This document shows positions 1 through 58,509 of a DNA stretch of 58,509 nucleotides, piece after piece. The position numbers and the translations under genes are program-made. Source of the DNA: Deltaproteobacteria bacterium (GTDB lineage Bacteria > Desulfobacterota > Dissulfuribacteria > Dissulfuribacterales > QOAL01); contig JALVJO010000154.1 of NCBI GenBank assembly GCA_027028245.1, positions 1-58,509 on the forward strand. The letters run 5' to 3'. The stretch's first letter is position 1, and the number at the start of each line of letters is the position of its first letter. Below the pieces are notes generated by a model. The model worked only from the letters and a program-made list of their open reading frames with translations. It searched no databases and was not told where the DNA came from.

Positions 1-2842
1 AGATCCCCCTTTCCAAAAGGTCCCTTTTGATTATGCCGAGCATCCTGGTAAACTGGGAAAACACAAGGGCCTTGTGGCCTCCCTCTACCGTTTCTCCCAG
101 AAGATCCATCAGCTGGAGAAACTTTCCGGAATCAACATCTTCTGCCCCTACCAGTGCCGGGTGATTGGCGGCCTGCCTTAGGCGCAGAAGGCCTTCCAGA
201 ACCTTTATCTTTGATCTCTTTATCCCCTTTTTTGAAACCGTCTCCAGGATGGCCGCCCGGTAGTGGTCCCTGACCTTTAGATAAAGCTCCTCCTGCTTCC
301 TTGTCATGTGGCACCTTATGACCATCTCCTGCTTGCCGGGCAGTTCTGATGCAACCTCCTCCTTTGTTCTCCTGAGGATGAAGGGTTTTACCAGCTGCTT
401 CAAGGTGGAAAGAACAGTTTTTTCACCATGGGCCAGGGGCTTTGCAAATCTTTTCATGAAGCGGTCCTTGGGGCCCAGCATGCCAGGATTCAGGAATTCC
501 ATCTGGGACCACAGCTCGCCTACGTGGTTTTCCAGGGGGGTGCCTGTAAGGCACAGTTTATGGTCTGCCTGTATGAGACGGACTGCCTTTGAGACGGCAG
601 AATCGGGGTTCTTGATGCACTGGCTTTCATCAAGCACTGCATACCGGAACCGGACTTTGGAAAGCCCTGCTATGTCCCTTCTGAGTATGCCGTATGTGGT
701 GAGGACAAGGTCTGCCTTCAGGCAGTCTTCCATGTTTTCATGTCTTCTGGCGCCGATAAACGTTTTTATCTCAAGGTCAGGTGTGAAGCGTGCAGCCTCT
801 GACTGCCAGTTGAATACCAGGGAGGTGGGTGCAACTACAAGACTTGGTGTCTGGTTATTTTCCTGTCTTTTTTCAAGGAGCCATGCCAGTACCTGAACGG
901 TCTTTCCAAGGCCCATGTCATCTGCCAGGATGCCTCCCAGGCCGAGTTCTTCCAGGAAGTGGAACCAGCCCAGGGCCTCTTCCTGGTATTTTCTGAGCCT
1001 GCCTTTAAATCCTTCTGGTTTCCTCCTGGGTTTTATGCCTCTGAAGGCCCGAATCCTTTCCCTTCTCCTGGCAAAGGAGCTGTCAACCTGGACTTCCGAG
1101 GCCTCCTGGAGCATCTGGTCAATCAGGAGTGTGTGCGAGACGGCAAAACGAAGTGTATCCTTTTTCCTGCCCTTTTTTCCTTTTTGGGCAAGCTCCAGGG
1201 CATGGCTGTGCCGGTTCAGCCAACTAGCGGGCAGAATGCCCTGCCCCCCGGACCGGAGCCTTATGGTCTTTTCCCCCTTGAGATATGCCCTCACCACCTG
1301 GGGAAGAGGCACTGTTTCATCCCCGAAGGAGACCTCGGCGTCCATGTCGAACCAATCGATGCCCGAGGTTATTGAAAATGTCTTTATGCTTCCTGTATGA
1401 AATCTCCTGTTGTCGGCAGTCTCCAGGATAACGCCCTTACTTTCCAGGATACCGAGTGCTTCCTGTGCCTTTTCAATGGGGAGCTCGAAGATTTTTCCGC
1501 TTTGATCCGGTTTGAAGCCCGAATCTTGGAAAAGCCCAAGGAGCCTTTTTTCTTCGTCCAGGTCCCTTTTCAGGATTTCCCATTTGTCGTAATCGCAGAT
1601 CAGGGGATCTTCAGAGTGTGGTTCCACCCTGTGTCCCTTGTATTCCAGGGAGGGAACAGCAGTAATACTGCTGCCTGTCAGTTCAAGGGTGAGATGAAGC
1701 TCAGGCCTTTCACCTTTCACCTTTTTGGGGGAAAGTTCCTCAGGCAGCTGCAGGACTTCCCCTCCGGCAACGGTCCAGGCATCCTTTACGACCCGCGGCA
1801 GGTGCCTTTTCTTGATGCTGGGCAGTCCTTGTTTTGCGGCCTGTTCCAGCCAGGAATAGGAAGGCCCCTCCAGCTGAAACAGGAGGCCGTTCAGGATGAA
1901 AAGTACCGGGTCGGAATTCAGGAAAAGTATCTGATCCAGGCCGATCCTTTCCTCTTGGGAATCAAGCTGGATAATTATTCCGGCCTTGAAGGCAACCTTG
2001 TTCCTGCCTTGGGGGGATGCTGAGATTTCAAGCCTTGCATCAGGGACAGGGGCAAGACGCAGAGGATCTGCGATCTCTCCTGCGCCGTCAAGTATCACCT
2101 GGCACCTTTTTGTTTCCGCCAGCATGGGAATGATTACCCCTGCCTCTTCGGGCCTAAGGGGAATGTTTTCAAGGTCCAGCAGGTTTTCCCTGAAAAACCC
2201 CATGGAGTAAAAGGCAGATTTTTCTGCTAAATCCTTTAGAAAAGGCAGCAGGAGCCTGTCCTGTCTGGGCAGAACTGGTCTTTCAATGGCCTTGCTGGTT
2301 ATCCGCCTGGTGCGGCCGGGATTGCCGTCCTTTTTAATATACTGCTCAAATACTCCCGCAGAGATAGAAGGACCTTCTATCTCCAGCCTGTATCTAATGA
2401 CAAAGTCCTGGACAGGCTTCCAGGGCTGTTTTGCCCTGCCGCAGCGCCACATGTCTTCCCGGAAGAGCCGGTCGGCATCCATGACAGGGCCTTTTGGGCC
2501 TTTTTTATCGGAGGGCATTTCTGCCAGGAGCTGGTCTGCCCGGCATATGGTGGCCCAGATGTGCTTGCAGGGAATGCCCTGGCGGAAAAACGGACAGGTG
2601 CATCCTATGCGTACCCGACCGCTGCCGTCATTTTCCAGGCTGACCGTCACGGCGTAGTTGATGGTGCCCCTGACCGTGGACGATATCAGGTTGGGTTCCA
2701 GTTTGTTTATCCGGACCCTGCCGCTCTTGGCATACTTTTTCCCCCTGGACCTGATGATTGGAAGAAAGATATGTTCCAGTTCCTTTTTCAGGCGGGGGGG
2801 CTTGTGCATGCTGCTGGACTTTTCAGGGTTCATACGTGGCAT
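1..2842 (-). CDS. SNF2-family helicase with SWIM zinc finger (3' end outside window)
   Basis: ATP-dependent DNA-translocase of the SWI2/SNF2 group. The reverse strand stays open from about 2842 to the window edge, so the C-terminus is missing. Near residue 80 there is a SWIM zinc finger (CTCPFF, then CKH). A long unrecognised middle region follows, and then the SNF2 core: Walker A as DDMGLGKT, motif II as DESQ in place of DEAH/DEGH, LTGTPLEN, and the start of the second RecA lobe with LVFSQF. SWIM plus SNF2 is the usual bacterial architecture, with roughly 1000 residues or more in full-length members. The start at 2842 (MPRMNPEK) is a guess, because no strong ribosome site precedes it and an ATG three codons later is also possible. 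It lies 126 bases downstream of the xerD-like gene on the same strand. The role is probably chromatin or transcription recycling, or repair; the target is unknown. Confidence 0.88.
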   Translation of the reverse strand, partial: MPRMNPEKSSSMHKPPRLKKELEHIFLPIIRSRGKKYAKSGRVRINKLEPNLISSTVRGTINYAVTVSLENDGSGRVRIGCTCPFFRQGIPCKHIWATICRADQLLAEMPSDKKGPKGPVMDADRLFREDMWRCGRAKQPWKPVQDFVIRYRLEIEGPSISAGVFEQYIKKDGNPGRTRRITSKAIERPVLPRQDRLLLPFLKDLAEKSAFYSMGFFRENLLDLENIPLRPEEAGVIIPMLAETKRCQVILDGAGEIADPLRLAPVPDARLEISASPQGRNKVAFKAGIIIQLDSQEERIGLDQILFLNSDPVLFILNGLLFQLEGPSYSWLEQAAKQGLPSIKKRHLPRVVKDAWTVAGGEVLQLPEELSPKKVKGERPELHLTLELTGSSITAVPSLEYKGHRVEPHSEDPLICDYDKWEILKRDLDEEKRLLGLFQDSGFKPDQSGKIFELPIEKAQEALGILESKGVILETADNRRFHTGSIKTFSITSGIDWFDMDAEVSFGDETVPLPQVVRAYLKGEKTIRLRSGGQGILPASWLNRHSHALELAQKGKKGRKKDTLRFAVSHTLLIDQMLQEASEVQVDSSFARRRERIRAFRGIKPRRKPEGFKGRLRKYQEEALGWFHFLEELGLGGILADDMGLGKTVQVLAWLLEKRQENNQTPSLVVAPTSLVFNWQSEAARFTPDLEIKTFIGARRHENMEDCLKADLVLTTYGILRRDIAGLSKVRFRYAVLDESQCIKNPDSAVSKAVRLIQADHKLCLTGTPLENHVGELWSQMEFLNPGMLGPKDRFMKRFAKPLAHGEKTVLSTLKQLVKPFILRRTKEEVASELPGKQEMVIRCHMTRKQEELYLKVRDHYRAAILETVSKKGIKRSKIKVLEGLLRLRQAANHPALVGAEDVDSGKFLQLMDLLGETVEGGHKALVFSQFTRMLGIIKRDLLERGI

Positions 2843-2968
2843 AGCTGTCTTCAGATGGATTCCATGCCGGAAGAGACCTTGCACTCAATGGCGGCGCAGC
2901 AGGCCGTGTTAAACCGGCAGAAAGGTAATTGTAATGTAATTAACCTTCGGAGAAAAGTATTTTGAACC

Positions 2969-3868
2969 TTACGGCCTTGGATGAAACTGCCTGTGAACCC
3001 GTCTCAGGTGGCTCATGTCAAGGTGAGTGTAGATCTGCGTAGTACTGATATCGCTGTGTCCCAGAAGCATCTGTACTGCCCGCAGGTCGGCTCCTCCCTC
3101 CAGGAGATGCGTGGCAAAGGAGTGGCGCATGACATGAGGATAGACTGCCTGTTTAATCCCGGCCTTTTGGGCATATGCCTTTATTATCTGCCAAAGCCGC
3201 TGCCTGGAGATGGGTCTGCCACCTCTTCCTATGAAGCAGTAATAGCTGTTGTGTCTTTTCAGCAGCAGTGGTCTTGCCTTCTTGATGTAGGTTTCCAGCC
3301 ACCATGAGGCTTCGCCTCCCAGGGGGACAACCCTTTCCTTGCTGCCCTTGCCTGTAATCCTCAAAAACCCGGCGGCAAGATCAATCTGGTTCATCAGGAG
3401 GTTTACGGCTTCTGTGGCTCTCAGTCCGCAGGAATAAAGACATTCAAGCATGGCCCTGTCCCTGATGCCCAGAGGTTCAGGCCCCCTGGCCTCTTTCAGG
3501 ATCCGTTCAACCTCGTCCACGCTCAGTACTGTGGGAAGGGTCTTGCCGGTCCTTGGGTTGTTGATAACAGAAGTGGGGGAGGCCGGGATTATCCCTTCTA
3601 GTACAAGGTACCTGAAAAACCCCCTTAACGAGGAAAGCTTCCTGGTGGCACTGACCGGAGAAATTCCTGCTGTGCGAAGTTTTTTCAGCCATCTTATCAC
3701 ATGGCCTGCTGAAATCTTTTTAGGCGAGCTCAGCTTGTTCTCAAGGGCAAACTCCATGAATTCCAGGAGATCCCTGCTGTAGGCCTCCAGGGTCGTTGAA
3801 GAAAGCCCCTTTTCTACGGAGATAAAGGCAAGGTAATCATCGATTAAAGATTCCCAGGAGGGGCGCAC
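2969..3868 (-). CDS. xerD: Tyrosine recombinase, XerD/XerC type
   Basis: Site-specific tyrosine recombinase of 299 residues, the normal XerC/XerD length. The N-terminal SAM-like core-binding domain (about residues 5-90) precedes the catalytic domain. The catalytic set is visible: Arg in GLRATEAVNL, Lys in GKGSKERVV, HVMRHSFATHLLEGG (His-x-x-Arg), LGHSDISTTQIYTHL with the second His and the nucleophilic Tyr. In the family, XerC and XerD resolve chromosome dimers at dif with FtsK. The start is GTG, two bases after the stop of the upstream hypothetical gene, so the two are probably co-transcribed and translationally coupled. XerC and XerD cannot be told apart with certainty here. No phage or integron genes are nearby, which favours a housekeeping role over an integrase. 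Confidence 0.9.
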   Translation of the reverse strand: MRPSWESLIDDYLAFISVEKGLSSTTLEAYSRDLLEFMEFALENKLSSPKKISAGHVIRWLKKLRTAGISPVSATRKLSSLRGFFRYLVLEGIIPASPTSVINNPRTGKTLPTVLSVDEVERILKEARGPEPLGIRDRAMLECLYSCGLRATEAVNLLMNQIDLAAGFLRITGKGSKERVVPLGGEASWWLETYIKKARPLLLKRHNSYYCFIGRGGRPISRQRLWQIIKAYAQKAGIKQAVYPHVMRHSFATHLLEGGADLRAVQMLLGHSDISTTQIYTHLDMSHLRRVHRQFHPRP

Positions 3869-3870
3869 TG

Positions 3871-4296
3871 TTATGAGATTTCTTCGATCAGGGCCTCTGC
3901 CGTGTCGGCAACGGCCAGGTCTTTGGTGGTCACGGCAAGGGTCCTGAGCCTGCTCTTTAGTCCCTTTTTCTCGATCCTGCTCCTCTGTCTGGAAAGTTCA
4001 ACCAGTTTTTCCATGACATCGATTACGGTCTGGCTTGCATTCTTCAGGTCCAGGAGGAGCAGCAGTGCTCCCCAGTCATCTGGAAGGCCGTATTTTTTGA
4101 GATAACCGGCAGCCTGCCTTTCAAACCTCTTGGAGCCGTAAGAGTCGTGGAGCCTCTGGAGATCCTTTTCATGTTCAGGATCGCCCTTTGGTCCCTGAAA
4201 TACCCTTTCCATTTCCTTCAGGTACTGGCTCTTTATCCTGGGGTTTTTCAGGGCCTGTTCCATGGAGCTTCTTTTCTCTTTGTTTTTGTCTTTCAT
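3871..4296 (-). CDS. Hypothetical protein, charged, 141 residues
   Basis: I do not recognise this family. The product is highly charged and predicted helical, with a Lys/Glu-rich N-terminus, a central LLLLLDLKNA stretch and a basic SRQRSRIEKKGLKSR segment near residue 110. It has no signal peptide, membrane segment or Cys cluster, so it is probably cytosolic. An AGGA ribosome site precedes the ATG. It sits 44 bases after the PPP phosphatase and two bases before the XerD-like recombinase, all on the minus strand, which points to the same transcript. A function linked to the recombinase is possible but rests only on position. Confidence 0.7.
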   Translation of the reverse strand: MKDKNKEKRSSMEQALKNPRIKSQYLKEMERVFQGPKGDPEHEKDLQRLHDSYGSKRFERQAAGYLKKYGLPDDWGALLLLLDLKNASQTVIDVMEKLVELSRQRSRIEKKGLKSRLRTLAVTTKDLAVADTAEALIEEIS

Positions 4297-4340
4297 GTTT
4301 TCCTGTTTTAAATAGCTTGTTTGCCGGGATGATCTGGTTT

Positions 4341-4973
4341 TCAGGCAAAAATGAACTCGATATCAGGCAGCACAAGGCATGTCAGCCTGCCCCCGTAAAC
4401 AGCCCCGGTATCTATCCCGATCTTGTTTTTTTCAATGAGCGGGGTGTCAAATGGGGTGTGACCGAAGATAACCCTTCTGCCCCAGTCGTAATCGGATTTT
4501 ATGAATTCAAACCTGATCCAGAGGATATCGTCTTCCACCTGGTTTTCCAGGGGTATGCCTGGTTTGAGGCCTGCATGGACGAAACAGTACTGTTCAGTTA
4601 CGAACATGGTGTCAAGCCCGTTCAGGAACTCCAGATGTTTTTTAGGTATATCTGAACGGAGGTCCTCGATATGGTAGCTTTTCAGGGTTTCCATCCCTCC
4701 GAACTTGAGAAAGCTCCTTTCAAGGGGTCCTCCCGTCAGGTAATCCAGGAACATGGCCTCATGGTTGCCCTTGAGAAAAACAAGGGAGGAAGGATGCTGT
4801 TCTCTGAGACCTGTCATGAGATCGAGCACCCCGCGGCTTTGAGGCCCCCGGTCTATATAATCTCCCAGGAATACTATTTTGTCCCGTTCGTGTTCTACCG
4901 GCAGCTTTTCAAGGAGAGAGGTGATCTTGTCCAGGCATCCGTGTATATCGCCTATGGCAAAGATCCTTCCCAC
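4341..4973 (-). CDS. PPP-family metallophosphatase (Ser/Thr phosphatase or Ap4A hydrolase type)
   Basis: Calcineurin-like phosphoesterase of the bacterial PPP group, 210 residues. The three metal-binding signatures are present and canonical: GDIHG near residue 8, GDYIDRG near residue 38 and GNHE near residue 70, followed by a later GHTP motif. The family includes PrpA/PrpB protein phosphatases and symmetrical Ap4A hydrolases (ApaH). At about 210 residues it is shorter than ApaH and closer to the PrpA type. The start is GTG with GGAG eight bases upstream, four bases after the radical SAM gene ends. A paralogue at 25254-25907 shares the C-terminal IGIDTGAVYG block but has a changed second motif. 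Confidence 0.85.
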   Translation of the reverse strand: MGRIFAIGDIHGCLDKITSLLEKLPVEHERDKIVFLGDYIDRGPQSRGVLDLMTGLREQHPSSLVFLKGNHEAMFLDYLTGGPLERSFLKFGGMETLKSYHIEDLRSDIPKKHLEFLNGLDTMFVTEQYCFVHAGLKPGIPLENQVEDDILWIRFEFIKSDYDWGRRVIFGHTPFDTPLIEKNKIGIDTGAVYGGRLTCLVLPDIEFIFA

Positions 4974-4976
4974 AAC

Positions 4977-5900
4977 CTATTCTCCGTCTTTGAACTGCAT
5001 GACCCGCCTCAACCCGGCTTTTCTTGCCTGTTCAAGGGCCTTCTGGAACTCCTCGGGGTAGAGGCGCCGGTCCAGGGGCGGGTGCTCGAATGCCTTTGCA
5101 CAAGGCCGGTACTGGTCCATGAGGTTCACCACTGCATCCCGGGAGATGTGTTCGGAAATGAATTCCATGACCTTTGCCGTACCACTCAGATCCCCGGGCA
5201 GTACTAGGTGCCTTATCAGCAGGCCGCGTACCGCTGTGCCGCTGCTGTCAAGCTCAAGATTCCCAACCTGTCTGAACATCTCGCTTACGGCTTCCCGGCA
5301 GATGGGCCAGTAATTTTTGACCTTGGAAAGCTCCAGTGCCACGCGGCTGTCCGAATATTTCATGTCCGGCATGTAGATGTCTACAATGCCGTCCAGGAGT
5401 TTCAGGGTGGACAATTTATCATATCCTCCTGAATTGTAGACAACGGGAATCCTGAGGCCTTCTCTGGCTGCAAGAAGGAGTCCTTCAAGTATCCGGGGCA
5501 CAACATGGGAAGGCGTTACCAGGTTGATATTGTGGCAGCCCTGCTCCTGGAGGGAAAGGAAGAAGAATGCCAGAAATTCCCCTGTAACTTCTTCTCCATC
5601 CATGCCCTGGCTCACCTCAAAGTTTTGGCAGTAGATGCAGCGCAGGCTGCATCCTGAGAAAAAGACAGTGCCTGAGCCCCTGCTTCCTGAAATCGGCGGT
5701 TCCTCGCCGAAGTGAGCCCCCCAGCTTGAAACCATGGCCATGGATCCGACCCTGCAGAATCCCTTTTCCCCCCTGGTCCTGTCGACCTTGCACTCATGGG
5801 GGCACATCCGGCACTCCTTCAGCATTGAAAGGGCCAGGCTTGTCCTTTTTTCAAGTTCTCCGGATTCCAGGAGTTTAAGGTATGAAGCCTTCATAACCAT
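4977..5900 (-). CDS. Radical SAM protein, PflX-like (COG1313)
   Basis: Radical S-adenosylmethionine enzyme of 307 residues. An N-terminal Cys cluster (CRMCPHECKV then CRVG, residues 31-50) precedes the radical SAM motif CSLRCIYCQ near residue 84, the CxxxCxxC that binds the 4Fe-4S cluster. This arrangement, with the extra Cys-rich head, is that of the PflX/YgiQ-like proteins related to pyruvate-formate-lyase activases, whose substrate is not known. No glycyl-radical enzyme is encoded in the window, so an activase role cannot be supported from context. The ATG overlaps the stop of the AI-2E permease gene by one base (TGATG), and the PPP phosphatase follows after three bases, so this is a tight operon. 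Confidence 0.85.
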   Translation of the reverse strand: MVMKASYLKLLESGELEKRTSLALSMLKECRMCPHECKVDRTRGEKGFCRVGSMAMVSSWGAHFGEEPPISGSRGSGTVFFSGCSLRCIYCQNFEVSQGMDGEEVTGEFLAFFFLSLQEQGCHNINLVTPSHVVPRILEGLLLAAREGLRIPVVYNSGGYDKLSTLKLLDGIVDIYMPDMKYSDSRVALELSKVKNYWPICREAVSEMFRQVGNLELDSSGTAVRGLLIRHLVLPGDLSGTAKVMEFISEHISRDAVVNLMDQYRPCAKAFEHPPLDRRLYPEEFQKALEQARKAGLRRVMQFKDGE

Positions 5901-7018
5901 CAGATCTCTTTTTCAATAAGGTTCAACCTGTAGATTTCCAGTATGGAAACGCAGAGTGCAATTATCATGGGACCGAGAATAAGGCCCAGCAGTCCGAATA
6001 CATTTATGCCACCGAGTATTCCAAGGAATAGGAACAGATTGTGCAGTTCCGTCTTGCCACTTATGAGATATGGACGAAGAAAGTAGTCTATCTGGCTTAT
6101 TACCAGGAGACTGAAGGCGAGAAGTATGGCGCCCTTCAGATACTGGGCCGTGAAGAAAAGATACAGGCTGGCCGGTGCCCATACTATGGCGGTTCCTATC
6201 ATGGGAATGAAGGTTCCAAGCCCGAGTATAATGCCCCAGAGGAGAGGTGCCGAAAAATCCAGGAGCCAGAAAATGAATATGCCCAGCCCTGCCTGTATCG
6301 CGCCTGTGAGAAGATTTCCATAAAGAGTGGCGGAAAGGACGTCTGAAGTCAGCTTCATGAAGCTTTCCACCGTGGGCTTGCTCAGCGGAAGCAGACTCTT
6401 GAATGCCTGGAGCATCTCCTTTCCGTCAGTGAACAGGTAGAACAGGATAACCAGCATGAGGGCTGCCTTGAAGATTATGGCAGCAAGGTTTTTGAATACT
6501 ATGGTTCCCTGTTTCAGAAAATATTCACCCATGTTGCTGGCAAGGTCCATAAGGGTGGTCTTCATGTCGGCCCCGTAGAGTTTGAATGCCTTCAGAATCT
6601 GGACGCCGAGTTTATGCATGAGCGGATGTGCCTGTGCATCCGGAAGCAGAGTGAAACTGCCGCTTTGTATGTTGGACACACTTGCGGCATAGACCCGGAG
6701 CACCTCGGAGGTAAGGCTGGTGATCAGGACGAAGACCGGGATGATGATGAAGGTCATGATGAGAACGCACATGATAAAGGCAGAAAGTACCGGCGAGGCC
6801 CTCAGGAGACGGGAAAGGCGTTCATAAAGCGGATGAAAAAAGAGCACCAGTATAATGGCCCAGCAAATCGGTTCGAAAAAGGGCAGCAGAAGCCTGAGTC
6901 CGCCAAGGAGTATGAGAAGAGCCATGGAAAGGGCTGCAAGCACGGCGATCCTTCCCTTTCCGCAGTCGTTTTCTGACCGGCTGACAGTATCTCCGCTGTT
7001 TTTCAGTTCTTCTTGCAC
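5900..7018 (-). CDS. AI-2E family permease (UPF0118, YdiK/PerM-like)
   Basis: Multi-pass inner-membrane protein of the AI-2E/PerM family. Hydrophobic helices begin at LAALSMALLILLGG and recur throughout. Between helices 3 and 4 there is a long amphipathic insertion, typical of the family, and the C-terminal half carries the conserved run ending in GPMIIALCVSILEIYR. Members are annotated as autoinducer-2 exporters or Na+/H+ antiporters, but most are untested. I prefer the GTG at 7018 because GGAG lies five bases upstream; a TTG at 7051 in the same frame would add 11 residues. The start overlaps the preceding hypothetical gene by 16 bases, which suggests coupled translation. Confidence 0.83.
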   Translation of the reverse strand: MQEELKNSGDTVSRSENDCGKGRIAVLAALSMALLILLGGLRLLLPFFEPICWAIILVLFFHPLYERLSRLLRASPVLSAFIMCVLIMTFIIIPVFVLITSLTSEVLRVYAASVSNIQSGSFTLLPDAQAHPLMHKLGVQILKAFKLYGADMKTTLMDLASNMGEYFLKQGTIVFKNLAAIIFKAALMLVILFYLFTDGKEMLQAFKSLLPLSKPTVESFMKLTSDVLSATLYGNLLTGAIQAGLGIFIFWLLDFSAPLLWGIILGLGTFIPMIGTAIVWAPASLYLFFTAQYLKGAILLAFSLLVISQIDYFLRPYLISGKTELHNLFLFLGILGGINVFGLLGLILGPMIIALCVSILEIYRLNLIEKEI

Positions 7019-7527
7019 AGGTTCTCCAGTCCTTGGGCAAGATTCGAGCAATCAATGCCGAGCTCTGCTGTAAACTGTTTCAACTCGTCCCAGGTGCAGT
7101 TTATGGAAGAGGTCTTTCTGCTGCCTGATGATATCTCTTCGGCCTCGTTGTTCAGGAAGTTTACCAGGTGAGCGGCTGCTTCCTTCCTGGTTTCCTCCAG
7201 GTCAAAGCCTTCCCTGGTGCAGTAGTCCTTGAGCCTGTGCCAGTTGGCAATGCTCCTGGCAAGCCCCCTGTAGATTCTCTTGTCCCGAAAGGCAGGATTC
7301 ATGTCTCTCAGGAGTATCTTTTTGTACCGCTGGAACACGGCCTTTTTAAGGGGTTCGAGGTTAACTGTGCCAGGGTCCAGCCCGGGGCCGTCTTCATCCT
7401 GGAACAGGTAATAGAGACTGCTGTGATAGGCGATTTCAGGGGTTTCCCCGGAATGAAGAATCATGAAGGCCTCTTCATCCAGGATTTGCTGCAGCTCGTC
7501 CTTTACCACCTGAGGGGCTTTTGCCAT
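7003..7527 (-). CDS. Hypothetical protein, 174 residues
   Basis: Not recognised. The product looks soluble and largely helical, with acidic and aromatic residues (SLYYLFQDEDGPG near residue 40, RYKKILLRDMNP near residue 70) and two Cys in the C-terminal 40 residues. It has no signal peptide or membrane segment. Its start lies inside the last 25 bases of purL and its end overlaps the start of the AI-2E permease gene, so it is embedded in the purL transcript. The overlap at both ends argues for a real gene, but no function can be assigned. Confidence 0.65.
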   Translation of the reverse strand: MAKAPQVVKDELQQILDEEAFMILHSGETPEIAYHSSLYYLFQDEDGPGLDPGTVNLEPLKKAVFQRYKKILLRDMNPAFRDKRIYRGLARSIANWHRLKDYCTREGFDLEETRKEAAAHLVNFLNNEAEEISSGSRKTSSINCTWDELKQFTAELGIDCSNLAQGLENLCKKN

Positions 7528-10514
7528 GCTTCTTTCAGATCTTCCAGCTCTTCTGCAACCACAGGGCTGCCTTCAAAGTAAAGTCTGAGGGTGGACGTCT
7601 CGGTTACCTCGCCTATCAGGGAAAAGGGTACCCCGGACATACATTCCTCCAGGGCTTTCCTGTTTGCCGGAGAGGCGGTAATGACAAAGCGGCTCTGGCT
7701 TTCGCTGAAAAGGAGATAATCCAGGCGGTCTATGCCTTCTGAGGGAACACTGGAAAGATCGATATCCATGCCGAAACCCCCGGAAAAGGCCTTTTCAGCA
7801 AGGCATATCCCCAGGCCTCCGTCGGAGCAGTCGTGACAGGAGGCAGCAAGCCCCTGGGACGTGGCCCGGGCAAGTTTCCGATACATCTCTGCTGCTTCCC
7901 GGATCCTTACCCTGGGTATGGAGTTTCCCACAAACCCCCTGCTTCGAAAGTATTCCGAGGCCCCAAGTTCCGGATAAGTGGTGCCTAGGACGTAAACCAG
8001 GTCCCCGGGCCTTTTCACATCCATGGTTACGGCCCTTCTCACGTCCTGGATCCTGGCTATGAGAGAGAAAAGCAGGGTAGGGGGGATGGAGATCTTCACC
8101 CCGCCTATTGTTGCATCGTTTTTCATGCTGTCCTTGCCGGAGATAGGTGGAATCCGGTAGGCAGTGCAGATTTCATAGAGTGCCTTGTTGGCCCTGACCA
8201 GCTGGGCAAGTTTGTAATGGCCGTCCGGGGTCTTTTCCGACTGGACCGGGTCGCACCAGCAGAAATTGTCAAGGCCGGACATCCAGTGGAAGGCTGCGCC
8301 TACTGAAAGGGCATTTCTGACCGCTTCGTCAACTGCGGCGCAGACCATGTGATAGGTATCAATGTCGCTGTACCTTGGGCAGACGCCGTGTGAAATGACA
8401 AGCCCCTCGAACTTGTCAAGATCCGGCCTGAGTACTGCAGCATCACTGGGGCCGTCATTCATTGCCCCGGTAAGGGGTTTTACAACGCTTCCGCCCTGGA
8501 CTTCGTGGTCATATTGTCTGACCACGTATTCCTTGCTGCAGATGTCAAAGCTGGACAGCAGTTTCTTGAGCTCGCCACCAAGATCTCCGGGTTCCGGGAA
8601 GGCCGGCTCCTGGTGCTGCGGCGGCTCCCATACGGCCTTGAGCTCGAGCTGGGGTACCCCGTTGTGGATAAAATCCATGTCAAGATAGGCCACGGTCCTG
8701 CCGTCATAGAGGCAGTGGTATTTCCCGGAGTCAGTGAAGGTGCCAAGCACCGTGGACTCGACCCCCATCTTCTCAGAAAGCGTCATGAACTGGTCCAGCT
8801 TGTCAGGGGGGACTGCCACGGTCATCCTTTCCTGGGCCTCTGAAACCAGTATCTCCCATGGCTGGAGCCCGGGATATTTCAGGGGCGCCCTGTCCAGGTG
8901 GAGTTCAAAGCCCCCTGATTCCTCTGCCATTTCTCCAACCGAGGAGGAAAGCCCCCCTGCACCGTTATCCGTTATGGAATTGTAAAGGCCCAGATCCCTT
9001 GCCCTGAGGAGAAAGTCCGTCATCTTTTTCTGGGTGATGGGATCTCCTATCTGGACTGCAGTTGCAGGAGAGCCCTCGTGAAGTTCCTCGGAGCTGAAGG
9101 TGGCCCCGTGTATGCCGTCCTTTCCTATCCTTCCGCCGCACATGACAATGGCGTCCCCGGGCCGGGCCCTCTTCTCCCAGGCCTTTCGCCCGTTTACCTC
9201 CATGGGCATGACGCCACCTGTGCCGCAGAATACCAGGGGTTTTCCCAGGTAGCGTTCATCAAAGAGTATGCTTCCGTTGACAGTAGGGATGCCGCTCTGG
9301 TTTCCTCCGTGTTCCACCCCTTCACGTACGCCCTCGAATATCCTCTTGGGGTGCAGCAGTCCCTGGGGAAGCGGCTGGTCGTAGTCAGGCGGGCCGAAGC
9401 AGAAGACATCGGTGTTGAATACAAGCTTGGCACCAAGACCAGTGCCGAAGGGGTCCCGGTTGACTCCCACAATGCCGGTAAGGGCTCCGCCGTAGGGGTC
9501 AAGGGCCGAGGGACTGTTGTGGGTCTCTACCTTGAAGGCAACATTCAGCTCGTCGTTGAATCTTACCACCCCGGCATTGTCCTTAAAAACGGAAAGACAC
9601 CAGTCATCCTCTCCCAGTTCTTCCCTGATGACACTTGTGGCCCCGCGGATATATGTATCGAACAGGCTGTTGATTTCCTCCCTGCCCTCAGGTGTTTCAT
9701 ATGTGATGCGTGCATTGAATATCTTGTGCTTGCAATGCTCCGACCAGGTCTGGGCCAGGGCCTCGAGTTCGCAGTCAGTGTAACTTGCCCCAAGGCCTGC
9801 CTTTTGTCTGTCTTTTATTACTTCTTCTTTCTGGAGATGGGCCTGGAGGCATTTCATCTCGTTCAGGTTCAGTACCAGCACCCTCTGCCTGGAAAGTGCC
9901 ATGAGCTCGGCATCTGTCAGCTTCGAAAGGTCAAATTCCAGGACCTCTGCCCTTGTTTCGCCAAGCACCTTGGGGACCGTGTAGAAGGGGCTGTCATACC
10001 TGGAAAACACGGTTTTCAAGTCCTGGAAGGGACAGATGACAGTCCTCTGGATTAGTTCGTTTGCCAGAAGCCCTGTGGTCAGGGATTCTGCCTCAGCTGC
10101 CGTGATGCTGCCCCTGACAAGATAGACAGTGGCCGTGTATACACCCTCTTCCCTGGCCAGTTTCCTGTTGAGGAGAAGCTCCAGGGCCTCCTTAGCAGTC
10201 TTGCCCTCGTTGTCGGTAACACCTGGCCTGAAGCCCACCTCCACAACCCAGTCCCAGTCTGTTTCTGTATCCCGGGCAAGGCTCAACCCAAGGGGCTCAT
10301 CTATTGCGTATATCTGTGTTACAGGGTCAGAGCAGGGACCCCGGGCCGCTGCCTGGAGCTGATCAGAGGAAATTTCTGCATCGATAAGGTATGCCTTTAC
10401 TGTCCGGATCTCTTCTATGTGGAGGCCCAGGTCTTCCCTGGCCCTTTTGGCAGTTTTCAGACCAAGGGCATCCTTCAAGCGGGGTCTCAAGCTGACTTCT
10501 ATCCTGTGAGCCAT
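7503..10514 (-). CDS. purL: Phosphoribosylformylglycinamidine synthase, PurS-like/PurL fusion
   Basis: Fourth step of purine synthesis: ATP-dependent conversion of FGAR to FGAM. The 1003-residue protein has no PurQ glutaminase domain at its C-terminus, so ammonia must come from a separate PurQ encoded elsewhere. Residues 1-75 and about 85-165 look like two PurS-like modules (IEVSLRPRLKDALG and VEVGFRPGVTDNEGK). The PurL synthetase body follows, with SEHCKHKIF near residue 260, a FKVETHNSPSALDPYGG segment and PFGTGLGAK. This is longer than stand-alone small PurL (about 740) and shorter than the large enzyme (about 1300). A GGAG site precedes the ATG. The upstream region (10515-10736) is shared with the divergent phosphorylase gene and holds two GAAA/TTTC palindromes. 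Confidence 0.95.
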   Translation of the reverse strand: MAHRIEVSLRPRLKDALGLKTAKRAREDLGLHIEEIRTVKAYLIDAEISSDQLQAAARGPCSDPVTQIYAIDEPLGLSLARDTETDWDWVVEVGFRPGVTDNEGKTAKEALELLLNRKLAREEGVYTATVYLVRGSITAAEAESLTTGLLANELIQRTVICPFQDLKTVFSRYDSPFYTVPKVLGETRAEVLEFDLSKLTDAELMALSRQRVLVLNLNEMKCLQAHLQKEEVIKDRQKAGLGASYTDCELEALAQTWSEHCKHKIFNARITYETPEGREEINSLFDTYIRGATSVIREELGEDDWCLSVFKDNAGVVRFNDELNVAFKVETHNSPSALDPYGGALTGIVGVNRDPFGTGLGAKLVFNTDVFCFGPPDYDQPLPQGLLHPKRIFEGVREGVEHGGNQSGIPTVNGSILFDERYLGKPLVFCGTGGVMPMEVNGRKAWEKRARPGDAIVMCGGRIGKDGIHGATFSSEELHEGSPATAVQIGDPITQKKMTDFLLRARDLGLYNSITDNGAGGLSSSVGEMAEESGGFELHLDRAPLKYPGLQPWEILVSEAQERMTVAVPPDKLDQFMTLSEKMGVESTVLGTFTDSGKYHCLYDGRTVAYLDMDFIHNGVPQLELKAVWEPPQHQEPAFPEPGDLGGELKKLLSSFDICSKEYVVRQYDHEVQGGSVVKPLTGAMNDGPSDAAVLRPDLDKFEGLVISHGVCPRYSDIDTYHMVCAAVDEAVRNALSVGAAFHWMSGLDNFCWCDPVQSEKTPDGHYKLAQLVRANKALYEICTAYRIPPISGKDSMKNDATIGGVKISIPPTLLFSLIARIQDVRRAVTMDVKRPGDLVYVLGTTYPELGASEYFRSRGFVGNSIPRVRIREAAEMYRKLARATSQGLAASCHDCSDGGLGICLAEKAFSGGFGMDIDLSSVPSEGIDRLDYLLFSESQSRFVITASPANRKALEECMSGVPFSLIGEVTETSTLRLYFEGSPVVAEELEDLKEAWQKPLRW

Positions 10515-10736
10515 TTCTACTCCTGCAAGGTGTGGGGTTAGCGATCATCCAGTCAAGTTGATAATAAAACCAGTGAAAACTTTCAAGGCAATTTTGACTT
10601 GATTGAAAGCGTTTCAATTTCTCCTGGAATGTCCTGTTGGAATAATGTTTAATTAAGGCTGAATGTGCATGCTGAAGTGCTGTTTCCGGAAGGAAACTGT
10701 GCCGCACTTCAACAAACCAAGAGAGGTCGGTCCGCT
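10515..10736. promoter_or_regulatory. Divergent intergenic region with two GAAA/TTTC palindromes
   Basis: This 222-base region separates divergently transcribed purL (minus) and the phosphorylase gene (plus). It contains ATTGAAA-GCG-TTTCAAT at 10602-10618 and a smaller TGAAA-AC-TTTCA at 10574-10585. These resemble regulator operators, and one could control both directions. I cannot name the regulator, and I did not find a convincing pair of -35/-10 boxes. Confidence 0.35.
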
Positions 10737-12266
10737 TTGGAAAAACTCATTATAAAAAGGATTGCAATAGATACCTACAGGGAAAACGTTGCTTACATGA
10801 ACAGCGGCTGCGCTGTCTATCGTGCTGCCGGTTTCCAGGCGCTTTCGAAGATAAAGATCACTGCTGATCACCACATGATTCTTGCCGTATTGAACGTTGT
10901 GCATGACGAGTGCATAGTGTCTCCGGGAGAACTCGGGCTTTCCGAGCAGGCATTTTCGCAGCTGGGCCTTCCCGAAGGGACGGCTGTTTTGGTGGACCAT
11001 CCGGAACCGCCGATTTCCATGGATGCGGTACGCAGGAAGATTTCAGGCGGGGTGCTGGGCTACGATGATTTTGTCTCCATAACAAGGGATATAATAGAGA
11101 ACAGGTATTCAAAGATGGAGATGGCAGCCTTCCTGGTGGCCTGTGCCGAGACCGGCCTGGAACGGAAGGAGACCCTCTATTACACCAGGGCCATGGCAGA
11201 TTCAGGCCAGAAGCTTGACTGGCACGAGCCCATTGTGGCTGACAAGCACTGCATAGGAGGCATTCCTGGAAACCGTACTTCCATGCTCATAGTACCTATT
11301 GTTGCAGCCCACGGGATGCTTATTCCCAAGACATCAAGCCGGGCAATAACATCCCCTGCAGGTACGGCAGACACCATGGAGGTCCTTGCCGAGGTGAACC
11401 TGGAGCCCAAAAGGCTATATGAAATCGTGAGAAAGGAAAGAGGATGCCTGGCCTGGGGCGGAACCTCAAGGCTGGCACCTGTGGACGACATCCTCATCAC
11501 TGTGGAAAGGCCCCTTGGTATAGATGCCACAGGCCAGATGGTAGCCTCTATCCTTTCAAAGAAACTTGCCGCAGGGTCCACCCACCTGCTTCTTGATATT
11601 CCCCTGGGCCCTACTGCAAAGGTAAGGCATATGCAGCAGGCCCTCAGTCTCAGGAAGATCTTTGAATACGTGGGAGACAGGATCGGCATTCATCTCGAGG
11701 TCATGATCACAGACGGCCGCCAGCCAATAGGCAGCGGCGTGGGCCCGGTGCTGGAGGTAAGAGACGTGATGCAGGTCCTTGAGAACAGGCCTGAGGCACC
11801 CAAGGATCTAAGGCACAAGGCACTGAATCTTGCAGGAAGAATCCTGGAATTTGATCCTGATGTAAGAGGAGGGACCGGATACGTGGTTGCCAGGGACATC
11901 CTGGATTCCGGAAGGGCCCTTGCCAAGATGCAGTCCATAATAGAGGCCCAGGGAAAGAAGGCTTCGGTTCCAGAACCGGGCAAGCTGACATTTGACATTC
12001 GTGCCGATTCAGGCGGGGTGGTTTCATGCATTGACAATTACCAGATTAACAGGATAGCCAGGCTTGCCGGTGCGCCCCTTGATAAGGGAGCAGGGGTGGA
12101 TCTTTTCAAAAAGCTCGGCGACAAGGTGGAAAAGGGAGAATCTCTTTACCGGATACATGCCGAGTTCGAGTCTGATTTCAAGTTCTCTGTGAGACTTGCT
12201 GAGAGGAACAACGCTTACACCATAGGTTCCAGGGAAGACATCCCGCGGAATCCGGAGGAATTCTAA
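10737..12266 (+). CDS. AMP phosphorylase / thymidine phosphorylase family protein
   Basis: Nucleoside/nucleotide phosphorylase of the long, archaeal-type group (TIGR02645-like), about 509 residues from the proposed start. The pyrimidine-phosphorylase signature is clear ([19 protein letters not shown]), preceded by [17 protein letters not shown], the phosphate-binding segment. Archaeal AMP phosphorylase releases the base and ribose 1,5-bisphosphate from NMPs; bacterial members are often labelled thymidine phosphorylase without proof. The N-terminal domain (about 80 residues before DHPEPP) is present and characteristic of this long form. An open frame reaches back to an ATG at 10665, but family alignment favours a start near TTG 10737, preceded by GAGAGG ten bases upstream. 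It is followed, after a 265-base gap, by a PRPP synthetase. No RuBisCO or ribose-1,5-bisphosphate isomerase is in the window. Confidence 0.85.
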
Positions 12267-12343
12267 GACCCAGATCCTTCACGGCAAAAGGGGACAAAAT
12301 GTTTTTTTCGTATTTTTATAAATACTTAGCTTTTAAAAAACAC

Positions 12344-12515
12344 ATCAATAAAATTTACGTCTTATGCGAATGTTCTTCTTTGTTTTTAGTCCCATTTTGC
12401 CGCCCTTCGGGATTGGCAATTTCTCCCAATCTGCTTTGTTGCTCAGGGCTTGAAGTACACAAGTACGACTGTGCCCTTCGCGTCTCACATCTTGGGCAAA
12501 CTTGCCAATTGCAGG
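12344..12515. repeat. Intergenic element with imperfect terminal inverted repeat
   Basis: Between the phosphorylase and PRPP synthetase genes, an 18-base arm at 12412-12429 (ATTGGCAATTTCTCCCAA) is inverted at 12492-12509 with 15 of 18 matches. GCCCTTCG occurs both outside the left arm (12402) and inside the right arm (12473). The 62-base centre holds a short GTAC-CAAG-type palindrome. The piece could be a mobile repeat or a structured leader of the downstream operon. No protein is evident. Confidence 0.4.
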
Positions 12516-12531
12516 ACCTAGGTGAAAAGTA

Positions 12532-13416
12532 ATGGACATGCTTTTATATTTTGAGGAATACGGCAGGCCTTCCAGGGAGATTGCCCGGCAGATTTCTGCA
12601 AAGGCGCTGGAGGTAAAGGTCCATCATTTCCCTGATGGTGAAAGCCTGGTTCGTATCCCGGAAAGCCTTCCATCCGGGATCATTATGTGCAGGAGCCTGT
12701 GCAGGCCCAATGACAAGCTTGTGGAGCTCATGTTTGCAGCCAGGCAGGCCAGGCAGCTCGGCGCCGAAAAGATCACCCTTGTTGCTCCTTACCTTTGCTA
12801 CATGCGCCAGGACAAGGCATTTCATCCGGGAGAAGCAGTCAGTCAGAAGATAATCGGGGAATTTTTTTCAGGGCTTTTTGACTGCGTTGTTACAGTAGAC
12901 GCCCATCTTCACCGGGTATCGTCCCTGCAGGCCGTGATGCCTGATATCAAGGCAGTGAATCTTACTGCCGCAGGACCGGTGTCTGATTTCCTGGCATCCC
13001 AGAAGGACAGGCCCTTTCTCCTGGGACCCGACGAGGAGTCCCTCCAGTGGGTGAAAAGGACAGCTGAAAAGTGTTCCCTGGATTACGGGGTATGCAGGAA
13101 GATCCGCCGCGGCGACAGGGACGTGGAGGTAGAACTTCCCCTTATGAAGCAGAAATACCAAAGGGTTATGGTAATAGATGATATCCTGAGTACAGGAAAG
13201 ACCATGGCAGTGGCAGCAGGTCTTCTTAAAAAGGCAGGGGTGAAAAAGGTGGACTGCCTGGTCACACATCCGGTCTTTGCCCCTGGCGCCTGGGAGCTTC
13301 TAAGGAAAAGCGGGGTGGACGAGGTGATCAGCACCGATACCATACCGCATGAAACCAACAGGATTTCAATTGCACCGGTCATATCGGAATTTTTCAACCG
13401 GCAAGGCTGCCTTTAA
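12532..13416 (+). CDS. prs: Ribose-phosphate pyrophosphokinase, archaeal-like
   Basis: Makes PRPP from ribose 5-phosphate and ATP. It has 294 residues, slightly shorter than classical bacterial Prs (about 315). The ATP/metal segment VTVDAHLHR (near residue 120) and the PRPP-binding loop VIDDILSTGKTM (near residue 216) are intact. The DKAFHPGEAVS segment resembles the archaeal class rather than E. coli Prs. Its partner upstream is the AMP-phosphorylase-like gene, so the pair may recycle nucleotide sugars. Its TAA is followed directly by the GTG of the antiporter gene, so the two share a transcript. Whether this is the only PRPP synthetase of the cell cannot be told. Confidence 0.9.
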   Translation: MDMLLYFEEYGRPSREIARQISAKALEVKVHHFPDGESLVRIPESLPSGIIMCRSLCRPNDKLVELMFAARQARQLGAEKITLVAPYLCYMRQDKAFHPGEAVSQKIIGEFFSGLFDCVVTVDAHLHRVSSLQAVMPDIKAVNLTAAGPVSDFLASQKDRPFLLGPDEESLQWVKRTAEKCSLDYGVCRKIRRGDRDVEVELPLMKQKYQRVMVIDDILSTGKTMAVAAGLLKKAGVKKVDCLVTHPVFAPGAWELLRKSGVDEVISTDTIPHETNRISIAPVISEFFNRQGCL

Positions 13417-14658
13417 GTGCACTGGGGGGCGGGGTTGATAGAAAATCCGCTTCTTACAACGGGCCTTCTGCTGTTTTTTGGCTACTGGGGCGGCAGGATT
13501 GCCAACAAGGTTCGTCTTCCCAGGGTCAGCGGCTACCTGGTGGTGGGTTTGCTTTTCAGCCCTTCCCTGTTTCATCTCCTTTCGGTTGAGACGGTAAATC
13601 ACAAGCTTCACTTTGTCACAGAGATAGCCCTGGCCATCATTGCCTTTAATATCGGGGGAAGCCTGGATATCAGGAGCCTGAAGTCCGTGGGAAGGCAAAT
13701 AGGCTGGATAACCCTGTTTCAGGCCCTGGGAGCCCTTTTGATAACAGGTGCAGCCCTTTTCGCCTTTCTCCGGTTTTTCCCGGGATTTTCCGAAGGGATC
13801 CTTTCCACAACCACCATGTATCTTTCAGTGGCCTTGATTGTGGGGGCAATCTCCGCTGCCACGGCTCCCGGTGCAGTACTTGCAGTGGTCTCGGAGGCAG
13901 GTGCCAGGGGCGAATTCACCAATATACTCCTTGGAGTGATAGCACTGGATGATGCCCTTACCGTGGTATTTTTTTCCATTGCAGGAACCATTGTCCAGAC
14001 CCTGCTGGGAACAGACCTGCTGGGAGAAAACATGGCCCTTATGCCCTTTATAGAGATAGGGCTTTCCCTTTTACTGGGAGGGGCTGCGGGTTTTATCATG
14101 TCCTTTGCCGGCCGGTTTGTGGAGCGTAAAGAAGCCATGCTCATGGTGGTCCTGGGCGTATTGTTCTGCATCACATCCATATCATCCCTGATTCATGCCT
14201 CTTCCATCCTTTCCAACATGACGGCAGGTTTTGTCCTTGTTAATCATGAGCCCGGCCTGCAGGATTATTTTAAGGTCCTGGAACACCTGGAAGATACCAT
14301 ATTCGGTCTCTTTTTTACCCTGGCCGGTGCCCACATGGACATGTCTGTCCTTGAAACCACCGGGCTTCTTGCACTATTCCTGCTGGTGGTAAGGATGATT
14401 GGGAAGCAGTCAGGGGTGTGGCTTGGTGCCAGGATTTCAAATGCTTCCCAAACGGTGGCAAGGTATCTGGGCCTTGCCCTTTTTCCCCAGGCAGGGGTTA
14501 CAATAGGGCTTGTCCTTCTGGCCCAGGATTTTCTCCCAGAACCTGCGGGCAGGATCATAGTAAATGCAGTGATAGGCTCTGTTATGCTTAATGAATTCGT
14601 TGCCCCGCTCCTCCTCCACCACTGTTTGAGAAAGGCCGGACAGATAGATGACAGCTGA
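13417..14658 (+). CDS. Cation:proton antiporter, CPA/KefB-type membrane domain
   Basis: Inner-membrane antiporter of 413 residues with about 12-13 hydrophobic helices. Features of the family include the N-terminal GRIANKVRLPRVSGYLVVG segment, a helix with the acidic pair ALDDALTVVFF near residue 170 that carries ions in CPA transporters, and a C-terminal run ending in NEFVAPLLLH. There is no TrkA-N domain at the C-terminus, so any regulation must come from another protein. The next gene encodes a CBS-domain protein 26 bases downstream and could serve as the adenylate sensor. The start is GTG, abutting the PRPP synthetase stop. Ion specificity (K+ or Na+) cannot be read. Confidence 0.85.
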   Translation: MHWGAGLIENPLLTTGLLLFFGYWGGRIANKVRLPRVSGYLVVGLLFSPSLFHLLSVETVNHKLHFVTEIALAIIAFNIGGSLDIRSLKSVGRQIGWITLFQALGALLITGAALFAFLRFFPGFSEGILSTTTMYLSVALIVGAISAATAPGAVLAVVSEAGARGEFTNILLGVIALDDALTVVFFSIAGTIVQTLLGTDLLGENMALMPFIEIGLSLLLGGAAGFIMSFAGRFVERKEAMLMVVLGVLFCITSISSLIHASSILSNMTAGFVLVNHEPGLQDYFKVLEHLEDTIFGLFFTLAGAHMDMSVLETTGLLALFLLVVRMIGKQSGVWLGARISNASQTVARYLGLALFPQAGVTIGLVLLAQDFLPEPAGRIIVNAVIGSVMLNEFVAPLLLHHCLRKAGQIDDS

Positions 14659-14684
14659 AGGCATTTGTACCAGGAGGTGATAAA

Positions 14685-15125
14685 GTGAAGCTTAGCCAGG
14701 TCCTTGACAATTTGCCCAATCACACCTTTTTGAAGGTGCCCGTGGATACTTCCATCTCCGAGCTGACCGAGCTTGTCAGGCAGCATCCAGGTATCAGGAG
14801 CATCTACGTTGAGGATGAAAAGGGAAGTATAACAGGGGAAGTATCTCTTGGAAGCCTGATAAAGACGGTTACTGCCAAAAGACAGTGCAGGGCAAGGCTC
14901 AGCACAAGGAATCTTCTTTCCTGCATAACCTGCCGGAGGGTTCAGGATATAATGGACAAAAAACTGCTTTGGGCACGGCCGGACGAAGATGTCGAGGCCG
15001 TTCTCATGAAATTCATCCGGAACAACATCAAAGAAATGCCAGTACTGGATAAAAAGGGCAGGATAATAAAGAACATAGGTGTTCTCGACCTCTGGGCCCT
15101 GGCAGAAAAGGGCATCAAGGGATAG
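14685..15125 (+). CDS. CBS-domain protein
   Basis: Small soluble protein of 146 residues with two CBS repeats (about residues 10-70 and 85-143), the pair that binds adenine nucleotides. The first repeat contains IRSIYVEDEKGSI and the second contains EMPVLDKKGRIIKNIGVLDL. It has a GTG start with a GGAGG site six bases upstream. No other domain is attached. Its location right behind the antiporter suggests a regulatory subunit, but that is inference. Confidence 0.82.
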   Translation: MKLSQVLDNLPNHTFLKVPVDTSISELTELVRQHPGIRSIYVEDEKGSITGEVSLGSLIKTVTAKRQCRARLSTRNLLSCITCRRVQDIMDKKLLWARPDEDVEAVLMKFIRNNIKEMPVLDKKGRIIKNIGVLDLWALAEKGIKG

Positions 15126-15292
15126 GTTTTTCCATGGAAAATCTTTTCCATTGGTGAAAAGTTTTTCTTCTTTTTTCTCTTATGTCCTTAAATACCCCTT
15201 GAGTTCAGCTTTAAAATCCCTGATTTTTGTATTTGATCAGGAACGAACATTGCTTTATAAATATCAAAAAATGAGGGGAGATTCAGCCTGAA

Positions 15293-15688
15293 ATGCAGGA
15301 AAACAAAGTAGTTGACTCTGTAGATTTCCATGAACTCTGCCAGATTTTCCAGCGCGATCCGAAGGAGTTTGAAAGAACCAGGAAGAGGCTGATAGAAGAG
15401 GAAATAGCCAAACGGCCCCCTGAGTTTCAGGAAAGACTCAGGAAATTCCAATGGGTCCTGGATATGAAGCGCAGAAAGTGCAGGAACCCCCTGGAGGCAT
15501 GTTTCATGTTCCATGAGATGATGATGGAACAGGTCTACGGTGAAAACGGCCTCATGAGGAACATGGAGAGGCTGGTGGATGCTGCTAAGGGGGGCAAGGT
15601 GGAACATGAATCCCTTTGCCCCAAAAAGGAAACAAGGGTCCTGGAGTTTTCTCCACTTGGAAATTCAAGACGTATGAACTGCGGCTGA
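15293..15688 (+). CDS. DUF3135 family protein
   Basis: Cytosolic protein of 131 residues matching the DUF3135 pattern: DFHELCQIFQRDPKEFERTR, then a helix with ERLRKFQWVLDMKRR and NPLEAC. The function of the family is unknown. GGGGAG lies 12 bases before the ATG. A 167-base gap separates it from the CBS gene; it ends 54 bases before the convergent murJ. Its C-terminal 25 residues look poorly ordered. Confidence 0.75.
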   Translation: MQENKVVDSVDFHELCQIFQRDPKEFERTRKRLIEEEIAKRPPEFQERLRKFQWVLDMKRRKCRNPLEACFMFHEMMMEQVYGENGLMRNMERLVDAAKGGKVEHESLCPKKETRVLEFSPLGNSRRMNCG

Positions 15689-15742
15689 TTTAGATCAGCC
15701 TGGTAAGTTCAGGCGTGTTTGCATAGAGGCTTTGAATTTTTA

Positions 15743-17332
15743 TCAGCGGGCCTTTCGAACAAGGCGCATTATGGCATAAAGTACCTCTTTGGCCTCCTGT
15801 AGACCCAACACCAATATGCCTGCAATGTATACCAAAACCCCTACCGTTATACTCAAAGACACCTGCATTAAAAGGCCCGCTGTGCTTTTTCCCATTTCAG
15901 ACCAGGAAGACGTGAAATAGACGGCAACGGCCATGACGGCCGATGCCGCTGTGATCTTAAGGAGTGCCGCAGCCAGCCTCTTCACAGGGTATCCCCCGGT
16001 CTTTCGGTAAAGGATCACTGCCAGAAAGAGGAAATTGAAGATGATGGTCACAGAAGTTGAAAGGGCTATAGCCCTGTGCTGAAACCTTTCCAGGGTGAAG
16101 AGGATGATGACTACATTGGCAGCCACGGTGAGAAAGCTTCCTATCACCGGCCACCTTGTATCATCCAGGGCGTAATACACAGGTACTATTATCTTTACTG
16201 CTGAATAGGCCATGAGGCCTACTGCGTAAAACTGCAGGGCCTGGGCCGTCATGACCGTGTCGAACTGTGTGAAATGGCCGTGTCTGAATATCAGGCCGAT
16301 TATGGGCTCTGCCAGCAGCCACAGCCCGGCAGCTGCAGGAAGCGTCAGGGCAAAGGCCAGGATCAGGGATGAGACGAGTGTTTCTCCAAGTTCCCTGGAT
16401 GCGCCCCTTGCCGCCTGTCTTGCAACCATGGGCAGAGTGGCCACTGAAAGGGCTACCCCGAAAAGACCTATTGGAAACTGCATGAGCCTGAAGGCATAAT
16501 TCAGCCAGGCCACGCTTCCCTCTGCACAGCGGGATGCAAAGTTGGTGTTCACAAAGATATTTATCTGGGTGGCTGAAAGACCGATTACTGCAGGCACTAT
16601 GAGTCTTCCCATCTTTCTTAGCCCCGGGTCCCTCAGGTCAAGAAATGGCCTTATCCTGAATCCCTCCTTTCTGACGCAGGGCAGCTGGACTGCAAGCTGC
16701 ATCCCACCTCCTGCAAGTGTGCCCACTGCCATGCCGTAGATGGCAGGATAGCCCATGGCCGGGATGACAAGGGCAAGTCCTCCTCCTATGAGGATGGAGC
16801 CCAGGTTGAAGCAGCTGGAGGCAAATGCCGGTATGAAAAAATATCCCCTGGTATTCAAAAGCCCCATGATGAGTGCTGACAGGGATATCAGAAGCAGGAA
16901 TGGGAACATGATCCTGGTAAGATCAGAGGAAAGGGCGATTTTCCCGGGAACCAGGGAAAATTCAGGCGCCATGAGCATTACCAGTTCCTTTGAAAAAAGG
17001 ATGCCGATTATGCAGATCAGGGAGATTATTATGGTGATGGCAGTCAGTACATTGTTGACCAGCCTGTGGGTTTCCCCGGGGTCTTTCTTTTCCTGGTATT
17101 CGGTAAAGACCGTTACAAAGGCGGAGCTCAGAGCACCCTCGGCGAATAGATCCCTGAGCAGGTTTGGTATCCTGAATGCCACCACAAAGGCATCCATGGC
17201 GGTTCCTGCACCGAAAAGGGTGGCCAGGACCTGTTCTCTTACAAGGCCGAGGAGCCTTGAAAGGAACACGGCAGCACTAACGGATTTGGCCGAGCCTGCT
17301 ATCCTTGATGCCGAGGATGTGGGAGGAGCCAT
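15743..17332 (-). CDS. murJ: Lipid II flippase MurJ
   Basis: Multi-pass inner-membrane flippase for the peptidoglycan precursor lipid II (MviN/MurJ, MOP superfamily). It has 529 residues and about 14 hydrophobic helices, the usual size. The conserved N-terminal stretch SRLLGLVREQVLATLFG and FRIPNLLRDLFAEGALSSAF are the strongest family signatures; the Arg residues there line the central cavity. It starts 15 bases after the stop of the CysK/CysRS fusion gene, so the two form an operon. It is the last gene, convergent with the DUF3135 gene. Confidence 0.94.
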   Translation of the reverse strand: MAPPTSSASRIAGSAKSVSAAVFLSRLLGLVREQVLATLFGAGTAMDAFVVAFRIPNLLRDLFAEGALSSAFVTVFTEYQEKKDPGETHRLVNNVLTAITIIISLICIIGILFSKELVMLMAPEFSLVPGKIALSSDLTRIMFPFLLLISLSALIMGLLNTRGYFFIPAFASSCFNLGSILIGGGLALVIPAMGYPAIYGMAVGTLAGGGMQLAVQLPCVRKEGFRIRPFLDLRDPGLRKMGRLIVPAVIGLSATQINIFVNTNFASRCAEGSVAWLNYAFRLMQFPIGLFGVALSVATLPMVARQAARGASRELGETLVSSLILAFALTLPAAAGLWLLAEPIIGLIFRHGHFTQFDTVMTAQALQFYAVGLMAYSAVKIIVPVYYALDDTRWPVIGSFLTVAANVVIILFTLERFQHRAIALSTSVTIIFNFLFLAVILYRKTGGYPVKRLAAALLKITAASAVMAVAVYFTSSWSEMGKSTAGLLMQVSLSITVGVLVYIAGILVLGLQEAKEVLYAIMRLVRKAR

Positions 17333-17347
17333 GGGGAGCAGGCTTTT

Positions 17348-19720
17348 CTACTGGCCTGGCCTTGAAGCCCCAGGGGTGACAAATTTTATCCGGGCTCCTC
17401 GCGGTGTATCTATGATTTTTATGCCCAGGTCCAGGAGGTCTTTCCTGAGGCGGTCTGCGTCGCGGAAGCGCTTTTCATCCCGGGCCTTCTCCCGGTCTTC
17501 TATTAACTGCACGGCCTGGGGAGAAAGCTTCTTTATGGTGAGGCTGAAATCCAGGACCCCGAGTATGGAATCGAATTCCTTGAATGTCTTGATGACAGCA
17601 GCTGCATCTGCCTTGTTCAGGCGGCCTTCAGCAATCAGGGGGTTGATGTTTCTTATGAAGGCAAAGATTGCCCCAAAGGCAGCAGAGGTATTCAGGTCAT
17701 CAAGGATGGATGAGAAGAAGCTTCTTTCAAGTCTGCACAATGTCTTTTTTATCCGGCGGGTTGGTTCTTCTTCAGGCCTTAAATACAGGCATGTTGTAAT
17801 GTCTGATTTAAAGGCGTCGATCCTGACAAGACCTCGGCAGGCATCCTTCAGGGCCTTCATGGAGAAGGCAACCGGTTTTCTGTAATAGGATCTCAGCAGG
17901 AAGAAGCGAATCTGTCTGCCTGAAAAGCCTCTTCCGAGGAGGTCTTTTACTGTCACTACATTTTCGTTCCTGGGAGACATCTTTATGCCGTTAACCAGGA
18001 TGAGTTCGCAGTGCAGCCAGTATCTTGCCAGGGGTTTGCCAGTAAGTGCCCTGACTATTGCTATTTCATTTTCATGATGGGGGAAGACCAGGTTTGAGCC
18101 GCTGGTATGGATATCGAAGAAATCACCCAGGTATTTTATGGCCATGGCTGCGCATTCTATATGCCAGCCCGGGCGGGCCTGACCCCAGGGTGTGTCGAAT
18201 CCGATGCCCCTTTTGAGTTCATCAAGGTTCACTCTCTTGAAAAGCGTGAAGTCAAGGGGGCTGTCCTTTTCGTAATCGTCAAGGTCAACCGTGCGTCCTA
18301 TGTCTATGCCGTTGAGGTCTATCCTTGAGAATCTGCCGTATTCCGGAAGCTTGGAAACGTCGAAATAGACCGAGCTGTGGCGTTCGTACGCAAAGCCCTT
18401 TTCAATGAGCTTTTTCGTGGCTTCAAGCATCTCGGGCACGTGTTCGCTGGCCTTTGGATAATAGTCTGCCGGCAGACATTTAAGGGCTGACACGTCCTGG
18501 AAGAAGGATCTGGTATATTCTTCCGTGAGTTCCTGAAGGGGGCGGTTCAGCCGGATTGCAGCATTGATGGTCCGGTCGTCCATGTCAGTGATGTTCATGA
18601 CATGTGTGGTCTTGTAGCCCAGGTACTGAAGGGTGCGTTTCAGGAGATCCGCTGAGACCAGTCTTCGGGCCATGGCAAGGTCCATGTGCTCGCATGCCGT
18701 GGGGCCGCACGAATAGATACCGGCTCGTCCCGGCTGCAGAGGCTCGAATATCTCCTTCTTCCTGGTGGCAGTATTTGTAAACTTCAGTGTTTCCCCAGAG
18801 GAATCCTCCTGGTCCTCGGGTATGGAAAACAGGGCGGTGCTAAGATAACGTTCCCCTCCATCAGGCAGTATGGCAACAATGGTGCCGGATTTCATGACAG
18901 CGGCCTGCCGAAGGGCGGCAGCAACGGCTGCTCCTGAACTCATGCCGGCGAAGATCCCTTCTTCCCTGGCAAGCCGTCTTGCAGCCTCAAATGCCTCTTC
19001 ATCTGCGCAGTTGACTATTTCGCTGGGAATCTTCTTATCAAATATGCCGGGACGATAGGATTCCTTCATGTTTTTGAGGCCCTGGATGGCATGCCCCAGG
19101 AAAGGTTCTACCCCGATCACCCTGGTCCCTGGAGAAAGTTCCCTGAACCTCCTGACAAGACCCATGAGGGTCCCGGTGGTACCCATGGTGGAGATCACAA
19201 CATCCACATTGCCGCCAGTCTGTTCCCATATCTCCCCGGCAGTATAGTGATAATGGGTCTTCCAGTTGTCAGGATTATTGAACTGGTCTGTCAGGAAGTA
19301 CTTTTCAGGATGTTGCCTGAAGAGCTTGTAGACTGCCTCTATTGCCCCGTCTGTTCCGAAACGTGCCGGCGTCAGGAGTATTTCCGCGCCGTAGGCCCGC
19401 ATGATCTTTCTTCGTTCAAGGCTTGCCGCCTCGCTCATGGCGATAAGGCACCTGTATCCCTTTACGGCGCAGACCAGGGCCAGGCCGATGCCGGTATTTC
19501 CGCTGCTGGCCTCAAGGACTATCTTATCCTTGGTGAGTTCTCCGCGCCTTTCAGCAGATTCGATCATGTTCAGGGCGATTCGGTCCTTAATGGAGCCGCC
19601 CGGGTTGAAGGATTCCAGCTTTACAAGGATGCTTACGCCCTTGAAGGGATTAAGGCGCTTTAGAGGTACAAGGGGGGTGTTTCCAATGAGGTCCAGTATG
19701 TTATGAGGAAGATTTTTCAT
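17348..19720 (-). CDS. Cysteine synthase fused to cysteinyl-tRNA synthetase-like domain
   Basis: A 790-residue fusion. Residues 1-305 are a complete PLP-dependent O-acetylserine sulfhydrylase (CysK/CysM): Lys45 in NPGGSIKDR is the expected Schiff-base lysine, with SSGNTGIGLA, GTTGTLMGL and the SSGAAVAA phosphate loop all present. Residues 312-790 follow the whole length of CysRS: Zn ligand Cys338 (YSCGPTA), Cys523 (GWHIEC), and FPHHENE near 546-552. Both class I signatures are degenerate. The HIGH position reads DLAM (347-350), and KMSKS reads KMSPR (580-584). Catalysis of ordinary aminoacylation is therefore doubtful, although the fold and metal site are kept. Alternatives are a CysRS working in an unusual way or a paralogue with another acceptor. 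Leads a two-gene operon with murJ. Confidence 0.92.
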   Translation of the reverse strand: MKNLPHNILDLIGNTPLVPLKRLNPFKGVSILVKLESFNPGGSIKDRIALNMIESAERRGELTKDKIVLEASSGNTGIGLALVCAVKGYRCLIAMSEAASLERRKIMRAYGAEILLTPARFGTDGAIEAVYKLFRQHPEKYFLTDQFNNPDNWKTHYHYTAGEIWEQTGGNVDVVISTMGTTGTLMGLVRRFRELSPGTRVIGVEPFLGHAIQGLKNMKESYRPGIFDKKIPSEIVNCADEEAFEAARRLAREEGIFAGMSSGAAVAAALRQAAVMKSGTIVAILPDGGERYLSTALFSIPEDQEDSSGETLKFTNTATRKKEIFEPLQPGRAGIYSCGPTACEHMDLAMARRLVSADLLKRTLQYLGYKTTHVMNITDMDDRTINAAIRLNRPLQELTEEYTRSFFQDVSALKCLPADYYPKASEHVPEMLEATKKLIEKGFAYERHSSVYFDVSKLPEYGRFSRIDLNGIDIGRTVDLDDYEKDSPLDFTLFKRVNLDELKRGIGFDTPWGQARPGWHIECAAMAIKYLGDFFDIHTSGSNLVFPHHENEIAIVRALTGKPLARYWLHCELILVNGIKMSPRNENVVTVKDLLGRGFSGRQIRFFLLRSYYRKPVAFSMKALKDACRGLVRIDAFKSDITTCLYLRPEEEPTRRIKKTLCRLERSFFSSILDDLNTSAAFGAIFAFIRNINPLIAEGRLNKADAAAVIKTFKEFDSILGVLDFSLTIKKLSPQAVQLIEDREKARDEKRFRDADRLRKDLLDLGIKIIDTPRGARIKFVTPGASRPGQ

Positions 19721-20089
19721 TCTGTCCCTTTTTTACACTCTGATCCCTTTTTTGTCATTAGTTTCAGGCAGTGCGGTATTTCTGGATAATCGTCCTGGAT
19801 TTTTTTATGATTTTATCGTAAAAGTAAAAAATTTCTCAATTGCAGCAGCCATGCCGCTTCAGGAAGATGACTGGCTGGCATGCACTGAGGGGCTTATCCT
19901 GCAGGGCCTTGTCTCGCCGCGGCCTTGACAGCCATTGCCAAATCTGCTGAACTTGAAACAGGGCGGCGGCAGGGAGAGGTTCGGGTATGATGTTTTGAAA
20001 CATACAGATTTTGCTGGTTTTTTTAGATTCTGTCCTTTTATCCATTTCTGCTGGTTTATTAACCCAAAGGTTTTTGGCATCTTGAAGAC
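19721..20089. promoter_or_regulatory. Divergent intergenic region with minus-strand promoter
   Basis: This 369-base gap lies between the CysK/CysRS fusion (minus) and the first PEP-synthase-like gene (plus). On the minus strand, TTGAGA (19834-19839) and TAAAAT (19810-19815) with an 18-base spacer form a sigma-70-like promoter about 90 bases before the fusion gene. Towards the plus gene there is a palindrome ATGTTT-TG-AAACAT at 19990-20003, which may be an operator. I see no reading frame likely to be a gene, no T-box leader and no RNA structure I can name. Confidence 0.4.
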
Positions 20090-22597
20090 ATGAAAAAGAA
20101 AGAAAAGAGGCCTCTTGGCCGGATATTTCAATATTTCAGAAAAGTACTTGATCTGAACAACCAGATACTTGAGGAAATTTCCAACGCAGAAAGGGTGCTG
20201 GGGGGCAGCTATCTTTTTGACAGTGCCTTTTTGGCAGGTTTTGTTACCAGGGTCTGTGAAACAACCAGGGAAGTCATATACAACCTGAACAGCCTCACCA
20301 GCGGCCGTTATATGGTTCTTTATGATAGGCTGGAACAGCTGCGCTGCACCCTGGAGGATATCATGTCCGGCGGAAGCGGGCCCTTGGGAGAACAGCTTAC
20401 AGTCTCCTATGATGAATTAAACCGGGACCTTGATGACATAGCAGGGGCCAAAAATGCCAATCTTGCAGATATTCATAACAATTTCCAGATAAAAATACCC
20501 CGGGGGTTTGCCATAACCGTCAAGGCCTACAGGTTGTTTTTAGATACCAACCAAATCATACCCAGGATAAAAGAACTTTACGATAGGAATCCTGATGCAG
20601 ACACTGTTAAGAATGAGGTGAAGGTCATCTTCAAGGATGCAGAGGTGCCCGGGGAACTGGCATCAGCAGTGCAAAGCGAGCTGGAGAGGCTCTTCGAAGA
20701 CCTTGATGGGATTCCTGCCCTTGCAGTCAGAAGCAGTGCTGTTGGAGAAGACACGGAAAGGAGTTTTGCAGGCCAGTTTCATACTGTTTTGAACGTAGCT
20801 CCTGAGGACTTGTTTGATGCCTACAAGGAAGTAATCATGGCCAGGTTTATGCCTGAAGTAATGCATTATCTCGGCCCTGACGTCGAACTGGACAGTCATC
20901 CCGTGGCTGCAGGCGTTCAGGAAATGATAGATGCAGAGGTTTCAGGTGTGGCCTACACCAGGGACCCAATCGGGGGCTGCAGCGATTGTCAGGTTATTGC
21001 AGCAGTGGAAGGGCTGGGTGAAAGGCTCGTATCTGGCAGCCGCAGCGGCGATCACTTCATGCTCAAGCGTTCCTTCCCTTTTCTTCCTGTTTCCAGCACC
21101 ATAACCAGCAAGCCTTCTGATTACGTGCTACCCGGGGGGAAAAGACCCCTTGACAGGAGTACCAGCAATATGAGGCGCGGTTCCTCCCTCCTGGATATCA
21201 AGCAGCTTCAAGCCATCTCCGAGACCGCCATGCTCTGTGAAAAGGCCTTCGGCACACCCCGGGACCTGGAATGGGCCTTTGACAAAGACGGCGACTTGGT
21301 GATGCTCCAGAACAGGCGTCTCGGCATTCAGGTTCCATCCCGGTCTTGTCAAAAGGATATTGAAAAGATTGTAGAGGACTTTCCTGTGATCCTTGACGGG
21401 CTGGGGCATACTGCCCAGCTGGGAGCGGCCGCCGGCAGGGTTGTTCACGTGGATCCGGACGGCGACCTGGACAATGTGCCCGTTGGTGCCATAGTTGTCT
21501 CCAGATATGCGCATCCTAAACTGAGCCGGGTACTGAGGAAGGCCGGGGCAATAATTACGGACATTGGGAGTTCCACCGGCCACCTGGCCACCATTGCCAG
21601 GGAATACAGGGTTCCGGCCATATTCGGAACAGAAAAGGCAACCTCCCTTTTGAAAGAAGGGATGGAAGTCACAGTGGATGCCGATGAGAGAAAGGTCTAT
21701 GAGGGAATAATAGAAGATCTGGTGGAGGTTGAGGCAGGTCAAGACTGGGAATACATGGAGGAGCCTGAAATAAAGACTCTTCGAAGGATTCTAAGTTATG
21801 TTGCCCCCCTATACATGCTGGATCCCGGCGCCCCGGATTTTGTGCCTGAAAAATGCAGGACTATCCACGATATCATCCATTTTTCCCACATAAAGGCCGT
21901 TGATTCCATCATTGAACAGTTTTCCTCTGTGAAGAACCTTAAGGGCGAAAGGGCCGTTGAGCTGAAGGCAGATCTTCCCATAAAGATCATGATTATAGAC
22001 ATAGGAGGCGGCATAGAGGCAGGTACGGACACCAGGCTTGTCGAGGTTTCCCAGATCAGGAGCAGGCCCATGACTGCCCTCTTGAAGGGTCTGCTGCGGC
22101 AGGAGGCCTGGGACAAGGAGCCAATGCCCTTTGGCCTGGGTGACCTGTTCTCCAGCATGACCCGTCCGGTGAGCATGCTGACCAATCCGCCTGAGTACGA
22201 GGGTCAGAACCTTGCAATAGTAGGCGAGGATTATATGAACCTGAGCCTGCTTCTGGGCTACCATTTCAATGTGATAGATTCATTTGTCAGCGAGGAACCG
22301 GATAAAAATTACATATATTTCCGCTTTGCCGGGGGTTTTGCAGAAGAATCCAAGCGGAAGAAAAGGGCGGAACTGATCAGGTGGATCCTGGAGACCCTGG
22401 CCTTCAAGACGGAAGTGAGAAAGGATGTAGTTATAGGAAAGCTCAAGGGGCTGGAAGATTATAACCTCATGCGGGTTCTCCAGCATATAGGAGAGCTTAT
22501 AGCCTTTACCAGGCAGCTGGATGTTCGCATGGCTGATGAAGAGGCTGTGGAAAGGTTTTACAGCGGCTTCTTGGATCTTTGCAGGGAGTGCAACTGA
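20090..22597 (+). CDS. PEP-synthase-like protein 1 (ATP-grasp, His swivel domain, unrecognised C-terminus)
   Basis: First of three paralogues (835 residues). Residues 1-115 are helical. An N-terminal pyruvate-phosphate-dikinase ATP-grasp domain follows (about 120-410) with AVRSSAVGEDTERSFAGQF near 212-230. The swivelling phosphohistidine domain spans about 440-540, with His498 in SSTGHLATIARE. In PEP synthase and PPDK a PEP/pyruvate TIM barrel would come next. Here the final 280 residues instead carry motifs shared only with the two paralogues: CRTIHDI (589-595), IDIGGG (636-641), RPMTALLKG and YHFNVID. ATP-dependent phosphotransfer through the histidine is expected from the family; the acceptor is not known. 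The ribosome site is weak. Paralogue 2 follows 17 bases after the stop. Confidence 0.82.
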   Translation: MKKKEKRPLGRIFQYFRKVLDLNNQILEEISNAERVLGGSYLFDSAFLAGFVTRVCETTREVIYNLNSLTSGRYMVLYDRLEQLRCTLEDIMSGGSGPLGEQLTVSYDELNRDLDDIAGAKNANLADIHNNFQIKIPRGFAITVKAYRLFLDTNQIIPRIKELYDRNPDADTVKNEVKVIFKDAEVPGELASAVQSELERLFEDLDGIPALAVRSSAVGEDTERSFAGQFHTVLNVAPEDLFDAYKEVIMARFMPEVMHYLGPDVELDSHPVAAGVQEMIDAEVSGVAYTRDPIGGCSDCQVIAAVEGLGERLVSGSRSGDHFMLKRSFPFLPVSSTITSKPSDYVLPGGKRPLDRSTSNMRRGSSLLDIKQLQAISETAMLCEKAFGTPRDLEWAFDKDGDLVMLQNRRLGIQVPSRSCQKDIEKIVEDFPVILDGLGHTAQLGAAAGRVVHVDPDGDLDNVPVGAIVVSRYAHPKLSRVLRKAGAIITDIGSSTGHLATIAREYRVPAIFGTEKATSLLKEGMEVTVDADERKVYEGIIEDLVEVEAGQDWEYMEEPEIKTLRRILSYVAPLYMLDPGAPDFVPEKCRTIHDIIHFSHIKAVDSIIEQFSSVKNLKGERAVELKADLPIKIMIIDIGGGIEAGTDTRLVEVSQIRSRPMTALLKGLLRQEAWDKEPMPFGLGDLFSSMTRPVSMLTNPPEYEGQNLAIVGEDYMNLSLLLGYHFNVIDSFVSEEPDKNYIYFRFAGGFAEESKRKKRAELIRWILETLAFKTEVRKDVVIGKLKGLEDYNLMRVLQHIGELIAFTRQLDVRMADEEAVERFYSGFLDLCRECN

Positions 22598-22614
22598 ATG
22601 GGGAGCAATTCTTA

Positions 22615-25263
22615 ATGTTGGACTGGCTGAAAAAACAGGTAGGACGTATCCAGGAAATGCGCCAGCAGAAGGCCAGGGAGCACCTGGAGGACCTTAAATG
22701 GCGCTACCATATATTCCGCTCTCTCCTGTATGAAAATACCAAGGCAGTGGAACTCATTACTGATATTGACCTCAAGTTCAGGGAGACCGATTTTTTCGGC
22801 CCGGGTATCCGCAACAAGATACATGAGCTCATAGATGTTACAGGGGAGCTGGTGGAAAAGCTGAACCAGCTCGACTATGATCGGCATGCCGGGCTTTTCA
22901 AGATCCACAAGAAGGTCAGCGAAAGGATCACGGAGCTGCTTAACAAGGTTCCGAGCTATAAGGATATCCCCTTTTGCGTATCCCTGGATGAAAAGCTTCC
23001 AAACTGCTATGCCTTTGCCGGAGGCAAGGCCTGTACCCTGGCTCGTCTCAGGGCCGAGGGCAAGTTTCATGTACCGGGAGGGTTTTCCATCCTTGTCAGC
23101 GCCTGCCGTTACTTCCTGGAGGAAAGTGGCCTTTCCATGAACATCCTCAAGAAGCTTCAGCCTGTCCTTTCCAGGGGGGAGGAACTTACAAAGGATCTGG
23201 AAGACGAGATCAGGAAAGAGGTAATGGCAGCCAGGCTGCCGGAGCAGCTGGAAAATGCATTGAGGCACATTTCTGCGGATTATTTCCAGAAGGGCAGGGG
23301 GCTTGCGGTCCGAAGCAGCGCCCTGAGCGAGGACGGCAGGCATCATTCCTTTGCCGGGCAGTTTTCTTCTGTCCTTAACGTGGTTTCCTTTGAAGGCCTG
23401 AAGGAGGCTGTAAAGGAGGTGATCGCCAGCAATTTCAATTCCAGGAGTCTTGCCTACAGGGTCGGTGCCGGTATGAACCCCCTGGATTTCAATATGGCGG
23501 TACTTTGTATCGAGATGATAGATGCTGACAAGGCAGGTGTCATCTTTTCTGTTGATCCAAACGACCCGGACCAGAAGACCATGCTCATAAGCGCCCTTTA
23601 CGGCATGGGGGAGATGGTGGTTTCCGGTGCTTCCATGGCTGACGTCTACAAGCCCTTCAGGGATACCGGAGGCCGGGAGCTCTTTGCCCAGCCGCCGGCT
23701 GTGGCGAAAAAGATAAAGAAGCTGGCCCTGGATCCTGAAGGAGGCCTCAGGGAGGAAGACGTAGAGGAGGACAGGCAGGAAAGACCGGTCCTTTCCCAGG
23801 AAGAAGTCAGGAAACTCGTCTCTGTCAGCCTCAAAATCGAAAAGATATTGGGAGGCCCCCAGGATATAGAATGGGCCATAGACAAAGACGGAACCGTCTG
23901 GATCCTTCAGGCCAGGCCTTTAATAATGGAAGGGCCTTCTCAGAAACGAAAATTTCGTACAGAGCACAGAAAGTCTCTTTTTAAGGAGAGTCTTATAACT
24001 TCCAGGGGTATTGTAACAGGCAGGGTCAAAAAGGTCAGGAGACGGCAGGATCTGGACGAGACCTTTGATGAACCCACTATACTTGTCATGCATCGCAGCC
24101 TTGTAGATGCTGCCAAGGTTATGAGCAGGGTCAGCGGTCTTCTTGTGGATTTCGGCAACCCGGCAGACCATCTTTCATGCGTGGCAAGGGAATACGGAAG
24201 ACCCATGCTGGTTGGGCTTGTTGATGCCATGGAAAGGCTTGAGGATGGGCAGTGGGTCACTGTTGACGGTGATCATGGCAGGGTCTTCATTGCAGAGGAA
24301 GAGGAGATAGAGGAGGCCCGGAAAGAGTTTCGAAAGAGGGCCGGGGAAAAAAAAGACCAGGAGCAGTCCGGGGAAAAGGACACGGTACTGGAACAGCTTA
24401 AGAACCTCACGGTAAAACTGAATCTCACGGATGCCTATGGGCCCACTTTTTCCATTATGGAATGCCGCTCCCTCCATGACATAGTCCGCTATGTGCACGA
24501 AAAGGCTGTCATGGCCTTTTTCAAGGCCGGGGATGAGCTTCTGGAAGAAACCTCCGGGGTAGTATACAAACTGGAAAGCGACGTGCCCTTTTTTCTGCAG
24601 ATTATAGACATGGGCGGCGGACTGGTTTCTCAGCCCAAGAAAAGGCGTTTCGTGACCCCAGAGGAGATAGCATGCCGGCCCTTTAAGGCCCTTTGGAAGG
24701 GTATTTCCACCCCGGGCCTCCGGTGGGCAGGCCCTCCGCCGGTAGTCGGCAATGTAAGCGCAGTGGTGGGCCGCTGGATGTCTGATGCCGGCAGCCAAAG
24801 ACCCCTTGGCATGCCCAATTATCTTATTATAGCCAGGGATTATCTGAATCTTAACGCCCGTATGGATTTTCATTTCACAATGGTGGACTCGGTGTGCGGT
24901 ATGGACCCGCGGGAAAACCATGTCAAATTCCGTTTCAAGGGCGGAGGAACCACGCTCAAGCAGCGCAACCGGCGGGCCCGGGCCATAGGTGAGATCCTGG
25001 AGCGGGCAGATTTTTTCACCGACGTGAAGGCCGACCTGGTGAATGCCACATTTGCATTTGCCCCTGCAGAGGTCATAGAGGAAAAGCTCGTGATAGTGGG
25101 CAGGCTGCTGGGCTTTACCAGGCTCATTGATGCTGCCATGTACAGTGATGAGACTCCTCACCTGGTGGCAGATGCCTTTTATGAAGGCGATTACGAATTG
25201 AAAAGGCTGCTGGAGATGGTCAAAAAGCAGCAGGAGCTCGAGAAAGAAAAGGCTCAGGCGTGA
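22615..25263 (+). CDS. PEP-synthase-like protein 2
   Basis: Second paralogue, 882 residues from the ATG at 22615, which has GGGGAG nine bases upstream; an in-frame TTG at 22579 would overlap the preceding gene. Same layout as protein 1: helical head (1-130), ATP-grasp with AVRSSALSEDGRHHSFAGQF near residue 234, swivelling His domain with His519 in ADHLSCVARE. A charged linker rich in Glu and Lys (about 558-595) joins the unrecognised C-terminal domain with CRSLHDI, IDMGGG, RPFKALWKG and FHFTMVD. Immediate neighbour of protein 1 and probably co-transcribed. Its end overlaps that of the convergent PPP phosphatase by ten bases. Confidence 0.8.
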   Translation: MLDWLKKQVGRIQEMRQQKAREHLEDLKWRYHIFRSLLYENTKAVELITDIDLKFRETDFFGPGIRNKIHELIDVTGELVEKLNQLDYDRHAGLFKIHKKVSERITELLNKVPSYKDIPFCVSLDEKLPNCYAFAGGKACTLARLRAEGKFHVPGGFSILVSACRYFLEESGLSMNILKKLQPVLSRGEELTKDLEDEIRKEVMAARLPEQLENALRHISADYFQKGRGLAVRSSALSEDGRHHSFAGQFSSVLNVVSFEGLKEAVKEVIASNFNSRSLAYRVGAGMNPLDFNMAVLCIEMIDADKAGVIFSVDPNDPDQKTMLISALYGMGEMVVSGASMADVYKPFRDTGGRELFAQPPAVAKKIKKLALDPEGGLREEDVEEDRQERPVLSQEEVRKLVSVSLKIEKILGGPQDIEWAIDKDGTVWILQARPLIMEGPSQKRKFRTEHRKSLFKESLITSRGIVTGRVKKVRRRQDLDETFDEPTILVMHRSLVDAAKVMSRVSGLLVDFGNPADHLSCVAREYGRPMLVGLVDAMERLEDGQWVTVDGDHGRVFIAEEEEIEEARKEFRKRAGEKKDQEQSGEKDTVLEQLKNLTVKLNLTDAYGPTFSIMECRSLHDIVRYVHEKAVMAFFKAGDELLEETSGVVYKLESDVPFFLQIIDMGGGLVSQPKKRRFVTPEEIACRPFKALWKGISTPGLRWAGPPPVVGNVSAVVGRWMSDAGSQRPLGMPNYLIIARDYLNLNARMDFHFTMVDSVCGMDPRENHVKFRFKGGGTTLKQRNRRARAIGEILERADFFTDVKADLVNATFAFAPAEVIEEKLVIVGRLLGFTRLIDAAMYSDETPHLVADAFYEGDYELKRLLEMVKKQQELEKEKAQA

Positions 25264-25907
25264 AAAAATTTCATCTCCGGAAGGACAACGGCAGTAAGAA
25301 GGTTGCCGTACACGGCTCCTGTGTCGATCCCGATCTTGTCCTTTGTCACCAGTGGAAGTTCAAAGGGTGTGTGGCCGAAGACCACAGTCTTGTCGGTCTC
25401 AACCTCTGAATCCAGGAACAGGTCCCTTATTTCGCAAAATTCCATGGCTGTGTGCTTTTCCAGGGGAAGCCCGGGCATAATGCCTGCGTGAACAAATATA
25501 TAATCCTGTTCAACATGAAAGAGCTTCAGGGTCTTCAAGAATTCCACGTGTTCCTCGGGCATGAATGAAAGCTCGTGGAGATGGCTCAGGTCCTGCTGTC
25601 CGTAACTGCCCAGGAATGTCTCGATACTTTGCTGCCTCAGGTATGGAATAAGGGTTTCATCCGGAGACCTGACGTATTCCAGGAGGAGATTTTCATGGTT
25701 CCCAAGAAGACAGATAATCCTTTGGTATCTTTCCTTGAGTGCCACCAGTGTGGAAATCACATCCTTTGAACTGGGGCCCCTGCCTATGTAATCTCCCAGG
25801 AAAATCACGGTATCTGCATCCTGGATGGAAAGGCGTCGGAGAAGATCCTTGAGTTTATTGATGCAGCCGTGAATGTCTCCCACAGCTATTATCCTGCCTG
25901 ACCTCAT
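25254..25907 (-). CDS. PPP-family metallophosphatase with altered second motif
   Basis: Paralogue of the 4341-4973 gene, 217 residues. GDIHG and GNHE are intact, and GHTPFELPLV and IGIDTGAVYG match the first copy. The middle signature reads GDYIGRG rather than GDYIDRG: the first Asp, a metal ligand, is kept, but the second Asp is Gly. In PP1-type enzymes that second Asp pairs with the catalytic His of GNHE, so activity may be reduced or altered. It is transcribed against the PEP-synthase-like pair and its 3' end overlaps gene 2 by ten bases. Regulation by antisense overlap is possible but unsupported. Confidence 0.82.
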   Translation of the reverse strand: MRSGRIIAVGDIHGCINKLKDLLRRLSIQDADTVIFLGDYIGRGPSSKDVISTLVALKERYQRIICLLGNHENLLLEYVRSPDETLIPYLRQQSIETFLGSYGQQDLSHLHELSFMPEEHVEFLKTLKLFHVEQDYIFVHAGIMPGLPLEKHTAMEFCEIRDLFLDSEVETDKTVVFGHTPFELPLVTKDKIGIDTGAVYGNLLTAVVLPEMKFFHA

Positions 25908-26239
25908 AGTCTGACTCCAGAATTTTTTCCTGCTTTTTTCAGCCTGAATGTATTTTACAGAGGATAATTTATCAGGTTTTTACTTCAATTGCATTTTTAT
26001 AATTTGTCCTCATCAAGCCTTCATCCGCATCCGAGGCGGAAAGAAAAATTTTTTTGTTTCAAAATGAAGCACATGCGGCCTGAGAAATTATTTAAATTCT
26101 ATGTAGAAATAAGTACTTATAACTTCTAGAGAAGTTTGGGAAAATTTTTCAAGGAAACTTGACAGGCACATGACTTGGGTCTAAAACTTAGGCTGCTTGT
26201 GAATAAGAATTCATTCCTAAAAAGGGAGGGTGTACCATT
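25908..26239 (+). promoter_or_regulatory. Intergenic region with sigma-70 promoter and palindrome before the first TauE operon
   Basis: A 332-base gap. A good sigma-70 promoter is visible: TTGACA at 26159-26164, a 17-base spacer and TAAAAC at 26182-26187. Twenty-two bases upstream of the -35 box is a perfect palindrome AACTTCT-AG-AGAAGTT (26121-26136), a likely regulator site. Further up, the sequence is A+T rich. There is no convincing small gene. The ribosome site for the next gene is AGGGAGG. Confidence 0.5.
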
Positions 26240-26479
26240 ATGGAACAGAAAAAATCCAAAGGCCCGCTGGTCATCAAAACCTTGGTTTTCGGCGCCCTGT
26301 CCGGAGCACTGTACTACCTGCTGTTTTCAAATGTTGACTGGGTGACAACCACTTACACCATGGGAGGGTGGCATACGGTATATCCGGTGGGAACGGCCCT
26401 TGTGTTTTCGTTTGTGCACGGAACCTTTGCCAGTAATTTCCTTTCACTGCTGGGGATAGAGCCCAAGGGCGGGCATTAA
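26240..26479 (+). CDS. Small membrane protein upstream of TauE
   Basis: Seventy-nine residues with two hydrophobic segments (about 10-30 and 48-68) separated by a loop with aromatic and Gly residues (TYTMGGWHTVYPVG). A strong ribosome site (AGGGAGG) precedes the ATG. I do not recognise the family. It is 47 bases upstream of a TauE/SafE permease gene and shares its promoter, so a role as accessory subunit of that permease is the simplest reading, without direct proof. Confidence 0.75.
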   Translation: MEQKKSKGPLVIKTLVFGALSGALYYLLFSNVDWVTTTYTMGGWHTVYPVGTALVFSFVHGTFASNFLSLLGIEPKGGH

Positions 26480-26526
26480 TCTTTCGAGAGACGGCATTTG
26501 GTAGAATTTAAGAGGAGGCAACAGTA

Positions 26527-27840
26527 ATGAAACGTCTTTTTATAGCTTTAGCAATAATACTGGTCTGCTGTTTTGCAGCAAGTGCAGTGCTGGCAGGAGG
26601 CGGCGGACCGCCTAAAAACCTTATCAAGGGATTCTTCTTAAAGGTGAACCCGGATCACACTGCCGTGTTCAAGATGGATGTTACCGGTGTGGAAAGAACG
26701 CTCAAACTGCCCGAGGATATCAAGGCAGAAGATATTCCCATGAACAGGAAGGTCCTTGTTACCCTGAAGACCGAGGGGCATGAGATCACAGACGAGGTAA
26801 AGCGCGTCTCCATCATGTTCATAGATATACCGGCGAGCAAGGTGGTAGCCCTTTTGATAGTGGGCCTTATCGGCGGACTCCTCAGTGGCTTTATCGGCTC
26901 CGGCGGCGCATTCGTGCTCACTCCGTCCATGATGTCCCTTGGAGTCCCTGGTGCAGTTGCCGTTGCCAGCAACATGTGCCACAAGTTTCCCAAGGCAATG
27001 GTTGGAGCATACAAGCGCTGGAAATACGGTCAGGCAGACGTTAAGCTCGGACTGGTCATGGCAACTTCAGCCATCATCGGCGTGCAGATAGGTATTCAGA
27101 TACAGAAGTACATCCTCGATCACTGGGGGAATGCCGGCTCCAACCTCTATGTGAGCCTCATGTTCGTAATCATCCTGGTAGTTGTGGGCGGCTATGTCCT
27201 CTATGATGCATATAAGCTCCAGAAAGGAGGCAAGGAGGCAGAGACTACTAAAATCGCCCTGGCGCTTCAAAAGATCAATATTCCGCCCATGATACATTTC
27301 AAGCAGGCAGGCATCACTATTTCCCTTTGGTTTACCCTCCCAGTGGGTATTGCCACAGGTATGCTTGCAGCAACCATTGCCGTCGGAGGTTTCATCGGTG
27401 TTCCCGGTCTTATATATGTCATCGGAGCATCAGCTGTTGTTGCAAGCGCCACCGAACTGGTAATCGCATTTGTCATGGGAATGTGGGGCTCCATCCAGTG
27501 GGGTCTCAGCGGACTCATTGATATCAGGCTTACTGTCTTGATCCTTGCTGCATCCCTTTTCGGCGTTCAGCTCGGTGCCCTGGGTACAACTTACGTAAAG
27601 GACTACATGATAAAGATAGTCATGGGTGCGGTCATGCTCATAGTTTCTGTCAGCCGCGGTGCCAAGATTCCTGAATACCTGGCAGAGCTCGGTCTTCGTT
27701 CGCCTTTGCCTCCTGAAACCGCTGCCTTATATGATTCCATCAGTTTCTGGGCCTTGGTTGCCGCCCTTGCTGCTGCAGGAATAATCATATCAGTGGCCAT
27801 GATCCGGGGGATGCTCCAGGCAAAGGCAGAAGGTTTGTAG
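26527..27840 (+). CDS. TauE/SafE family sulfite/sulfonate exporter with periplasmic head
   Basis: Inner-membrane permease of the TauE/SafE (DUF81) family, 437 residues, with a typical signal peptide ending at VLAGGGG. About 75 residues of soluble periplasmic region follow (residues 28-102, GFFLKVNPDHTAVFKM...), which ordinary TauE proteins lack. The membrane part has the family repeats: GGLLSGFIGSGGAFVLTP and, in the second half, an AVGGFIGVPGLIYV segment. The family exports sulfite, sulfoacetate or other organosulfur anions. A GGAGG ribosome site precedes the ATG. It ends about 140 bases before a strong terminator at 27983. Confidence 0.88.
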   Translation: MKRLFIALAIILVCCFAASAVLAGGGGPPKNLIKGFFLKVNPDHTAVFKMDVTGVERTLKLPEDIKAEDIPMNRKVLVTLKTEGHEITDEVKRVSIMFIDIPASKVVALLIVGLIGGLLSGFIGSGGAFVLTPSMMSLGVPGAVAVASNMCHKFPKAMVGAYKRWKYGQADVKLGLVMATSAIIGVQIGIQIQKYILDHWGNAGSNLYVSLMFVIILVVVGGYVLYDAYKLQKGGKEAETTKIALALQKINIPPMIHFKQAGITISLWFTLPVGIATGMLAATIAVGGFIGVPGLIYVIGASAVVASATELVIAFVMGMWGSIQWGLSGLIDIRLTVLILAASLFGVQLGALGTTYVKDYMIKIVMGAVMLIVSVSRGAKIPEYLAELGLRSPLPPETAALYDSISFWALVAALAAAGIIISVAMIRGMLQAKAEGL

Positions 27841-27947
27841 CAGGCGGATTTCAGCAGCTCTGCGCCGAGGGATATGTTCAGACTTTTACTTGGAAGCCTG
27901 ACAGAAAAGGTGATCGGTATGGTCAGTTTCCCGATATTATCCCTGTA

Positions 27948-27964
27948 TTGACACAGCCTGTCAA
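27948..27964. promoter_or_regulatory. Perfect palindrome TTGACA-N5-TGTCAA
   Basis: A 17-base inverted repeat with identical six-base arms, between the TauE gene and the terminator. It looks like an operator for a dimeric regulator. It lies upstream of the terminator, so it may act on neither gene; position alone gives no answer. Confidence 0.3.
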
Positions 27965-27982
27965 AATAATAAGCGTATTGAG

Positions 27983-28016
27983 CGGCAGTAGTTTTGGATA
28001 CTACTGCCGTTTTTTT
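27983..28016 (+). terminator. Rho-independent terminator after the first TauE gene
   Basis: Perfect ten-base stem (CGGCAGTAGT pairs with ACTACTGCCG), seven-base loop, and a run of seven T. It ends the small membrane protein/TauE transcript and separates it from the SLC13 genes. Confidence 0.85.
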
Positions 28017-28035
28017 GTAATAAATGTTGAAAAGG

Positions 28036-28063
28036 TTTACAAACAATCCGATTGGGATAACAT
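28036..28063 (+). promoter_or_regulatory. Candidate sigma-70 promoter for the SLC13 operon
   Basis: TTTACA (28036-28041), a 16-base spacer and TAACAT (28058-28063), just after the terminator and 54 bases before the start codon at 28117. The boxes are only moderately close to consensus. Confidence 0.35.
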
Positions 28064-28116
28064 AAGAAGGCTTCCTGTTAGGGGAGCCAGAAACATTGAA
28101 AGTAGTAGGGGAGATC

Positions 28117-30069
28117 ATGAAGAACAAACTAGGTATAGGGGTGTTTGCGGGTCTGGTGTCAGTCCTGCTTCTGTTTCCGGGGCAGTCTGCCTTGGCAGAG
28201 GAGGTGATGGTAACTCAATCACCAGTGCTGACAAACGACATAATAATTGTCCTTGGCGTGCTGGTTTTTGCCATACTCCTTTTCATCTTTGAATGGGTAA
28301 GGGTGGACGTAGTAGGTATAATGATGATGGTGGTGCTGCCCCTTTTGGACGTGGTGACACCTAAACAGGCCATAAGCGGTCTGAGCTCCAATGCGGTTGT
28401 TTCCATCATTGCAGTCATTATTATCGGGGCCGGCCTGGATAAGACCGGGGTAATGAACATCCTGGCCAGGCAGATAATAAAGCTTGCAGGCAAATCAGAG
28501 ACCAGGATAATGGCGCTCATTGCAGCTACAGTGGGTCTTATTTCAAGCTTCATGCAGAACATAGGCGCGGCTGCCCTTTTCATGCCGGCTGCCACCAGGA
28601 TCAGCAAGCAGCTGGGCGTACCCATTTCCAGGATACTTATGCCCATGGGCTTTTGTGCAATCATCGGCGGATGTATCACCCTTGTTGGTTCCAGTCCCTT
28701 GATCCTCCTGAATGACCTTATGGAACAGTGGTGGAACAACAACATATCCCTCATGGGCGGCAGGGCCTTTGAACCCTTCGGCCTTTTTACCGTTACTCCC
28801 ATGGGTCTGGCCCTTCTAGTTGCCGGTATTGTCTATTTTGCCTTGCTCGGCAGGTGGATCCTTCCTTCCAAGAAGGCAGAGGATGATTCCGGGCTCATGT
28901 CAGGCCAGGTGGAAAGCCTCTATTCCATCAAGGTGGGAAAAAGGCCCTTTGAGATGGAGGTTCCCGCCAACTGGAGGGCAAGGGATCTCGACTCCCTTAA
29001 TTTCCGCCCCACATACAAGTCTACAATAGTTGGTATTTTCAAGCCCAATGAAAAGAAGATGATCCTTTCACCCCAGAGAGAGGATGTTATTGAACCTGGG
29101 GATGTCGTAGCAGTATTCGGAAGGGAAGAACACATAAAGCATATCGAACATGATCTGGGCTGGAAAGCCAAGGCCGACCTGGAGATCTTCGCAGAGATGC
29201 TTTCCCCAAACAACAGCGGAATCGTTGAGGCCGTAATCCCCCCGAATTCCAAACTCGTGGGCACAACCATGAGAGATGTCCACTTCCGGAAGACCTACGG
29301 CGTTAATCCTCTTGCGCTGAATAAGGGCGGTGAAATCTTGAGGCGCAACATTTCCAGGATGAAGCTCAGGGCCGGAGACGGAATCCTCCTTGAAGGCCCC
29401 TGGGAAAGGCTTCATTTCCTGAAGGATAAGGGCATCCTGCTTTTTACCGAGGATTTGAAGGGCGAGGTCATGAGGCCTGAAAAGGCCATTCCTGCCCTGG
29501 CCTGTCTCGCCCTGGCACTTACCCTGGCCCTTGGTTTTCACGTACAGCTTTCCATATCGCTTCTGACCGGTGCCCTGGGGATGGTGCTTTTGAAGGTCAT
29601 GTCCATTGACGAGGCATATACCTCCGTGGACTGGATGACGGTCTTTCTGCTGGGAGGCCTTATTCCCCTTGGCATTGCATTTGAGACCACTGGTGCAGCC
29701 CGCTACATTGCAACGAGCATAATGAATGCCATGGGGCAGGTAACTCCCTTTATGCTGCTTCTTATAGTAGGTCTTTTGACCTCGTTTTTTACCCTGGTGG
29801 CATCCAATGTGGGCGCAACGGTGCTCCTTGTTCCTCTTACCATGAACATGGCATTCCAAGCTGGAGCAGATCCAAAGATGGCAGCCCTTGTGGTGGGAAT
29901 TGCCGCATCAAATACCTTTGTCCTTCCCACGCATCAGGTGAATGCCCTGATCATGAGGCCGGGCGGATACCGCACTGTGGATTACGTCAGGGCTGGAACC
30001 GGTATGACCATCCTTTACCTGATAGTGATGATGGCCATGCTGAAATTCGTCTACGGAATTTCTGCTTAA
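28117..30069 (+). CDS. SLC13-family permease with TrkA-C domains
   Basis: Inner-membrane carrier of the SLC13/CitT-ArsB superfamily, about 650 residues from the ATG at 28117 (AGGGGAG just upstream; a TTG 21 bases earlier is also in frame). After a signal-like first helix there is a hydrophobic half (residues 40-250), then a cytosolic insert with two TrkA-C (RCK-C) domains: YSIKVGKRPFEMEVP to REEHIKHIEHDL, and ANNSGIVEAVIPP-like to LLEGPWERLHFL. The second hydrophobic half follows. This layout is found in bacterial permeases for sulfate, dicarboxylates or cysteine-like substrates. Its TrkA-C pair likely senses a ligand. The next carrier gene starts 16 bases later, behind an AGGAGG site. Confidence 0.85.
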   Translation: MKNKLGIGVFAGLVSVLLLFPGQSALAEEVMVTQSPVLTNDIIIVLGVLVFAILLFIFEWVRVDVVGIMMMVVLPLLDVVTPKQAISGLSSNAVVSIIAVIIIGAGLDKTGVMNILARQIIKLAGKSETRIMALIAATVGLISSFMQNIGAAALFMPAATRISKQLGVPISRILMPMGFCAIIGGCITLVGSSPLILLNDLMEQWWNNNISLMGGRAFEPFGLFTVTPMGLALLVAGIVYFALLGRWILPSKKAEDDSGLMSGQVESLYSIKVGKRPFEMEVPANWRARDLDSLNFRPTYKSTIVGIFKPNEKKMILSPQREDVIEPGDVVAVFGREEHIKHIEHDLGWKAKADLEIFAEMLSPNNSGIVEAVIPPNSKLVGTTMRDVHFRKTYGVNPLALNKGGEILRRNISRMKLRAGDGILLEGPWERLHFLKDKGILLFTEDLKGEVMRPEKAIPALACLALALTLALGFHVQLSISLLTGALGMVLLKVMSIDEAYTSVDWMTVFLLGGLIPLGIAFETTGAARYIATSIMNAMGQVTPFMLLLIVGLLTSFFTLVASNVGATVLLVPLTMNMAFQAGADPKMAALVVGIAASNTFVLPTHQVNALIMRPGGYRTVDYVRAGTGMTILYLIVMMAMLKFVYGISA

Positions 30070-30085
30070 AAGGAGGGTCTGAATC

Positions 30086-31927
30086 ATGAACATGAATTTA
30101 TCTGCAGCCGGCTGCCGGCGCAGTCTGCTGTGGCGCAACGGATCTTCGGCTGCTGCGGCACTGTTTTTCACGGCTGCTCTTCTCTTTGTGCTTTCCGGTC
30201 CATGCCTTGCGGCCCAGGAAACACATGATCAGCTCAAGCATGAAAACGCTGTGCACCCTGTGGAAGCCGCGGAAACCCTTGCCATTGCCGGCAAGATTTC
30301 AAATCCGCACAATACTGGTGTGGACGACGTGGAACTCAAGGTCTTTCTGAACGGAAAGGAACTTCAGCCTAAGGCCAAGGAGGGCCAGCACGCCCATGGT
30401 ACAGGCGGCCTCAAGACGGAGGCGGATGGCACCTTCCAGGCTGTTCTTGAGCTTCCCGGCGGCAGCATCAAGGGTGCAAGCATAGAGATAGAGGCCTTCA
30501 AGCCGAGTTATGAAACAGGCCGGGTGAGCCTGGACAACACAAGGATTGCCTTTGACGGCAAGCGTTATCTGGCCCACGTGGAACTCAAGATAAAGCGTAC
30601 CCAGGGCCCTGCCTTCTGGATTGCAACGGTGATCTTCCTTGTGGCCTACGTGCTGATCTCCTTTGAACTGCTCCACAGGACACTTGCTGCAATGCTCGGT
30701 GCAGCAACAATGCTGGTAATCAGTTACACCCTTGGAACCATCAACCCGGAATATCACATCTTGTCCTATGAAAGTGCAATTCATGCCATTGACATGAATG
30801 TTATTTTCCTGCTCATGGGCATGATGATTATAGTGGGAATCTTAAAGCATACCGGGGTATTTCAGTGGTCGGCCTACCAGTGTTACAAGCTGGCAAAGGG
30901 GAATGTCATGCTGCTTGCCATCATCCTTATGACCTTCACCGCTGTTGCATCGGCATTTCTCGATAACGTCACAACCATGCTCCTTCTCACGCCGGTCAGT
31001 ATTGAAATAGCCCTGTCTCTCGGGATCAACCCCCTGGCACTTCTCATCCCGGAGGTCCTGGCATCGAATATCGGCGGTACGGCAACCCTCATCGGAGACC
31101 CGCCCAATATCATGATAGGTTCCTACGCAGGGCTGACCTTTATGGATTTCGTGGTCAACTTGACCCCGGTCTGTATCATTTCAATGCTAGTGCTTTTCGT
31201 CTATTCAAAATTTGCCTACAATAAGGAATACGGAAAGGCTACGGTTACAGACATCCAGGCCTTTATAGAAAAACTCCGCCAGGAATACCAGATCACTGAT
31301 TCCCAGCTGCTGACCGTGGGGGGCATTATCATGGGAATTGTCATCGCCATGTTTCTCACCCACGGCTACTGGCACATGGAGGTGTGTATCGCAGCCCTTT
31401 TCGGTGCAGCACTTCTTTTCACCTACGGGCTGGTTACAAAGAAGATAGATCTTCTGACATTGATCGAAAAGGACATAGAGTGGACTACGCTGCTTTTTTT
31501 CATGTTCCTGTTCATCCTGGTCGGAGCTGTTGAAGAGACAGGGCTCCTGGATCTTATTGCAGACTGGGTCCTTCATCTTTCCCACGGCAGCCTGGTCGCT
31601 TCCATCTGCCTGATTCTGTGGGTTTCTGCCATAATGAGCGCTTTTGTGGATAATATCCCCTTTACTGCCACAATGCTGCCAATAGTAGGCTACCTTACCC
31701 AGGTGATCCCCGGTGCTGATTCAGGTGTGCTTTGGTGGGCCCTGGCCTTCGGGGCATGTTTCGGCGGCAACGGCACCATGATAGGGGCAAGCGCCAACGT
31801 CGTGACCCTTGGTATAGCGGAATCCGCAGGTCATCCCATAAAATTTTTCGGTTTCATGAAGGTTGCGTTTCCGTACATGCTGGTCAGTGTGGCCATCGCC
31901 AATGTGTGGCTGCTGCTGTTCTATTGA
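30086..31927 (+). CDS. ArsB/NhaD-type carrier with N-terminal periplasmic domain
   Basis: A 613-residue membrane protein. Signal peptide ending near LSGPCLAAQ, then about 140 periplasmic residues that look like an Ig-like or carboxypeptidase-regulatory beta domain (IAGKISNPHNTGVDDVELKV...). The ion-transporter domain fills residues 170-613, about 12 helices. Motifs include SAFLDNVTTMLLLTPV and NIGGTATLIGDPPNIM in the first half and SAFVDNIPFTATMLPI with GGNGTMIGASANVV in the second, as in NhaD Na+/H+ antiporters and the human P protein. Substrate could be Na+/H+ or an anion. It is the second gene of the SLC13 operon. The exported head domain is unusual for this family. Confidence 0.86.
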   Translation: MNMNLSAAGCRRSLLWRNGSSAAAALFFTAALLFVLSGPCLAAQETHDQLKHENAVHPVEAAETLAIAGKISNPHNTGVDDVELKVFLNGKELQPKAKEGQHAHGTGGLKTEADGTFQAVLELPGGSIKGASIEIEAFKPSYETGRVSLDNTRIAFDGKRYLAHVELKIKRTQGPAFWIATVIFLVAYVLISFELLHRTLAAMLGAATMLVISYTLGTINPEYHILSYESAIHAIDMNVIFLLMGMMIIVGILKHTGVFQWSAYQCYKLAKGNVMLLAIILMTFTAVASAFLDNVTTMLLLTPVSIEIALSLGINPLALLIPEVLASNIGGTATLIGDPPNIMIGSYAGLTFMDFVVNLTPVCIISMLVLFVYSKFAYNKEYGKATVTDIQAFIEKLRQEYQITDSQLLTVGGIIMGIVIAMFLTHGYWHMEVCIAALFGAALLFTYGLVTKKIDLLTLIEKDIEWTTLLFFMFLFILVGAVEETGLLDLIADWVLHLSHGSLVASICLILWVSAIMSAFVDNIPFTATMLPIVGYLTQVIPGADSGVLWWALAFGACFGGNGTMIGASANVVTLGIAESAGHPIKFFGFMKVAFPYMLVSVAIANVWLLLFY

Positions 31928-31982
31928 TCAGATGGAGATTTTAATTAGATAGAAGGTCTTAAACAGGAAAAGAGAGGAAAAA

Positions 31983-32945
31983 ATGACGCAAAAGGCAGAA
32001 CCTCTTACCAAGTTTTTACTGCCTATTGACGGCAAGGGCACCTACAAGGCTTCATGTGCCCTGGCTGCATCCCTGGCAAGTGTTTGCAGGGAAAGGGTCA
32101 AGGAGATTACACTTCTTCATGTCATGGCAGGCAGGTATCTGAGCACCCATATGGCCAACATAGATTTCAGGGTGGACACCGTCCTTGAAAGCGAGCTGTT
32201 CCAGCGCCTAAAAAAGGATTTTATCGACAAGCAGATAAAGCCGGAGCTGGATGAAGCCAAGGATTTGATACAAAGATTGTATCCGGGGGCGGCTGTTGAT
32301 TTTGAAGTGAAAGATGGGAAGCCGGCCAAGGTCATCATCAATTTTGTGGCGGAAAACAATTATTCCACCATTATAATGCAGAGACGCTGCATGGACCCTG
32401 TAAAGGGGGCTTTTATAGGCAGTGTCACGTCAGGAATCCTTTACGGCGAAGAATCCTGCTCGGTCTATATCCCGGGCACGGATTTTCCGAGGGACGGCCT
32501 GGTGGAGTTCAGGTCTCTTCTCGTGCCTGTAGACGGTTCTCAAGGCTCAATGGCTGCTGCATCTGAGGCGGGAGTCCTTATGGGTTGTGTTCCCCATGCA
32601 TCCATTGTCCTTTTAAACGTCGTGGACGTGGTGGATATAGCCAAGGCTGCAGAAAAAAATCTTTGGCCTTCTCCTGTTCAGGAGGCCGAGGAAATACTCA
32701 AGAATGCCGAAAGGCAGCTTGTGAAATCAGGGGTTGATCCTTCCAGGATAGTAAAAAAGGTGCTTGCCGGAGATCCTGCCGACATGATTGTCAAGGAAGC
32801 AGAATCCTCCAGTGCGGATATTGTGTATATAGGCCGGACTGTTCGAAGTGCAGTTACCGATGTGATTGTTGGAAGTGTTGGACGCGCTGTGCTTGGAAGG
32901 TGTGCCAGAAAAACCATGGCCGTAGTGACACCGGAGAAGGATTAA
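31983..32945 (+). CDS. Universal stress protein, tandem UspA domains
   Basis: Cytosolic protein of 320 residues with two UspA folds (about 8-160 and 175-318). The second keeps the ATP-binding pattern GRTVRSAVTDVIVGSVGRAVL (shown here as GRTVRSAV then GSVGRAV); the first, IMQRRCMDPVKGAFIGSVT, is less canonical. UspA proteins respond to energy stress and bind nucleotides. A GAGAGGAAAAA site precedes the ATG. It follows the ArsB/NhaD gene by 55 bases and is probably in its transcript, so a regulatory link to the carriers is plausible. Confidence 0.87.
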   Translation: MTQKAEPLTKFLLPIDGKGTYKASCALAASLASVCRERVKEITLLHVMAGRYLSTHMANIDFRVDTVLESELFQRLKKDFIDKQIKPELDEAKDLIQRLYPGAAVDFEVKDGKPAKVIINFVAENNYSTIIMQRRCMDPVKGAFIGSVTSGILYGEESCSVYIPGTDFPRDGLVEFRSLLVPVDGSQGSMAAASEAGVLMGCVPHASIVLLNVVDVVDIAKAAEKNLWPSPVQEAEEILKNAERQLVKSGVDPSRIVKKVLAGDPADMIVKEAESSSADIVYIGRTVRSAVTDVIVGSVGRAVLGRCARKTMAVVTPEKD

Positions 32946-33060
32946 AGGGGATTGAATATGCAGAAGCGGGTCTTTTGCTTGTATGGACCCAGCTGCTGTC
33001 TTTTAACTGGGTGCTGTTTTTCGATAATATCAGGCCCTTAACAAGGAGGTTTTTTGAATC

Positions 33061-33846
33061 ATGAATAGGCAAAGGCAATTATTTGCGACGTTTTTGATAT
33101 GTATTTTGGGCTGTTTTTTCCCTGGAGTGTCCGGCAGTGCACATGCCGGGGATTACAAGAACAGCATAGGAATGGAATTTGTGCTCCTGCAGCCGGGAAC
33201 TTTTATGATGGGCGCCAGCAGGCATTTTGAAAATGCCGATATAGACGAACTTCCAAGGCATAAGGTTACCATAACCAGGCCCTTTTATATGGGAAAATAC
33301 GAGGTGACCCAGGCACAGTGGGTAAAGGTGATGGGCAATAACCCAAGCCACTTCAAGGGGCACAATAGGCCTGTGGAAAATGTTTCATGGAATGATGCCA
33401 TGGAATTTATCAAGAAGCTTAATGAGATGGAAAAGACCGATAAATACAGGCTTCCCACAGAGGCAGAATGGGAATATGCAGCCAGGGCAGGGGAGCCGGG
33501 CTCCTACTGCTTTGGAGACATGGTGGGAGATCTGCCGCTCTTTGCATGGTATTATCATAACTCCAATGCCCAAACACATAACGTGGGTGAACTCAAGCCC
33601 AATGTCTGGGGTCTTTATGATATGCACGGAAACGTGTGGGAGTGGTGCAGCGACTGGTACAGCTTTGATTATTATTCCAAGTCTCCTGAAAAGGACCCGG
33701 CAGGTCCTGAAAACGGTGTCTTGAAGGTGGAAAGAGGCGGAGGCTGGGACGCCCTTCCTGATGCCTGCCGATCGGCATACAGAAACGGTTTTTTCCCCTT
33801 TAAGGGAAATTCCGCCCTTGGTTTCAGGGTGGTGAGAATGCCCTAA
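33061..33846 (+). CDS. Exported SUMF1/formylglycine-enzyme-like protein
   Basis: A 261-residue protein with a Sec signal peptide (first 30 residues, ending SAHAGDY) and the SUMF1/FGE-sulfatase domain: MEFVLLQPGTFMMG, YEVTQAQWVKVMG, LPTEAEWEYAARAG, MHGNVWEWCSDWY and a C-terminal LGFRVVRM. True formylglycine-generating enzymes need two Cys near the end; here the region reads GGGWDALPDACRSAYR, so only one Cys remains and sulfatase activation is unlikely. It may instead be a binding or scaffold protein of this fold. No sulfatase is encoded in the window. An AAGGAGG site lies upstream and a strong terminator follows. Confidence 0.87.
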   Translation: MNRQRQLFATFLICILGCFFPGVSGSAHAGDYKNSIGMEFVLLQPGTFMMGASRHFENADIDELPRHKVTITRPFYMGKYEVTQAQWVKVMGNNPSHFKGHNRPVENVSWNDAMEFIKKLNEMEKTDKYRLPTEAEWEYAARAGEPGSYCFGDMVGDLPLFAWYYHNSNAQTHNVGELKPNVWGLYDMHGNVWEWCSDWYSFDYYSKSPEKDPAGPENGVLKVERGGGWDALPDACRSAYRNGFFPFKGNSALGFRVVRMP

Positions 33847-33870
33847 ACAGTCTTAGAATTTTTTCGGTGC

Positions 33871-33908
33871 AAAAAGGCCGGCAGCCCTTCCAGGGTGCCG
33901 GCCTTTTT
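33871..33908. terminator. Rho-independent terminator, bidirectional
   Basis: AAAAAGGCCGGCA pairs with TGCCGGCCTTTTT around an inner CCCT/AGGG stem and a short loop. A-run on one side and T-run on the other allow termination in both directions. It closes the SLC13/USP/SUMF1 block. Confidence 0.9.
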
Positions 33909-33947
33909 GTGTATTTTTGAAAATTTTGTATTTTATATAATTTTTCA

Positions 33948-33972
33948 CAACTGTTTCGAAGAGAAACAGTTG
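33948..33972. promoter_or_regulatory. Upstream activator palindrome 1
   Basis: CAACTGTTTC and GAAACAGTTG, perfect ten-base arms around five bases. It is one of two sites sharing TGTTTC-N5-GAAACA, about 170 bases upstream of a sigma-54 promoter. The geometry is that of an enhancer site for an NtrC-type activator. Confidence 0.6.
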
Positions 33973-34016
33973 TTGCACATGATAATGTCCTGCTATTTCA
34001 AATAGTTATAATCATA

Positions 34017-34033
34017 TGTTTCTTAATGAAACA
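34017..34033. promoter_or_regulatory. Upstream activator palindrome 2
   Basis: TGTTTC-TTAAT-GAAACA, the same half-sites and spacing as the palindrome centred 65 bases upstream, close to six helical turns away. A third, different palindrome (TTGCGC-N6-GCGCAA) lies at 34050-34067 between it and the promoter. Confidence 0.6.
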
Positions 34034-34116
34034 CAAATCATGTTATTTTTTGCGCATGAAAGCGCAAGGCCCCTTTTTTATAAAATAAAGTCTTTAATAA
34101 CAGTAAATTAGAAGCA

Positions 34117-34132
34117 TGGCATTACCCTTGCA
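34117..34132 (+). promoter_or_regulatory. Sigma-54 (-24/-12) promoter
   Basis: TGGCATTACCCTTGCA has the invariant GG and GC dinucleotides ten bases apart, and TGGCA/TTGCA match the consensus. It lies about 100 bases before the Usp-like gene and should drive the Usp-like/TauE/TIGR02186 genes. Confidence 0.65.
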
Positions 34133-34234
34133 GATAATTTTACGAAAGAAGTGCAGCAGTCAATATTCGCTGAATTTTACTACAAAAATAACCGGCAGAA
34201 ATAAAGAACCGGCTTGAGGGTGAAAGGTCAGGGA

Positions 34235-34750
34235 ATGGGGAAGGTAATAGCACTCCTGGCAGACGGCAGCAATTCTGACCTGTATGCATGTTTTTGTGCA
34301 GTCAAGCTTGCCAGGAGAATGGAGGCAAAACTCTTGTCAGTACTTCTTATGTCTGAAAGAAATGAAAATCCCCCAAGGGAAAGCTCTGAGCGCTGGCAAG
34401 CATGTTCCCCATCAGAATTTTTGTATCTTATTTCAAGTCTGGGAAACTTCGAGGGAGTGGAAGTCTCCTATCACCTCATTGATGAACGGGACGAGGAGAA
34501 CCTGGTGGAATTTCTGATCTCCAAAAAGGTCCCCTGCATTATCATGGGAACGCAGGATCAGGAGGATTTTGATAAAAAACAGAAATGGCTGTCGCAGCTT
34601 GTTCAGAAGATTTATGCAAACCGGCACTGGTACCTGGGGGACCTGACCGTGTTTTTGGCAAAGCCCTGGAGGGAGAAGGACTTCAAGAAGGTGCTAAAGG
34701 AGCTGAGCTCGGATTGCAGTCTGTATCCAATAGAGATGGTATTTGCATGA
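34235..34750 (+). CDS. Usp-like hypothetical protein
   Basis: Cytosolic protein of about 171 residues from the ATG at 34235 (AAAGG a few bases upstream; a TTG 21 bases earlier is in frame). The fold reads like a divergent UspA: MGKVIALLADGSNSDLYACF, then LARRMEAKLLSVLLM, and later VPCIIMGTQDQEDF at the place of the usual strand before the ATP loop. The GxxG nucleotide loop is not kept, so it may not bind ATP. It is the first gene after the sigma-54 promoter and 98 bases upstream of the second TauE gene. Confidence 0.65.
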   Translation: MGKVIALLADGSNSDLYACFCAVKLARRMEAKLLSVLLMSERNENPPRESSERWQACSPSEFLYLISSLGNFEGVEVSYHLIDERDEENLVEFLISKKVPCIIMGTQDQEDFDKKQKWLSQLVQKIYANRHWYLGDLTVFLAKPWREKDFKKVLKELSSDCSLYPIEMVFA

Positions 34751-34848
34751 AGAGTTCAGGGAGAAATATGTCCCAAATTTACAGGCGGACCTGAAGGGCA
34801 GGGATGCCTGTACGGTCACGGGATAAAAAATAATTAGGAGGGTTTGAT

Positions 34849-35805
34849 ATGTATGTTTATTTGCCGATTGCTTTAACCAGTGTAAGTCTCTGGCTGGTAG
34901 TGGGCCTGGGGCTGCTGGTCGGGCTCTTATCCGGTCTGTTCGGGGTCGGAGGGGGGTTTCTCATGACTCCTCTCCTGATGATGATAGGAATACCGCCCAC
35001 AGTGGCTGCAGCCACGGATGCCAACCAGATCGTGGCTGCATCTGCCTCCGGTACCCTGGCGCACTGGAGACTTGGGAACGTGGATTTCAAGATGGGACTC
35101 CTGCTCCTGGTGGGAGGTTTCACAGGCGGTGCCCTTGGAGTTCATGTCATCAAGGTACTGCGAGCTACAGGAGGAGCTGATTTTCTCATCAAGATGACCT
35201 ATGTGATCATGCTCGGTGTTGTGGGCACCTTCATGTTTTTCGAAAGCCTTAATGCCCTCAAAAAGCAGAAGGCCCAGGCCAATCTTTCCGAGGCGGAACT
35301 TGCAGCAGCGGAAGAAAAGAAAAAGGCCAAGGCAGCCAAGGCCAAGAAGGGCTTGCTCTCTTCACTGCCTTTCCAGATCCACTTTGAAAAATCAGGCGTG
35401 ACCCATTCTGCAATACTACCCGTGGGACTTGGCATCTTTGTGGGTGTCCTTGCAGCTATTATGGGTGTCGGCGGCGGGTTCCTGATGGTTCCGGTCATGA
35501 TATATCTTCTCAGGATGCCCATGCACGTGGTGGTCGGCACAAGTCTTTTCCAGATCATGTTTACCTGCGTAGAGGTAACATTTCTCCAGGCCTATCAGAA
35601 CCACACCGTGGATATCATACTTGCCATTCTGCTTCTGGCAGGTTCCACAATCGGGGCCCAGATAGGTACCAAGCTCGGGAAAAAGCTTCACGGCGATCAG
35701 CTCAAGATTCTGCTGGCCATCATTGTCCTTGGTGTCACAGTGAAGATGATTCTCGGCCTGATACTTGAACCATCCTTGTTACTGGCACACGGAGGAGGGC
35801 ACTGA
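34849..35805 (+). CDS. TauE/SafE family exporter, second copy
   Basis: Inner-membrane permease of 318 residues, the more common TauE/SafE size. The two half-repeats are clear: GLLSGLFGVGGGFLMTPLLM near residue 25 and AAIMGVGGGFLMVPVMIY near residue 205. An Ala/Lys-rich cytosolic loop (about 145-170) separates them. It lacks the periplasmic head of the copy at 26527. The family exports sulfite or organosulfur anions. An AGGAGGG site precedes the ATG; the next gene starts two bases after the stop. The pairing with a TIGR02186-type gene is known for this family. Confidence 0.9.
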   Translation: MYVYLPIALTSVSLWLVVGLGLLVGLLSGLFGVGGGFLMTPLLMMIGIPPTVAAATDANQIVAASASGTLAHWRLGNVDFKMGLLLLVGGFTGGALGVHVIKVLRATGGADFLIKMTYVIMLGVVGTFMFFESLNALKKQKAQANLSEAELAAAEEKKKAKAAKAKKGLLSSLPFQIHFEKSGVTHSAILPVGLGIFVGVLAAIMGVGGGFLMVPVMIYLLRMPMHVVVGTSLFQIMFTCVEVTFLQAYQNHTVDIILAILLLAGSTIGAQIGTKLGKKLHGDQLKILLAIIVLGVTVKMILGLILEPSLLLAHGGGH

Positions 35806-35807
35806 TC

Positions 35808-36587
35808 ATGACAAAGCTTAAAAGAATCACTAAGTACTTTGGTGCGCTGTTTGCTGTTCTTGCCCTTGGTATGTTCATAAGCTCTCAGGCCCTGGCCCTT
35901 ACCTGCAAGGTTACGCCGGCCAAGATTCCCATAAGCCTGGGATACCACGGCACCAAGGTAAAGATAACAGGCGAGGGACTCCAGGCGCCGGATCTTATCG
36001 TCCAGATACATTCGCCTCCAGGTGAAGAACACCTGAAATACAAGGGCAAGGCAGGAGGCATTTTCTGGATGAAGCTCGGCACCATGACCTTTGAAAACGT
36101 ACCAGGTGTATACCTTGTCTATTCAACCAGGGATACCCACGAGCTTCTGTCTCCGGAAAAATGTGCAGAACTTTCCATAGGATTTGATTCCCTGAAGAAC
36201 AAGGCGGAGATCAAAAGCACTTTGAAGAACCTGGACAGGGATAAATGGCTCAAGGAGTTCATGAAGTTTAAAAAAGAGGAACATCTCTACCTGGAAAAGT
36301 CAGGTGTTGTAAAGGTTGATCAGGCCAACCAGACCTATGAACTGGAAATAGATTGGCCTTTTGAGGCTCCTCCCGGGGAATATGACGTTGAGGTCTTTGC
36401 CGTAAAGGATCAGCAGGTAATTGATAAGGCAGAGGCCAAGATAAAGGATCAGAGGGTTGGAATTGAAGAGATCCTTTCCCACATGGCCTTCGAAAGACCG
36501 GCACTTTATGGTATCATTGCACTGGTTGTTGCCATCATCGCCGGATTTGGTGTGGGCATGATATTCAAAGGGGGTGGAGCACACTAA
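35808..36587 (+). CDS. TIGR02186-like membrane-anchored periplasmic protein
   Basis: A 259-residue protein: signal peptide (about 1-30, ending ALALTCKV), a periplasmic beta-rich domain (32-230) and one C-terminal transmembrane helix (ALYGIIALVVAIIAGFGVG). The stretch SLGYHGTKVKITGEGLQAPD and the WMKLG...VPGVYLVYS region fit the PF09608/TIGR02186 family, whose genes sit next to TauE/SafE permeases. Its function is unknown, but linkage suggests a partner in sulfur-anion export. It begins two bases after the TauE stop, so translation is probably coupled. Confidence 0.83.
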   Translation: MTKLKRITKYFGALFAVLALGMFISSQALALTCKVTPAKIPISLGYHGTKVKITGEGLQAPDLIVQIHSPPGEEHLKYKGKAGGIFWMKLGTMTFENVPGVYLVYSTRDTHELLSPEKCAELSIGFDSLKNKAEIKSTLKNLDRDKWLKEFMKFKKEEHLYLEKSGVVKVDQANQTYELEIDWPFEAPPGEYDVEVFAVKDQQVIDKAEAKIKDQRVGIEEILSHMAFERPALYGIIALVVAIIAGFGVGMIFKGGGAH

Positions 36588-36630
36588 GCTTAGTTTTCAG
36601 GTTAATGCCTGATCTTCCGAATCCTCGTCC

Positions 36631-36672
36631 AGCCCCTGCCTTGCTGCATACTTAAGAAGGCCGGGGCTTTTT
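36631..36672 (+). terminator. Rho-independent terminator after TIGR02186-like gene
   Basis: AGCCCCTGCCTT pairs with AAGGCCGGGGCT with one mismatch, loop of about 12 bases, then TTTTTATTT. Confidence 0.78.
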
Positions 36673-36840
36673 ATTTCAGGCAATCAGCCCGAAATTTCAT
36701 GGAGTCTGCAGTGCTGTCAGGGGTTGAATTTCGAATATATATCTATTTTCCTTAGGTCCTGCAGCTTCGGCAAATTTACGTGCAGCAAAAGGCTTTCGGC
36801 CCTCATAATCAGTTGTATTGTAAGCGGAGAAAAAACAGAA

Positions 36841-39429
36841 GTGGCATTTTTACAAGGAATATTTGAGAAGATAAAGGGCGGCCTGAGGGCTGGTCAGGCT
36901 CAGCGGGAAGAATCCATAAAGGTCAAGTTCGAACAGTTCAAGAAGGTTCTCAGTTCCAACCAGGCTGCTCTTGAAATAATTGCCGACATGGGGGAGAAGC
37001 TCAGCGGGGATTACATATTCGACCGGCGCTATATTGAAGAATCATATGAAAAGCTTTCAGAGGCGGTTTTAAAGAGCGTTAATGCCCTTAATGCCCTGTG
37101 CGATAATAAATACAAGGATCTTTACGGGGTTTACGACAGGGTTACCAGGCATCTTGTAGAGATCCTGAAGCAGAGGGAAGACAGGAACGGGCCACCTGTC
37201 ATATTGCTCAAGGCCGTTACCAGGGCGCATAATGCAGTGGTGGGAGGCAAGGCAAAACACCTGGCCAGGATAATCAGGGACCTGGCACTGCCTGTCCCCG
37301 ACGGGTTTGTCATAACCACCAGGGCATATCACGACGTCATTGCTTACAGCGGTCTGGCACCCTCCATAGACAGACTCGAAGGCCTTATCGCATCCCCGGT
37401 GGTGGACCATGAAGAAATAGAAAATCTCCGCAGGGACGTACAAGGCAGAATTGGTAAGCTGGAACCGCCTCCCCGCCTGCTGGATGCCATTGCAGAAGCC
37501 CTTGATCTCATGGATCTGGGCAGTATGGACAGACCTTATATGGCTGTCAGAAGCAGTGCACAGGAAGAGGACATGGATTTTTCCTTTGCCGGACAGTTTG
37601 ATACTGTTCTCAACGTCCGGGCACGGCCCCTGGACATATTCCTTGCCTACAGAAAGGTCATGGCAAGTCTCTTCGGAAAACACGTAATCGAATACAGAAG
37701 GACAATCTTTGAAGGCGAAGGGCAGATGTCTATTGCCGCCCTATGTCAGCTTATGGTGGATGCCAGGAGCAGCGGGGTCCTTTTTACCATTGATCCCCTG
37801 GATTCTCACTCGGAAGACATGGTAATTGTGGGAAACTGGGGACAGGGAGAGGCTGTTGTAGACGGAAAGATGCCTACAGACACCTTCCGTGTCTCCAGGA
37901 AGAACGGACTCAAGATCGCAAGCCGCGAGATAAACAGGAAAAAGGAGGCCCTTTATCTCAGCCTTGCCGGAGGGCTGGAAAAAAGGGAAGTTCCGGAAGA
38001 AATGCAGAAACAACCCTGTTTGACGGATGAAGAGGTTCTGAAGCTTGCTGAGATGGGATTGAGGCTTGAAAATTATTTCAAGCGGCCCCAGGATGTGGAG
38101 TGGGTCGTGGACCAAAGGGATGATCTGCTCATTCTTCAATCCAGGGAGCTTCTTGTGAAAGAACAGGATCATATAGAAAGGGAGCTTCTGGATCTGGAGG
38201 ATAAATACGAGGTCATCTCAAGCGGCGTGGGCCTTACTGCCCAGCAGGGAATCGGCTGCGGACCAGTCAAGATAGCAAGAACCATAAAGGATCTTGATAA
38301 TATTCCGGAAGGCGCTGTACTCGTGAGCCCCAGGGACATGTCCAATTTTGTCCAGGTGATGAAAAAGGTCTCTGCCATTGTTACTGAGGTGGGTACACCT
38401 GTCAGCCACATGGCAACCATCTGCAGGGAGCTCGGCGTGCCATGCCTGGTTAATGTAAGCGGCATATTGTCAAAGGTGCATGACGGCATGGAAATCACTG
38501 TGGATGCCGAGGACCAGAAGATTTACAAGGGAAAGGTCAGGGAGCTTCTGATCTACAGGAATTCCAGGTCAATGAACGTGTTCGAATCCAGGGATTTCAG
38601 GCTCTTGAGGAGACTCCTGGACGCAGTTGCCCCCCTTAACCTGGTGGATCCCCTGATAGAAGAGTTCCGCATGGAAAACTGCGAAACCTACCACGATATT
38701 CTGAGATTCATTCACGAAAAGGCGGTTCAGGAGCTCATTGAGATAGGAAAAGACGAAAAAAGGCTCCTTAAGGGCAACATAACAAAGCGTCTCGAGCTGC
38801 CCATCCCTGCAGGGATACTGTGCGTTGACCTTGGAGGCGGGATTTCAAGTGATGCACCTGATGATCACTGCGAATTGAAACATATTACGTCCATTCCCTT
38901 CAGGGCACTGCTCAAGGGGATGACCGCTCCCGGGATATGGCATACCACAGTCATGGATGTCAGCTTTAAGGACATGGTATCAAGCATGCTGAATGCGCCC
39001 ACCGATGCCCTGGATGGTCAGTACTCCGGACACAACATAGCAATAATAACCAGGGAATATGTGAACTTGAGTCTCAGGTTCGGTTATCATTTCAATATCG
39101 TAGATGCCTACTGCAGTGATTTTCCAAGAGATAACCATATATATTTCAGGTTTCTTGGAGGGGCCACAGACCTAACCAAGAGGTCCAGGCGGGCAAGGTT
39201 AATTGCAGAGATACTCAAGGCCTATGACCTGAACGTCAAGACCAAGGGGGATGTGGTCACTGCCAGGATGGGCAACATGCAGAGGAAGGACATGGAATAC
39301 ATTCTTGAGATTCTCGGCAAGCTCATAGGCTTCACCAGGCAGCTTGATGTTCACATGGAAAGCGATGTGCAAGTGCAGAGGTATCTGGAGGCCTTTCTAA
39401 GGGGAGAATATGACGTGGCACTGCATTGA
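36841..39429 (+). CDS. PEP-synthase-like protein 3
   Basis: Third paralogue of the 20090 and 22615 genes, 862 residues from a GTG at 36841 (GGAGA ten bases upstream). The open frame reaches back to 36724, but those codons have no counterpart in the paralogues. Order: helical head (1-125), ATP-grasp domain with AVRSSAQEEDMDFSFAGQF near 236, swivelling domain with His523 in TPVSHMATICRE, then the shared C-terminal domain: CETYHDI, VDLGGG, IPFRALLKG, YHFNIVD and NHIYFRFLGG. It is 11 kb from the other two copies, at the other end of the TauE/SLC13 block. Likely monocistronic. Confidence 0.82.
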   Translation: MAFLQGIFEKIKGGLRAGQAQREESIKVKFEQFKKVLSSNQAALEIIADMGEKLSGDYIFDRRYIEESYEKLSEAVLKSVNALNALCDNKYKDLYGVYDRVTRHLVEILKQREDRNGPPVILLKAVTRAHNAVVGGKAKHLARIIRDLALPVPDGFVITTRAYHDVIAYSGLAPSIDRLEGLIASPVVDHEEIENLRRDVQGRIGKLEPPPRLLDAIAEALDLMDLGSMDRPYMAVRSSAQEEDMDFSFAGQFDTVLNVRARPLDIFLAYRKVMASLFGKHVIEYRRTIFEGEGQMSIAALCQLMVDARSSGVLFTIDPLDSHSEDMVIVGNWGQGEAVVDGKMPTDTFRVSRKNGLKIASREINRKKEALYLSLAGGLEKREVPEEMQKQPCLTDEEVLKLAEMGLRLENYFKRPQDVEWVVDQRDDLLILQSRELLVKEQDHIERELLDLEDKYEVISSGVGLTAQQGIGCGPVKIARTIKDLDNIPEGAVLVSPRDMSNFVQVMKKVSAIVTEVGTPVSHMATICRELGVPCLVNVSGILSKVHDGMEITVDAEDQKIYKGKVRELLIYRNSRSMNVFESRDFRLLRRLLDAVAPLNLVDPLIEEFRMENCETYHDILRFIHEKAVQELIEIGKDEKRLLKGNITKRLELPIPAGILCVDLGGGISSDAPDDHCELKHITSIPFRALLKGMTAPGIWHTTVMDVSFKDMVSSMLNAPTDALDGQYSGHNIAIITREYVNLSLRFGYHFNIVDAYCSDFPRDNHIYFRFLGGATDLTKRSRRARLIAEILKAYDLNVKTKGDVVTARMGNMQRKDMEYILEILGKLIGFTRQLDVHMESDVQVQRYLEAFLRGEYDVALH

Positions 39430-39593
39430 TAGGTGGGGATGAGTAGAGTTTTTCTCAAATATGTGGTAGAGAATTCTAAGTTCACGAGTTGAGAGGGTGA
39501 GGCAGGCATGGGTTTACGGCTGCCATGACTGCAGGATGCTTTGTCAGATCCAGGGAACATCCGGAAAATATCTTATCAGGCAGGAGAAATATC

Positions 39594-39980
39594 ATGACAG
39601 AAACACAAGCCCGGCCCATTCGTCTCATAATCATAGACGACGAGCCCATAGTCGGCAGAAGACTTAAACAGGTTTTTGGTAAAATGGGTTTTGACGTGGA
39701 AATCTTTACCAACTCTCTTGCCGCTGTCCAGTTCATGGAAAAGAATCCTTTCGATATCGTGGTAACCGATTTCAAGATGGAGGAACTGGACGGGATGGAA
39801 GTCCTGAGGGAGGCAAGAAGGATCAACCCAAGTGCAAGGGTCATCATAATTACCGGGTATGCAAAGCCTGAAACCGCCAAGGAAGCCTTCAAAAACGGCG
39901 TCTTTGATTTTATGGTAAAACCCTTCAGGCTTGAGGAACTGAAGGAGGCAGTCCTGAGGGCGGCAAAAGCAGAAACCTAA
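39594..39980 (+). CDS. Single-domain response regulator (CheY-like)
   Basis: Receiver domain only, 128 residues from the ATG at 39594 (AGGAGA six bases upstream). Acidic pocket IIDDEP, phospho-acceptor Asp in DIVVTDFKMEELDG, Thr in IITGYAK and Lys in MVKPF are all present. Without an output domain it probably acts by protein contact or in a phosphorelay, with the kinases of the next genes as candidate partners. Its stop codon is inside the left end of a repeat element (39976). Confidence 0.9.
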   Translation: MTETQARPIRLIIIDDEPIVGRRLKQVFGKMGFDVEIFTNSLAAVQFMEKNPFDIVVTDFKMEELDGMEVLREARRINPSARVIIITGYAKPETAKEAFKNGVFDFMVKPFRLEELKEAVLRAAKAET

Positions 39981-40120
39981 ATCCTGCTTCTGGAATGCGA
40001 GGCAAAAATATCTGATGGTGAATTCAACCAAAAAGTGAAACTTGCCCGCCAAGTATTCAACAAGAACTTTGCTGATTTCCATTGCATTCGGCATGCAGGA
40101 TTTAGGAGAAACCTAAATCC
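39976..40120. repeat. CCTAAATCC-bounded repeat element, MITE-like
   Basis: CCTAAATCCTGC at 39976-39987 is inverted as GCAGGATTTAGG at 40095-40106; GAATGC near 39993 is matched by GCATTC near 40084. The 14-mer AGAAACCTAAATCC occurs directly at 39971-39984 and 40107-40120. The right end makes a hairpin GGATTTAGG-N5-CCTAAATCC. It fills most of the gap between the CheY-like gene and the convergent regulator gene, and may serve as a terminator. Confidence 0.5.
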
Positions 40121-40131
40121 GAACAGGCTGT

Positions 40132-41541
40132 CTATTTTTTGTCTCCTTCCTTCATCCTGTCTGTGCTTATGTTCATCTTCCTTAGTTTGCGCCAAAGGGT
40201 AGTTCTTGAGATACCCAGTATCTTTGCCGTTTCTGTCTGGTTAAAACCCGTTTTCTTGTACACTTCGTAAATATAATCGAGTTCCATGTTTTTTAGGGGC
40301 GCAGCTGCCTTGTTTTTGGTCTCAGGCTCCCGTATGAGCCACAAATCCGGCGGCAGGTCATGGGCGGTGAGCTTCTTCTTGTGTGATAGTGCAACTGCCC
40401 TTTCCACCATGTGTTCCAGTTCCCGGCAGTTGCCAGGGAAGGGATATGACATGATTGCTTCCACGAAATCCCTGCCCACGGCCGGGGCCGCCTTTCCAAA
40501 TTTTTTTGCCGCCTTCCTGGCGAAATGGTTGGTCAATGCCGGTATGTCGCCTTTTCTGTCTCTGAGGGGAGGCAGTTCCAGGGTTACCACCTTGAGGCGA
40601 TAATAGAGGTCTTGTCTGAAGGCTCCTTCCTTGACCATCTTGTCCAGGTCGCGGTTGGTGGCGGCGATGAAGCGACAGTCTATCTTGACGGGCTTTGTCC
40701 CTCCCACCCGGAATATCTCGTTTTCCTGGAGCACCCTAAGGAGTTTTACCTGCATGGTAAGGGGCATTTCGCCTATCTCGTCCAGGAGCACTGTGCCCTT
40801 GGCGGCTGCCTCAAGGAGGCCCAGCTTGGTGGTGTTTGCACCGGTAAATGCCCCTTTTTCATGACCAAACAGCTCATTTGCAATGAGCTCCTCGGTAAAT
40901 GCCCCGCAGTTGAAGGACATGAACGGCCCAGAATTTCTCTTGCTGTGCATGTGAAGCGCCCTGGCAACAAGTTCTTTGCCCGTGCCTGTCTCGCCCTTTA
41001 TGAGTACATTGCAGTCCAGAGGGCCCACCTGTTTTATCGTCTTGAAAATCTTAAGCATTTCAGACGTGGTCCCGATGATTTCTCCTAGGCGGCCGTCCTT
41101 TCTTATCTTTTCAATAATCTGGTCCTTTTGCTTCCGGCTGATGAGAAAATGTTTTGCATCAGAGATCGTCTTTCGCAGTTCTGCCAGGGAAAAGGGCTTT
41201 GCAAGATAGTAGAATGCCCCCTTCTTGGTGGCCTTCACGGCTTGGTCTATGGAAGGGTATCCGGTAATCAGGATTATAGCTGCATGGGGAGCCAGTGCCT
41301 TGATCCTGTTCATGAGGTCGATGCCGTCTGCATCCTTTAGCCTGATATCAGATATCACTATATCAGGGGGTTGCTGTTTTACAGCCTCAAGTGCCTCGGA
41401 AGCCATGATAAACCCCCGGACAGTAGAGTCATGTTCAGAGGCCTTCAGTGCTCTGACCAGACGCTGAACAGTAATATCTTCGTCGTCTATAATGTATATG
41501 AGAAAAGAAGTTTCTGTTTTTTCAGTCCGGCCCTTTTTCAA
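40132..41541 (-). CDS. Sigma-54-dependent response regulator, NtrC family
   Basis: Transcription activator of 469 residues. Receiver domain (10-130): IIDDED, Asp in DIVISDIRLKDADG, Lys in LAKPF. AAA+ domain (150-390): Walker A GETGTGKELVARALH, GAFTGA loop that contacts sigma-54 and DEIGEM. C-terminal Fis-type helix-turn-helix (425-460): GFNQTETAKILGISRTTLW. Its ATG overlaps the TGA of the upstream histidine kinase by four bases (ATGA), so they form a cognate pair. The TGTTTC-N5-GAAACA sites before the sigma-54 promoter at 34117 are a possible target, 6 kb away; that link is inference. Confidence 0.95.
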   Translation of the reverse strand: MKKGRTEKTETSFLIYIIDDEDITVQRLVRALKASEHDSTVRGFIMASEALEAVKQQPPDIVISDIRLKDADGIDLMNRIKALAPHAAIILITGYPSIDQAVKATKKGAFYYLAKPFSLAELRKTISDAKHFLISRKQKDQIIEKIRKDGRLGEIIGTTSEMLKIFKTIKQVGPLDCNVLIKGETGTGKELVARALHMHSKRNSGPFMSFNCGAFTEELIANELFGHEKGAFTGANTTKLGLLEAAAKGTVLLDEIGEMPLTMQVKLLRVLQENEIFRVGGTKPVKIDCRFIAATNRDLDKMVKEGAFRQDLYYRLKVVTLELPPLRDRKGDIPALTNHFARKAAKKFGKAAPAVGRDFVEAIMSYPFPGNCRELEHMVERAVALSHKKKLTAHDLPPDLWLIREPETKNKAAAPLKNMELDYIYEVYKKTGFNQTETAKILGISRTTLWRKLRKMNISTDRMKEGDKK

Positions 41542-43022
41542 TTTTCAGCATCCTTCTCATCGACACCTGTATTATCAGCCAGGGGCAGCTCTATAATGAC
41601 TGTCGTGCCCTTTCCTTCCTCGCTCTGGATCTTGATGTTCCCCTTGTGGGCCTTTATGATTCCGTAACTGACGGAAAGACCCAGTCCGGTACCATCCTTT
41701 TTTGTGGTAAAGAATGGTTCCAGGATGTGTTCCAGAACATTTTTGGGAATGCCCGGGCCGGTATCCTTGACGGACAGCAGGATTTTTTTGTTTTTCTTGT
41801 CGACCTCCAGGGCAATCTCCAGGCTTCCGCCTTCTCCCATGGCCTGAACCGCGTTTAGGATAATATTAACAAGCACCTGCTGCAACTGGTTGGGATTTCC
41901 TATGACAAAGGCCATACCCTTCTTGCAAGAGGATTTGACCTTGGTATGGGTGATCTTAAGTTCGTTTTTCAGGAGGGCAAAGGTATTTTCAACCAGATCT
42001 GCCACGTCTATCTTTTCACGGATAGCGGCCTTTTTCATCCTGGAAAACTGGAGGAGGTTGTGCACGATTTCCCTGGCCCGTTCAGTCTGTACCAGGATAT
42101 CCCTGATGAATTCCTCTCTCTCCTCAGGGCTCATGTTTTCCATGTCTTCCAGTAATACTTCAGCAGTTAGGTTGATGTTGTTTAGGGGATTGTTTATTTC
42201 ATGTGCGATTCCTGCTGTGACCTTTCCTATGGCAGCAAGTTTTTCAGACTGAACCAGTTGCTGCTGCTTTGTCTCGATGGTGTCCAGCATCTTATTGATG
42301 GAACGGACAAGGCCGTCGCATTCCAGGCATTTTTTAGCAACCGGCTCCAATGGAATTGCACTTAATTCCCCGCTCATCACCTTTATTGCCTTTTTCCTAA
42401 CGTATTCTATGGGCTCCAGTATCCATTCTGCAAGGAACAGGCACAGCAGCAGACCAATGGGAATGGCTATCCAGAGGAGCAGGAAGGAGATTTCCTTGTA
42501 TCTCAGGACCTGGGCATCAAGGTGATCCTTCAATTTCTTGGTGGTGTCCAGGATTTCGCCCATGAGCTGATGTCCCTGCTCTCTAAGGGCCAGTTTTATG
42601 GTTTTGGCCTTTTCGTCCGGGACATTTCGCGAGGTTATCTTTTTCAGCAGGGCCTTGTATGCCTCTATTTCCCGGGGGGTATTTCGAAAATACTCGGAGC
42701 TGACGGGATCAAGTTCGGAAATCTGGTTTTCAAGCTTTACCAGTATGTTTTGTGCTTCCTCGAGTTCCTGAACGTTGGCGTAGAGGAGGAAATTCTTTTC
42801 CTTCTGGCGCACAAGCAGAATTTCCTGGGTGAGCACATCCAGAAGCTCCGCCAGTTCCATCTTGTCTTCCACCTTAGAAATAGAATAAATGGCAGCCAGG
42901 GAAGACAGGGCTGTCACTATAAATACAATGGCAAAGCTGTAGAAGAGCTTTACCTTAAGGGAACGCATGTAGCACTTAATGGGATGCTGATTCTTACATC
43001 CCTCAGGAACCAGACCTATCAT
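41538..43022 (-). CDS. Sensor histidine kinase, NtrB-like, with four-helix-bundle sensor
   Basis: Membrane kinase of 494 residues. One transmembrane helix near residues 25-45, a helical periplasmic sensor (about 50-180), a second membrane helix (182-205), HAMP-like linker, dimerisation domain with His in GIAHEINNPLNNI, and a HATPase domain with NAVQAMG, DTGPGIP and GTGLGLSV. The linker holds CLEC, a CxxC that could bind a metal or sense redox. It is the first gene of the pair with the sigma-54 activator. An extended -10 promoter lies just upstream. Confidence 0.93.
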   Translation of the reverse strand: MIGLVPEGCKNQHPIKCYMRSLKVKLFYSFAIVFIVTALSSLAAIYSISKVEDKMELAELLDVLTQEILLVRQKEKNFLLYANVQELEEAQNILVKLENQISELDPVSSEYFRNTPREIEAYKALLKKITSRNVPDEKAKTIKLALREQGHQLMGEILDTTKKLKDHLDAQVLRYKEISFLLLWIAIPIGLLLCLFLAEWILEPIEYVRKKAIKVMSGELSAIPLEPVAKKCLECDGLVRSINKMLDTIETKQQQLVQSEKLAAIGKVTAGIAHEINNPLNNINLTAEVLLEDMENMSPEEREEFIRDILVQTERAREIVHNLLQFSRMKKAAIREKIDVADLVENTFALLKNELKITHTKVKSSCKKGMAFVIGNPNQLQQVLVNIILNAVQAMGEGGSLEIALEVDKKNKKILLSVKDTGPGIPKNVLEHILEPFFTTKKDGTGLGLSVSYGIIKAHKGNIKIQSEEGKGTTVIIELPLADNTGVDEKDAEN

Positions 43023-43367
43023 TTTCCTCCGCCCATACCAATTTTTGGGACATTATATCACGTTATTTCCGGTAATGGACACGGAATGTGAAAAATTTTT
43101 TATTTTCAAGGCAATAGTATCCTAATCTTAACCCTGCCTGGACTGTCCAGTAAAAGGCCGGATTTGTTAGTTTTGCCGTGGACCAGCAAGGGTGCAAACG
43201 GACAGGGCCAAAGATGAATTACAAACGAATAAATAGATTACTAATTAACATCTTGTCATTTCTTAAATTCACTATCTTGGTGAAAGCGGATTTTTATAAT
43301 CTTTTGCCCCCTTTTGCCATGCAGGATTTAGTTGAAGAGGTATGATGAACGATTGCGCAAAGTGTTA
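43023..43367 (-). promoter_or_regulatory. Extended -10 promoter for the kinase-regulator operon, and upstream spacer
   Basis: On the minus strand, TGA directly precedes a consensus TATAAT (43052-43057), about 30 bases before the kinase ATG; no good -35 box is needed for an extended -10 promoter. The remaining 43061-43367 is noncoding; the only repeat-like item is GCATGCAGGATTTA near 43318, like the end of the 39976 element. No gene seen. Confidence 0.45.
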
Positions 43368-43593
43368 AGGGAGCATTCCCAGTTTGTCCCACATTTATGC
43401 CAATGGAAAGGAAGGGGTGTTTCTTGAAAGGTTTCACCACAAGGAAGCCAACTTCAGCCCCAGTCAAGTCGCTGAGATTGGCGTTGTCTGTATTCGAGAA
43501 GAATTTGAAATCTGCACAGCGGCTTGGTGAACCTTGAAAGAAATGCACCGTTCCTTGCCCTTCTTCGTCCAGGGACAAACCGGGAATGCTCCC
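43368..43593. mobile_element. MITE copy 1 (about 226 bp)
   Basis: Non-autonomous element with 22-base terminal inverted repeats: GGGAGCATTCCCAGTTTGTC.. at 43369-43390 is inverted at 43572-43593 with one mismatch. Flanks AAGTGTTA (43360-43367) and AAATGTAA (43594-43601) agree at 6 of 8 positions, consistent with a decayed 8-base target duplication. The interior matches, in opposite orientation, the copy at 50821-51056. The weak reading frame across it on the minus strand (43294-43626) arises from the element and is not a gene. Confidence 0.75.
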
Positions 43594-43606
43594 AAATGTA
43601 AATCCA

Positions 43607-43852
43607 TCAGATGGATCCGGGTTCAAACCAGCGGAATACCACTCTTCCTTCGCTGTCGGTGAAGCTTCCCATGAGAATAAGAATGGTATCTATGAATACC
43701 CATATGCCGAAGCCTCCCAGGCTGATGAGCATGAGAAGCCCGGTGCCTACTTTGCCCACATAGAAACGGTGGAATCCAAGTGCACCGAAAAAGAGGCACA
43801 GCAGCAGGGTAACCAGGCGCGACTTCGGTGAAATATCAGCTGGTAGTGTCAT
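43607..43852 (-). CDS. TM2-domain membrane protein
   Basis: Eighty-one residues with the TM2 pattern: basic start, SRLVTLLLCLFFGALGFHRF, YVGKVGTGLLMLISLGG, then GIWVFIDTILIL and a short acidic tail. The two helices flank the FYVGK loop. The molecular function of TM2 proteins is not known. Its ATG overlaps the stop of the hybrid kinase gene by four bases, so it is co-translated with the kinase; a role in membrane sensing is possible but not shown. Confidence 0.87.
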   Translation of the reverse strand: MTLPADISPKSRLVTLLLCLFFGALGFHRFYVGKVGTGLLMLISLGGFGIWVFIDTILILMGSFTDSEGRVVFRWFEPGSI

Positions 43853-46344
43853 GAGTCTTCATCTGCATCCGTGGAACTGGAATTCTGGAACAGATTATTG
43901 AGGGCCTGTTCAAGGGTTGAAAGCCTGTATGGTTTATGAATAAATCCCCTTATATTTAGGGAGGAAGCGGTACTTGTAATTTCATCGCCGTCGTATCCGC
44001 TGGAAAGAAGAATTCTTGCGTTTTTATCAATCTCGAGGATCCGGCGGCAGGCCTCGATGCCGTCTATTTCCGGCATGGTGAGATCCATTATCACCCCGTC
44101 TATATCGTCTTTCCTTTTCCTAAAGACATTTACGGCCTCAATGCCGTTTTCTGCAGTTATAACGGAAAATCCGTGGAATTCCAGCATGCTGGAAGCAACA
44201 TCCAAAACGGATGATTCATCATCAACCAGGAGTATCAGGCCTTTGTTGCATTTGGCTGCCTCCTTCAGGACCGTTTTCTTGGGAAGGGGCTTGGCGGCAC
44301 CTTCTATTGCAGGAAGAATGATTTTTACAATTGTGCCCCTGCCCGGGCTGCTTTTAATTCTGATGGCTCCTCTATGCCCCCTGATTATTCCCAGGACGGC
44401 AGCCATCCCGAGCCCCCTGCCGGTGAATTTCGTGGTGAAAAACGGCTCAAAGATCCTGGCCTTGGTTTCCTCGGACATGCCGCAGCCGTTGTCAGATATC
44501 TCAAGACAGGAGTATCTGCCGGGGGATAGCACCTCTCCTGAAATATAGGAGTCGATTTCAGCGGTATCGAGCTGGCAGAAGCCAGTGGAAATGGTCACCG
44601 TCCCTCTTCTGTCTTCCAGGGCCTCGGAGGCATTTATGATAAGGTTCATGATAACCTGCTGGATCTGGGATGGATCCGCCTTGATCATTACGGGTTCTGG
44701 GGAGAGGTTGAAGTTCAGCACTGCCTTTTTGTTTATGGACATCTTCAGCATGTTGTGGATATCCTGCAAAAGTTCATTTAGGTCTATGTCTGTTATGAGG
44801 AATTTACCCCGGCCTGAATAGGCCAGCATCTGCCTGCATAGAGCCGAGGCCTTGTGTGCAGCAGAAATTATTGCTTTCAGGTTTTCAGATTGTGCCTGGG
44901 AGGTCCCTTTCTTTTCCAAGGCAAGTTCTGCATTTCCCAGAATGGCCATCAGGATGTTGTTGAAATCATGTGCGATGCCCCCGGCAAGGACCCCAAGGCT
45001 TTCCAGTTTCTGCACGTGCTGCATCTTTTGCTCCATGGCAATGCGCTGGGAAATATCCCTGACGACCCCGAGAAATCCCAGGATCTGACCGTCTTTTGAT
45101 CTGACCGGGCCTCCTACAACCTCGGCATGAAATGCGCTTCCGTCTTTCTTTTTCAAGCGGGTTATAAAGGGTTTTGTGGTTTTCGGGGAATCTAAGGAAA
45201 AAAAGAGCTTACCGATTCTTTCATGGTCTCTTGCATCCACGTATACGTCACGGGTGGGAGTGCCCTGGAGCTCCTCGCTGGTGAATCCCGTGGTTTCTTC
45301 AGCAGCCGGGTTGACCTTAAGAATCCTGCGGTCTTTGTCTGCAAAAACTACTATATCGCGTATGGAATTGAAGATGGCCTCGAATTCGGCCGCTTTTTCG
45401 GCGATCTTTTTTTCTGCCGCAAGTCTGTGGGTAAGGTCCCTTACTACCGCGATAATCCGTTCCTTTCCTGCTATTTTCGCCATGGAAAGGGATACCTCAG
45501 ACCAGAATAGTGTGCCGTCAGCCCGCCTGGAATGCCAGCGGAAGGTCTGGTTTCCTGTTTCTCGAACCTTGCCAAGGTGTTTCAATGCCTCTTCATGGCT
45601 AAATGGCGCTGTTCCCCTGGAAAGGTCTCCTATTGCAGCCTGCCGCAGCTCAGATTCGCTCATCCGGTATAATTTCTGGGCTGCCCTGTTTGTTTCAAGA
45701 ATCCTTCCGGTATCCGGGTCATGGATGAATATTGCATCCTGGACCATATTGAATATCGTGGAATATCTGTCCTCTGTCTCCTTCCTTTTCTGCTGGTGAA
45801 GCTGACACCTGATGGCAACTGCGGACTGGCTGGCCATGGCCTGGAACATGTTTTTTTCCAGGGCGCTGAAGAGCCGCCTTTGCCGGGTATGGCCTATCAT
45901 CACCCCGGCTACGTCTCTTTCTCTACGCATAGGTACGGCTATGGCGGATGTTATCCTTTCTTTCCATACCAGGTCAGGAACCTGGAAACGTTTCTCCTTA
46001 TGAAAATCCGGTACTATGGCTGGCTTTCCCTGGGAAAAGCAGTACCCGGCCAGACCTTCTCCTGGTTTTATGTAATAGGAATCTATGATATCTTCCGGGA
46101 AGCCAATGGTATCCTTGATCAGCAGTTGCTGTCTTTCGGGAATCCACAAAAGGATGGTGGCATAATCCAGCTCCAGGTATTCTGATGCACAGATGTTGCA
46201 GAACCTGAAAAGCTGTTTTTGGCCTGTAATCGCCAGGAGACCCTCAGAGAATTTCTGAAGGAAATCCATGGCATTTCTTTCTTTTTTCAGCTGTGATTTT
46301 AATTTTTTAATGCGATTTTTCCAGGGCTGAGCTGCCTTTTCCAT
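43849..46344 (-). CDS. GAF-PAS-PAS hybrid histidine kinase with receiver
   Basis: Cytosolic hybrid kinase, 831 residues, no membrane segment. Order: helical head, GAF domain (about 30-180), PAS 1 (about 195-305, IFNMVQDAIFIHDPDTG), PAS 2 (about 320-440, IFNSIRDIVVFADKD), dimerisation domain with His in GIAHDFNNILMA, HATPase (NASEAL, DNGCGM, GRGLGMA) and a C-terminal receiver (LILLVDDES, Asp in GVIMDLTMPEIDG, Lys in HKPY). No output domain, so signalling continues through a partner such as the CheY-like protein or a phosphotransfer protein elsewhere. GAF and PAS hint at ligand, light or redox input. Confidence 0.95.
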   Translation of the reverse strand: MEKAAQPWKNRIKKLKSQLKKERNAMDFLQKFSEGLLAITGQKQLFRFCNICASEYLELDYATILLWIPERQQLLIKDTIGFPEDIIDSYYIKPGEGLAGYCFSQGKPAIVPDFHKEKRFQVPDLVWKERITSAIAVPMRRERDVAGVMIGHTRQRRLFSALEKNMFQAMASQSAVAIRCQLHQQKRKETEDRYSTIFNMVQDAIFIHDPDTGRILETNRAAQKLYRMSESELRQAAIGDLSRGTAPFSHEEALKHLGKVRETGNQTFRWHSRRADGTLFWSEVSLSMAKIAGKERIIAVVRDLTHRLAAEKKIAEKAAEFEAIFNSIRDIVVFADKDRRILKVNPAAEETTGFTSEELQGTPTRDVYVDARDHERIGKLFFSLDSPKTTKPFITRLKKKDGSAFHAEVVGGPVRSKDGQILGFLGVVRDISQRIAMEQKMQHVQKLESLGVLAGGIAHDFNNILMAILGNAELALEKKGTSQAQSENLKAIISAAHKASALCRQMLAYSGRGKFLITDIDLNELLQDIHNMLKMSINKKAVLNFNLSPEPVMIKADPSQIQQVIMNLIINASEALEDRRGTVTISTGFCQLDTAEIDSYISGEVLSPGRYSCLEISDNGCGMSEETKARIFEPFFTTKFTGRGLGMAAVLGIIRGHRGAIRIKSSPGRGTIVKIILPAIEGAAKPLPKKTVLKEAAKCNKGLILLVDDESSVLDVASSMLEFHGFSVITAENGIEAVNVFRKRKDDIDGVIMDLTMPEIDGIEACRRILEIDKNARILLSSGYDGDEITSTASSLNIRGFIHKPYRLSTLEQALNNLFQNSSSTDADEDS

Positions 46345-46390
46345 CTCCGTTACTCGTTTGGTGTTGAATTGTTTAAATAAATATCATGCC

Positions 46391-47128
46391 ATGCATATTT
46401 ATGGAAATAAAAAATACATTGCCGGACCGCAGGTAATATATGAGGACAATCATCTCCTGGTGCTGGAAAAACCGCCGGGCATGCCCTCGGTGCCGGATGC
46501 CAGCAGGGATCTGTCTCTATTGGACTGGGGCAGGACATATTTGAAACATACAAGAAACAAGCCGGGCAATGTTTTTCTGGCCGTGATTCACAGAATAGAC
46601 AGACCGGTTTCCGGACTGGTGTGCTTTGCCGTCACTTCTAAGGCAGCATCCAGGCTGTCGGCGCAGCTCAGGGAACACCGCATTGGAAAGAGATACCTGG
46701 CCGTGTCTGCCGGCAGACCTCTGGAGCGCTCCGGGAAGATCGAAAATTATCTTCGTAAGGACAGGGAGAGAAACGTGGTGGAAAGGGCTGAAACGAGCCA
46801 AGAGGGGGCGCAGTCAGCGGTGACCAGATGGCAGATGCTCCAGTGCAGGAAGGATTTGTGTCTTTTTGCACTGGAGCCTGTAACAGGAAGGTCTCATCAG
46901 TTGAGGGTACATATGGCAGGGATGAAATGTCCCATTTTCGGGGATCGGAAATATGGGAGCAGGGACAGGTTTTTGAGTGGAAGGGCGATTGCTCTTCATT
47001 CCTTCAGGCTCTCACTGGAGCACCCTACCAGGAAGGAGATGATGGAGTTTGAATCCCTGCCTCCGAAATGCTTTCCATATTCGATCTTTTCGCGTTATGT
47101 TTACAGATTCCATGATAAATTGAATTAG
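46391..47128 (+). CDS. RluA-family pseudouridine synthase
   Basis: RNA uridine isomerase, about 245 residues. The RluA signature HRIDRPVSGLV (near residue 62) carries the catalytic Asp; GRSHQLRVHMA near residue 180 is the second conserved stretch. There is no S4 domain at the N-terminus, as in RluA/RluC-short types. The start is uncertain: an in-frame TTG at 46358 would add 11 residues, and neither has a clear ribosome site. It is divergent from the hybrid kinase with only 46 bases between the coding regions. The target RNA cannot be told. Confidence 0.87.
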   Translation: MHIYGNKKYIAGPQVIYEDNHLLVLEKPPGMPSVPDASRDLSLLDWGRTYLKHTRNKPGNVFLAVIHRIDRPVSGLVCFAVTSKAASRLSAQLREHRIGKRYLAVSAGRPLERSGKIENYLRKDRERNVVERAETSQEGAQSAVTRWQMLQCRKDLCLFALEPVTGRSHQLRVHMAGMKCPIFGDRKYGSRDRFLSGRAIALHSFRLSLEHPTRKEMMEFESLPPKCFPYSIFSRYVYRFHDKLN

Positions 47129-47237
47129 TATTTCTGGAAAAATTTAAGAGTTGAAGTTAATCTTTTACAGGCGTTAGTCCAGGGCAACAAAATATTCTTG
47201 GATAAGTACGTATGAAATTTATTGAAATTTTTTTCAT

Positions 47238-47246
47238 TGCTATACA
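47238..47246 (+). promoter_or_regulatory. Candidate extended -10 promoter for the GH57 gene
   Basis: TGC-TATACA, a TGn extended -10 element 37 bases before the ATG at 47283. TTTATT 17 bases upstream is a poor -35. Confidence 0.35.
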
Positions 47247-47282
47247 TATTATGTTTTAATCTATTTTTTTGAGGAAAAATTT

Positions 47283-50200
47283 ATGTCTTCTTCCATTCCA
47301 CTGGTATCTGCAGTTCATTGCAGAAATTATGATCATGAACACTGCAGTATAAAGGTTTCGGGCGATCTCATTCAGGTCTTTTGGGACGAGACCATCTCCA
47401 GGCAGGTTAATACAGCCATGGAAGACCTCTGGGTGCAGATATTCCGCCCTGGAGAGGATCTTCCTGTTTTTGAGAAGAAGTGTACGGATCTTCACTCCAC
47501 AGAATTTTATCTGGCCCAAAGCGGAAATTTTGATTTCAGGCTGGTGGTAAAAGAGCACTCGAAGCTCTACATGGCAACAGACTGTCACTACACTCCAAAG
47601 GTGAATCTGGTTTCTGAAAACGAACTTCGTCACCACCTCACCTGGGCTGATATAGACTGGGAAAGGGTCAAGAACCAGGTAGAAAGGGCGGCACGAGTTG
47701 ACTGGAACAAGGAAATAGATCTCTTTGTGCACTGCCTCAGAAAGCCTGACAATCCGCTTGATCTTCCAGAGGAGGAATGGATCAGGGTGGGGCCGGGAGA
47801 CTATACAGTCATTATGGGATCCCTCCTCAAGGTCAATCTGGCCGTGGTGAAAAAAGATGTGGAGGATGACACCGGCCGACTCCAGGCAAACCTCAAGGAC
47901 CCGACGGTGCTCAAGATAATTTTTTCAATAGCCTTTGATGACCCGGATACCATCTCCCGGCTTTTTAATACGCGCATAGAGATACCTGCGGATGCTCCAT
48001 ATTTTGAACTTAAAAGGGAAGTGTGGGAAGAAGACAGTGTGCAGCTTCGGGCCTGGTGGAAGATACCCCAGACAGACTGGGACCGCATGGATCAGGAGAT
48101 CTTAAAGCCCCTTGCATGTTCATGGGATGATACCCAGCTTGAAATAGAACTTCTGGAATGCGGATCCCGAGGCAAGGAGCCTGTTCAGGGGCAGGGGGGT
48201 ATTATCCTGCCTGGGGCATCAGACTGGCTGTTTACCAATTTAAAGGACGGCAGAGCTTACCAGGCTGTAATCTATTTGAATATCCCTTCAAAAAAAAGGC
48301 GTATGGAACTCATGTATTCCACCCTGAGTTTCGTGCCTGTAAAACCCGACCAGATAGTGCTTATTCCCATTGACGAGGTCAGGGCCTATACCTATTGGCA
48401 CCTGGACAGGGACCGGCTTGCCCAAAGGCTCTTAGAGCTTTCAGATCGCACCGGACAGGAGGTAAAGACCTATATAAAGATTTACGAGGAATGGGCCGGG
48501 CAGCTCTTTCACCATATGCACAAGGACGTAGAGGTGCATCTGGAATTTACGGACAACTGGTATTTGAACCTTGAGCCGGACAAGGTTTACAGGGTTCAGC
48601 TCATTGCAGCTTCCGGCACCGAGGTTATGGACCTTACAGACGTCTCAAACTCTATCCAGACCCCGAGACTCTTTCACGGAAACAACCCCATAGATTATCG
48701 GGAAGTTCATCCGGATTCAGTGCATCCCTCCATAAGAAAGCTGGAATCCCGAATGGGAACGTCAGAAAATTCCATCGGCCTCCTGGTGCTGCACCTCCAT
48801 GCACATCTTCCCTATTTCAGAAAGAGGGTTTCCTACGGCGATACCGGCTTCTGGCAGCCCCTGGGATTTCCGCCTGAATGGTTTCACGAGGCCGTAAAGG
48901 ATACCTATGTACCCCTGATCCTCATGTTCGAAAACCTTGCTGCAGAGGGAGTGGATTTTCGCATGTCCATGGATATTTCTCCCACGCTCACCAATATGAT
49001 GAGAGACTCCCTGCTGCAAGAGGAATTCCTTCGCTACATAGATGCACATATCAACCTGGCGAGGGCCGAGGTGGACCGGACCAGGCGGCAGGCCATGCAA
49101 TATCACGATACGGCCTGGATGCACCTCAACCGTTTTCTTGAGATAAGGGATTGCTTTTTGAAATATGACTGCGACCTTACCAGGGCCTTCAGGGATTTTC
49201 AGGACAGGGGATACCTGGAAATATCTACCTGCGGCGCCACCCACGGCTTCCTTCCCTTTCACACGGCCTTTCCCGAAGCAGTCAGAGGGCAGATAGAAAC
49301 GGCTGTCCTGGATTACGAAGACACCTTCGGCACAAAGCCCAGAGGCATATGGCTTCCAGAGTGTGCCTATGTGCCGGGCCTTGAAAAATTCGTGGAACGG
49401 GCAGGTCTCAGGTATTTCTTTACCGAGACCCATGCAGTGACCCTTGCAGACTGTCCCCCTGCCTTTGGAACCCATGCGCCCGTTTTTGTAAAAGGAAGCG
49501 ACGTGGCGGCATTTGCCCGAGATCCTGAAACGGGCAAGCAGGTGTGGAGCGGCGAAGAAGGCTATCCTGGAGATCCGGATTACCTGGATTTCCATTTCAA
49601 GGGGGGGCCTCTTCGCTACAACAGGATCACCACAAGGACAAATGACTACAAAGAACCTTACGTGAGGCAGTGGGCCCTGGAAAAGGCGGCCCGCCATGCC
49701 CAGCACTTCATGGAGGCCAGGAATTTCAGGTTCCAGTACATCAAGAACTGGTTCTGGAAGAAGCCCCTGGTGGTGGCCATGTACGATGCCGAACTCTTCG
49801 GTCACCATTGGTTCGAGGGAACGGACTTTCTCTATTTTCTCCTCAAGAAATTCTATTACGATCAGAACGAGACAGAGCTTATCACGCCCATAAGCTACCT
49901 GAACCGCTATCCAAGAAACCAGGAGGTCTTCCTCAACCCATCATCCTGGGGAGACAAGGGCACCTTTGACAAGTGGATGTACGGCTCGGTTTCATGGATG
50001 CACCGTCATACCCATGAGGCTGTCAGGGAACTGGTGGCCATGGCATCTCACATGAGGGATCACGAAAAGGATGATGAGACCGCAAGGCGCATAGTATCCC
50101 AGGCAGGAAGAGAGGTGCTGCAGTCCATGAACAGTGACATCCCCTTTGTCATATCAAACGGACATTTCGTGGACAGGATGAAAGAATCCTATTTTGAAGA

Positions 50201-50345
50201 CCTGGAAAGATTCTGGATTCTGGCATCCATATACTGGGATAAGGACAGGAACAGCCCCTCCAACCTCTGCCGGCTGGAAAATCTCGAGATGACAAACCCC
50301 ATCTTTCCAAGGATTGATCCTGAAGTATTTGCTTTTGGAGGATGA
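47283..50345 (+). CDS. GH57 alpha-glucan branching enzyme with DUF4912 domains
   Basis: A 1020-residue cytosolic enzyme. The C-terminal 530 residues are a GH57 barrel starting LLVLHLHAHLPYF. Both catalytic motifs are present: the nucleophile Glu in GIWLPECAYVPG and the acid Asp in MYDAELFGHHWFEG, the pattern of GH57 1,4-alpha-glucan branching enzymes (glycogen synthesis). The first 480 residues carry beta-rich DUF4912 material: one module at about 10-110, and a clear one at about 345-465 ending in DNWYLNLEPDKVYRVQ, which binds starch-like glucan in related proteins. Alpha-amylase is less likely given the ECAYxPG motif. No other glycogen genes are in the window. Confidence 0.9.
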   Translation: MSSSIPLVSAVHCRNYDHEHCSIKVSGDLIQVFWDETISRQVNTAMEDLWVQIFRPGEDLPVFEKKCTDLHSTEFYLAQSGNFDFRLVVKEHSKLYMATDCHYTPKVNLVSENELRHHLTWADIDWERVKNQVERAARVDWNKEIDLFVHCLRKPDNPLDLPEEEWIRVGPGDYTVIMGSLLKVNLAVVKKDVEDDTGRLQANLKDPTVLKIIFSIAFDDPDTISRLFNTRIEIPADAPYFELKREVWEEDSVQLRAWWKIPQTDWDRMDQEILKPLACSWDDTQLEIELLECGSRGKEPVQGQGGIILPGASDWLFTNLKDGRAYQAVIYLNIPSKKRRMELMYSTLSFVPVKPDQIVLIPIDEVRAYTYWHLDRDRLAQRLLELSDRTGQEVKTYIKIYEEWAGQLFHHMHKDVEVHLEFTDNWYLNLEPDKVYRVQLIAASGTEVMDLTDVSNSIQTPRLFHGNNPIDYREVHPDSVHPSIRKLESRMGTSENSIGLLVLHLHAHLPYFRKRVSYGDTGFWQPLGFPPEWFHEAVKDTYVPLILMFENLAAEGVDFRMSMDISPTLTNMMRDSLLQEEFLRYIDAHINLARAEVDRTRRQAMQYHDTAWMHLNRFLEIRDCFLKYDCDLTRAFRDFQDRGYLEISTCGATHGFLPFHTAFPEAVRGQIETAVLDYEDTFGTKPRGIWLPECAYVPGLEKFVERAGLRYFFTETHAVTLADCPPAFGTHAPVFVKGSDVAAFARDPETGKQVWSGEEGYPGDPDYLDFHFKGGPLRYNRITTRTNDYKEPYVRQWALEKAARHAQHFMEARNFRFQYIKNWFWKKPLVVAMYDAELFGHHWFEGTDFLYFLLKKFYYDQNETELITPISYLNRYPRNQEVFLNPSSWGDKGTFDKWMYGSVSWMHRHTHEAVRELVAMASHMRDHEKDDETARRIVSQAGREVLQSMNSDIPFVISNGHFVDRMKESYFEDLERFWILASIYWDKDRNSPSNLCRLENLEMTNPIFPRIDPEVFAFGG

Positions 50346-50783
50346 CAGCATATTTAGGCCTTAGGTGCTGTAAATCTAAGATAAATCGCAGGATCAGACA
50401 AAATTGCTGGCCCCTTTCGGTTTTAGCTTTCTGTGATAAGCACATGGTATTAATTCTCATTTCCTCGTTCGGCATGCAGGAGTTACCATGAAAATAGCTC
50501 AAAGCTGAAAGCTCAAGGCAAAAGAAGGCATGATTGTTTGCTTTTATCTTTCAGCTTTCGACTTTGAGCATCGAGCTAACTTTCATGGTCAGGGGGTGAC
50601 AAACCCCATGTCATGAAAGTTTAAGTAGGAAATTCCCCTGAGCATTCAAAGTGCAGATCAGCCATAGAAGATCGTAGAAATTCCACTTGTCAGGAGAAAA
50701 CGGCAATTCAGCGAGGAGGAATTAGGGAATAAGATTTGCTTCACAAAATTACCCAGTACGGAAAATAAATGGGTTTTTATTCT
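50346..50783. other. Intergenic region with hairpins
   Basis: Between the GH57 gene and the ribosome site of the GH114-like gene. It holds an imperfect inverted repeat (GCTCAAAGCTGAAAGCTC near 50497 against GCTTTCGACTTTGAGC near 50555) and a clearer hairpin AACTTTCATG (50578-50587) with CATGAAAGTT (50612-50621). GGCATGCAGGAG near 50471 resembles an end of the 39976 repeat. No gene and no good terminator T-run seen. Confidence 0.4.
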
Positions 50784-50800
50784 AGGAGGATCTAAGAACG

Positions 50801-50818
50801 ATGAAAATAGCAGGTTGT
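50801..50818 (+). pseudogene. Detached first codons of the GH114-like gene
   Basis: ATGAAAATAGCAGGTTGT encodes M-K-I-A-G-C behind an AGGAGG ribosome site ten bases upstream. Removing the MITE and one target duplication joins these codons in frame to LLAVMSLLFVLFTGSVLFA at 51063 onward, giving a typical signal peptide. With the element in place this frame runs into the MITE and stops at TGA 50969-50971. Confidence 0.75.
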
Positions 50819-50820
50819 CT

Positions 50821-51056
50821 AGGGAGCATTGCCAGTTTGTCCCCGGAAGAGAAATGGCGAGGAATGGCAAGGATCGGCGCATTTCTCTCAAGGTTCACCA
50901 AGCCGCTGTGCAGCTTTCAAATTCTTCTCGAATACAGACATGGCCAATCTCATCGGCTTGGCTGCGGCTGAAGTTGGCTTCCTTGTGATGAAACCTTTCA
51001 AGAAATACCCCTTCCTTGCCAGAGGCACAAAGAGGGGACAAACTGGCAATGCTCCG
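50821..51056. mobile_element. MITE copy 2 (about 236 bp), with 8-bp target duplication
   Basis: Terminal inverted repeats GGGAGCATTGCCAGTTTGTC.. (50822-50844) and its inverse at 51034-51055. Direct repeat GGTTGTCT at 50813-50820 and 51057-51064 is an 8-base target site duplication. The interior matches copy 1 in reverse orientation. No transposase is encoded; it would need one elsewhere in the genome. It lies within the signal-peptide codons of the GH114-like gene. Confidence 0.85.
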
Positions 51057-51074
51057 GGTTGTCTGTTGGCCGTC

Positions 51075-52592
51075 ATGTCTCTTCTTTTTGTCCTTTTCAC
51101 AGGATCGGTCCTTTTTGCATACGAGCTGGATGTTTCCAGTTGTTCGGCCAGGCCGGAGGGTCCAGGCGTTCTGGCTGTTTCAGGCTTGGTCATAAGCCCT
51201 TCAGAAGAGTCTTCCACGACCTATCGTGCCCGTCTTGTGTGGGATCCCGAAAAGGACTGTTTTCTGGTTGCCGATCTGCAAAGACAATATCCGCTCCATA
51301 GGAATATCACTGCCACGTTTTTCTGGGTGGGTGAAAAGGCCAGCGATGAGAACGGAGGTATTCCTAATCTGGCAAGTGCATGGGATGAAGACTGGATTGG
51401 TCACTACGGCGGTTTGGACGACCCGAATAATCGTTCCGGCTATTTGCCCGCCAGTTTTGCTCCAGGGGAAAATCCATTTTATGCAGCTCTTCCATGCAAT
51501 GACCTGGATGAAAACGGCAATGCGAAACCAGAGGTACGTGCTGTTGTCTATTGGGCAGATTCTTCCGGAAAGATTTCTGACGGAAACTCCATCTTGAAGG
51601 ACAGATGGATCAAGATCATGAAGGGGGGCCGCACGGCCTATGCCCAATGGGAAGATGTTGGTCCTTTTGGAGAAGATGACTGTAACTATGTATTCGGAGA
51701 CAACCTTCCTGCAAGTCGGTTCAACCAGCAGGCCGGGATCGATGTATCTCCTGCCGTTCGGGATTATCTGGGACTAGATGATATAGACAAGGTGGATTGG
51801 CAGTTTGTGGATCAAAAAGATGTTCCCGACGGCCCCTGGCTAACTGTGGTTTCCCCCAACAAGCCGAACTGGTACCAGCCTGGAAAAGGCATCACGTGGC
51901 AATGGCAGCTGAATGGGGCGGTCAATACCGGATACGATGTTGATCTCTATGATGTTGACCTCTTTGAGACAGATAAAGAGATAATTAAAAGACTTCATGA
52001 CCAGGGGCGTAAAGTGATATGCTATTTTTCTGCCGGCACGGCAGAGGACTGGAGGAATGACTTTAACAAGTTCCATGGAGAGGATCTCGGAAGGCCTCTG
52101 GAGGAATGGGAGGGTGAACGCTGGCTGGATATCCGCTCCGATAACGTAAGAAATATCATGCTTCAACGCCTTGATCTGGCAGTAGAGAAGGGTTGTGATG
52201 GGGTTGAGCCGGACAATGTCGACGGTTTTAACAATGACACAGGGTTTTTTCTGACAGCTTCAGATCAGTTGGATTTTAATAAATTTTTGGCAGTAAATGC
52301 CCATAAAAAGGGCCTTGCAGCCGCTTTGAAGAATGATCTGGAGCAGGCCGGAGAACTTAGTAACTGTTTTGATTTTATTCTTCTTGAAGAATGTTTTCGC
52401 TTTCAGGAGTGCAGTTTGGCAAGACCTTTTTTAGACAGGGGTAAACCAGTTCTGGATGTAGAATACGACAGACAGTATATTGACGATCCTTATGCCAGGA
52501 GAAATCTTTGCAAAAGGGCCGGCAATACAGGTATAAGTTTGCTTATTCTGCCTCTGGATCTGGATGATGAATTCAGGATAAGCTGTCAATAG
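51075..52592 (+). CDS. GH114-like glycoside hydrolase, 5' end split by a MITE
   Basis: Remaining body of a secreted protein (about 505 residues from the ATG at 51075). A signal-like helix (MSLLFVLFTGSVLFAY), a beta-rich region of about 220 residues (function unknown), then a TIM-barrel of the GH114 type (endo-alpha-1,4-polygalactosaminidase-like): WQWQLNGAVNT, VICYFSAGTAEDWR, GCDGVEPDNVDGF and LLEECF. The frame is open upstream to 50829 only through MITE sequence. The original ATG at 50801 is out of frame (244 inserted bases, one more than a multiple of three), so a normal product needs reinitiation, for example at ATG 50988 or 51075; neither has a clear ribosome site. It is either crippled or translated at low level. 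Confidence 0.8.
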   Translation: MSLLFVLFTGSVLFAYELDVSSCSARPEGPGVLAVSGLVISPSEESSTTYRARLVWDPEKDCFLVADLQRQYPLHRNITATFFWVGEKASDENGGIPNLASAWDEDWIGHYGGLDDPNNRSGYLPASFAPGENPFYAALPCNDLDENGNAKPEVRAVVYWADSSGKISDGNSILKDRWIKIMKGGRTAYAQWEDVGPFGEDDCNYVFGDNLPASRFNQQAGIDVSPAVRDYLGLDDIDKVDWQFVDQKDVPDGPWLTVVSPNKPNWYQPGKGITWQWQLNGAVNTGYDVDLYDVDLFETDKEIIKRLHDQGRKVICYFSAGTAEDWRNDFNKFHGEDLGRPLEEWEGERWLDIRSDNVRNIMLQRLDLAVEKGCDGVEPDNVDGFNNDTGFFLTASDQLDFNKFLAVNAHKKGLAAALKNDLEQAGELSNCFDFILLEECFRFQECSLARPFLDRGKPVLDVEYDRQYIDDPYARRNLCKRAGNTGISLLILPLDLDDEFRISCQ

Positions 52593-52624
52593 CCCAGGTT
52601 ATGGCTTTTCGTTAATTTTGGATA

Positions 52625-53218
52625 ATGAACCCGGATAATTCACCTGGCAGGTTTGCCGAAAATGCAGAAAAAATTGCTATAATAATCTGCAGTATATTTC
52701 TTTTATGCACAGGAGAGGGCATATGTATTGCCATTGGACCGCAAGGAGAGGGTACTCTTATCATAAGCCGATCTTCCAGCAGGATGGGGCCTTGCATGAA
52801 GGAAATGGATCTCAGGCGCAGGATGCTTCGGCAGATCAATTCTGCAAGGGCCAAGGCCAGATATTGCGGTAATATCAGATACCCAAGGGCCGGCAGCCTG
52901 ACATGGAACAGCAGGCTTGCACAAGCTGCTTTTTCCCATTCCCGGGATATGGCCTTCCATGAAATGTTCAGTCACAGGGGCTCAGACAACTCTGTAATGG
53001 CAGACAGGATTAAGGCTGCCGGCTACAGGGCCAGGGCCATGGGTGAAAATCTGGCCAGAGGCCAGAAAGATGTCGCTGGTGCAGTAAGATCATGGATGAA
53101 AAGTCCTTCTCATTGCGCCAACATAATGCTGCCTGAATTCACGGAGCTTGGCGCATCCTGCACGGTGGATCAAAGTGGAAGAAAATACTGGACCCTGATC
53201 CTTGCCGCACCCTTTTGA
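52625..53218 (+). CDS. CAP-domain (SCP/PR-1-like) exported protein
   Basis: A 197-residue protein with one hydrophobic segment (about 17-37, EKIAIIICSIFLLC) serving as signal or anchor, followed by a CAP domain (70-197): LTWNSRLAQAAFSHSRDM, HRGSDNSVMADRIKAAGY, MGENLARGQ, and WMKSPSHCANIMLPEFTELG. The two His and two Glu of the CAP cavity are visible. Bacterial members are exported proteins of unclear, possibly peptidase or lipid-binding, role. The ribosome site is weak. It follows the GH114-like gene by 32 bases and precedes the Fe-S gene by 21. Confidence 0.87.
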   Translation: MNPDNSPGRFAENAEKIAIIICSIFLLCTGEGICIAIGPQGEGTLIISRSSSRMGPCMKEMDLRRRMLRQINSARAKARYCGNIRYPRAGSLTWNSRLAQAAFSHSRDMAFHEMFSHRGSDNSVMADRIKAAGYRARAMGENLARGQKDVAGAVRSWMKSPSHCANIMLPEFTELGASCTVDQSGRKYWTLILAAPF

Positions 53219-53239
53219 TATTCAGGTTATTGGAGCAAA

Positions 53240-54481
53240 GTGGTGTCCCAGCCCGTGGATGACAAGTGCGTCAGATGTGGTGCCTGCCTTTCCGTATGCC
53301 CTGTTTATAAGGCCGAGCTCAAGGAGCGTTTTTCTCCCAGGGGCAAAAACTATCTCCTGAAAAAGAGCCGGATAGACAAAAAGAACCCCCTTTTTGTCGA
53401 GACCATCAAGGCATGCCTGCAGTGCGGTGCCTGTACTGCTGTCTGCAGTTCCGGTGCCGATGTCCGTTCATTAATAAGGGATGAGAGAAAAAGACACGGT
53501 TTTTTCAGGATCCTTCCAAAGCCTGTATATTCCCTGCTGGCCAGGCGAAATGTTGCAAGTTTTCTGCTGAAGGCAGCAGCAAATCTTCCGGCAGCCAGCG
53601 GGTATGACCTGGAAGGCAGGAGGGCAGAAGGCAGTATTCTGAAAAATCTTCTCCATTCGGGGAAGAGCCTTAAACCCGTGGCAAGATCCTTTCTTTCCAG
53701 TCCTGAAAGCTTCATTTTACGGTTTGCCGATCTGGTGGAGCCATCAGCCAGGAGAAAAGATATTCCGCGCACTGCACTGTTTGCAGGTTGCGTTCAGGAT
53801 CTCCTTTTTCCCGAGATCCCGGGGAAGATGGCCGCCCTGGCAGGCAACAGCGTTATTGTGCCTGAATCCCAGGCCTGCTGTGGGCTTCCGGCCTTTTCTG
53901 CCGGAGCAGACCATTATGCCAGGAAAACCATCCTCAGAAATCTCGATGCCTTTAAGGGAAGAGATTTTGAAATTCTTCTTACAGGATGCGCTTCTTGTGC
54001 CTCCATGATAAGAAAATGGCCGACACTTTTCCAGGAAGGCTCCGACCATTGGCACAAGGCAGTCTACCTTTCTGAAAGGGTCATGGAATTCAGCAGTTTT
54101 GCCTTGAAATTTCTGCATCCTTTAAACTGTATAACTGAAGGCCGCACTGCATTCCAGATGCCGTGCCATCAGCGTTTTGATCTTGGGCGGGCAGCTGATC
54201 CTGTCAGCCTCCTTGAGAGGAACCTGGGGGATGGGTTTTTGCATATAGATATCGGCTGCTGCGGCCAGGGCGGTATTTTCGGATTTTCACGGCCGGATAT
54301 CTCTGGTTTGATCCTTGATGATGTACTGTCTCTTCTTGGGCATGATATAAGCTGCCTGGCGACTACGTGTTCAGGCTGTCTTTTGAGGCTCAAGACAGGT
54401 CTTTCCGCTGCCAACGGGATCGGCAGGCAGGTCAGGGTGTGCCACCTGGTGGATACCATGATTCCGGATGTGCAGGATTAG
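53240..54481 (+). CDS. GlcF-like (Fe-S)-binding protein with two CCG domains
   Basis: Cytosolic iron-sulfur protein of 413 residues. Two 4Fe-4S ferredoxin clusters at the N-terminus (CVRCGACLSVCPVYKAE and CLQCGACTAVCSSG), and two CCG domains later (SQACCGLPAFSAGADHY and IGCCGQGGIFGF). This is the layout of glycolate oxidase subunit GlcF and of related lactate or heterodisulfide-type electron carriers. No flavoprotein subunit (GlcD/GlcE) is next to it, so the electron donor is unknown. The start is GTG with GGAG five bases upstream. Preceded by the CAP gene in the same direction. Confidence 0.88.
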   Translation: MVSQPVDDKCVRCGACLSVCPVYKAELKERFSPRGKNYLLKKSRIDKKNPLFVETIKACLQCGACTAVCSSGADVRSLIRDERKRHGFFRILPKPVYSLLARRNVASFLLKAAANLPAASGYDLEGRRAEGSILKNLLHSGKSLKPVARSFLSSPESFILRFADLVEPSARRKDIPRTALFAGCVQDLLFPEIPGKMAALAGNSVIVPESQACCGLPAFSAGADHYARKTILRNLDAFKGRDFEILLTGCASCASMIRKWPTLFQEGSDHWHKAVYLSERVMEFSSFALKFLHPLNCITEGRTAFQMPCHQRFDLGRAADPVSLLERNLGDGFLHIDIGCCGQGGIFGFSRPDISGLILDDVLSLLGHDISCLATTCSGCLLRLKTGLSAANGIGRQVRVCHLVDTMIPDVQD

Positions 54482-54560
54482 TATATGACTGAAGTTTCTG
54501 ACTTAAAATAACCTGGTGAAAGTAAAGACAAATAATGCATCCAACATCAAAGACTTTTTA

Positions 54561-54715
54561 GCCATGGACCCACAAGGACCCACATAGACAATTTGGCAGC
54601 CCTGACAAGGGCCGCCAAATACTCCAGGCAATAGTTGTCTTCTTGGAGTTTTAGTCATGCCAAGTCGGGCATGACTAAAGGTATTTGTCCATGTAAGTCC
54701 ATGTGTGTCCATGGC
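54561..54715. repeat. GCCATGGAC-bounded structured repeat
   Basis: Inverted ends of about 31 bases starting GCCATGGAC (54561) and ending GTCCATGGC (54715), 26 of 31 matching; each end is itself built of GGAC-spaced repeats. Inside are three hairpins: TTTGGC-N-GCCCT/AGGGC-N-GCCAAA near 54592-54619, ACTCCA/TGGAGT (54620-54650), and TAGTCATGCC/GGGCATGACTA (54654-54676). It fills much of the 325-base gap between the GlcF-like and rlmE genes. A related fragment lies at 58209-58280. Confidence 0.6.
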
Positions 54716-54806
54716 CAATCTAATGTTTTTAAACTAACTTGAGCGGGCATGAAAAAATTCTATATGCCTGCAGCATGCGGTAAAAAAATAGATCAGGTGC
54801 GGATAT

Positions 54807-55388
54807 ATGAAAAAGGTCCAGGATCACTATTTTCATAAGGCTAAAAAGGAGGGCTATCCGGCAAGGAGCGTCTACAAGCTCCAGGAGGCCCAAAAAAGAT
54901 TCAGGTTTCTAAGATCCGGTCAAATGGTGCTGGACCTTGGGGCCTCGCCCGGCTCCTGGGCAAAGTATGTCTCGAAAAAGGTGGGCCCTAAGGGGAAGGT
55001 GGTTGCCGTGGACCTTCATAATCTCAAGGTAAGTGCACCGAATATCGAATTTTTAAAGACCGATATATTTTCCATGGATCAGGGAAAATTCCTCCAGAAA
55101 TTCGGCAGGTTCCACGTGGTGCTCAGCGACATGGCCCCAAAGACCAGCGGCAGGAAAGACCTGGATCATTTCAGGTCAATAGATCTTGCCCGCATGGCCT
55201 TTCAGATTGCATGTAACGCCCTGGACCCAGAAGGCGTGTTTTTCTGCAAGGTCTTTGAGGGAGAAGACCTTCCTGATTTCAGAAAGGAGCTTCAGGGTGC
55301 CTTCAAGACGGTTAAGCTGTTCAAGCCCAAAAGCTCAAGGACAGAGAGTGTTGAAAAGTTTCTTTTCTGCCAGGGGAGAAAAGACTGA
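54807..55388 (+). CDS. rlmE: 23S rRNA 2'-O-ribose methyltransferase RlmE
   Basis: FtsJ/RlmE-type SAM methyltransferase of 193 residues that modifies U2552 in the A loop of 23S rRNA. The SAM-binding motif is DLGASPGSW (near residue 47), with VVLSDMAPKTSG (near 110) holding the catalytic Asp, and FFCKVFEGED (near 150) holding the Lys; the first catalytic Lys is in FHKAKKEGYPARSVYK. Normal length for the family. Followed by hemW after three bases. No ftsH is nearby, unlike in E. coli. Confidence 0.92.
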   Translation: MKKVQDHYFHKAKKEGYPARSVYKLQEAQKRFRFLRSGQMVLDLGASPGSWAKYVSKKVGPKGKVVAVDLHNLKVSAPNIEFLKTDIFSMDQGKFLQKFGRFHVVLSDMAPKTSGRKDLDHFRSIDLARMAFQIACNALDPEGVFFCKVFEGEDLPDFRKELQGAFKTVKLFKPKSSRTESVEKFLFCQGRKD

Positions 55389-55391
55389 ATC

Positions 55392-56537
55392 TTGGCAGGC
55401 CTATATATTCATATCCCCTTCTGCAGGAAAAAATGCAATTACTGCAGCTTTATTTCCTTCAGGGCCAGAAGCCTGGTCATTGAAAGATATTTTCAGGCCC
55501 TTAAAAAGGAGATGCAGCTTTACAGCCGCAAGCATTATATCAAGGACCTTGTTTTCGATACCATCTATCTGGGAGGCGGCACACCTTCCCTGGTGCCGCC
55601 GAAATTTATCTGTTCCATCCTGGATGACACCCTCGGGATGTTTCACTTTAAATCCCGGGACAGCCTCGAGGTATCCATGGAATGCAACCCGGATTCTGTC
55701 AGTCAGGAATTGATGGAAGCGGTGAAGGAAAGGGGGGTAAACAGGGTGAGCCTTGGTGTGCAGTCCATGGACGACGGGGAACTGCAGTTTCTGGGAAGGA
55801 TTCATGACCGAAACAGGGTCATTTCTGCAGTAGATACCCTCAGAAGAGCAGGTATTGAAAACCTGAGCGTGGATGTCATTTACTGTCTTCCGGGGCAGGA
55901 CAGGGAGGGTGTTATTTCAGGTCTCAAGGAAATCCTGTCTCTTGGGCCAAAGCATTTTTCGTGTTACGAGCTTACCCTTGAAAAGGGTACACCCCTGGAA
56001 GAATCTGCAGCCAAGGGGACCTTTAAGCTTCCTTGCCAGGAAGAAAGACTGGAGCTTACCATGGCCGTGGAATCCTTTCTTGAAAAAAGGGGTTACGGTC
56101 AGTATGAGATATCGAATTTTTCAATGCCCGGTTTTGAATGCAGGCATAACATGGGCTACTGGACAGGTGAAGAATATTTGGGGCTTGGATGTTCTGCCTG
56201 CTCATACCTTGAGGGTAAAAGGACAAAAAATACGCCGGTATTGGAAGATTATCTCGGGCTTTTGGAAGAAGGAAATCTACCCATATGTTACGCGGAAGAG
56301 CTGGATCAGAAGGCCCGCTTCAGGGAGGCCTTTGTCATGGCTCTCAGGATGAACCGGGGAATTTTGATCACTGAATTCTCGGAAAAGTACGGTGTAGATA
56401 TCCTGGACTATTACGGCAGGCTTCTCGGCCGCATGAAGGATTACGGCCTAATCCGTTTTTATAATGAAAACAAGGCACTGGCCCTGACTCCCAGGGGGCG
56501 TTATATTTCCAATTATGTTCTCAGCCATTTTGTCTGA
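55392..56537 (+). CDS. hemW: Radical SAM protein HemW
   Basis: Haem chaperone / HemN-like radical SAM protein, 381 residues. The SAM cluster motif CRKKCNYCSF (CxxxCxxC) is at residues 11-20. GGGTPSLVP and NPDSVSQELMEAVKERGVNR are typical of HemW, as is GYGQYEISNFSMPG and the C-terminal HemN_C winged helix with LALTPRGRYISNYV. The extended HemN N-terminal trip-wire is absent, which favours HemW. The start is TTG with GGGGAG about 13 bases upstream; it begins three bases after rlmE. Confidence 0.92.
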   Translation: MAGLYIHIPFCRKKCNYCSFISFRARSLVIERYFQALKKEMQLYSRKHYIKDLVFDTIYLGGGTPSLVPPKFICSILDDTLGMFHFKSRDSLEVSMECNPDSVSQELMEAVKERGVNRVSLGVQSMDDGELQFLGRIHDRNRVISAVDTLRRAGIENLSVDVIYCLPGQDREGVISGLKEILSLGPKHFSCYELTLEKGTPLEESAAKGTFKLPCQEERLELTMAVESFLEKRGYGQYEISNFSMPGFECRHNMGYWTGEEYLGLGCSACSYLEGKRTKNTPVLEDYLGLLEEGNLPICYAEELDQKARFREAFVMALRMNRGILITEFSEKYGVDILDYYGRLLGRMKDYGLIRFYNENKALALTPRGRYISNYVLSHFV

Positions 56538-56554
56538 AATCGTAAAGGGGCTCT

Positions 56555-57310
56555 TTGAAGATAGGTATGCCGGCTGAATTTCGTTTCATGAAGTTGCATG
56601 GAATCAGGGATTTGAATCGTAAACACAGTCAATGGAGTTTTTTTCTGAGGCGTCTGCAGCTTCTCATGGTTGCGGCCATGTTGCTTTTCGGGTGCACTCC
56701 AGGATTCAGAAAGGGCTGCAGGGATACTGTCTGTGGACCTGATGTAAAGATTATCGCATTTCATGTTCAGAAGAATTACGAGCTCATCCAAAGGCTTGGC
56801 AGGAGGCTCTATGCAAAAAATCCTCGTTATGAGCCGGATCCTGCCATGAGGGCCAAAAAGATAGATTCCATATTCAACAGGGGGGTGGAAGTATACCCAC
56901 GCCTCAAGGCACTTCCTTCCCACAGGCTTCTGGAGCAGGCCTTTGCCCCGAATCCCGAGGTTTCAGACAGGGTCTTTTTGCTGGTATTGGGATTGAAGAA
57001 GGGAATAGATGAGGCATATAACACAGGCGGAAGCCTTTTTCTGACAGGTTGCCAGATAGATCCAGGGCGTCTTGAACGTCTATACAGCAATTTTTCCCAG
57101 GTGAATTGGCGTATGAAGACCTATAGGGACAGGAAGGGGAAGCTTTTTTTCATCACAAATGAAGCAGGAGAAAATGGTTACATTAATATGGGTTTTGAAG
57201 TTATAATGACCAGCATGCTGACGAGGATAGGAGACGACATCTATCTCAGAGGCGGTCTTGAAAAGAATCTGGCCTTTCGCTTAAGCGCCATTTTCATCTC
57301 CATAATCTGA
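56555..57310 (+). CDS. Putative lipoprotein, hypothetical
   Basis: A 251-residue protein with a hydrophobic leader and lipobox LLFGC near residue 47, after an unusually long basic n-region; translation may instead start at an internal ATG (56567 or 56588). The TTG at 56555 has AAAGGGG seven bases upstream. The body has no family I know; it contains paired Cys (CRDTVC near 57), a helical middle and a Gly-rich C-terminal part (INMGFEVIMTSMLTRIGDDIYLRGG). Predicted to be anchored in the outer or inner membrane facing the periplasm. Co-directional with HemW and the YkgJ gene. Confidence 0.72.
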   Translation: MKIGMPAEFRFMKLHGIRDLNRKHSQWSFFLRRLQLLMVAAMLLFGCTPGFRKGCRDTVCGPDVKIIAFHVQKNYELIQRLGRRLYAKNPRYEPDPAMRAKKIDSIFNRGVEVYPRLKALPSHRLLEQAFAPNPEVSDRVFLLVLGLKKGIDEAYNTGGSLFLTGCQIDPGRLERLYSNFSQVNWRMKTYRDRKGKLFFITNEAGENGYINMGFEVIMTSMLTRIGDDIYLRGGLEKNLAFRLSAIFISII

Positions 57311-57329
57311 ATTTCAAGGAGTTTAAGGT

Positions 57330-58112
57330 ATGCCTGACGGACCTGAAACATATATGGATGATTCAAAGAGGCTCACGGATGAGGACACCTTCTGTTTTTC
57401 CTGTACGCCTGAAAAGAAGTGTTTTACCAACTGCTGTCATGACCTGAACCTGGTCTTGATGCCTTATGACATCATGGTTCTCAAGAACAGGCTCGGCATG
57501 ACATCAGGAGACTTTCTCAAAAAATATACATCGGTACACGTGGGCTTTGAAACAGGGCTTCCTGTAATAATGCTCAAGATGGAGGGGCCTTATCTCAAGT
57601 GCCCGTTCCTGGAGGAAGGAAAGGGATGCGCAGTTTATGAGGCACGGCCCGGTGCATGCAGGACATATCCCCTGGCGCGTATGGCAAGGCGCAGCAAGGA
57701 CATGGAAGGAGTGGAAGAGTTTTTTTATATTGTACGGGAATCTGACTGTCTTGGCTTCAAGGACTGCAGGACATGGACCGTGAAGGAATGGAAGGAAAAC
57801 GAGGGCTTGAACGAATACAACGAGATGAACGACGTGTTCGGCGAGCTGCTTCAGGCCAAGACAGAATCTGGCATCGACCGGCTTACGGCAGACCAGATAG
57901 ATATCTTCTACATGGGCTGCTATGATATAGATTCATTCAGGCAGCATTTTCTGGAAGGGCCGAACCTTGAGCGCTATATGGAGTCTCCAGAAGTGATAGA
58001 GTTGATATCCGGGGATGAAAAAGAGCTTTTGAAGTACGGCATGCGCTGGGTAAAAAAGAAGCTTTTTCTGGGCGGATGCCTTTCATGCAGTGCCGGTTCC
58101 TGCAGTACATGA
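57330..58112 (+). CDS. YkgJ-family cysteine-cluster protein
   Basis: A 260-residue protein of the YkgJ/CxxCxxCC Zn- or Fe-binding group (PF03692). Cys motifs: FSCTPEKKCFTNCC near residue 29, then KCPFLEEGKGCAVYEARPGACRTYPL near 100 (shown in parts: KCPF, GCAVYEARPGAC). The tail holds GGCLSCSAGSC. The function is unknown for most members; metal binding is expected from the Cys set. An AAGGAG site lies eight bases before the ATG, 19 bases after the lipoprotein gene. Confidence 0.87.
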   Translation: MPDGPETYMDDSKRLTDEDTFCFSCTPEKKCFTNCCHDLNLVLMPYDIMVLKNRLGMTSGDFLKKYTSVHVGFETGLPVIMLKMEGPYLKCPFLEEGKGCAVYEARPGACRTYPLARMARRSKDMEGVEEFFYIVRESDCLGFKDCRTWTVKEWKENEGLNEYNEMNDVFGELLQAKTESGIDRLTADQIDIFYMGCYDIDSFRQHFLEGPNLERYMESPEVIELISGDEKELLKYGMRWVKKKLFLGGCLSCSAGSCST

Positions 58113-58208
58113 GGCGAGCCGGTCAAAAAGAGCTAAGCCGAAAGCTTAAAACCTAGATACTGAACTGCAAAAGCAGATACCTGCACCAATATCTTTTTTG
58201 CCGTGGAC

Positions 58209-58280
58209 GCACATGGACAAAGACTACTTCTTTTTTATGCCCGACTCAGTATGAAATAATCCTAGGAGTCCCGGAATTCA
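58209..58280. repeat. Fragment of the GCCATGGAC-type repeat
   Basis: GCCGTGGACGCACATGGACA at 58210-58229 matches the right end of the element at 54561-54715 read in reverse, followed by ATGCCCGACT as in that element's last hairpin. It is a single end, with no second arm within the remaining sequence. Confidence 0.45.
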
Positions 58281-58347
58281 GGAACAGGCAGAACCCTTTG
58301 GAGCTTATCCTATGGCCTGCCGCACAGGGAATAAGGACTTATAAGTT

Positions 58348-58509
58348 ATGCCAGAACAGAAATCAACTGCCGAATCCAAGGCGAAAGGCCTGCTGGCCAG
58401 ACCGGTTCTCTGGATAGCAGCAGGGCTGCTGCTCAGGTTCGGATTGGATCTGTTTGCTGAAATAAACCTTGGCAGAAAAAGGAGGATGAAAGATGGCAAT
58501 AAAGGCCTA
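58348..58509 (+). CDS. Small membrane protein, open at window edge
   Basis: ATG at 58348 with AAGGA about 10 bases upstream; the frame stays open to the end of the window. The first 45 residues have a basic N-terminus, one hydrophobic helix (PVLWIAAGLLLRFGLDLFA) and a basic tail (GRKRR). At 58493 another ATG in a different frame (MAIKA) has a strong AAAGGAGG site seven bases upstream, so the next gene may begin there. Neither is long enough to name. Confidence 0.45.
   Translation, partial: MPEQKSTAESKAKGLLARPVLWIAAGLLLRFGLDLFAEINLGRKRRMKDGNKGL

Follow-up and report, generated by a model that had tools for sequence, protein, structure and literature searches.

The question raised by this locus is what a protein might do that joins a cysteine synthase to a cysteinyl-tRNA synthetase (CysRS) in which both class I signature motifs are missing. 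The gene lies in a stretch of 58,509 nucleotides that was analysed as a whole (hereafter the window), and its preliminary description as a CysK-CysRS fusion with DLAM at the HIGH position and KMSPR at the KMSKS position was borne out by the open reading frame, by Pfam and by alignment with 73 standalone CysRS. We regard it as an even bet that the protein is a cysteine synthase carrying a C-terminal pseudo-CysRS, which binds uncharged tRNA-Cys and regulates or localises the synthase, and that it is not a ligase.

Layout of the fusion and its cysteine synthase half

Pfam matches on the window protein comprise PALP (residues 9-287), tRNA-synt_1e (325-628), DALR_2 (673-723) and CysS_C (731-769), and the CysRS homologue is full length (312-778) and comprises the catalytic lobes, the DALR bundle and the anticodon domain (Table 1); the insertion at residues 442-513 we take to be the one called CP1. 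An AlphaFold2 model, calculated from an input alignment of 36 rows that held the window protein and related-locus proteins only, has a mean pLDDT of 88.4 and a pTM of 0.64, a value that leaves open the relative arrangement of the two halves. The CysK half of the model matches the O-acetylserine sulfhydrylase 2q3b (Z 38.5, rmsd 1.9, 286 residues aligned), several solved enzymes of this kind matching at Z about 38, and the CysRS half matches the E. coli CysRS-tRNA complex 1u0b_B (Z 49.1, rmsd 4.9, 444 residues aligned over 311-781).

Table 1. Coordinates of the fusion gene, its parts and associated genes (window positions, except where a locus is named)
Feature	Coordinates	Strand	Evidence
CysK-CysRS-like fusion, 790 aa	17348..19720	-	ORF, ATG start; Pfam and NCBIfam domains
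Cysteine synthase half (CysM/CysK type), residues 1-299; PLP Lys45, SGNTG loop kept	18824..19720	-	PALP 1.8e-77; TIGR01136
Linker, residues 290-311, low model confidence	18788..18853	-	AlphaFold2 pLDDT <50 at 290-309
CysRS-like catalytic lobes, residues 312-624	17849..18787	-	tRNA-synt_1e 6.1e-91; model match to 1u0b_B
Zinc ligand position Cys338 (E. coli C28)	18707..18709	-	alignment
HIGH position, DLAM, residues 347-350	18671..18682	-	alignment; H kept in 62/112 fusions
CP1 insertion, residues 442-513; fusion-only invariant residues, low dN/dS	18182..18397	-	
Zinc ligand position Cys523 (E. coli C209)	18152..18154	-	alignment
HHENE, zinc ligand positions His548 and Glu552 (E. coli H234, E238)	18065..18079	-	alignment
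KMSKS position, KMSPR, residues 580-584	17969..17983	-	alignment; second K/R kept in 43/112 fusions
DALR helical bundle, residues 625-735	17516..17848	-	DALR_2 2e-07
Anticodon-binding domain, residues 736-778	17387..17515	-	CysS_C 1.5e-05, above cut-off
MurJ, next gene downstream, 15-bp gap	15743..17332	-	PF03023 1.4e-117
Third CysRS paralogue	L220 832-2094; L221 1827-3095; L222 1589-2860; L223 1538-2818; L224 1358-2785		

The N-terminal half looks active, as had been supposed: the PALP fold, the PLP lysine (K45) and the SGNTG loop are all intact, and the lysine is invariant in 112 of 112 aligned fusions. The window protein scores 355.8 bits against the TIGR01136 (cysKM) cut-off of 344.15, and falls just under the cut-off of the cysM equivalog (TIGR01138). 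Among the other PALP proteins surveyed in the same genome, namely one TrpB, one TrpB-like protein and one weaker, unclassified match at C171, no second cysteine synthase was detected, and the fusion appears to be the cell's principal cysteine synthase. Counts made by hand over 60 relatives, this genome included, show that 47 carry the fusion (fragments included) and that 39 of these 47 have no other listed CysK-like match, compared to 4 of the 13 relatives without the fusion (Fisher p 0.0006); the remaining nine of the 13 have a standalone CysK-like match, and the four without one are only 66-88% complete. The fusion is not always the sole synthase, since all five f50 genomes, which have the most decayed CysRS half, carry both the fusion and a separate CysK. 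No serine acetyltransferase CysE scored over the cut-off in the genome of the window (best 93.5 bits, cut-off 210.65), so that O-phosphoserine is a possible activated serine substrate.

Distribution, canonical CysRS and gene neighbourhood

A match to the fusion at an E-value of 1e-115 or better was present in 156 of the 395 genomes sampled from the phylum, five f50 matches being confirmed as fusions, and the carriers named among the matches listed are recorded as Deltaproteobacteria, Desulfobacterales, Desulfobacteraceae, Desulfobulbus and Desulfocapsa. Matches ending before residue 769, among the rows listed, are in G027, G059, G339 and G155; the remainder of the fusion lies in another frame in G059, and G339 has its match where the contig starts. 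Of 49 genomes to which other loci belong, two contained the fusion, both of them recorded as Deltaproteobacteria or Thermodesulfobacteriota, three further hits above threshold being standalone CysRS. No fusion appeared in 148 genomes from the phylum of a Nitrospirae genome, a search that had no positive control and shows little, and no plasmid record covered 80% of the fusion.

A FastTree phylogeny that combines the CysRS halves of 112 fusions with 77 standalone CysRS resolves the fusion halves as monophyletic with a support of 100. This single clade fits one fusion event, which probably took place early in the phylum. Branch paths from the fusion ancestor measure 0.49 at the shortest, 1.31 to the window protein and 2.0 to 3.0 to the most decayed rows. 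The open-licence PMC papers searched yielded no account of a CysK-CysRS fusion, and the accessible portion of a 2022 review of synthetase paralogues lists only CysRS* and MshC for CysRS (PMC9437257).

The suggestion that the CysRS half may be a paralogue, and that a second, canonical cysS should be sought, proved well founded: a CysRS with CHIGH and KMSKS (G000:C97, 465 bits) is encoded at another place in this genome. Standalone CysRS are found in 79 of 80 fusion genomes (the nearly complete ones, plus G035), including all 16 single-contig genomes, the copy in G027 being a fragment. The one genome in which none was detected, G035 (L105; 97% complete, 90 contigs), has a fusion with HLGL and KMSRS; either its assembly is incomplete at this point or it offers a natural activity test. 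The window protein exceeds the cut-off of TIGR00435 (cysteine--tRNA ligase; 387.6 bits, cut-off 340), and annotation may consequently assign to genomes of the group an extra CysRS, which is probably incapable of charging tRNA.

Other CysRS-type proteins were also seen. Several fusion-bearing genomes encode a third paralogue in frames of 421-476 aa (L220-L224; Table 1), with a changed zinc site (WNIQD, YRHHDYN) and no tRNA gene beside it, which could be a ligase that works without tRNA, or a relative of CysRS*. A 742-aa frame (L226 1463-3688, G065:C1) runs from a standalone CysRS into a long C-terminal region that, by eye, is glycosyltransferase-like, and the same genome has two further CysRS-type matches.

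In the window, MurJ is probably co-transcribed with the fusion, but only 3 of 69 loci have it close to the fusion. Across the neighbourhoods of these 69 loci there is no shared partner gene, and the recurrent neighbours look like housekeeping genes. No tRNA-Cys gene was found near 60 fusion loci, and thus no dedicated partner tRNA lies nearby; Rfam returned nothing at the gathering threshold on the window, and hence no T-box or other known element there. Neither the fusion loci nor the Rfam scan of the window therefore offer a conserved neighbour or RNA element in support of regulation. A 334-aa protein without a Pfam match (L167 5001-6002 and 11 other loci) adjoins the fusion in 12 of the 69 loci, nine times on the downstream and three times on the upstream side. 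Elsewhere in the window, an overlapping tandem pair (20090-22597 and 22579-25263; 835 and 894 aa) with PPDK_N and PEP-utilizer domains is phosphoenolpyruvate-synthase-like, and a nucleoside (AMP or pyrimidine) phosphorylase-like gene (10665-12266) is followed by a PRPP-synthetase-like gene (12532-13416), a pairing that suggests a nucleoside phosphate pathway.

Catalytic motifs, zinc site and anticodon-reading residues

Aligned with the 73 standalone CysRS, the window protein presents D347-L348-A349-M350 and K580-M581-S582-P583-R584 at the two signature positions, and lacks both the HIGH and the KMSKS signature of a functional CysRS. The C, C, H, E set of zinc ligands is complete (C338, C523, H548 and E552), at positions mapped by alignment to C28, C209, H234 and E238, presumably the zinc ligands of E. 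coli CysRS. The preliminary description was accurate regarding these zinc positions, but its claim that the rest of CysRS is preserved was too strong, as the window protein departs from standalone CysRS at positions that are fully or almost fully conserved there (Y343C, R477T, W494F, W508F, G515A, S524A, G540S, D543N and Q555I). W494, G515 and Q555, which all 73 standalone CysRS possess, are missing from all 112 fusions, including the 30 that are motif-complete, so that re-tooling of the CysRS half seems to be older than the motif loss in the window lineage. R477, W508, S524 and G540 are likewise missing from most of the 112, even where HIGH and KMSKS look passable.

The 112 aligned fusions come from those fetched loci with an open frame whose match to the window protein starts ahead of residue 20 and extends past residue 700; fusions that were identical to another, shorter or interrupted were left out, and a contig end truncates at least one row. 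DLAM and KMSPR turned out to be confined to the window genus and its neighbours rather than conserved family-wide, other fusions of the same order having HLGL and KMSRS and other families being far more eroded. State changes were counted on a tree of the 112 fusions inferred from the CysK half alone. The histidine of HIGH is kept in 62 fusions (at least 13 changes) and its glycine in 69, and the second K/R of KMSKS is kept in 43 (14 changes). Among the zinc positions, C28 is kept in 92 fusions, C209 in 97, H234 in all and E238 in 76 (nine changes), and the full set is intact in 73, the window protein included. With 2 to 16 state changes per catalytic or zinc site, the adenylation motifs have been lost many times independently among the fusions. 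All three of zinc ligands, HxG and KxS(K/R) are retained in 30 fusions, the zinc site alone in 26, of which the window protein is one, and none of the three in 25; furthermore, the zinc ligands are gone in whole families that retain the CysRS domain (L190-L197, L202-L206).

The anticodon domain has a different history. In the E. coli CysRS-tRNA complex, as reported, R427 and D436 bind G34, W432 stacks against it and R423 reaches it through water (PMC12684709). By alignment, the window residues R743, R747, F752, D756, R759 and D771 correspond to E. coli R423, R427, W432, D436, R439 and D451, the G34 contacts (R743, R747, F752, D756) among them. In the 112 fusions R423 is kept in 111, R427 in 108 with K in three more, the aromatic residue at 432 in 111, D436 in 111, R439 in 111 and D451 in 110, all other exceptions being gaps, and CysS_C is above its cut-off in all eight other fusions scanned, including those of L202 and L205. 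In the 13 most decayed rows, the sites invariant in standalone CysRS are kept at 5 of 5 anticodon, 8 of 12 CP1 and 17 of 51 active-site-lobe positions (Fisher p 0.007 and 0.05), and in the 25 rows lacking all three motifs at 5 of 5, 8 of 12 and 16 of 51, respectively; with small counts and shared ancestry, these retention p-values (0.005-0.05) are indicative only. This retention of G34-reading residues while the catalytic motifs decay makes binding of tRNA-Cys rather likely for the window protein. The anticodon residues could also be kept merely for the folding of a small domain, and the domain as a whole evolves about as fast as the DALR bundle in dN/dS comparisons.

To judge from these residues, the fusion is the mirror image of paralogues that no longer read the tRNA-Cys anticodon. 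For both MshC chains in the PDB the alignment stops at residue 333 (12-333 of 490), indicating that MshC has no anticodon domain, and the five in-phylum paralogues (L220-L224) keep HIGH and KMSKS and lack the domain, the two that were scanned giving no CysS_C match. CysRS* is also reported to be without it (PMC9437257).

The CysRS half is under purifying selection, with dN/dS below 0.4 wherever finite in 18 close pairs, many values being undefined through saturation of dS. In 9 of the 15 pairs that give a finite value for CP1 (range 0 to 0.23), none of the other four of the five CysRS subregions is lower, and the DALR and KMSKS regions are relaxed, the KMSKS loop reaching 0.72 in f50. Nine residues are invariant in the fusions only: R353, G598 and, inside CP1, S450, D479, Y483, R496, L502, K503 and G505.

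Candidate roles and comparison with known systems

In the reading that we favour, the N-terminal half would make cysteine with PLP, and the C-terminal half would derive from a standalone CysRS through the single, probably early fusion, after which the residues for ATP and cysteine activation would have been lost (DLAM and KMSPR in the window) or altered, with CP1 and the tRNA-Cys-reading residues of the anticodon domain retained. The CysRS half would bind tRNA-Cys without charging it, coupling the cysteine synthase to the tRNA-Cys pool: as charging falls, deacylated tRNA-Cys, a signal of cysteine shortage, would bind and change cysteine synthase activity. It is very probable that the window protein does not charge tRNA. 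That tRNA-Cys binding alters the activity of the synthase is argued by analogy and put forward with some reserve, and the sign of such regulation is a plausible proposal only. In its most far-reaching form, which we advance tentatively, tRNA-Cys would be a direct allosteric ligand whose charging state switches the final reaction of cysteine biosynthesis across much of the phylum, making the fusion a protein counterpart of the T-box riboswitch. If true, this would constitute a metabolic sensor that reads translation demand directly; we know of no metabolic enzyme with an activity set by its cognate tRNA. The family forms a graded series from motif-complete members such as L128 (HLGN/KMSRS type) to fully decayed ones of the L190 or L202 type, in which loss of catalysis and retention of tRNA reading can be tested side by side.

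Alternatively, the CysRS half may act free of tRNA, as a scaffold holding an oligomer or as a sensor providing feedback through zinc-bound cysteine, much as HisZ acts on HisG. HisZ, a non-adenylating paralogue of HisRS, mediates, through HisG, the inhibition of histidine synthesis (PMC9437257), the zinc ligand set is intact in the 73 fusions counted above, and the fusion-only invariant residues of CP1 could form a contact surface. However, the loss of zinc ligands in whole families means that zinc-bound cysteine is not the common ligand, and the retention of the G34-reading residues is left unexplained, and we consider this alternative unlikely.

That the fusion is a divergent but working CysRS, receiving cysteine from the synthase and passing it onto tRNA-Cys, appears improbable. 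The 30 motif-complete fusions, the anticodon domain kept everywhere, the TIGR00435 score of the window protein and the failure to detect another CysRS in G035 are consistent with it, but both motifs are gone in the window protein, W494, G515 and Q555 are missing from every fusion, and 79 of 80 fusion genomes have a standalone CysRS. The idea, raised earlier, that new cysteine is channelled onto a tRNA or another acceptor is not supported, given the repeated loss of the adenylation motifs, accompanied in several families by that of the zinc site; channelling is possible for the 30 fusions with all motifs, which might still charge tRNA.

Neutral decay of a useless appendage would account for the repeated, independent loss of catalytic motifs and for the relaxed DALR and KMSKS regions, but it is very hard to reconcile with an open frame of about 470 residues maintained in the sampled families, with the low dN/dS of CP1, and with the nine new invariant residues and the preserved anticodon residues. 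An MshC-like ligase joining cysteine to a small acceptor to form a thiol cofactor, as also considered earlier, has a precedent in MshC as a CysRS paralogue and in the resemblance of the model to 3c8z_B (Z 43.5, rmsd 2.1, 375 residues aligned), which is surpassed by that to CysRS, and is barely credible and was rejected, given a TIGR03447 score of 188.4 bits against a cut-off of 485.1, the presence of the anticodon domain, the loss in the window fusion of the motifs for the cysteine adenylation that MshC needs, and the lack of any recognised thiol-pathway gene among the fusion neighbours. Persulfide synthesis, ascribed in the literature to lysines of CysRS, was a further candidate activity considered for the CysRS half.

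Compared to CysRS (TIGR00435; E. coli 1li5 and 1u0b), the fusion has the same lobes, CP1, DALR bundle and anticodon domain with equivalents of R423, R427, D436 and D451; in contrast to CysRS, it is without HIGH and KMSKS, has changed core invariants, is joined to a cysteine synthase and coexists with a canonical CysRS. It shares with CysM/CysK (TIGR01136/TIGR01138) the whole PALP domain, the PLP lysine and the SGNTG loop, and differs in a C-terminal extension of about 490 residues. MshC and CysRS* are, like the fusion, CysRS paralogues with new roles, but they keep catalysis and lack the anticodon domain, the reverse of the fusion.

A synthetase fold without adenylation motifs that is joined to another enzyme, as in HisZ/Gcn2-type pseudo-synthetases, is what the sequence and the predicted structure of the window fusion show. 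The two systems are precedents for parts of the fusion, not its relatives. HisZ is a synthetase paralogue that lacks its chemistry and is attached to an enzyme making the same amino acid; however, it is class II and a separate subunit, in contrast with the window fusion, which is class I, covalently fused and retains the tRNA-reading residues. Gcn2 is reported to have a HisRS-like domain that binds uncharged tRNA (PMC4335047), and thus offers a synthetase-like domain sensing uncharged tRNA within a larger enzyme, the property that we propose by analogy for the fusion. Gcn2 is a eukaryotic kinase, whereas in the fusion the effector would be an enzyme of cognate amino acid metabolism.

Follow-up and report, generated by a model that had tools for sequence, protein, structure and literature searches.

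PEP synthase and PPDK (PpsA, PPDK) carry an ATP-grasp domain, a swivelling phospho-His domain and a PEP/pyruvate barrel. The chemistry of this class of dikinases is known, as is replacement of the pyruvate domain by another substrate domain, which has been described for rifampin phosphotransferase (RPH) and HpeHI (PMC4844700, PMC12167813). In phenylphosphate synthase, too, the pyruvate part is replaced. PTS enzyme I and EI-Ntr (PtsP) have the same phospho-His fold, pass phosphate to a partner protein and play a role in transport and regulation, with the phosphate coming from PEP via the barrel.

A PPDK-like protein is also annotated (DVU0246) in the nitrate cluster of Desulfovibrio, i.e., DVU0251-DVU0245 and Dde_0597-0605 (Korte 2014, PMC4001038). 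According to the part of that report considered here, insertions in DVU0246, DVU0247, DVU0250 or DVU0251 let growth proceed uninhibited at 100 mM nitrate; entry of nitrate via a leaky thiosulfate transporter was the authors' suggestion. A mutant in the DVU0245 phosphatase stayed nitrate-sensitive, whereas the mutant in its G20 homologue did not. The same part of the report does not mention an unusual C-terminal domain of DVU0246 or a family to which it belongs, and among open papers we found no other literature on the family described below.

Here we analyze three dikinase-like proteins, P1, P2 and P3, encoded on a 58,509-nucleotide stretch of a Desulfobacterota genome (contig JALVJO010000154.1), hereafter the window. 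They and their relatives resemble PEP synthase and PPDK in having the ATP-grasp and swivelling phospho-His domains in the same order and with the catalytic residues kept, but differ in an extra ~100-aa N-terminal helical stretch, in their linkage to two-component genes and in carrying a different C-terminal domain (CTD) instead of the PEP/pyruvate barrel. Whereas in RPH the His domain is C-terminal and an unrelated rifampin domain is present, the His domain of the present family is central, and RPH models run against the family proteins all scored far below cut-offs. HpeHI, unlike the family, is split into two proteins. We know of no receiver linkage for RPH, phenylphosphate synthase or HpeHI. 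In contrast to PTS enzyme I and EI-Ntr, the family would draw its phosphate from ATP via the ATP-grasp domain, and it has no barrel.

Dikinase-like paralogues in the window

The preliminary description of the window had recognized three paralogues with ATP-grasp and phosphohistidine domains. Profile searches bore this out: each of P1, P2 and P3 matched PPDK_N with E values from 1e-58 to 1e-74 and PEP-utilizers with E values from 1e-14 to 1e-17. The phosphohistidines that it named, i.e., His498, His519 and His523 counted from its own start codons, fall on the respective codons given in Table 1. P2, the start of which overlaps the end of P1, is 894 aa long from a TTG and 882 aa from the ATG at 22615; P3 measures 901 aa from a TTG and ~862 aa from codon 36841. 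A fourth paralogue, also with the CTD, is present in the same genome (L004, contig C33), as are a canonical PEP synthase (contig C57) and a PPDK-like protein (contig C66). With E values down to 1e-134 for profile matches in other genomes, chance can be excluded, at the level of sequence, as the source of the architecture shared by P1-P3.

Table 1. Genes and features of the dikinase loci; positions refer to the window unless another locus is named.
Feature	Position	Strand	Remarks
Cysteine synthase/cysteinyl-tRNA synthetase ORF	17348-19720	-	790 aa
P1 dikinase-like protein	20090..22597	+	835 aa; N-terminal helices, ATP-grasp, phospho-His codon 21581, CTD from ~21740; orthologue group in tree "kinase > X > X"
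P2 dikinase-like protein	22579..25263	+	His codon 24169; CTD from ~24316; orthologue group in tree "X > X"
Calcineurin-like phosphoesterase	25254..25907	-	converges on P2; in 12/78 loci, mostly beside P1-P2
SLC13/CitMHS-type transporter	28096-30069	+	two internal TrkA_C regulatory stretches
Protein without Pfam match	34214-34750	+	178 aa
TauE/SafE-type anion transporter (TauE2)	34849..35805	+	upstream of P3; TauE2 in 44/78 loci
Alph_Pro_TM membrane protein	35808..36587	+	directly upstream of P3; in 48/78 loci
P3 dikinase-like protein	36724..39429	+	His codon 38407; CTD from ~38551
Receiver-only response regulator	39525..39980	+	151 aa; directly downstream of P3; phospho-acceptor site D38, D39, D82, T110, K132 intact
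Sigma-54 response regulator	40132..41541	-	frequent in family loci
Sensor histidine kinase	41538..43022	-	frequent in family loci
DSP-type phosphatase	L224:11925-13013		363 aa; directly after fourth paralogue; weak CxxCxxCC-like match

The front half of the proteins is well preserved throughout the family. Among 184 members, the ATP-grasp Lys, Arg, Glu, Gln and Arg are kept in 178-182 and the catalytic His in 182, and since both are so widely retained, ATP-dependent formation of phospho-His is expected. In the full-length model the front aligned with PEP synthase 2ols (Z 33.8, 289 residues, rmsd 2.2) and also with RPH. In PHROGs, the family proteins matched phage proteins through the phospho-His region only.

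The C-terminal domain

A CTD of ~285 aa is common to P1, P2, P3 and the C33 paralogue, and it had been described as different from the PEP/pyruvate barrel. The searches agree with this. None of the four paralogues of the genome, nor L179 or L049, matched PEP-utilizers_C (PF02896) at E<=1; this absence is real, because the genome's own PEP synthase (C57), which served as positive control, matched PF02896 with E 1.4e-61 in the same library. The CTD had no match in Pfam or NCBIfam and no significant match among PDB sequences, and such library matches as it gave among 94 members were scattered and at chance level. The motifs quoted in the preliminary description are present in P1-P3 and kept in 60-94 homologues, where C-x3-HDI-x4-H, D-x-GGG, P..A..KG and Y.NL, as well as HF...D, N...FRF.GG, R..R and G.L...R..D, are invariant or nearly so. 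Fourteen columns are invariant in 94 CTD sequences, mostly His, Asp, Arg or Gly; invariant residues include H657, D658, H664, D702, H789, R823, R872 and D875 (P3 numbering), and these columns suggest a ligand or active site.

The structure of the CTD was predicted alone from an alignment of 94 sequences (pLDDT 83, pTM 0.76). The model runs from helices through long strands to a helix-strand-strand-helix arrangement and, on this prediction, the CTD is not a beta-alpha barrel. In Foldseek searches with the model as query, no match in either library fell below E 0.01; the best pdb hit had E 0.027, and TM-scores (by query) stayed below 0.25. The best VIA-align hit (Z 7.2) lay inside the tool's stated background range, and the viral library yielded nothing at E<=0.001. 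The lack of a fold match does not prove the CTD fold to be new. Weak Foldseek matches to DHHA1-containing chains (best E 0.027) hinted at a relation to DHHA1 that hhalign, with a probability of 0.1 against a small and poor DHHA1 set, did not support. The rifampin-binding domain was absent from the structural matches of the CTD model, an absence that leaves a relation between the two possible.

The database names and the PEP synthase-type front half could be taken to mean that these proteins are PEP synthases or PPDKs in disguise, with a CTD that is a strongly diverged pyruvate-binding domain, and that they make PEP. We consider this very improbable in view of the missing PF02896 match despite the positive control, the non-barrel prediction, the lack of a significant structural match and the presence of a true PEP synthase elsewhere in this genome. 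A structural match of the C-terminus to the PEP barrel was sought by PF02896, predicted structure, Foldseek and VIA, and none was found; a PEP barrel identity of the CTD was rejected on sequence searches with a positive control and on the predicted secondary structure. Given the apparently intact first-half dikinase chemistry and a CTD predicted not to be a barrel, a phosphate acceptor other than pyruvate would be the natural reading of the family.

Gene neighbourhood and two-component partners

Neighbouring genes were counted in 78 loci collected by CTD similarity. The paralogues had been thought to bracket a module of transporter and stress genes. A conserved gene module does exist, but it is not a general set of transporter and stress genes: in only 3-7 of the 78 loci do SLC13, Usp and FGE genes lie near the family, and they were rejected as module parts. 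The partners, as revised, are a receiver-only regulator, a histidine kinase and TauE together with either Alph_Pro_TM or PtxB, with a phosphatase added in some groups. Response regulators occur in 68 and histidine kinases in 54 of the 78 loci, and no TauE gene was seen beside the Nitrospirota members. In the window, the SLC13/CitMHS-type gene is followed by a second SLC13-type gene and then a Usp gene. The 178-aa protein is conserved upstream of TauE2 in several families and has, by eye, a universal-stress-type look. The cysteine synthase ORF is a single frame in which a PALP domain (residues 9-287) is fused to cysteinyl-tRNA synthetase (325-769); sequence related to this fusion also lies near dikinase genes in L007, L008 and L012.

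The preliminary description had missed the receiver-only regulator directly after P3, and this gene proved to have a conserved position. To limit the weight of close relatives, a diverse set of 40 loci, mostly one per taxonomic family, was drawn regardless of context, and 37 of them had enough flank. A receiver-only regulator within <=400 bp and on the same strand was present in 29 of these 37, against ~0.02 expected from the density of regulators elsewhere in the same stretches, a figure that measures conservation and not independent events, as the loci are related by descent. The same arrangement was seen in 52 of the 64 loci of another set. The phospho-acceptor residues of the adjacent receivers are 100% conserved. 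There is no adjacent receiver in eight of the 37 diverse loci, in most lectin-tailed members or at the P1-P2 pair of the window.

In a tree, members group by context, i.e., Alph_Pro_TM>X>receiver, kinase>X>X, X>X and kinase-receiver>X. P3-type genes sit in the order TauE - Alph_Pro_TM - P3 - receiver, and P1 and P2 form a pair after a kinase. Many relatives have both in a single run, TauE - Alph_Pro_TM - P3 - receiver - kinase - P1 - P2; in the window this run is broken up, as P1-P2 lie at 20-25 kb but P3 lies at 37-39 kb. In L174, L180 and L209 a sigma-54 regulator ORF of ~900-1000 aa lies directly upstream of a dikinase paralogue, a context that recalls Ddes_1643-1644 of D. desulfuricans (PMC5701242).

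Two further readings bear on these neighbours. Transporters and phosphatases near the family, together with the many invariant polar residues of the CTD, could indicate a metabolite kinase, in which the CTD would bind a small molecule from the transporters (e.g., an organic acid or sulfonate), the phospho-His would phosphorylate it and the two-component genes would merely regulate expression; the closest chemical precedents, RPH and HpeHI, phosphorylate small molecules (PMC4844700, PMC12167813). We think this rather unlikely, however: the receiver cannot itself regulate expression because it is without a DNA-binding output domain, no recurring catabolic enzymes were found beside the family, and two to three tandem paralogues, with as many as nine in one genome, are more than a single step of a pathway usually has. 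The second reading is a direct phosphorelay, in which the phospho-His would give phosphate to, or take it from, the Asp of the adjacent receiver, making the dikinase an ATP-charged, non-kinase entry to or exit from the relay and leaving the CTD a docking or regulatory role. A stand-alone receiver with an intact site does adjoin the dikinase, and 85 of 88 receivers have a Lys at D+2, as in the phosphorelay receiver Spo0F (Asp54, Lys56; PMC3035606), although Lys at this position is found in other receivers too. Moreover, the strong conservation of the CTD would need another reason, and the normal donor, a kinase, is usually there as well, so that direct exchange seems to us distinctly improbable. 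To our knowledge, there is no precedent for a receiver that accepts phosphate from this His fold.

Relation to the Desulfovibrio nitrate cluster

Bacteria closely related to D. vulgaris, with 84-88% identity in cytochrome c3, have the gene order TauE - PtxB - kinase - 119-aa receiver - CTD-bearing member - DSP phosphatase, and the order TauE - PtxB - kinase - receiver - dikinase - DSP phosphatase was met in L176, L179, L211 and others. As far as the considered part of the nitrate-cluster report goes, DVU0251-DVU0245 and Dde_0597-0605 correspond to these loci in gene order, sizes and annotations, i.e., TauE, a small protein, PtxB, kinase, 119-aa receiver (360-bp gene), a PPDK_N and PEP-utilizers protein and a DSP phosphatase (1110-bp gene) (PMC4001038). 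From gene order, sizes and annotation, by analogy with the relatives, DVU0246 is very probably a member of the family. Its annotated product of 744 aa is ~80-140 aa shorter than those of relatives, perhaps due to a late start codon. P1-P3 of the window are without the nitrate-cluster order, and the C33 paralogue keeps only the pair of dikinase and DSP phosphatase, which recurs in 17 other loci, two of them overlapping.

Distribution of the family

The family is large. Of 395 genomes sampled from the phylum (Desulfobacterota), 146 contain the CTD, and it was also present in 41 of the 59 genomes of one Desulfovibrio-containing family and in 38 of 148 Nitrospirota genomes, the phylum of a Thermodesulfovibrionales contig. 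Genomes often contain several copies, up to nine. Protein length is fairly uniform, mostly 835-930 aa, except in a lectin-tailed subgroup (L175, L210, L213-L219) with a C-terminal extension of ~210 aa resembling lectin or 3-keto-disaccharide hydrolase domains, which is odd for a dikinase family that is otherwise cytosolic. No fusion of receiver and dikinase was found among the long open frames checked; the lectin-like extension was found instead.

Discussion

Taken together, the dikinase front, the CTD, and the linked receiver, kinase, transporter and phosphatase genes suggest a phosphotransfer step that is regulated and linked to transport. We propose, with confidence and doubt in about equal measure, that the family comprises ATP-driven phosphotransferases with a putative acceptor, which would serve as two-component outputs acting on anion transport. 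That they form a distinct subfamily of swivelling dikinases is part of the same joint explanation and is put forward with the same even balance. As in PEP synthase and RPH, and judging from the conserved residues, the ATP-grasp domain would take ATP and the mobile His domain would become phosphorylated, with release of AMP and Pi. The phosphoryl group would then pass to an acceptor docking at the new CTD rather than to pyruvate. A sensor kinase, partnered in the periplasm or the membrane by PtxB or Alph_Pro_TM, would control the receiver-only regulator, which in turn would control the dikinase. The physiological output would be uptake by, or activity of, the TauE-type anion transporter, and the step may be reversed by the neighbouring phosphatase, of the DSP type in the nitrate-cluster group and of the calcineurin type beside P1-P2.

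We infer this direction of control from the arrangement of the genes; linkage of this kind is compatible both with a regulator that controls the enzyme and with one that receives its phosphate, and cannot tell the two apart. Likewise, the candidate acceptors are a protein, a small molecule or the receiver Asp, between which sequence cannot decide. A bolder version is offered as a tentative possibility: the family would be a new kind of signalling enzyme, an ATP-driven swivelling dikinase that has an acceptor domain not seen before, that either trades phosphate with a stand-alone response regulator or is gated by it, and that governs the uptake of anions in sulfate-reducing bacteria and related lineages.

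A described family of the same architecture was looked for in libraries and open papers and none was found; within this scope, neither the CTD nor the link to receivers nor the family itself appears to have been described. On the reading proposed here, many genes of sulfate reducers and Nitrospirota that are annotated as PEP synthase or PPDK would carry the wrong name. If receiver and dikinase act together, the family would join two-component signalling with the PEP-utilising enzymes, which are usually treated separately. Finally, the family may provide a molecular lead on why Desulfovibrio mutants become resistant to nitrate, an unexplained result with a bearing on oil-well souring and its control.
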